From positions 1 through 13,999 of the forward strand of contig MNUP01000019.1 of NCBI GenBank assembly GCA_001871075.1: a stretch of DNA of 13,999 nucleotides, in the 5' to 3' direction. Numbering within the stretch: position 1 is the first letter of the stretch; each line of letters opens with the position of its first letter. The position numbers were made by a program, and so were the translations under genes. The DNA comes from Candidatus Desantisbacteria bacterium CG1_02_49_89 (GTDB lineage Bacteria; Desantisbacteria; UBA1551). Positions 1-13,999 of the stretch are shown in pieces. The notes below the pieces were generated by a model. That model did no database searches and was not told where the DNA came from. It was given only the letters and a program-made list of their open reading frames with translations.

Positions 1-32
1 TAAATTGTAAAAGTCAAATTTTTAAAAGTTTT

Positions 33-74
33 AAAATTTAAAATTAAAAATTTGCAATTTGAGATTTGCAATGT
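33..74. repeat. Degenerate AT-rich heptamer array before the ZIP gene
   Basis: Six consecutive 7-base units can be read: AAAATTT (33-39), AAAATTA (40-46), AAAATTT (47-53), GCAATTT (54-60), GAGATTT (61-67) and GCAATGT (68-74). The array ends three bases before the AAGGAG ribosome binding site at 78-83. Bases 1-32 are similarly A/T-rich but less regular. The period matches arrays in other spacers although the sequence is different. Confidence 0.65.
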
Positions 75-90
75 TTTAAGGAGTAGAAAC

Positions 91-825
91 ATGTTCTGGT
101 GGGCGATAGGCAGCACGATATTAGTAAGCCTGATCTCGCTTGTGGGAGTGTTTACGCTCGCGATAAGCGACAAAGTCCTAAAAAAGCTTGTGTTCCTGCT
201 GATGGGTTTCTCAGCGGGGGCTCTGCTCGGGGGCGCGTTCCTGCACCTGATCCCGGAGGCTGCCGAAAAAGCAGGCGGGATAAATATTTATCTCTGGGTG
301 ATAGTAGGCCTGGTTGCCTTCTCAATCCTTGAAAGATATTTCTACTGGCGCCACTGCCATGAGGGCGTATGCGACGTGCACGCGTTCACCTACCTTAACC
401 TTATCGGTGACGGGTTCCATAACCTGATCGACGGTATGGTCATAGCGGCAAGTTACGCCGCGGGAATTAAAGTGGGGATAATCACGACGATCGCGGTCAT
501 TTCGCACGAGATCCCGCAGGAAATGGGAGATTTCGGTGTGCTTGTATACGGAGGGTTCACAAAAACAAAAGCGCTGTTCTTCAATTTTCTCTCCGCGCTG
601 ACAGCGGTTGCAGGCGCGTTCATAGGGTTCTATTTTTACAGGCATATTGAAGGCTCGGTCCCGGCCCTTCTCGCGTTTACCGCGGGCGGGTTCATATACG
701 TTGCGGCTTCTGACCTTATACCGGAGCTGCAGCACCAGAAGGATACAAAAAGAGGCAACATCGCGTTCGTGTTCTTCCTGGGCGGCCTTGTTTTCATGTG
801 GGCTGCCAGGTTTCTCGGCCATTAA
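91..825 (+). CDS. ZIP-family divalent metal transporter
   Basis: A 244-residue inner-membrane protein of the ZIP (zinc/iron permease) family, which imports Zn(II) or related divalent cations into the cytoplasm. The family signature is clear: HNLIDG at residues 110-115 (helix 4) and HEIPQEMGDF at 139-148 (helix 5), supplying the His, Asp and Glu residues of the binuclear metal site. The chain is almost entirely hydrophobic, consistent with the usual eight helices. A short polar loop before helix 4 carries H88, C89, H90, C94 and H97 and may bind metal. ATG 91 is preferred over the upstream in-frame ATG 52 because AAGGAG (78-83) lies 7 bases before it and the extension runs through repeat DNA. 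The HEIPQEMGDF form resembles LIV-1-like and bacterial ZIP proteins. Which metal is carried cannot be told from sequence. No metal-responsive operator is recognised upstream. Confidence 0.93.
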   Translation: MFWWAIGSTILVSLISLVGVFTLAISDKVLKKLVFLLMGFSAGALLGGAFLHLIPEAAEKAGGINIYLWVIVGLVAFSILERYFYWRHCHEGVCDVHAFTYLNLIGDGFHNLIDGMVIAASYAAGIKVGIITTIAVISHEIPQEMGDFGVLVYGGFTKTKALFFNFLSALTAVAGAFIGFYFYRHIEGSVPALLAFTAGGFIYVAASDLIPELQHQKDTKRGNIAFVFFLGGLVFMWAARFLGH

Positions 826-849
826 ATACAGTTGAACGTCGTAAGTTAT

Positions 850-896
850 AATCCCCCTGCCATCCCCCTTTGGAAAAGGGGGAAAGAGGGGGATTT
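850..896. repeat. Palindromic dispersed element (CCCCC/GGGGG type)
   Basis: An inner hairpin pairs CCCCCTTT (864-871) with AAAGGGGG (875-882) around a 3-base loop. An outer arm AATCCCCC (850-857) matches GGGGGATT (888-895). From memory, this resembles a nested C-tract/G-tract palindrome found between genes in many environmental bacteria. No T-run follows, so a simple intrinsic terminator is unlikely, though the hairpin could stabilise a transcript end. Confidence 0.7.
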
Positions 897-900
897 GAAA

Positions 901-923
901 ACGCACGACGCACGACGCACGAC
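901..923. repeat. Heptamer array ACGCACG x3.3
   Basis: Three exact copies of ACGCACG occur at 901-907, 908-914 and 915-921, followed by a partial unit. The array ends about 8 bases before the GAGGAAG ribosome binding site of the beta-CASP gene. Confidence 0.85.
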
Positions 924-938
924 TAATATAGAGGAAGC

Positions 939-2342
939 ATGAAAGCGACTTTGCAATTCCTGGGCGGGGCAGGCGGGGAAGTCACGGGTTCAATGCACCT
1001 GCTTGAGCTTGGCGGCAAAAAAATACTCATTGACTGCGGTTTCTTCCAGGGCAGAAGGGAAGAGTCCATGAAAAGGAACCGCGTTTTTCCGTTTGACCCC
1101 AGGACAATAGATGCCCTTGTCCTGTCCCACGCCCACATAGACCACTCAGGCAACATACCCAACCTTGTCAAGCAGGGGTTCAGGGGAAATATCTATTCAA
1201 CCGTGGCGACCAGGAACCTGTGCGCGGTGATGCTGAAAGACGCGGCCCACATACAGGAACAGGACTCTGAATACATAAATAAAAAACACCATCTTGAGTA
1301 TATGTCAGCCGTGGAACCGATCTACGGCATTAAAGATGTCGAAGACAGCATGCAGCTTTTTATAGGCATCCCTTATAACAGAAGCATAAACGTGTATGAA
1401 AACCTTACAGTTACTTTCAGCGACGCGGGTCATATACTCGGCGCCGGGTTGTCCGCTTTTGACATAAGGCAGGACAACAGGACCCTGCGCCTGGGCTACA
1501 TCGTGGACCTGGGTAGAAAAAGGCTCCCGATACTGTCAGACCCGGTTGTGATACCCGGCATGGACCACGTGATCATTGAAAGCACTTACGGCGACAAGCT
1601 GCACGATGATATCGGGGACAGCCTGAACGAGCTGCGCGACGCGATAAACCGCACCGCGGGGCGCGGGGGTAAGGTGATTATCCCGGCATTTTCTCTTGAA
1701 AGGACGCAGGAAGTCCTTTTTTTCATACGCAAACTTATAGATGAAAAGCAGATCCCCGCGCTTCCCGTGTACGTGGACAGCCCGCTTGCCGTGAACGTAA
1801 CCGAGGTTTTCAGGTTCCACTCGGAATATTTCGACGAGGAAACAAGGGATATGCTTGCGCGCGGGGAAGACCCGTTCAGCTTTGAAGGCCTGCATTTCGT
1901 GCGCAGCGTGGCCGACTCGAAGGCGATCCAGTTTAACCCAAACCCCATGATAATTATCTCCGCGTCAGGCATGTGCGAAACAGGCAGGATCCTGCACCAT
2001 CTGAAAAATAACGCCGAAGACCCGCGTTCCACTATACTGATCATAAGCTTCATGGCGCAGCACACCCTGGGAAGAAGGATAGTTGAGAGGCAGCCGAGAA
2101 TAAAGATATTCGGAAAAGAATACAGCCTGAAGGCAGAGGTCGTGATCCTTAACACCTTCTCCGCTCACGCTGACCAGAAAGAGCTGATGGAATACGTAAA
2201 CAGCGTCAGGGAAAAAGACCCGCGGTTCTACGTGGTCCACGGCGAAGAGAAGCAGAGCCAGGCCCTGCTTGAAAAGATGATAGGAGCGGGTATTACGAAG
2301 GTTGCGGTCCCGCAGCGCGGCGATAAGGTAGAGCTTGGCTGA
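939..2342 (+). CDS. beta-CASP metallo-beta-lactamase RNase-like protein (YSH1/CPSF-73 type)
   Basis: A 467-residue cytoplasmic protein of the MBL-fold/beta-CASP group that processes or degrades RNA. The first MBL half carries HAHIDH at residues 64-69 (two-zinc motif HxHxDH), preceded by IDCGFFQG at 31-38, with DAGHILGAG as the later His-containing motif. The beta-CASP half carries SASGMCETGRILHHL, SAHADQ (H410) and YVVHGE (H434), the usual motifs of COG1236-type enzymes. Length fits the bacterial and archaeal members without KH domains. GAGG at 931-934 lies 4 bases before ATG 939. It is separated from its neighbours by repeat-rich spacers, so no operon partner is implied. In bacteria such proteins are usually annotated as MBL-fold RNA-processing exonucleases. 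The family is certain; the endo/exo preference and RNA target are not. Confidence 0.93.
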   Translation: MKATLQFLGGAGGEVTGSMHLLELGGKKILIDCGFFQGRREESMKRNRVFPFDPRTIDALVLSHAHIDHSGNIPNLVKQGFRGNIYSTVATRNLCAVMLKDAAHIQEQDSEYINKKHHLEYMSAVEPIYGIKDVEDSMQLFIGIPYNRSINVYENLTVTFSDAGHILGAGLSAFDIRQDNRTLRLGYIVDLGRKRLPILSDPVVIPGMDHVIIESTYGDKLHDDIGDSLNELRDAINRTAGRGGKVIIPAFSLERTQEVLFFIRKLIDEKQIPALPVYVDSPLAVNVTEVFRFHSEYFDEETRDMLARGEDPFSFEGLHFVRSVADSKAIQFNPNPMIIISASGMCETGRILHHLKNNAEDPRSTILIISFMAQHTLGRRIVERQPRIKIFGKEYSLKAEVVILNTFSAHADQKELMEYVNSVREKDPRFYVVHGEEKQSQALLEKMIGAGITKVAVPQRGDKVELG

Positions 2343-2353
2343 ACGCGAAGATT

Positions 2354-2458
2354 GTCGTACGTCGTACGTCTTGCGTCGTGCGCATGAATCTTTTAAACGT
2401 ATGACCTACGACATACGACGGTATTTACGTAAGACGCGCGACGTATGACGCATGACGG
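2354..2458. repeat. Inverted pair of heptamer arrays
   Basis: After the beta-CASP stop codon comes array A: GTCGTAC (2354-2360), GTCGTAC, GTCTTGC, GTCGTGC (ending 2381). Arrays B and C then carry the opposite orientation: CGTATGA, CCTACGA, CATACGA (2398-2418) and CGTAAGA, CGCGCGA, CGTATGA, CGCATGA (2428-2455). GTCGTAC is the reverse complement of GTACGAC, which is a phase of the B/C unit type, so the transcript could fold into a long imperfect hairpin. Array C ends 9 bases before the AGGAGG ribosome binding site of the ThuA-like gene. Confidence 0.85.
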
Positions 2459-2474
2459 CATAACAGGAGGCAAA

Positions 2475-3122
2475 ATGAAAAAGGCGTTGATCGTATGGGG
2501 AGGATGGGACGGGCATGAGCCGAAGCAGTGCGCGGATATATTCGAGCCTTATCTGAAAAGCCAGGGGTATGAAGTTATTGTGTCCAATACCCTGGCCGCA
2601 TACACGGACCAGGAACTGATGAAGTCCCTGAACCTTATCGTGCCGATATGGACAATGAGCTCGGTTACCGCGGATGCCGAGGTTAAACTTCTCCTTGAAA
2701 CAGTTAAAAACGGCGTTGGGCTGGCAGGGTGGCACGGTGGGATGGCTGATTCTTTCCGCATGAACACGGAATACCAGTGGATGGTAGGCGGCCAGTGGGT
2801 CGCGCACCCCGGCGGCCTTGTGGAATATGAAGTGAATATAATTGATCACAATGACCCCATCACAAAAGGCCTGAAAGACTTCAAGATGAAGTCAGAGCAG
2901 TATTACATGCACGTAGACCCCTCGAACGAAGTGCTTGCGACCACCACGTTTTCAGGCCTTGACGCTCCCTGGACAAAGGGATGCGTGATGCCGGCTGTTT
3001 GGAAAAGGATGTGGGGCAAAGGACGGATATTTTATACTTCTCTGGGACACGTTGCGGCGGATTTCAATGTGCCGGAAGCGCTCGAGATAGTTAAGCGCGG
3101 GATGCTCTGGGCGAGCTTGTAA
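2475..3122 (+). CDS. ThuA-like domain protein
   Basis: A 215-residue single-domain protein of the ThuA family, which has a class I glutamine-amidotransferase-like (flavodoxin-type) fold. Recognisable blocks are the opening [24 protein letters not shown] (W86, H87), [31 protein letters not shown] (141-149) and [10 protein letters not shown] (H192). ThuA proteins are tied to trehalose and other sugar use (ThuA/ThuB take part in oxidising disaccharides to 3-keto forms), but the biochemical activity of most members is unknown. No ThuB-type dehydrogenase lies next to it. ATG 2475 is chosen because AGGAGG (2465-2470) sits just before it, whereas the in-frame ATG 2445 falls inside a heptamer array. 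There is no signal peptide from this start, so it should be cytoplasmic. Family assignment is strong; function is inferred only broadly. Confidence 0.88.
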
Positions 3123-3124
3123 AA

Positions 3125-3159
3125 CAGTGGTGAGTGGCCAGTGGTCAGTTGTTAGTGAA
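3125..3159. repeat. Heptamer array CAGTGGT type after the ThuA-like gene
   Basis: Units are CAGTGGT (3125-3131), GAGTGGC, CAGTGGT, CAGTTGT (ending 3152) and TAGTGAA (3153-3159). The array begins two bases after the stop codon. This unit type is not seen elsewhere in the window. Confidence 0.75.
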
Positions 3160-3180
3160 GGAAAACAGCTTTTTTTAACT

Positions 3181-3212
3181 TTGACACGTTGATACGTTGA
3201 TACGTTGACACG
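3181..3212. repeat. Octamer array TTGAYACG x4
   Basis: Four exact-period octamers: TTGACACG, TTGATACG, TTGATACG, TTGACACG (3181-3212). The array is followed by TTTTT and then the GGGAGG ribosome binding site of the LOG-like gene. The same unit family occurs at 6215-6246. Confidence 0.88.
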
Positions 3213-3228
3213 TTTTTGGGAGGTGAGC

Positions 3229-3933
3229 ATGGCTAGGCCGCGTTGCGTTATAAAACACCACGAGGACAGGGAGCTCCTTACTCACGTTAAAAAGAAAACC
3301 CCGGATTTTCCGTACAGGGATTCCTGGAGGACTTTCAGGATTTTGGGCGAATTCGTAGAGGGCTTCGACTCCCTTTACAAAATAGACAAGGGCGTTACGA
3401 TATTCGGCGGCACGCGCGCCCCCAGGACCAGCCCCTACTACAAGGCGGCCGAGAAGGTGGCATACGGGCTTGCAAAGAACGGTTTTGCGGTGATCACAGG
3501 CGGGGGCCCGGGCATCATGGAGGCGGCAAACAAGGGCGCGTATGACGCTGGCGGCATATCGGTTGGGTGCAACATAGAGCTTCCCTGCGAGCAGATCCCC
3601 AACAAATACCAGACCATAAAACTGAATTTCCGCTACTTCTTTGTAAGGAAAATGATGTTCGTGAAATACGCGCGGGCGTTCATAATTTTCCCGGGCGGCC
3701 TGGGTTCAATGGACGAGTTCTTTGAGTCCTTCGTGCTGGCGCAGACAGGGAAAACCCAGCATTTCCCCATAATCCTTTTTGGTTCCGAATACTGGGATGG
3801 CCTGCTCGCGTGGATGCGCAGCAAGATGCTGAAAGAGGGCTATATAGATAAAAAAGACCTTTCTCTGCTGACCGTTACTGACAGCCCCAGGCAATGCGTA
3901 GACATTGTCGTGAGGAAGTCGGCCCGGAAATAA
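3229..3933 (+). CDS. LOG-family (TIGR00730-like) nucleotide phosphoribohydrolase-like protein
   Basis: A 234-residue Rossmann-fold protein of the LOG/'lysine decarboxylase-like' family. Proven members cleave nucleoside 5'-monophosphates to base plus ribose 5-phosphate (cytokinin activation in plants, nucleotide turnover in bacteria). Visible motifs are the nucleotide-binding GGGPGIMEAANKGA (residues 91-104) and PGGLGSMDE (155-163), the family's PGGxGTxxE with Ser160 in place of Thr and catalytic-site Glu163 kept. An N-terminal stretch of about 50 residues precedes the core, matching the longer bacterial subgroup. Despite old annotations, the family does not decarboxylate lysine. GGGAGG (3218-3223) just before ATG 3229 decides the start; an upstream in-frame TTG at 3205 lies in an octamer array. 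No pathway partner is adjacent. Confidence 0.9.
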   Translation: MARPRCVIKHHEDRELLTHVKKKTPDFPYRDSWRTFRILGEFVEGFDSLYKIDKGVTIFGGTRAPRTSPYYKAAEKVAYGLAKNGFAVITGGGPGIMEAANKGAYDAGGISVGCNIELPCEQIPNKYQTIKLNFRYFFVRKMMFVKYARAFIIFPGGLGSMDEFFESFVLAQTGKTQHFPIILFGSEYWDGLLAWMRSKMLKEGYIDKKDLSLLTVTDSPRQCVDIVVRKSARK

Positions 3934-3943
3934 ATACAGTTTA

Positions 3944-3965
3944 TCCCAAAGGGATCCCTTCGGGA
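3944..3965. repeat. 22-base near-perfect palindrome centred on GGATCC
   Basis: The stretch starts TCCCAAAGGGA and ends TCCCTTCGGGA; 20 of 22 bases match its own reverse complement. It lies 11 bases after the LOG-like stop codon. It could form a single 22-base cruciform or two small hairpins. No T-run follows directly. Confidence 0.7.
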
Positions 3966-4034
3966 CAAGTTTACAAGTCAATAAGTTTACAAAGTTTTAT
4001 TTTAACTTTATAAACTCTGTAAACTCTGTAAACC
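3966..4034. repeat. GTTTACAA / TGTAAAC inverted nonamer arrays
   Basis: The left side has two copies of AAGTTTACAA-like sequence. The right side has period-9 units CTTTATAAA, CTCTGTAAA and CTCTGTAAA. The two sides are roughly reverse complements, so a long A/T-rich hairpin is possible. The GTTTACA words recur after htpX at 12680-12712. Confidence 0.65.
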
Positions 4035-4066
4035 AAATTCATTCTTAATTTTTCAGGGAGTTTACT

Positions 4067-6103
4067 ATGCTTAAGCTGGATGCGGAAACCGGAAGACTTT
4101 TTTCAGGCAAACTGGATCTGGAGTTCGCTGACAGGCAGTATTGCCGCGCGATCACGGGCTTTGCCGAGCACAAAAGGATGATCATCAATGCCGGGCTTGC
4201 AAGCAGGAAAATCGTCAACAAAGGCAGCGGCATAACAATAACGGGGATTTTTGAGCACACCATGGTTGAACTGGTGCAGGAATTCAGGCAGAACAACGGT
4301 GTGCTTGAAGAGACAATAACCCTGCGCAACAGGGGTTCAGTGCCGGTGGACCTTGAGAAAGCGGATTTCGGTTTTACCGCAGATCTGGCAAGCAGGCAGG
4401 GCTGGCGCCTGTGCGCGATCCCTTTCAGGGTGCAGCTGGACGGAAGCGCGCATGATTATAGCGGCGAAGCGCTTTCAGCGGGTAAGTTCCGGAACGCCGT
4501 ATACTCTGACACCACCCGGCCTGAGCCGGCGCTGAAAGAACAGGGTATCCTTCGTTCTGAAGCATGGGCATGGGGTCCGGGGGACAAGGGCCTGGTGATC
4601 ATTAAATACAACAACAACGCGTTCGAACTGTCTGTTGCCTGCCCGCAAAAGCCAGGCATTCTACGTTTCGGAGGCGCCGGATTCTGTTTATACGGAGAAC
4701 CGTCAACCTGCAGGCAGATACCCGCTGGCAAAACCATAGTTTTCGGGACCACGTATTACATGGAGTTTGAAGGCGGCCTGGACAAGGCGTTTTATCTATA
4801 CCGCGATTTCCTGGAAGGAAAAGGGCACGGGTTCCCGGAAAACTATGACCCGCCTGTGAACTGGAACGAGCTTTATGACGTGGGCTGGTACCATTCAAAC
4901 ACAGAAGAGCTGAAAAAGCATTACACCCGCGAAGCTCTGCTGAAAGAAGCTCAGAAAGCCAAAGATTGCGGGTGCGAGCTTCTGTACCTGGACCCGGGAT
5001 GGGAAGTTACGGAAGGCACGACCCTGTGGGATGAATCCAGGCTTGGGTCTGTTTCAGAGCTCGTAAAGACCCTGAAGGACAAATTCGGGCTGGGCCTGGG
5101 TTACCGCACCATACTCCGCACCTACAAGGATCTTTGGGACCATAAATATCTGGTAAAGCACTCTTCTGACGCGGTTCCGTCTTCCGTTTCCTTCGGGGGA
5201 ACTCCTATGTGGGAACCCTGCCTGTGCAGCCCGGAATTCTTCAGGGAAAAATTGAAGCGCATACTCGCGATCTCAGGCAAGGGTGTTAAATTCATGATGT
5301 TTGACGAGATGGACTGGAGAGGGCCCTGCCTTGATCCTTCCCACGGACACCCTGTGCCGGCAACGCCGCTTGACCACGCGCTCGCGGTCTACAAACTGTG
5401 CAGTGAAGTCAGGAAAAAATGCCCCGGGCTTGTCATAGAGGCGCACGACCCTGTCTGGCCATGGAGCACCTGCGTGTACGTGCCGCTGTATTTCAGGCAG
5501 GGGTTCGGCAGAAAAGGAAGTTACGACGAGAACTGGGGATTCGAATACATGTGGAACTGCATTGATGACCTGAGAACCGGCAGGGCGCTTGCCCTGTATT
5601 ATTACGCGCTTGGCTGCGGCATACCTTTATACCTGCACATAACCATGGCCGCGGACAACGATACCTGCGTGTTCTTTTGGTGGGCGGCGTCAACCGTAAG
5701 GCACCTCGGCATAGGCGGCAAACAGAGCAACCCGACAGTAGAGGGGGCGGGGAAACTGCCTTCGTTTGACCCCGAGAAGCGGTTTTCCGCGTATAAAGAG
5801 CAGATGAGAATATACAGGAGCCTTAAACCTTATTTTGTCAGGGGAAAATTCTTCGGCATTGACGAAAAGATCCACCTTCACGTGCTTCTGGGCAAAAAAG
5901 GCGGGGTGGTCAGCGTTTTTAATCTCGAAGAAACAGAAAAAGAGATCAGGTTCAGCATACCGCTCGAGCTTCTGAATACGGATTCAGCGCTTGAGGTCCG
6001 GGGCGCCGCGGCGCAGTGGTCGGAAAAAAACGTTGAGCTGAAGCTTAAGCTGGGACCGATGAGCCCCGCTGTCATATGCATCGGCTCCGCGATAAAACCT
6101 TAA
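4067..6103 (+). CDS. GH36-like (clan GH-D) glycoside hydrolase, alpha-galactosidase-like
   Basis: A 678-residue protein read as a retaining glycosidase of the alpha-galactosidase (GH36/clan D) type. Residues 1 to about 250 look like the N-terminal beta-supersandwich domain. A TIM barrel follows: PVNWNELYD corresponds to the GH36 PVxxNSWEA block, and CGCELLYLDPGW (D309) corresponds to the family's GxELFvlDDGW. KFMMFDEMDW (408-417) aligns with the strand bearing the nucleophile, making D413 the likely nucleophile. VIEAHD (457-461) lies further along the barrel. The last 80 or so residues look like a C-terminal beta domain. There is no signal peptide, so it should be cytoplasmic and act on imported oligosaccharides or glycosides. 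AGGGAG (4055-4060) precedes ATG 4067. The normal GH36 nucleophile motif (KWD) and acid/base block are not conserved, so the substrate is uncertain and another clan-D-like family is possible. No sugar transporter is adjacent. Confidence 0.68.
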   Translation: MLKLDAETGRLFSGKLDLEFADRQYCRAITGFAEHKRMIINAGLASRKIVNKGSGITITGIFEHTMVELVQEFRQNNGVLEETITLRNRGSVPVDLEKADFGFTADLASRQGWRLCAIPFRVQLDGSAHDYSGEALSAGKFRNAVYSDTTRPEPALKEQGILRSEAWAWGPGDKGLVIIKYNNNAFELSVACPQKPGILRFGGAGFCLYGEPSTCRQIPAGKTIVFGTTYYMEFEGGLDKAFYLYRDFLEGKGHGFPENYDPPVNWNELYDVGWYHSNTEELKKHYTREALLKEAQKAKDCGCELLYLDPGWEVTEGTTLWDESRLGSVSELVKTLKDKFGLGLGYRTILRTYKDLWDHKYLVKHSSDAVPSSVSFGGTPMWEPCLCSPEFFREKLKRILAISGKGVKFMMFDEMDWRGPCLDPSHGHPVPATPLDHALAVYKLCSEVRKKCPGLVIEAHDPVWPWSTCVYVPLYFRQGFGRKGSYDENWGFEYMWNCIDDLRTGRALALYYYALGCGIPLYLHITMAADNDTCVFFWWAASTVRHLGIGGKQSNPTVEGAGKLPSFDPEKRFSAYKEQMRIYRSLKPYFVRGKFFGIDEKIHLHVLLGKKGGVVSVFNLEETEKEIRFSIPLELLNTDSALEVRGAAAQWSEKNVELKLKLGPMSPAVICIGSAIKP

Positions 6104-6113
6104 ACCTTTTAAC

Positions 6114-6143
6114 CACGAATTTTCACGGATTCCCACGAATTTC
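6114..6143. repeat. Decamer array CACGAATTTT type
   Basis: Three 10-base units: CACGAATTTT (6114-6123), CACGGATTCC (6124-6133) and CACGAATTTC (6134-6143). A related but diverged set of decamers appears at 7041-7080. Confidence 0.75.
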
Positions 6144-6144
6144 T

Positions 6145-6192
6145 GTAACTCAAACCTTCAGGTTTGATATCAGGGCTGAAGCCCTGAGTTAC
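6145..6192. repeat. Three-arm palindromic element (copy 1, complete)
   Basis: The outer stem is GTAAC (6145-6149) with GTTAC (6188-6192). Arm 1 is TCAAACC (6150-6156) with GGTTTGA (6161-6167), loop TTCA. Arm 2 is TCAGGGC (6170-6176) with GCCCTGA (6181-6187), loop TGAA. Together they form a compact three-way junction. Arm 2 and about 25 bases after it recur at 7114-7156. Confidence 0.8.
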
Positions 6193-6214
6193 GATAAAAC
6201 TCCTTGTTGTTGCT

Positions 6215-6246
6215 CTGACACGTTGATACGTTGACACGTTGACACG
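6215..6246. repeat. Octamer array TTGAYACG (second locus)
   Basis: Units are CTGACACG (6215-6222), TTGATACG, TTGACACG and TTGACACG (ending 6246). This is the same family as 3181-3212, again upstream of a start codon, here that of the TatD-like gene. Confidence 0.88.
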
Positions 6247-6278
6247 CTTTTAAATCTATGACTTACGGCGGAATTAAC

Positions 6279-7034
6279 ATGATAGACACCCATGCTCATT
6301 TAACGGATGCTGACTTTGACGCTGATCGCGCGGAAGTCATTGAGCGGGCAAAAGAAGCGGGAGTTGAAAAGATAATCTGCATTCTCTGCGAATTCAATGA
6401 AAAGAACCTGGCGATTTTCAAAGAACTGCTAAGCCGGGATTTTATTTTCGGCGCTGCGGCAATACACCCGCATGACGCAAAAGACTTCGAAAACAGAAAA
6501 AGCGAATTTTTGAAAACATTGGGGTTTCCGAAAGTAGTTGCGGTTGGCGAAATAGGGCTGGACTATCATTATATGTATTCCCCGAAAGAGATCCAGGTGA
6601 AAGTTTTTGAAGAGCAGCTGCTGATCGCAAAGGAAAAGAACCTTCCTGTTGTTATACACTCAAGGGAAGCTCCAGCGGATACCCTTGATATCATAAAGAA
6701 GCAAAAGCCGCGCAGGGGAGTAATGCACTGTTTTTCCGGGGATGAAAAAGAAGCGAAGGAATACCTGGGACTGGGTTTTTATATTTCGTTCGCAGGGCCG
6801 CTCACTTTCAGGAACGCGGCAAAGCCCAAGGAAGTGATAAAAATGATCCCCGATAACAGGCTTTTGCTTGAAACAGACTGCCCGTGGCTCGCGCCCCAGG
6901 CGTTCCGCGGCAAGCGCAACGAGCCGGCGTATATTAAAAGCACGTACGAAGAAGCCGCACGCCTGCGCAACACTACAGTTGAAAAACTTTCAGACACTGT
7001 TACTACAAATACAAAGGAACTATTTAACATATAA
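6279..7034 (+). CDS. TatD-family metal-dependent hydrolase (DNase-like)
   Basis: A 251-residue TIM-barrel amidohydrolase-superfamily protein of the TatD group; characterised members are Mg-dependent 3'-5' exonucleases acting on DNA (and RNA) in repair and quality control. All metal-site motifs are present: HAH (H5, H7), GEIGLDYH (E91 to H97), VIHSREA (H127), MHCFSG (H150) and LLETDCPWLAP (D200). Length is close to the family's usual 255-265 residues. ATG 6279 is chosen because MIDTHAHLTD is the canonical start. The ribosome binding site is poor (GCGGA at 6268-6272), and the in-frame ATG 6258 has none. The protein has no signal peptide. Neighbours are the GH36-like enzyme and a URO-D-like protein, with no functional link evident. 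Whether it acts on nucleic acid in this organism is not shown by sequence. Confidence 0.93.
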   Translation: MIDTHAHLTDADFDADRAEVIERAKEAGVEKIICILCEFNEKNLAIFKELLSRDFIFGAAAIHPHDAKDFENRKSEFLKTLGFPKVVAVGEIGLDYHYMYSPKEIQVKVFEEQLLIAKEKNLPVVIHSREAPADTLDIIKKQKPRRGVMHCFSGDEKEAKEYLGLGFYISFAGPLTFRNAAKPKEVIKMIPDNRLLLETDCPWLAPQAFRGKRNEPAYIKSTYEEAARLRNTTVEKLSDTVTTNTKELFNI

Positions 7035-7040
7035 AATATT

Positions 7041-7118
7041 ACTTTGACACTGATTTGCACAGATTGCCGCGGATTTTCACATTCAGCTTTCAGCACCTTC
7101 GGGCATTCAGCAATCAGG
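7041..7118. repeat. Decamer array followed by CATTCAG heptamers
   Basis: Four decamers ACTTTGACAC, TGATTTGCAC, AGATTGCCGC, GGATTTTCAC (7041-7080) share CAC/CGC and ATT words with the array at 6114-6143. They are followed by CATTCAG- and CTTTCAG-type heptamers up to 7118, interrupted by a short insert. Confidence 0.6.
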
Positions 7119-7156
7119 GCTGAAGCCCTGAGTTACAATAAAATTCCTTGCCGTTG
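7114..7156. repeat. Three-arm element copy 2 (only one arm kept)
   Basis: TCAGGGC (7114-7120), loop TGAA, GCCCTGA (7125-7131) and GTTAC (7132-7136) repeat the right arm of the element at 6145-6192. The downstream bases to 7156 also match 6193-6212 closely. The left arm and the GTAAC outer strand are missing, so this copy is 5'-truncated or diverged. Confidence 0.8.
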
Positions 7157-7158
7157 AT

Positions 7159-7186
7159 TCATAACTCATAACTCATAATTCATAAT
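7159..7186. repeat. Heptamer array CATAACT/CATAATT
   Basis: Four units in the phase CATAACT, CATAACT, CATAATT, CATAATT run up to the AAAGGA ribosome binding site (7188-7193) of the URO-D-like gene. Confidence 0.85.
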
Positions 7187-7201
7187 TAAAGGAATAACCC
7201 A

Positions 7202-8269
7202 ATGACCGAAATGACTTCTCACGAAAGATTTAAACGAATGTACGAGCACAGGGAGGCTGACCGGGTCCCGATAATTGACGGGCCGTGGGGCGCCACGATC
7301 GAAAGGTGGCAGGCAGAAGGAATGCCGAAGGACATGGATTTCACGGATTTCTTCAAGCTTGACCACGTTGCGGGCATTGGGGTTGACAACAGCCCCAGGT
7401 ATGAATCGAAGGTAATAGAGGAAACAGACAAATACGCGATCTACACGACAAACTGGGGCGCAACCCTTAAGAACTGGAAGCACGCGGCTTCAACCCCTGA
7501 ATTCCTGGACTTCAGGGTAAAGGACAAAATAAGCTGGGCTGACGCGAAAGAAAGGATGAGGCCGGATAAAGACAGGATCCCCTGGGACCATTTGAAGGCG
7601 AACTATAAAACCTGGAGGGAGAAGGGATGGTGGATACAGGCAGGCCTGTGGTTCGGGTTTGACGTGACACACGCCTGGACAGTTGGCACAGAGCGTCTGC
7701 TTATGGCGCTCATCGAAGACCCTGAATGGTGCGCGGACATGTTCAACCACTACTTAGACGTGAATATCGCGCTGCTGGATATGGTATGGGACGCGGGATA
7801 CACATTCGATTGCGCGGGCTGGCCTGATGACATGGGTTACAAGTATAACCAGTTCTTCTCCCTGAACACTTACCGGAAAGTATTAAAGCCGGTGCACAAG
7901 CGCGCGATAGACTGGATACATTCCAAAGGGGCAAAGGCGCATTTGCATTCCTGCGGCGACGTGAATCCTTTCATGCCTGAATTTATCGAGATGGGCCTGG
8001 ACGCGCTGAACCCGCTTGAGGTCAAGGCAGGGATGAACCCTGTTGAGCTTAAAAAGAAATATGGAAGCAAGCTTGTCCTGCACGGCGGCATTAACGCGGT
8101 TTTGTGGGATGATATTGACGCGATCGAAGCGGAGATGAAAAGGGTTGTGCCTGTCCTGAAACAGGGCGGCGGTTATATATTCTCGTCCGACCACTCTGTT
8201 CCCTCGAGCGTGAGCCTGGAGAACTTCAGGCGCATCACAGCCCTGGCGAAGCAACTTGGCAGATATTAA
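7202..8269 (+). CDS. URO-D-fold methyltransferase-like protein (not HemE)
   Basis: A 355-residue cytoplasmic TIM-barrel protein of the uroporphyrinogen decarboxylase superfamily. It belongs with the methylcobamide/corrinoid-linked methyltransferase-like branch (MtaA/CmuA type) or uncharacterised relatives rather than true heme-pathway HemE. The opening ERFKRMYEHREADRVPI is typical of this branch, and the HemE substrate motif RQAGRY is absent. HLHSCGDV (H247, H249, C251) is the usual zinc-site region, followed by GLDALNPLEVKAGM and KLVLHGGINA. Near the C terminus, GGGYIFSSDHSVPSSVSLENF matches the family's last conserved block. AAAGGA (7188-7193) precedes ATG 7202; ATG 7211 is a possible alternative. 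Many anaerobes carry large sets of these proteins, often near methyl-group or glycan catabolism genes; no corrinoid protein gene is adjacent here. The substrate is unknown. Confidence 0.88.
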   Translation: MTEMTSHERFKRMYEHREADRVPIIDGPWGATIERWQAEGMPKDMDFTDFFKLDHVAGIGVDNSPRYESKVIEETDKYAIYTTNWGATLKNWKHAASTPEFLDFRVKDKISWADAKERMRPDKDRIPWDHLKANYKTWREKGWWIQAGLWFGFDVTHAWTVGTERLLMALIEDPEWCADMFNHYLDVNIALLDMVWDAGYTFDCAGWPDDMGYKYNQFFSLNTYRKVLKPVHKRAIDWIHSKGAKAHLHSCGDVNPFMPEFIEMGLDALNPLEVKAGMNPVELKKKYGSKLVLHGGINAVLWDDIDAIEAEMKRVVPVLKQGGGYIFSSDHSVPSSVSLENFRRITALAKQLGRY

Positions 8270-8273
8270 ATAA

Positions 8274-8390
8274 CGTTCATCGTGCATCGTTCTTCGTTCA
8301 TCGCTAAAGCTTTAACGAGCAACCAGCAACCAGTAACGAGTAACCGCTCTTGCGATGCACGACCCGCAAGGGCGAAGCACGAAGCACGAG
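8274..8390. repeat. Triple heptamer cluster (CGTTCAT, GAGCAAC, GAAGCAC types)
   Basis: The spacer holds three different period-7 arrays. First: CGTTCAT, CGTGCAT, CGTTCTT, CGTTCAT (8274-8301). Second: GAGCAAC, CAGCAAC, CAGTAAC, GAGTAAC (8317-8344). Third: GATGCAC (8354-8360) through GAAGCAC, GAAGCAC (8374-8387). CGTGCATCG in the first is the reverse complement of CGATGCACG in the third. The last unit ends 6 bases before the AAGGAGG ribosome binding site of the next gene. Confidence 0.88.
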
Positions 8391-8406
8391 ATGAAGGAGG
8401 TAAGGA

Positions 8407-8955
8407 ATGATCACAAAGTCAGAGAGGAAGAAGGCGCAGGACAAGGCGGCGCAGTACCTGAAAAGAGCGGGTATAGTATTAACGCCGAAGGAAAAGAAGA
8501 GCATTGAGGTCGCGGACCTGGGCTTGGGCGATTTCAGGAACACAGGGCTTGAACTGGTTGTTTACGTGAACACTCGAAGATGCTGCGCGAAGGAGCTTAT
8601 CCTGTTCCCGAAGCAGACCTGCCCCGAGCACAGGCACCCCAGGATCAGCAAGGACAACCCCGGCAAGGAAGAGACTTTCCGCTGCAGGTGGGGCAGGATC
8701 TATCTTTATGTGCCGGGCAAAAAAACAAAGAACCCGCACGCCACTCCGCCCAAAGGCACGGAGAAATATTACACTGTATGGCACGAGGTAGTGCTGAACC
8801 CCGGCGACCAGTATACGCTTTCGCCCAACACCCGCCACTGGTTCCAGCCAGGCCCGAAAGGCGCGGTTGTTTCCGAATTCTCTACAGCAAGCGTTGATGA
8901 AAAAGACTGGTTCCCCAATCCCAATATCAACAGGATAACAAAAGTCACGAAATAA
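8407..8955 (+). CDS. D-lyxose isomerase-like cupin
   Basis: A 182-residue single-domain cupin resembling the D-lyxose/D-mannose ketol-isomerase family (Bacillus YdaE-like), which interconverts aldose and ketose sugars using a divalent metal. Visible ligands are H75 and H77 in CPEHRHP, E88 in GKEETF (11 residues after H77, as in the family) and H144 in NTRHWFQPG, the expected 2-His/Glu/His set. CRWGRIYLYVPG and WHEVVLNPGDQYTLSPNTRHW fit cupin motifs 1 and 2. An N-terminal helical stretch (residues 1 to about 30) is lysine-rich and resembles that of the longer family members. AAGGAGG (8394-8400) precedes ATG 8407. It is cytoplasmic by lack of signal. The nearby glycosidase and ThuA-like protein suggest sugar catabolism, but the exact pentose or hexose is inferred only from family. 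Confidence 0.85.
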   Translation: MITKSERKKAQDKAAQYLKRAGIVLTPKEKKSIEVADLGLGDFRNTGLELVVYVNTRRCCAKELILFPKQTCPEHRHPRISKDNPGKEETFRCRWGRIYLYVPGKKTKNPHATPPKGTEKYYTVWHEVVLNPGDQYTLSPNTRHWFQPGPKGAVVSEFSTASVDEKDWFPNPNINRITKVTK

Positions 8956-8960
8956 AATGA

Positions 8961-9055
8961 CGTTCATCGTTCTTCGTTCATCGTCTTAACACATGACCCA
9001 TGACACATGACACATGACTGTTTCTGCGATGCACGATGCACGATGCACGACGGAC
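8961..9055. repeat. Triple heptamer cluster before the radical SAM gene
   Basis: Three period-7 arrays fill the spacer: CGTTCAT, CGTTCTT, CGTTCAT, CGTCTTA (8961-8988); ACACATG, ACCCATG, ACACATG, ACACATG (8989-9016); and GATGCAC x3 plus GACGGAC (9028-9055). The first and last types also frame the previous spacer (8274-8390), again in reverse-complement relation. The last unit ends 3 bases before ATG 9059. Confidence 0.9.
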
Positions 9056-9058
9056 GAA

Positions 9059-10483
9059 ATGAAAGTAACACTAGTTAACACCAACCTGATGAAGCCGCCT
9101 GTGGTGCCGGTCGGCCTTGATTACCTTGCGACTGCCCTCAAGCAGAAAGGGCATGATGTGGGCCTTCTTGACCTGTGCATGGCGGATGACTGGAAAAAGG
9201 CGTGCGACGGATATTTTGAGAAAAATCAGCCTGACGCCATAGGCGTAACTGTCCGCAACACGGATGACTGCTATTTCGCGAGCCGCGATTTTATTATGCC
9301 AGGCATAAAGCGGATCGTGAATTATATCAAGACAAAAAGCCCGGCACCGATGATCGCAGGCGGGGTGGGTTTTTCCCTGATGCCGGAAAAAGCTCTGGAT
9401 CACCTGGACATAAAACTCGGCATAGCGGGCGAGGGCGAGGAGTCTTTGCCAGCTCTTCTTGATGTTCTGGGAAAGACCGACGAATACCGGAAGATCCCGG
9501 GGCTTGTGCGCAAGGTGTCCGGGAACTTCGTCAGGAACCCGCCCAGATACATCGACCTTTCGACCATAAAGCTTTCCGCAAGGGATACAGTTGACAACCT
9601 TTGGTATTTTAACGAAGGCGGGATGGGAGCCGTTGAAACAAAGCGCGGGTGCGACCAGAACTGCATATACTGCGCCGACCCTCTTGCGAAAGGCAGGATA
9701 TGCCGCGCGCGCCCTCCGGAAGACATTGCGGATGAATTTGAGAACCTGCTGAAACTCGGGATAACCCACTTCCATCTCTGCGACAGCGAGTTCAACCTGC
9801 CTTACGAACACGCGGTTGCTGTCAGCAGGGAACTGGCAGACCGGGGACTGGGAGACAGGATCCGATGGTACATTTACGCAAGCCCTGTGCCGTTTGACGT
9901 GAACCTTGCGCGCCTGATGAAAAGCGCGGGGTGCGCGGGAATAAATTTCGGCGTTGACAGCGCGAACTACTCTATGCTCAAGACCCTTGGCAGGAATTTT
10001 ATGCCCTCAGACCTGCTCTACGCGGCGAAGACATGCAGGAAACAGGGCATAGCCGTGATGTTCGACCTCCTTATAGGGGGGCCGGGGGAAACCAGGAAGA
10101 CCGTTAGCGACACGATAAAGTTCGCGTCGGATTGCGATCCTGACAGGATCGGGGTCGCTATGGGGATAAGGGTGTACCCGGGCACGCCTTTCGCTGACTG
10201 GGTGAAAAGCGAAGGCGACAGGAAAAAGCTGCACTGGGGTAAAACAAAGGACAGCGGTTTCTTCGCGCCCGTCTTCTACCTTGAGAGCGATTTCACAAGC
10301 TGCATACAGAACCTGATAGCAGGGGATGAAAGGTTCTTCTTCCCCCACGCCAGGAACAAGAGCTATAACTACAACAACAACAAGGCCCTGGTTGACGCCA
10401 TAAAAGGCGGCGAGCGCGGAGCGTTCTGGGACATAATGAGACGTACCCCTGTGCCGAAGCGCGGCTCGGAAATAGAGTTGTGA
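9059..10483 (+). CDS. B12-binding-domain radical SAM protein
   Basis: A 474-residue protein with an N-terminal cobalamin-binding-type Rossmann domain (residues 1 to about 150; MKVTLVNTNLMKPPVVPVGLDYLATALKQ is typical) and a radical SAM core. The 4Fe-4S/SAM cysteine motif is C198-DQN-C202-IY-C205 (CxxxCxxC), followed by the usual elements: GITHFHLCDSEFN, a GINFGVDSAN stretch and DLLIGGPGET. The DxHxxG cobalamin ligand motif is not seen in the first domain, as in many BchE-like relatives that bind B12 without the histidine or not at all. Such enzymes perform radical methylation, cyclisation or rearrangement; the substrate is unknown. ATG 9059 gives the canonical N terminus; the in-frame ATG 9014 would translate heptamer repeats. 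No good ribosome binding site precedes ATG 9059, only GGACGA. No RiPP or cofactor cluster partner is adjacent. Confidence 0.9.
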   Translation: MKVTLVNTNLMKPPVVPVGLDYLATALKQKGHDVGLLDLCMADDWKKACDGYFEKNQPDAIGVTVRNTDDCYFASRDFIMPGIKRIVNYIKTKSPAPMIAGGVGFSLMPEKALDHLDIKLGIAGEGEESLPALLDVLGKTDEYRKIPGLVRKVSGNFVRNPPRYIDLSTIKLSARDTVDNLWYFNEGGMGAVETKRGCDQNCIYCADPLAKGRICRARPPEDIADEFENLLKLGITHFHLCDSEFNLPYEHAVAVSRELADRGLGDRIRWYIYASPVPFDVNLARLMKSAGCAGINFGVDSANYSMLKTLGRNFMPSDLLYAAKTCRKQGIAVMFDLLIGGPGETRKTVSDTIKFASDCDPDRIGVAMGIRVYPGTPFADWVKSEGDRKKLHWGKTKDSGFFAPVFYLESDFTSCIQNLIAGDERFFFPHARNKSYNYNNNKALVDAIKGGERGAFWDIMRRTPVPKRGSEIEL

Positions 10484-10503
10484 TTATTATTCCTCTTGTT
10501 TCT

Positions 10504-10542
10504 CCTCTCCCCTAAGGGGAGAGGATGCAAGGTGAGGGGGGG
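10504..10542. repeat. CCTCTCCCC/GGGGAGAGG palindromic dispersed element
   Basis: CCTCTCCCC (10504-10512) pairs perfectly with GGGGAGAGG (10516-10524) around TAA. A trailing GGTGAGGGGG follows. From memory, similar sequences are common between genes of many environmental bacteria. Its G-rich tail lies where a ribosome binding site for the dipeptidase gene would be. No T-run follows the stem. Confidence 0.75.
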
Positions 10543-10553
10543 AATGAGTTGTA

Positions 10554-11639
10554 ATGAAAATAAAATATATTTTGTCAGCCTGCGTTCTTTACACGGCAAC
10601 CGCGATGATAAACTTAAACGCCAAGACACTATTTGACGCTGCGGACCTTCACAGCGACGTCCTTTTAAATATCCTGGAGGATCCCGGGTACCTGGATAAG
10701 GATAAACCGGGCCAGCATACAAGTTTCAGGACGATAAAACAGGGGAATTACAGGCTTATCGTTGTGATAGTGTCCGGAGACTTCTTCTTTGACAGGAACA
10801 TGGAAAAGCCGGGCTGGATAAGCCGCAGGCTGTGGAAGGAACTCGGGAAATACAGGCTAAAGAAAAGAGAATTTGCCGGACACTGCATCGATCTTGTTAA
10901 AAAAACATTTAAGGATAAAAAGGATTTTGTGCTGGTGACAGGCCGCAAAGACCTGGATACTGTCGAGAAAGAGAAAAAGACAGGCATACTGCTCGGTGTC
11001 GAGGGAATGCGGGTGGCGGAAAATCCCGGGGACGTAGAGTGGCTTTATGAAAACGGCGTCAGGGTGTTCGGGCTTGTCTGGAACAGCGATAACAAGTTCG
11101 CGCATTCCCACAAAAGCAAATCCGGCCTGACAGAGGAAGGGAAAGAGCTTGTCAGGGCTATCGCAAAGGCAGGCGGGATAATAGACCTGTCGCATGCCTC
11201 GGAAAGGACGGTCCTCGACGCGATAGAAACGGCAGGCAGGGACTGTCCGTTCATGGCAAGCCATTCGGGGGTAAGGCAGATATCAGATGTATCCCGCAAC
11301 CCGTCCGATGAAGCGATAAAAGCGATTGCGGGGACCGGGGGCATAATAGGCGCGACTTTCTACAGGACGCTCATAAAGAACAGGAACAACAAAAGTCCTG
11401 TCTACGCTACAACAGATGACGTGCTGGACACGATTGACTGTATGGCAAAGATGATCCCGATCTCTAATGTGGCGATTGGGACGGATTACGGCTCAATTAT
11501 ACCGCCGAAAGGCCTTGAGAACGCCGGATGCATCCAGAAAATAGGCGCGGGCATGCTTAAAAGAGGGTACACTCAGGAAGAAGCCAACAAGGTTATGGGT
11601 GCAAACGCGCTTAAATTTTTAAGGAAAGCTCTGAAGTAG
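10554..11639 (+). CDS. Exported membrane dipeptidase (peptidase M19, renal dipeptidase-like)
   Basis: A 361-residue zinc dipeptidase-like protein of the M19 family, which hydrolyses dipeptides, including D-amino-acid-containing ones in some bacteria. Residues 1-23 form a signal peptide (KIK, a hydrophobic core, then LNA before KTLF), so it should act outside the inner membrane. Expected metal ligands are visible in order: H33 and D35 (DLHSD), E150 (GVEG), H214 (DLSHAS), H237 (ASHSGVR) and D311 (IGTDYGS). The last block is GTDYGS rather than the more common GSDFDG. An LSAC sequence at residues 7-10 looks like a lipobox but sits too early. ATG 10554 has only the G-rich repeat tail (about 10536-10542) as a possible ribosome binding site, roughly 11 bases upstream. 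The gene stands alone between repeat spacers. Confidence 0.92.
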   Translation: MKIKYILSACVLYTATAMINLNAKTLFDAADLHSDVLLNILEDPGYLDKDKPGQHTSFRTIKQGNYRLIVVIVSGDFFFDRNMEKPGWISRRLWKELGKYRLKKREFAGHCIDLVKKTFKDKKDFVLVTGRKDLDTVEKEKKTGILLGVEGMRVAENPGDVEWLYENGVRVFGLVWNSDNKFAHSHKSKSGLTEEGKELVRAIAKAGGIIDLSHASERTVLDAIETAGRDCPFMASHSGVRQISDVSRNPSDEAIKAIAGTGGIIGATFYRTLIKNRNNKSPVYATTDDVLDTIDCMAKMIPISNVAIGTDYGSIIPPKGLENAGCIQKIGAGMLKRGYTQEEANKVMGANALKFLRKALK

Positions 11640-11651
11640 TGCCTCCGTCCC

Positions 11652-11680
11652 TTGCATAATCTCTTTAAATATGATATAAT
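11652..11680 (+). promoter_or_regulatory. Possible sigma-70-type promoter for the htpX-like gene
   Basis: TTGCAT (11652-11657), a 17-base spacer and a perfect TATAAT (11675-11680) lie in an A/T-rich stretch after the dipeptidase gene. A second TATAAT occurs at 11691-11696. Only 3 of 6 bases match the -35 consensus, so the evidence is the -10 box and spacing. A transcript from here would begin with the large inverted repeat at 11698-11770. Confidence 0.4.
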
Positions 11681-11697
11681 GTATGTTTAGTATAATA

Positions 11698-11770
11698 GTT
11701 TAAAGGTTTCGCGGCTTAAGGGTTTGAAGGTTTTAAAACCTCGAAACCGCTAAACCCGAAACCTCGAAAC
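11698..11770. repeat. Long imperfect inverted repeat of GGTTT/AAACC words
   Basis: The left arm (about 11698-11734) is rich in GGTTT words and the right arm (about 11735-11770) in AAACC words. They meet at GGTTTTAAAACC. Reverse-complementing the right arm gives a close match to the left over about 36 bases. Each arm is itself built of 7-9 base units such as CGAAACC and CGAAACCT. It lies in the leader of the htpX-like gene. Confidence 0.75.
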
Positions 11771-11780
11771 AAATAGTTCA

Positions 11781-11808
11781 CGTACGACGTAAGACGCTCG
11801 ACGACCGA
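11781..11808. repeat. Heptamer array CGTACGA type before the htpX-like gene
   Basis: Units are CGTACGA, CGTAAGA, CGCTCGA and CGACCGA (11781-11808), directly followed by CGGAGG, which contains the ribosome binding site. Closely related to the array at 2428-2455. Confidence 0.88.
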
Positions 11809-11819
11809 CGGAGGTTTAC

Positions 11820-12677
11820 ATGAGCAATATCTGGAAAACAGGCATACTGATGGCAGCGCTGACAGCGCTGATGATCCTGATCGGAAAGGTTTTAGGCGGG
11901 ACTGACGGGATGTTCTTCGCGTTCGCGTTCGCTCTTCTGATTAATTTCGCCTCGTACTGGTTCTCTGATAAGATCATCCTTTCGATATACAGGGCAAAAG
12001 AAGTGGATGCCGTTAAATCACCCCAGCTTTACAGCACTGTCCAGCACCTTGCGAACACCATGCAGCTCCCGATGCCAAAGGTATATATAGTCCCGAGCCC
12101 TTCGCCCAACGCCTTTGCAACAGGCCGGGACCCAAAGCACTCCGCGGTCGCTGTTACAGAAGGGAACTTGCAGCTTTTAAACAGGGATGAGCTTGAAGCT
12201 GTTATGGCCCACGAAATGACGCACATAAAGAACCGCGATACCCTTATATCCACGGTTGCGGCTTCGCTTGCAGGCGCGGTCACAATGCTTGCAAGGTTCG
12301 CGGGGATGTCCGCGTTTTTCGGGGGGAGCAGGGATGATGACAGGGGCGGGGGAGGGCTTGCGATCCTGATATACCTGCTTGCGCCTCTTGCAGCGCTTCT
12401 TATCCAGCTTGCGATCTCCAGGTCAAGGGAATTCATGGCTGATGAAGGCAGCGGCAGGGTGACCAGAAGGCCTGCAAGCCTTGCGAGCGCTTTGCAGAAA
12501 CTGGTTGCCTCAGTAAAACAGGCGCCTATGGCGGCAGAACCAGCTACGGCCCACCTTTTTATAGTCAGCCCGTTTGCCGGAACCGGCTTTATACAGCTGT
12601 TCAGCACCCACCCGCCGGTCGAGCAGAGGGTTGAGAAACTGCAGGAGCTGGACAAACTTATAAGGGCAGGAAAGTAA
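11820..12677 (+). CDS. htpX: HtpX-like M48 membrane zinc metalloprotease
   Basis: A 285-residue inner-membrane protease of the M48B family that takes part in quality control of membrane proteins with its zinc site on the cytoplasmic side. Two N-terminal transmembrane segments lie at about residues 5-25 and 30-52. The zinc motif HEMTH is at 131-135, with the third ligand E204 in SREFMAD. Two more hydrophobic segments lie between them (about 143-163 and 180-198), separated by a glycine/aspartate-rich loop at 165-178. The C-terminal STHPPVEQRV block is typical of HtpX. Length matches the family. GGAGG (11810-11814) precedes ATG 11820. A possible promoter and a long hairpin lie in its leader. In other bacteria htpX is often induced by envelope or heat stress; nothing in the sequence shows which regulator is used here. 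Confidence 0.95.
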   Translation: MSNIWKTGILMAALTALMILIGKVLGGTDGMFFAFAFALLINFASYWFSDKIILSIYRAKEVDAVKSPQLYSTVQHLANTMQLPMPKVYIVPSPSPNAFATGRDPKHSAVAVTEGNLQLLNRDELEAVMAHEMTHIKNRDTLISTVAASLAGAVTMLARFAGMSAFFGGSRDDDRGGGGLAILIYLLAPLAALLIQLAISRSREFMADEGSGRVTRRPASLASALQKLVASVKQAPMAAEPATAHLFIVSPFAGTGFIQLFSTHPPVEQRVEKLQELDKLIRAGK

Positions 12678-12679
12678 AA

Positions 12680-12712
12680 CTCAGTTTACAGAGTTTATAA
12701 AGTTTACAAGTA
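12680..12712. repeat. Nonamer array CAGTTTACA type
   Basis: Period-9 units CAGTTTACA, GAGTTTATA and AAGTTTACA follow the htpX-like stop codon closely. The same words occur at 3966-4034. Confidence 0.75.
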
Positions 12713-12718
12713 GCGCTG

Positions 12719-12832
12719 TGCCCGCCAATTGGTTTGGCGGGGTGCGACGTTTCGTCGCACGACGTAGGGGCGGGCTTGCCCGCACCGTCTGTCATTGCGA
12801 CACGCCAATATTCGTGGCGGGGAAGCAATCTC
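12719..12832. repeat. Composite palindrome cluster before the SDR gene
   Basis: Several short palindromes are packed together: CGCCAA/TTGGCG, GTGCGACG (12742-12749) with CGTCGCAC (12753-12760) around TTT, GCGGGC (12770-12775) with GCCCGC (12778-12783), and CGCCA/TGGCG. A GTCATTGCGA (12791-12800) to GAAGCAATC element surrounds the last pair. The opening GCCCGCCA..TCGCAC part and the GTCATTGCGA part both have relatives after the SDR gene (13683-13890). Confidence 0.75.
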
Positions 12833-12877
12833 GTGTGGAAGGTCTATTTCGAAAACAGATCCAAAAGGAACTCCAAT

Positions 12878-13675
12878 ATGAATATAAAAGGGAAGGTAGT
12901 TATCGTAACAGGCGGAAGCCGCGGCATAGGCAGGGGGATCTCCCTTAGCCTGGCCAAAGAAGGCGCGAAGGTGGCTGTTAATTATCACAGGCACCCGGAA
13001 AACGCGAAGGATACCGCGAAGAAGATCGAATCCCTTGGCGGGGAAGCTATGATCGCCAGCGCTGACGTGACAAGCTCTTCCCAGGTCAAACACATGGTAG
13101 CTTCTGTTATTGACAAATGGGGAAGGATAGACGTTTTGGTGAACAATGCCGGGCACATCGCAGGCGGGGGATTATTAGATATCACGGAAGAAGAGTGGGA
13201 TAAAATGATGGCGGTCCACCTGAAAGGCCCTTTCCTGTGCTGCAAGGAAGTCGTGCCGCACATGATAAAACAAAGGAAAGATGAAAAGGGCTGGGCAGGG
13301 AAGATCATCAACATCAGCTCGGTCGGAGGGGTGGCAGGCCAGTCAGTCATGCATTACTGCACGGCAAAAGGAGGGCTGATCACCCTCACGCAGTCCCTTG
13401 CCAGGCATCTGGCAAAATTCAACATAATGGTGAACGTCATCGCTCCGGGGCCTACGGTCTCAGACCTTGGGAGTTCCGAGCCCAACACAGAGGAGAAACA
13501 CGAGCAGAAGAGGAAATGGGCAAGGGAAAGCGGAAAATTCCCGCTGGGCAGGATCGGGGAGCCGGAAGACATAGCCAACGCGGTATTATTCCTTATTTCA
13601 AACGACTACATTACCGGGGAGACCATCAGCATCTCCGGCGGCTGGGGCACGCTTTACAACGAGCTTCTTATGTAG
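12878..13675 (+). CDS. Short-chain dehydrogenase/reductase (FabG-like SDR)
   Basis: A 265-residue classical SDR oxidoreductase using NAD(P)H. Motifs: the cofactor-binding TGGSRGIG (residues 11-18), NNAG, the catalytic SS pair (S147 is 13 residues before the Tyr) and Y160-CTA-K164. The C-terminal GRIGEPEDIANAVLFLISNDYITGETISISGGWG is typical of FabG-like and sugar or polyol dehydrogenases. R15 and the NYHR stretch after the second strand leave NADPH or NADH open. AAAGGA (12864-12869) precedes ATG 12878; the in-frame ATG 12734 is rejected because it would translate the palindrome cluster. The protein is cytoplasmic. No fatty-acid synthesis genes are adjacent, so an alcohol or sugar substrate is as likely as a 3-oxoacyl-ACP. 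Related repeats lie on both sides of the gene. Confidence 0.92.
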   Translation: MNIKGKVVIVTGGSRGIGRGISLSLAKEGAKVAVNYHRHPENAKDTAKKIESLGGEAMIASADVTSSSQVKHMVASVIDKWGRIDVLVNNAGHIAGGGLLDITEEEWDKMMAVHLKGPFLCCKEVVPHMIKQRKDEKGWAGKIINISSVGGVAGQSVMHYCTAKGGLITLTQSLARHLAKFNIMVNVIAPGPTVSDLGSSEPNTEEKHEQKRKWARESGKFPLGRIGEPEDIANAVLFLISNDYITGETISISGGWGTLYNELLM

Positions 13676-13680
13676 CGGTG

Positions 13681-13768
13681 CCTGCCCGCCAGTTTTTGTG
13701 GAGGGCGATTTATCGCACATAAAAATAGGGACACACGGTAGGTTAATACCCCCCCAATAATTTGCAAC
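13681..13768. other. Repeat-derived spacer without a gene
   Basis: The segment opens with a diverged copy of the GCCCGCCA...TCGCAC palindrome also found at 12719-12760, including GCGA-TTTA-TCGC. It continues with an A-rich stretch, a GGGACACAC word and a C-run. No reading frame of interest is seen. It may be the end of a degraded mobile element, but that is a guess. Confidence 0.5.
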
Positions 13769-13938
13769 CTAGTATGGTGTCTCTAACAGATCTTTACATT
13801 TGGGCTGTCATTGCGAGGAGTGTTAACGACGAAGCAATCTTGACCTAAAAATCGAGATTGCCACGCTCCCTTTGGTCGCTCGCAATGACAACTCAAAGCA
13901 GAATCAAATGTCAAGGGATTTATGCGACACCATACTAG
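13769..13938. mobile_element. Palindromic MITE-like element with 13-base terminal inverted repeats
   Basis: CTAGTATGGTGTC (13769-13781) is the exact reverse complement of GACACCATACTAG (13926-13938), giving a 170-base element. Further nested inverted pairs lie inside: ACATTTG/CAAATGT (13796-13802, 13905-13911), TGTCATTGCGAG/CTCGCAATGACA (13806-13817, 13879-13890) and GCAATCT/AGATTGC (13834-13840, 13855-13861). It has no coding capacity. The inner GTCATTGCGAG...GAAGCAATCT part resembles, from memory, a palindromic repeat scattered in several bacterial groups. The outer repeats and CTAG ends suggest movement in trans by a transposase not present here. Confidence 0.72.
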
Positions 13939-13999
13939 TGTGGTGTCTCTAACAGATCTTTACATTTGGGCTGTCATTGCGAGGAGTGTTAACGACGAA
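13935..13999. mobile_element. Second tandem copy of the MITE-like element, cut by the window end
   Basis: These 65 bases match 13769-13833 with a single difference (A to G at the sixth base). The copy is offset by 166 bases and shares the CTAG at 13935-13938 with the right end of copy 1. The rest lies beyond the window. Confidence 0.8.

Follow-up and report, generated by a model that had tools for sequence, protein, structure and literature searches.

The short-period tandem arrays that fill the gene spacers of the window (the whole 13,999-nt stretch that was analysed) are the arms of imperfect palindromes spanning the spacer, in which one arm starts about 5 nt past the stop codon and its inverted partner ends about 20 nt ahead of the next start. 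At least ten families whose unit sequences are unrelated have this same anatomy, with periods of 7, 8, 9, 10 or, in one family, about 22-24; the count is approximate because Louvain clustering merged subfamilies. Single-family precedents are known; what is new here is the number of unrelated families with one anatomy and the saturation of spacers. According to the accounts in PMC4679880 and PMC4692102, heptamers were already recognized in 2007 as being in excess in bacterial spacers, and polymerase slippage was held responsible. In this genome, what shows up as that excess belongs to spacer-long palindromes, which seem to have invaded tight gene junctions.

Short-period arrays in the spacers

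We profiled self-similarity in the pooled window spacers, where autocorrelation against dinucleotide shuffles gave z = 9.9 at lag 7, 4.8 at lag 14 and 2.9 at lag 8, and lags 9 and 10 were not significant. Window coding DNA carried the codon-period signal only in the same analysis, without lag-7 excess. The 109 spacers of an unselected 220 kb of the genome (contigs 1-20) yielded z = 13.5, 7.8, 5.4, 6.4 and 4.0 at lags 7, 14, 21, 8 and 10, respectively, and about 1 Mb of the genome yielded z = 27.6, 11.9, 8.4, 9.8, 25.3 and 13.0 at lags 7, 8, 9, 10, 14 and 21. The excess from lag 7 to lag 10, which the first-pass annotation had expected in other spacers, is therefore present across the sampled genome beyond shuffles. 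In the one relative compared, the same-order genome G001, the spacers showed no lag-7 excess. Among co-directional spacers 60-600 nt long, arrays of period 7-16 were present in 188 of 317 (59%), compared to a mean of 5.7 (1.8%) in shuffles. Like STRR/LSSR repeats, they are intergenic head-to-tail arrays of 5-11-nt units with heptamers most frequent. These analyses covered about 1.36 Mb of the 2.48 Mb genome, a draft assembly with genes called by a simple home-made caller; one sample was biased, its contigs having been picked for matches, and the lag and array rates were taken from contigs picked otherwise.

Within the window, nearly all arrays that had been read from the letters were placed by TRF: period 7 at 30-72, 901-923, 2354-2379, 2397-2457, 3125-3157 and 7157-7187, as well as at 8274-8303/8314-8345/8373-8389 and 8961-8984/8989-9018/9027-9057; period 8 at 3181-3214 and 6216-6246; period 9 at 4011-4033 and 12683-12709; and period 10 at 6113-6141. 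The period-7 call at 11781-11808 fell under the TRF threshold, although its spacer has a lag-7 z of 4.4, and the period-10 call at 7041-7080, read by eye, is weaker than that threshold (score 30). The first-pass description of intergenic, short-period arrays of changing sequence in almost every spacer was right, and the arrays are far beyond chance; the exceptions, 10484-10553 and 13676-13999, hold other palindromic repeats and no array. Its view that the units are not copies of one dispersed repeat fails, because the arrays fall in a limited set of dispersed families (unit types recur, with 25 13-mers found among 341 of 597 spacers) and entire compound elements have copies on other contigs, 83.5% and 76.9% identical. 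It also missed the inverted pairing of arrays inside a spacer.

Palindrome anatomy and arm families

To quantify this pairing, we scored inverted matches between the two ends of each spacer. At a score of at least 12, own-end matches occurred in 26.8% of 366 spacers, compared to 3.3% for ends of other spacers and 0.7% for shuffled sequence; direct matches reached 3.0%. The excess was repeated on contigs not picked for matches (21.1% vs 2.7%). The matched ends form, as in REPINs, an inverted doublet of related, hairpin-forming sequences. Both ends belonged to one arm family in 108 of 252 spacers (expected 25.6; maximum 44 in 10,000 permutations), and 144 had arms of two different families. Median gaps were 1.5-6 nt from stop codon to element and 18-25 nt from element to start, with a residual spacer of 20-37 nt, and 31 of 43 arms had four units. 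The two flanks of one gene did not match (3.3% vs 4.4%), so what repeats is the spacer rather than a gene cassette. On this ground we rejected cassettes bearing inverted ends and also an integron array, for which there was furthermore no integron integrase (IntI) above cut-off.

In the window, an A/T-rich palindrome at 2-67 has arms of TTTAAAA/AATTTGC units (2-25 and 44-67; TRF period 7) forming a 24-nt inverted repeat of 75% (DNA fold z -2.2). Spacer 826-938, both ends of which are in arm family 4, holds a CCCCCT...AGGGGG palindrome that is not a tandem array (850-895; fold z -6.1) and a right-hand arm of CGACGCA heptads (901-923, + strand; TRF period 7, 100%) with 22-26-nt near-identical matches elsewhere in the genome. 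A compound palindrome at 2350-2457 (TRF period 7/14; lag-7 z 5.3) combines left arm GTCGTACGTC, an inner array (2397-2423) and a right arm (2427-2457; ACGTAAGACG), and the interval 2343-2474 has a 76.9% identical copy at L015:10631-10758. One mixed spacer pairs a left arm of CAGTGGT heptads, 2 nt past the stop codon (3125-3157, +; TRF period 7), with an unrelated right arm of TTGACACG octads ahead of the next start (3181-3214, +; TRF period 8), whose family is also found at other spacers. The small palindrome TTATCCCAAAGGGATCCCTTCGGGACAA, an inverted repeat at 3941-3968, is nested beside an arm of the palindrome at 3969-4034, which has nonamer arms AGTTTACAAAG... and ...CTCTGTAAAC (TRF period 8/9; DNA fold of 3960-4040 z -3.0) and its right end in arm family 8.

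Further along, a left arm of decamers AACCACGAATTTTCACGGATTCCCACGAATTT (6111-6143, +; TRF period 10), whose decamer triple is also present in 15 of 279 other bacterial genomes, precedes a REPIN-type doublet, GTAACTCAAACC..GGTTTGATATCAGGGCTGAAGCCCTGAGTTAC (6145-6192), called by its fold and by the same repeat flanking two RAYT genes at locus C23. Half-core TCCTTGTTGTTG follows with octad right arm CTCTGACACGTTGATACG (6199-6246, +; TRF period 8 within the array), assigned by arm and core families. Weak decamers TTTGACACTGATTTGCACAGATTGCCGCGGATT make up the left arm at 7041-7080 (+); half of the RAYT-linked REP (CAGGGCTGAAGCCCTGAGTTACAA) lies at 7112-7138 (+), and half-core TCCTTGCCGTTG adjoins right arm ATTCATAACTCATAACTCATAATTCATAATT of the CATAATT family at 7144-7187 (+; TRF, arm and core families). 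The compound palindrome at 8274-8395 has outer arms at 8274-8303 (CGTTCAT) and 8351-8395 (GCGATGCACGA...GAAGCACGA) around an inner array at 8314-8345 (AACCAGC), with both ends in arm family 4 (TRF period 7; lag-7 z 7.8; DNA fold z -2.6). Another, at 8961-9057, has outer arms at 8961-8984 (CGTTCAT) and 9027-9057 (CGATGCA) around an inner array at 8989-9018 (ACACATG; lag-7 z 8.1; fold z -2.5), and the interval 8956-9058 recurs at 83.5% identity on another contig (L045:2500-2610). A near-continuous palindrome of period 7-8 at 11698-11770 (GTTTAAAGGTTTCGCGG.../...CCGAAACCTCGAAAC; TRF period 8; fold of 11690-11819 z -2.7) is followed by a right arm of degenerate ACGTACGACG heptads in arm family 4 (11781-11815, +). 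The left arm at 12683-12709 (+) consists of nonamers AGTTTACAG/AGTTTATAA (TRF period 9; arm family 8).

The best-sampled family, CATAATT, comprises 28 copies of 92-114 nt with sharp ends (AATTATG...CATAATT), found in both orientations and usually with four units per arm; its pattern has 137 matches genome-wide at up to 1 mismatch. Polarity follows side: sense copies lie at a median of 85 nt past the stop and 34 nt ahead of the start, and antisense copies 5 nt past the stop. Within-spacer arms were less alike than between-spacer arms of the family (55 spacers, 19.3 vs 22.1, P = 0.00015), and in all 9 palindromes the majority state at the A/G centre of GATTACNGTGATT in one arm is the opposite of that in its partner, both of which are expected if a polar imperfect palindrome has gone in either way round. 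Support also comes from orientation fitting, with an energy of 2122 compared to 1222 ± 122 for random orientations (6 vs 11 copies). A strict decamer-palindrome pattern matched one of 280 genomes and missed the genome studied here, which makes it too stringent as a gauge of spread. When two spacers were compared with plasmids by blastn, there was no match.

Known repeats and candidate mobilisers

Cyanobacterial STRRs are arrays of few unit types; their degenerate heptads resemble those described here, which instead belong to many families. ERIC, an imperfect palindrome of about 100-130 nt that occurs in transcribed spacers in both orientations, is alike in size, palindrome and orientation, but is one family without tandem-unit arms; it is not known to have a transposase of its own. 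The GGGAATC heptamers of Xanthomonas are likewise dispersed intergenic arrays, mostly of four units and between co-directional genes, on average 28 nt from the upstream ORF, with 70 of 186 in convergent inverted pairs (PMC4692102). They are, however, a single G-rich unit type interpreted as G-quadruplex (PMC4692102), whereas in this genome the unrelated unit types with a common anatomy number about ten or more, and over half of the spacers contain such an array. In P6b of the Nostoc trnL intron, degenerate heptanucleotide repeats pair in a hairpin and vary in copy number (PMC3488679), but at one locus, in contrast to the discrete, dispersed, sharp-ended palindromes here. The TAACTGA repeats of Beggiatoaceae, Cyanobacteria and Bacteroidetes are intergenic heptamer direct repeats in distant phyla with no known mobiliser (MacGregor 2015, PMC4679880); they have one unit, lie close to start codons and are almost never inverted (one indirect repeat was reported), unlike the paired inverted arms found here.

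REPs and REPINs are short extragenic palindromes, often in inverted doublets near the upstream stop codon and preferably with unequal arms, each arm a single 20-40-nt hairpin tagged GTAG or CGTC (PMC3116915, PMC3733652). The elements here share the extragenic palindromes and inverted doublets, but their arms are tandem arrays without a linked RAYT. No common tag was found in the CATAATT family alignment or ends; the arms are arrays that end in AATTATG or other sequences, and do not match the tagged 20-40-nt palindromes of REPIN halves. RAYT genes are present, but at the eight Y1 loci examined, of ten, they are flanked by the GTAACTCA-REP family only (C23; NF047646 above cut-off), and we rejected them as mobilisers of the tandem-arm families. 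At none of these eight loci did a tandem-arm family lie beside the transposase, nor was a RAYT gene with cognate tandem-arm repeats found there. Target-site duplications likewise gave no support for a MITE of a DDE transposon, with 2-9-nt duplications at the 28 CATAATT elements not above chance.

Origin of the spacer palindromes

Dispersal of several palindrome families into tight junctions probably accounts for these observations, and fits them better than continual slippage or a period-reading factor. Each element reads as short-period tandem units (usually four), an A/T-rich loop in which CAAGGA...TCCTTG is often present, and inverted tandem units, about 95-115 nt in all. Families may have spread as miniature non-autonomous elements through a single-stranded, hairpin-recognizing copy step of the REPIN/RAYT or IS200/IS605 kind, which would leave no target duplication. 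Insertions would survive where they fall past a stop codon and ahead of the following ribosome-binding site, after which slippage and inter-copy recombination could alter unit number and swap arms; host function would not be needed. The mixed-family spacers are not predicted by simple insertion without recombination.

The first-pass annotation had offered slippage as one possibility. A version without mobility, in which slippage keeps making heptad-to-decamer repeats and inverted arms arise when these are copied by template switching at quasipalindromes, strikes us as unlikely. It would account for the rise at all lags from 7 to 10 and for the 12 of 289 other genomes that have CATAATT arrays but lack the core present here, and slippage has been proposed for heptamers, the commonest long-unit repeats in many bacteria (Mrazek 2007, as summarized in PMC4679880 and PMC4692102). 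Some trace of it is visible in arms of 2-5 units and in two copies of one element that differ by a 7-nt indel. Slippage alone, however, leaves unexplained the loops and flanking cores common to different spacers, the fixed polarity, the sharp ends and the near-constant four units. Under local template switching, the two arms of a spacer should resemble each other more than they resemble arms elsewhere; the CATAATT arms show the opposite, and this source of the arms was rejected.

Less likely still are RNA elements under selection, such as terminators or processing/stability hairpins of polycistronic mRNA, despite the position directly past stop codons in co-directional genes and spacer folds that are stronger than those of shuffles (mean z -2.5). 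Once composition is controlled for, folding is stronger for the antisense than for the sense strand (by 1.27 ± 0.28 kcal/mol), and A.C mismatches in the sense strand show no avoidance compared to G.T (89 vs 73). Terminator-like sites numbered 19 compared to 17.0 ± 3.9 in shuffles, promoter-like sites were not in excess, no Rfam match was obtained and many spacers have no matching second arm; with the sense strand not favored, we rejected an RNA hairpin. An architectural or regulatory DNA-binding factor that reads period, with selection keeping period and not sequence, is very improbable: different units of periods 7-10 do sit at equivalent positions, but the period varies (7, 8, 9, 10, about 22-24), sequence is well conserved inside each family, and nothing found points to a candidate factor.

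We tentatively raise the broader possibility that tandem-arm palindromes form a widespread but unrecognized class of miniature mobile DNA, moved by an enzyme that reads not sequence but architecture, namely a hairpin whose stem is interrupted regularly with a period of 7 to 10. With such an enzyme many unrelated families could live side by side in a genome, and it would explain the presence of the same unit families (CATAATT, CACGAATTNN) in distant bacteria. If the pattern holds elsewhere, miniature mobile DNA would make up much of the 5-11-nt repeats in bacteria that are so far unexplained, and why heptamers dominate would become testable via element ends, empty sites and the mobiliser.

Dispersal into tight junctions also suggests a route from about 20-nt to about 120-nt junctions with gene order kept. 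At gene pairs conserved in G001, 8 of 15 junctions of at least 84 nt here are under 40 nt there (own/G001 spacer in nt: 106/0, 120/2, 276/3, 181/-4, 84/6, 114/12, 142/33 and 89/37), and not all of the long junctions hold a complete same-family palindrome. Because G001 is related only at the level of order, loss there instead of gain here is also conceivable; some G001 junctions hold repeats of their own.

Short-period arrays between genes

The window is part of contig C89 in a draft assembly of 2.48 Mb, 55% of which was read, and contains 12 genes as called by a simple script, all of them (12/12) on the + strand. The first-pass annotation had read short-period tandem arrays in the spacers between these genes, and this is borne out by the self-similarity of the window spacers at lag 7 (z = 9.9 relative to dinucleotide shuffles, echoed at lag 14), by TRF, which recovered most of the arrays it listed, and by a genome sample in which 188 of 317 co-directional spacers hold an array, compared with 5.7 in shuffles. 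In the coding DNA of the window, the same lag analysis returned the codon period as the sole signal. A 220 kb sample taken regardless of arrays gave z values of 13.5, 7.8 and 5.4 at lags 7, 14 and 21, and of 6.4 and 4.0 at lags 8 and 10; the spacer excess was stronger still in a sample of about 1 Mb. The annotation had named the lack of a lag excess in other spacers of the genome as grounds for rejection, and because the excess is found in spacers sampled regardless of arrays, its observation survived this test. The lag-7 signal was absent, by the same analysis, from G001, a distant same-order relative and the one genome on which comparison among relatives rests.

Inverted pairing and discrete elements

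With spacers listed in gene orientation, the arrays form inverted pairs, the first lying directly 3' of the stop codon and its partner, the reverse complement of the first, directly 5' of the next ribosome-binding site. Each of 366 spacers had its first 45 nt compared with its last 45 nt in reverse complement, omitting the ribosome-binding site. Inverted matches between a spacer's own ends scored 12 or more in 26.8%, whereas pairing the ends of different spacers gave 3.3%, shuffling the ends 0.7% and direct instead of inverted matching 3.0%. Clustering of the arms with own-spacer pairs left out, in which families are delimited approximately, placed both arms in one family in 108 of 252 spacers (expected 25.6; maximum of 10,000 permutations, 44). 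The two flanks of a gene did not match each other in the genome-sample comparison, indicating that it is the spacer element which forms the repeating unit.

Within the window, palindromic arm pairing is clearest at 2-67, 3969-4034, 8274-8395, 8961-9057 and 11698-11770; other spacers combine arms from two families, some with a REP in between (6104-6278, 7035-7201). Palindromes without tandem arms lie at 850-895 (CCCCCT...AGGGGG) and 10500-10540 (CTCTCCCC..GGGGAGAG), which we take to be of a kind found in many unrelated genomes. A near-direct repeat of TAGTATGGTGTCTCTAACAGATCTTTACATTTGGGCTGTCATTGCGAGG (~160 nt) and an inverted GTCATTGCGAG...CTCGCAATGAC element occupy 13769-13999, and the contig end inside this repeat is probably an assembly break.

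The annotation had also concluded, from units that differ among spacers, that these are not dispersed copies. This fails: in the genome sample CATAATT recurs in 21 arrays, TTGACACG in 16, AAACTNTGT-type nonamers in 22, CGTTCAT in 10 and ACGACGT in 9, and just 25 13-mers reach 341 of 597 spacers. Two window spacers have second copies, 8956-9058 on contig C99 (83.5% identity) and 2343-2474 on contig C7 (76.9%, with a 7-nt indel).

The best-sampled family, CATAATT, is represented in 1.36 Mb by 28 copies, 92-114 nt long, with sharp ends (AATTATG ... CATAATT), flanks unrelated to one another and no target duplication. Four units make up 31 of 43 arms, the core runs from CAAGGA through an A/T-rich loop to TCCTTG, and some copies contain nested small palindromes (L041:9682, L045:4501). 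The arms are less alike within a spacer than between spacers (19.3 vs 22.1; 55 spacers, P=0.00015). In 9/9 palindromes of the GATTACNGTGATT family, the majority state of the central base in one arm is the opposite of that in the other. The simplest reading, supported by orientation fitting, is that the palindrome is imperfect, has unlike arms and is present in both orientations. Perfect palindromes are unstable in bacteria, and their avoidance may add to the inequality of the arms. REP dimers likewise prefer unequal arms (PMC3733652).

Gene junctions and candidate mobilisers

Median distances are 1.5-6 nt from the stop codon to the beginning of an element and 18-25 nt from its end to the next start codon; removal of the elements leaves 20-37 nt, near the 18-nt median of short spacers in the same genome and of G001 spacers. 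G001 shares 24 gene adjacencies with this genome; in 15 of them the spacer here is at least 84 nt, and the G001 junction is below 40 nt in 8 of these (0, 2, 3, -4, 6, 12, 33 and 37 nt). Some of these 8 long spacers lack a complete same-family palindrome, several having mixed arms or other palindromes, and the other 7 junctions measure 58-120 nt in G001, with repeats of its own visible in several. Insertion into short junctions would account for the difference; loss in G001 may do so too. Adjacent genes share a strand in 936 of 966 pairs of the genome sample, in 133 of 144 in G001 and, with the same gene caller, in about 75% in two unrelated genomes; such extreme co-orientation combined with long spacers is unusual.

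For elements inserted at these junctions, the most natural guess would be movement by a single-strand, hairpin-recognising process, since they are palindromic and without target duplication. The genome has 10 Y1 transposase matches. Two REP-associated tyrosine transposases, above the curated cut-off and near each other on contig C23, are bracketed by arrays of GTAACTCA...TGAGTTAC repeats (L146, L147), and because this REPIN-type repeat also lies in the window (6145-6192, 7112-7138), part of what fills the spacers is an ordinary REPIN system. Tandem-arm families were found beside Y1 transposases at 0 of 8 loci checked. Other Y1 transposase genes (L142, L143, L145) carry inverted copies such as AATAGGGACAGGCACTATTTTT on both sides, and a similar AATAGGGACAC stretch occurs at 13709-13730 of the window. 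Two tyrosine recombinases of ~330 aa, on contigs C83 and C110, give hits to the integron integrase model that fall short of its cut-off and are most likely ordinary recombinases.

Function, precedents and breadth

The spacers out-fold shuffles, the antisense strand slightly ahead of the sense strand; they show no excess of terminator-like or promoter-like sites and no Rfam family matches. An RNA role has no support, and nothing found supports the proposed factor that reads period.

A heptamer excess and the idea of slippage go back to Mrazek 2007, to the extent that this work is cited in PMC4679880 and PMC4692102. As here, Xanthomonas GGGAATC heptamer arrays, mostly of four units, form inverted pairs (PMC4692102), and the heptads of the Nostoc trnL intron pair with each other (PMC3488679). 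New are the many unrelated unit families of one anatomy within a single genome, the saturation of spacers, the discrete element ends and the junctions whose counterparts in a relative are short.

Outside this genome, triples of CATAATT are found in 12 of 289 genomes (3 with the reversed control) and those of CACGAATTNN in 15 of 279 (1 with the control). Two bacterial genomes rich in CATAATT arrays, G222 and G265, show a lag-7 excess and, with few spacers, no clear excess of spacer-spanning pairs. Foreign CACGAAT arrays have, as judged by eye, an inverted partner at most ~170 nt away at 4 of 7 loci (L192, L195, L197, L198), and such inverted-pair palindromes are present in G030, a further bacterial genome.
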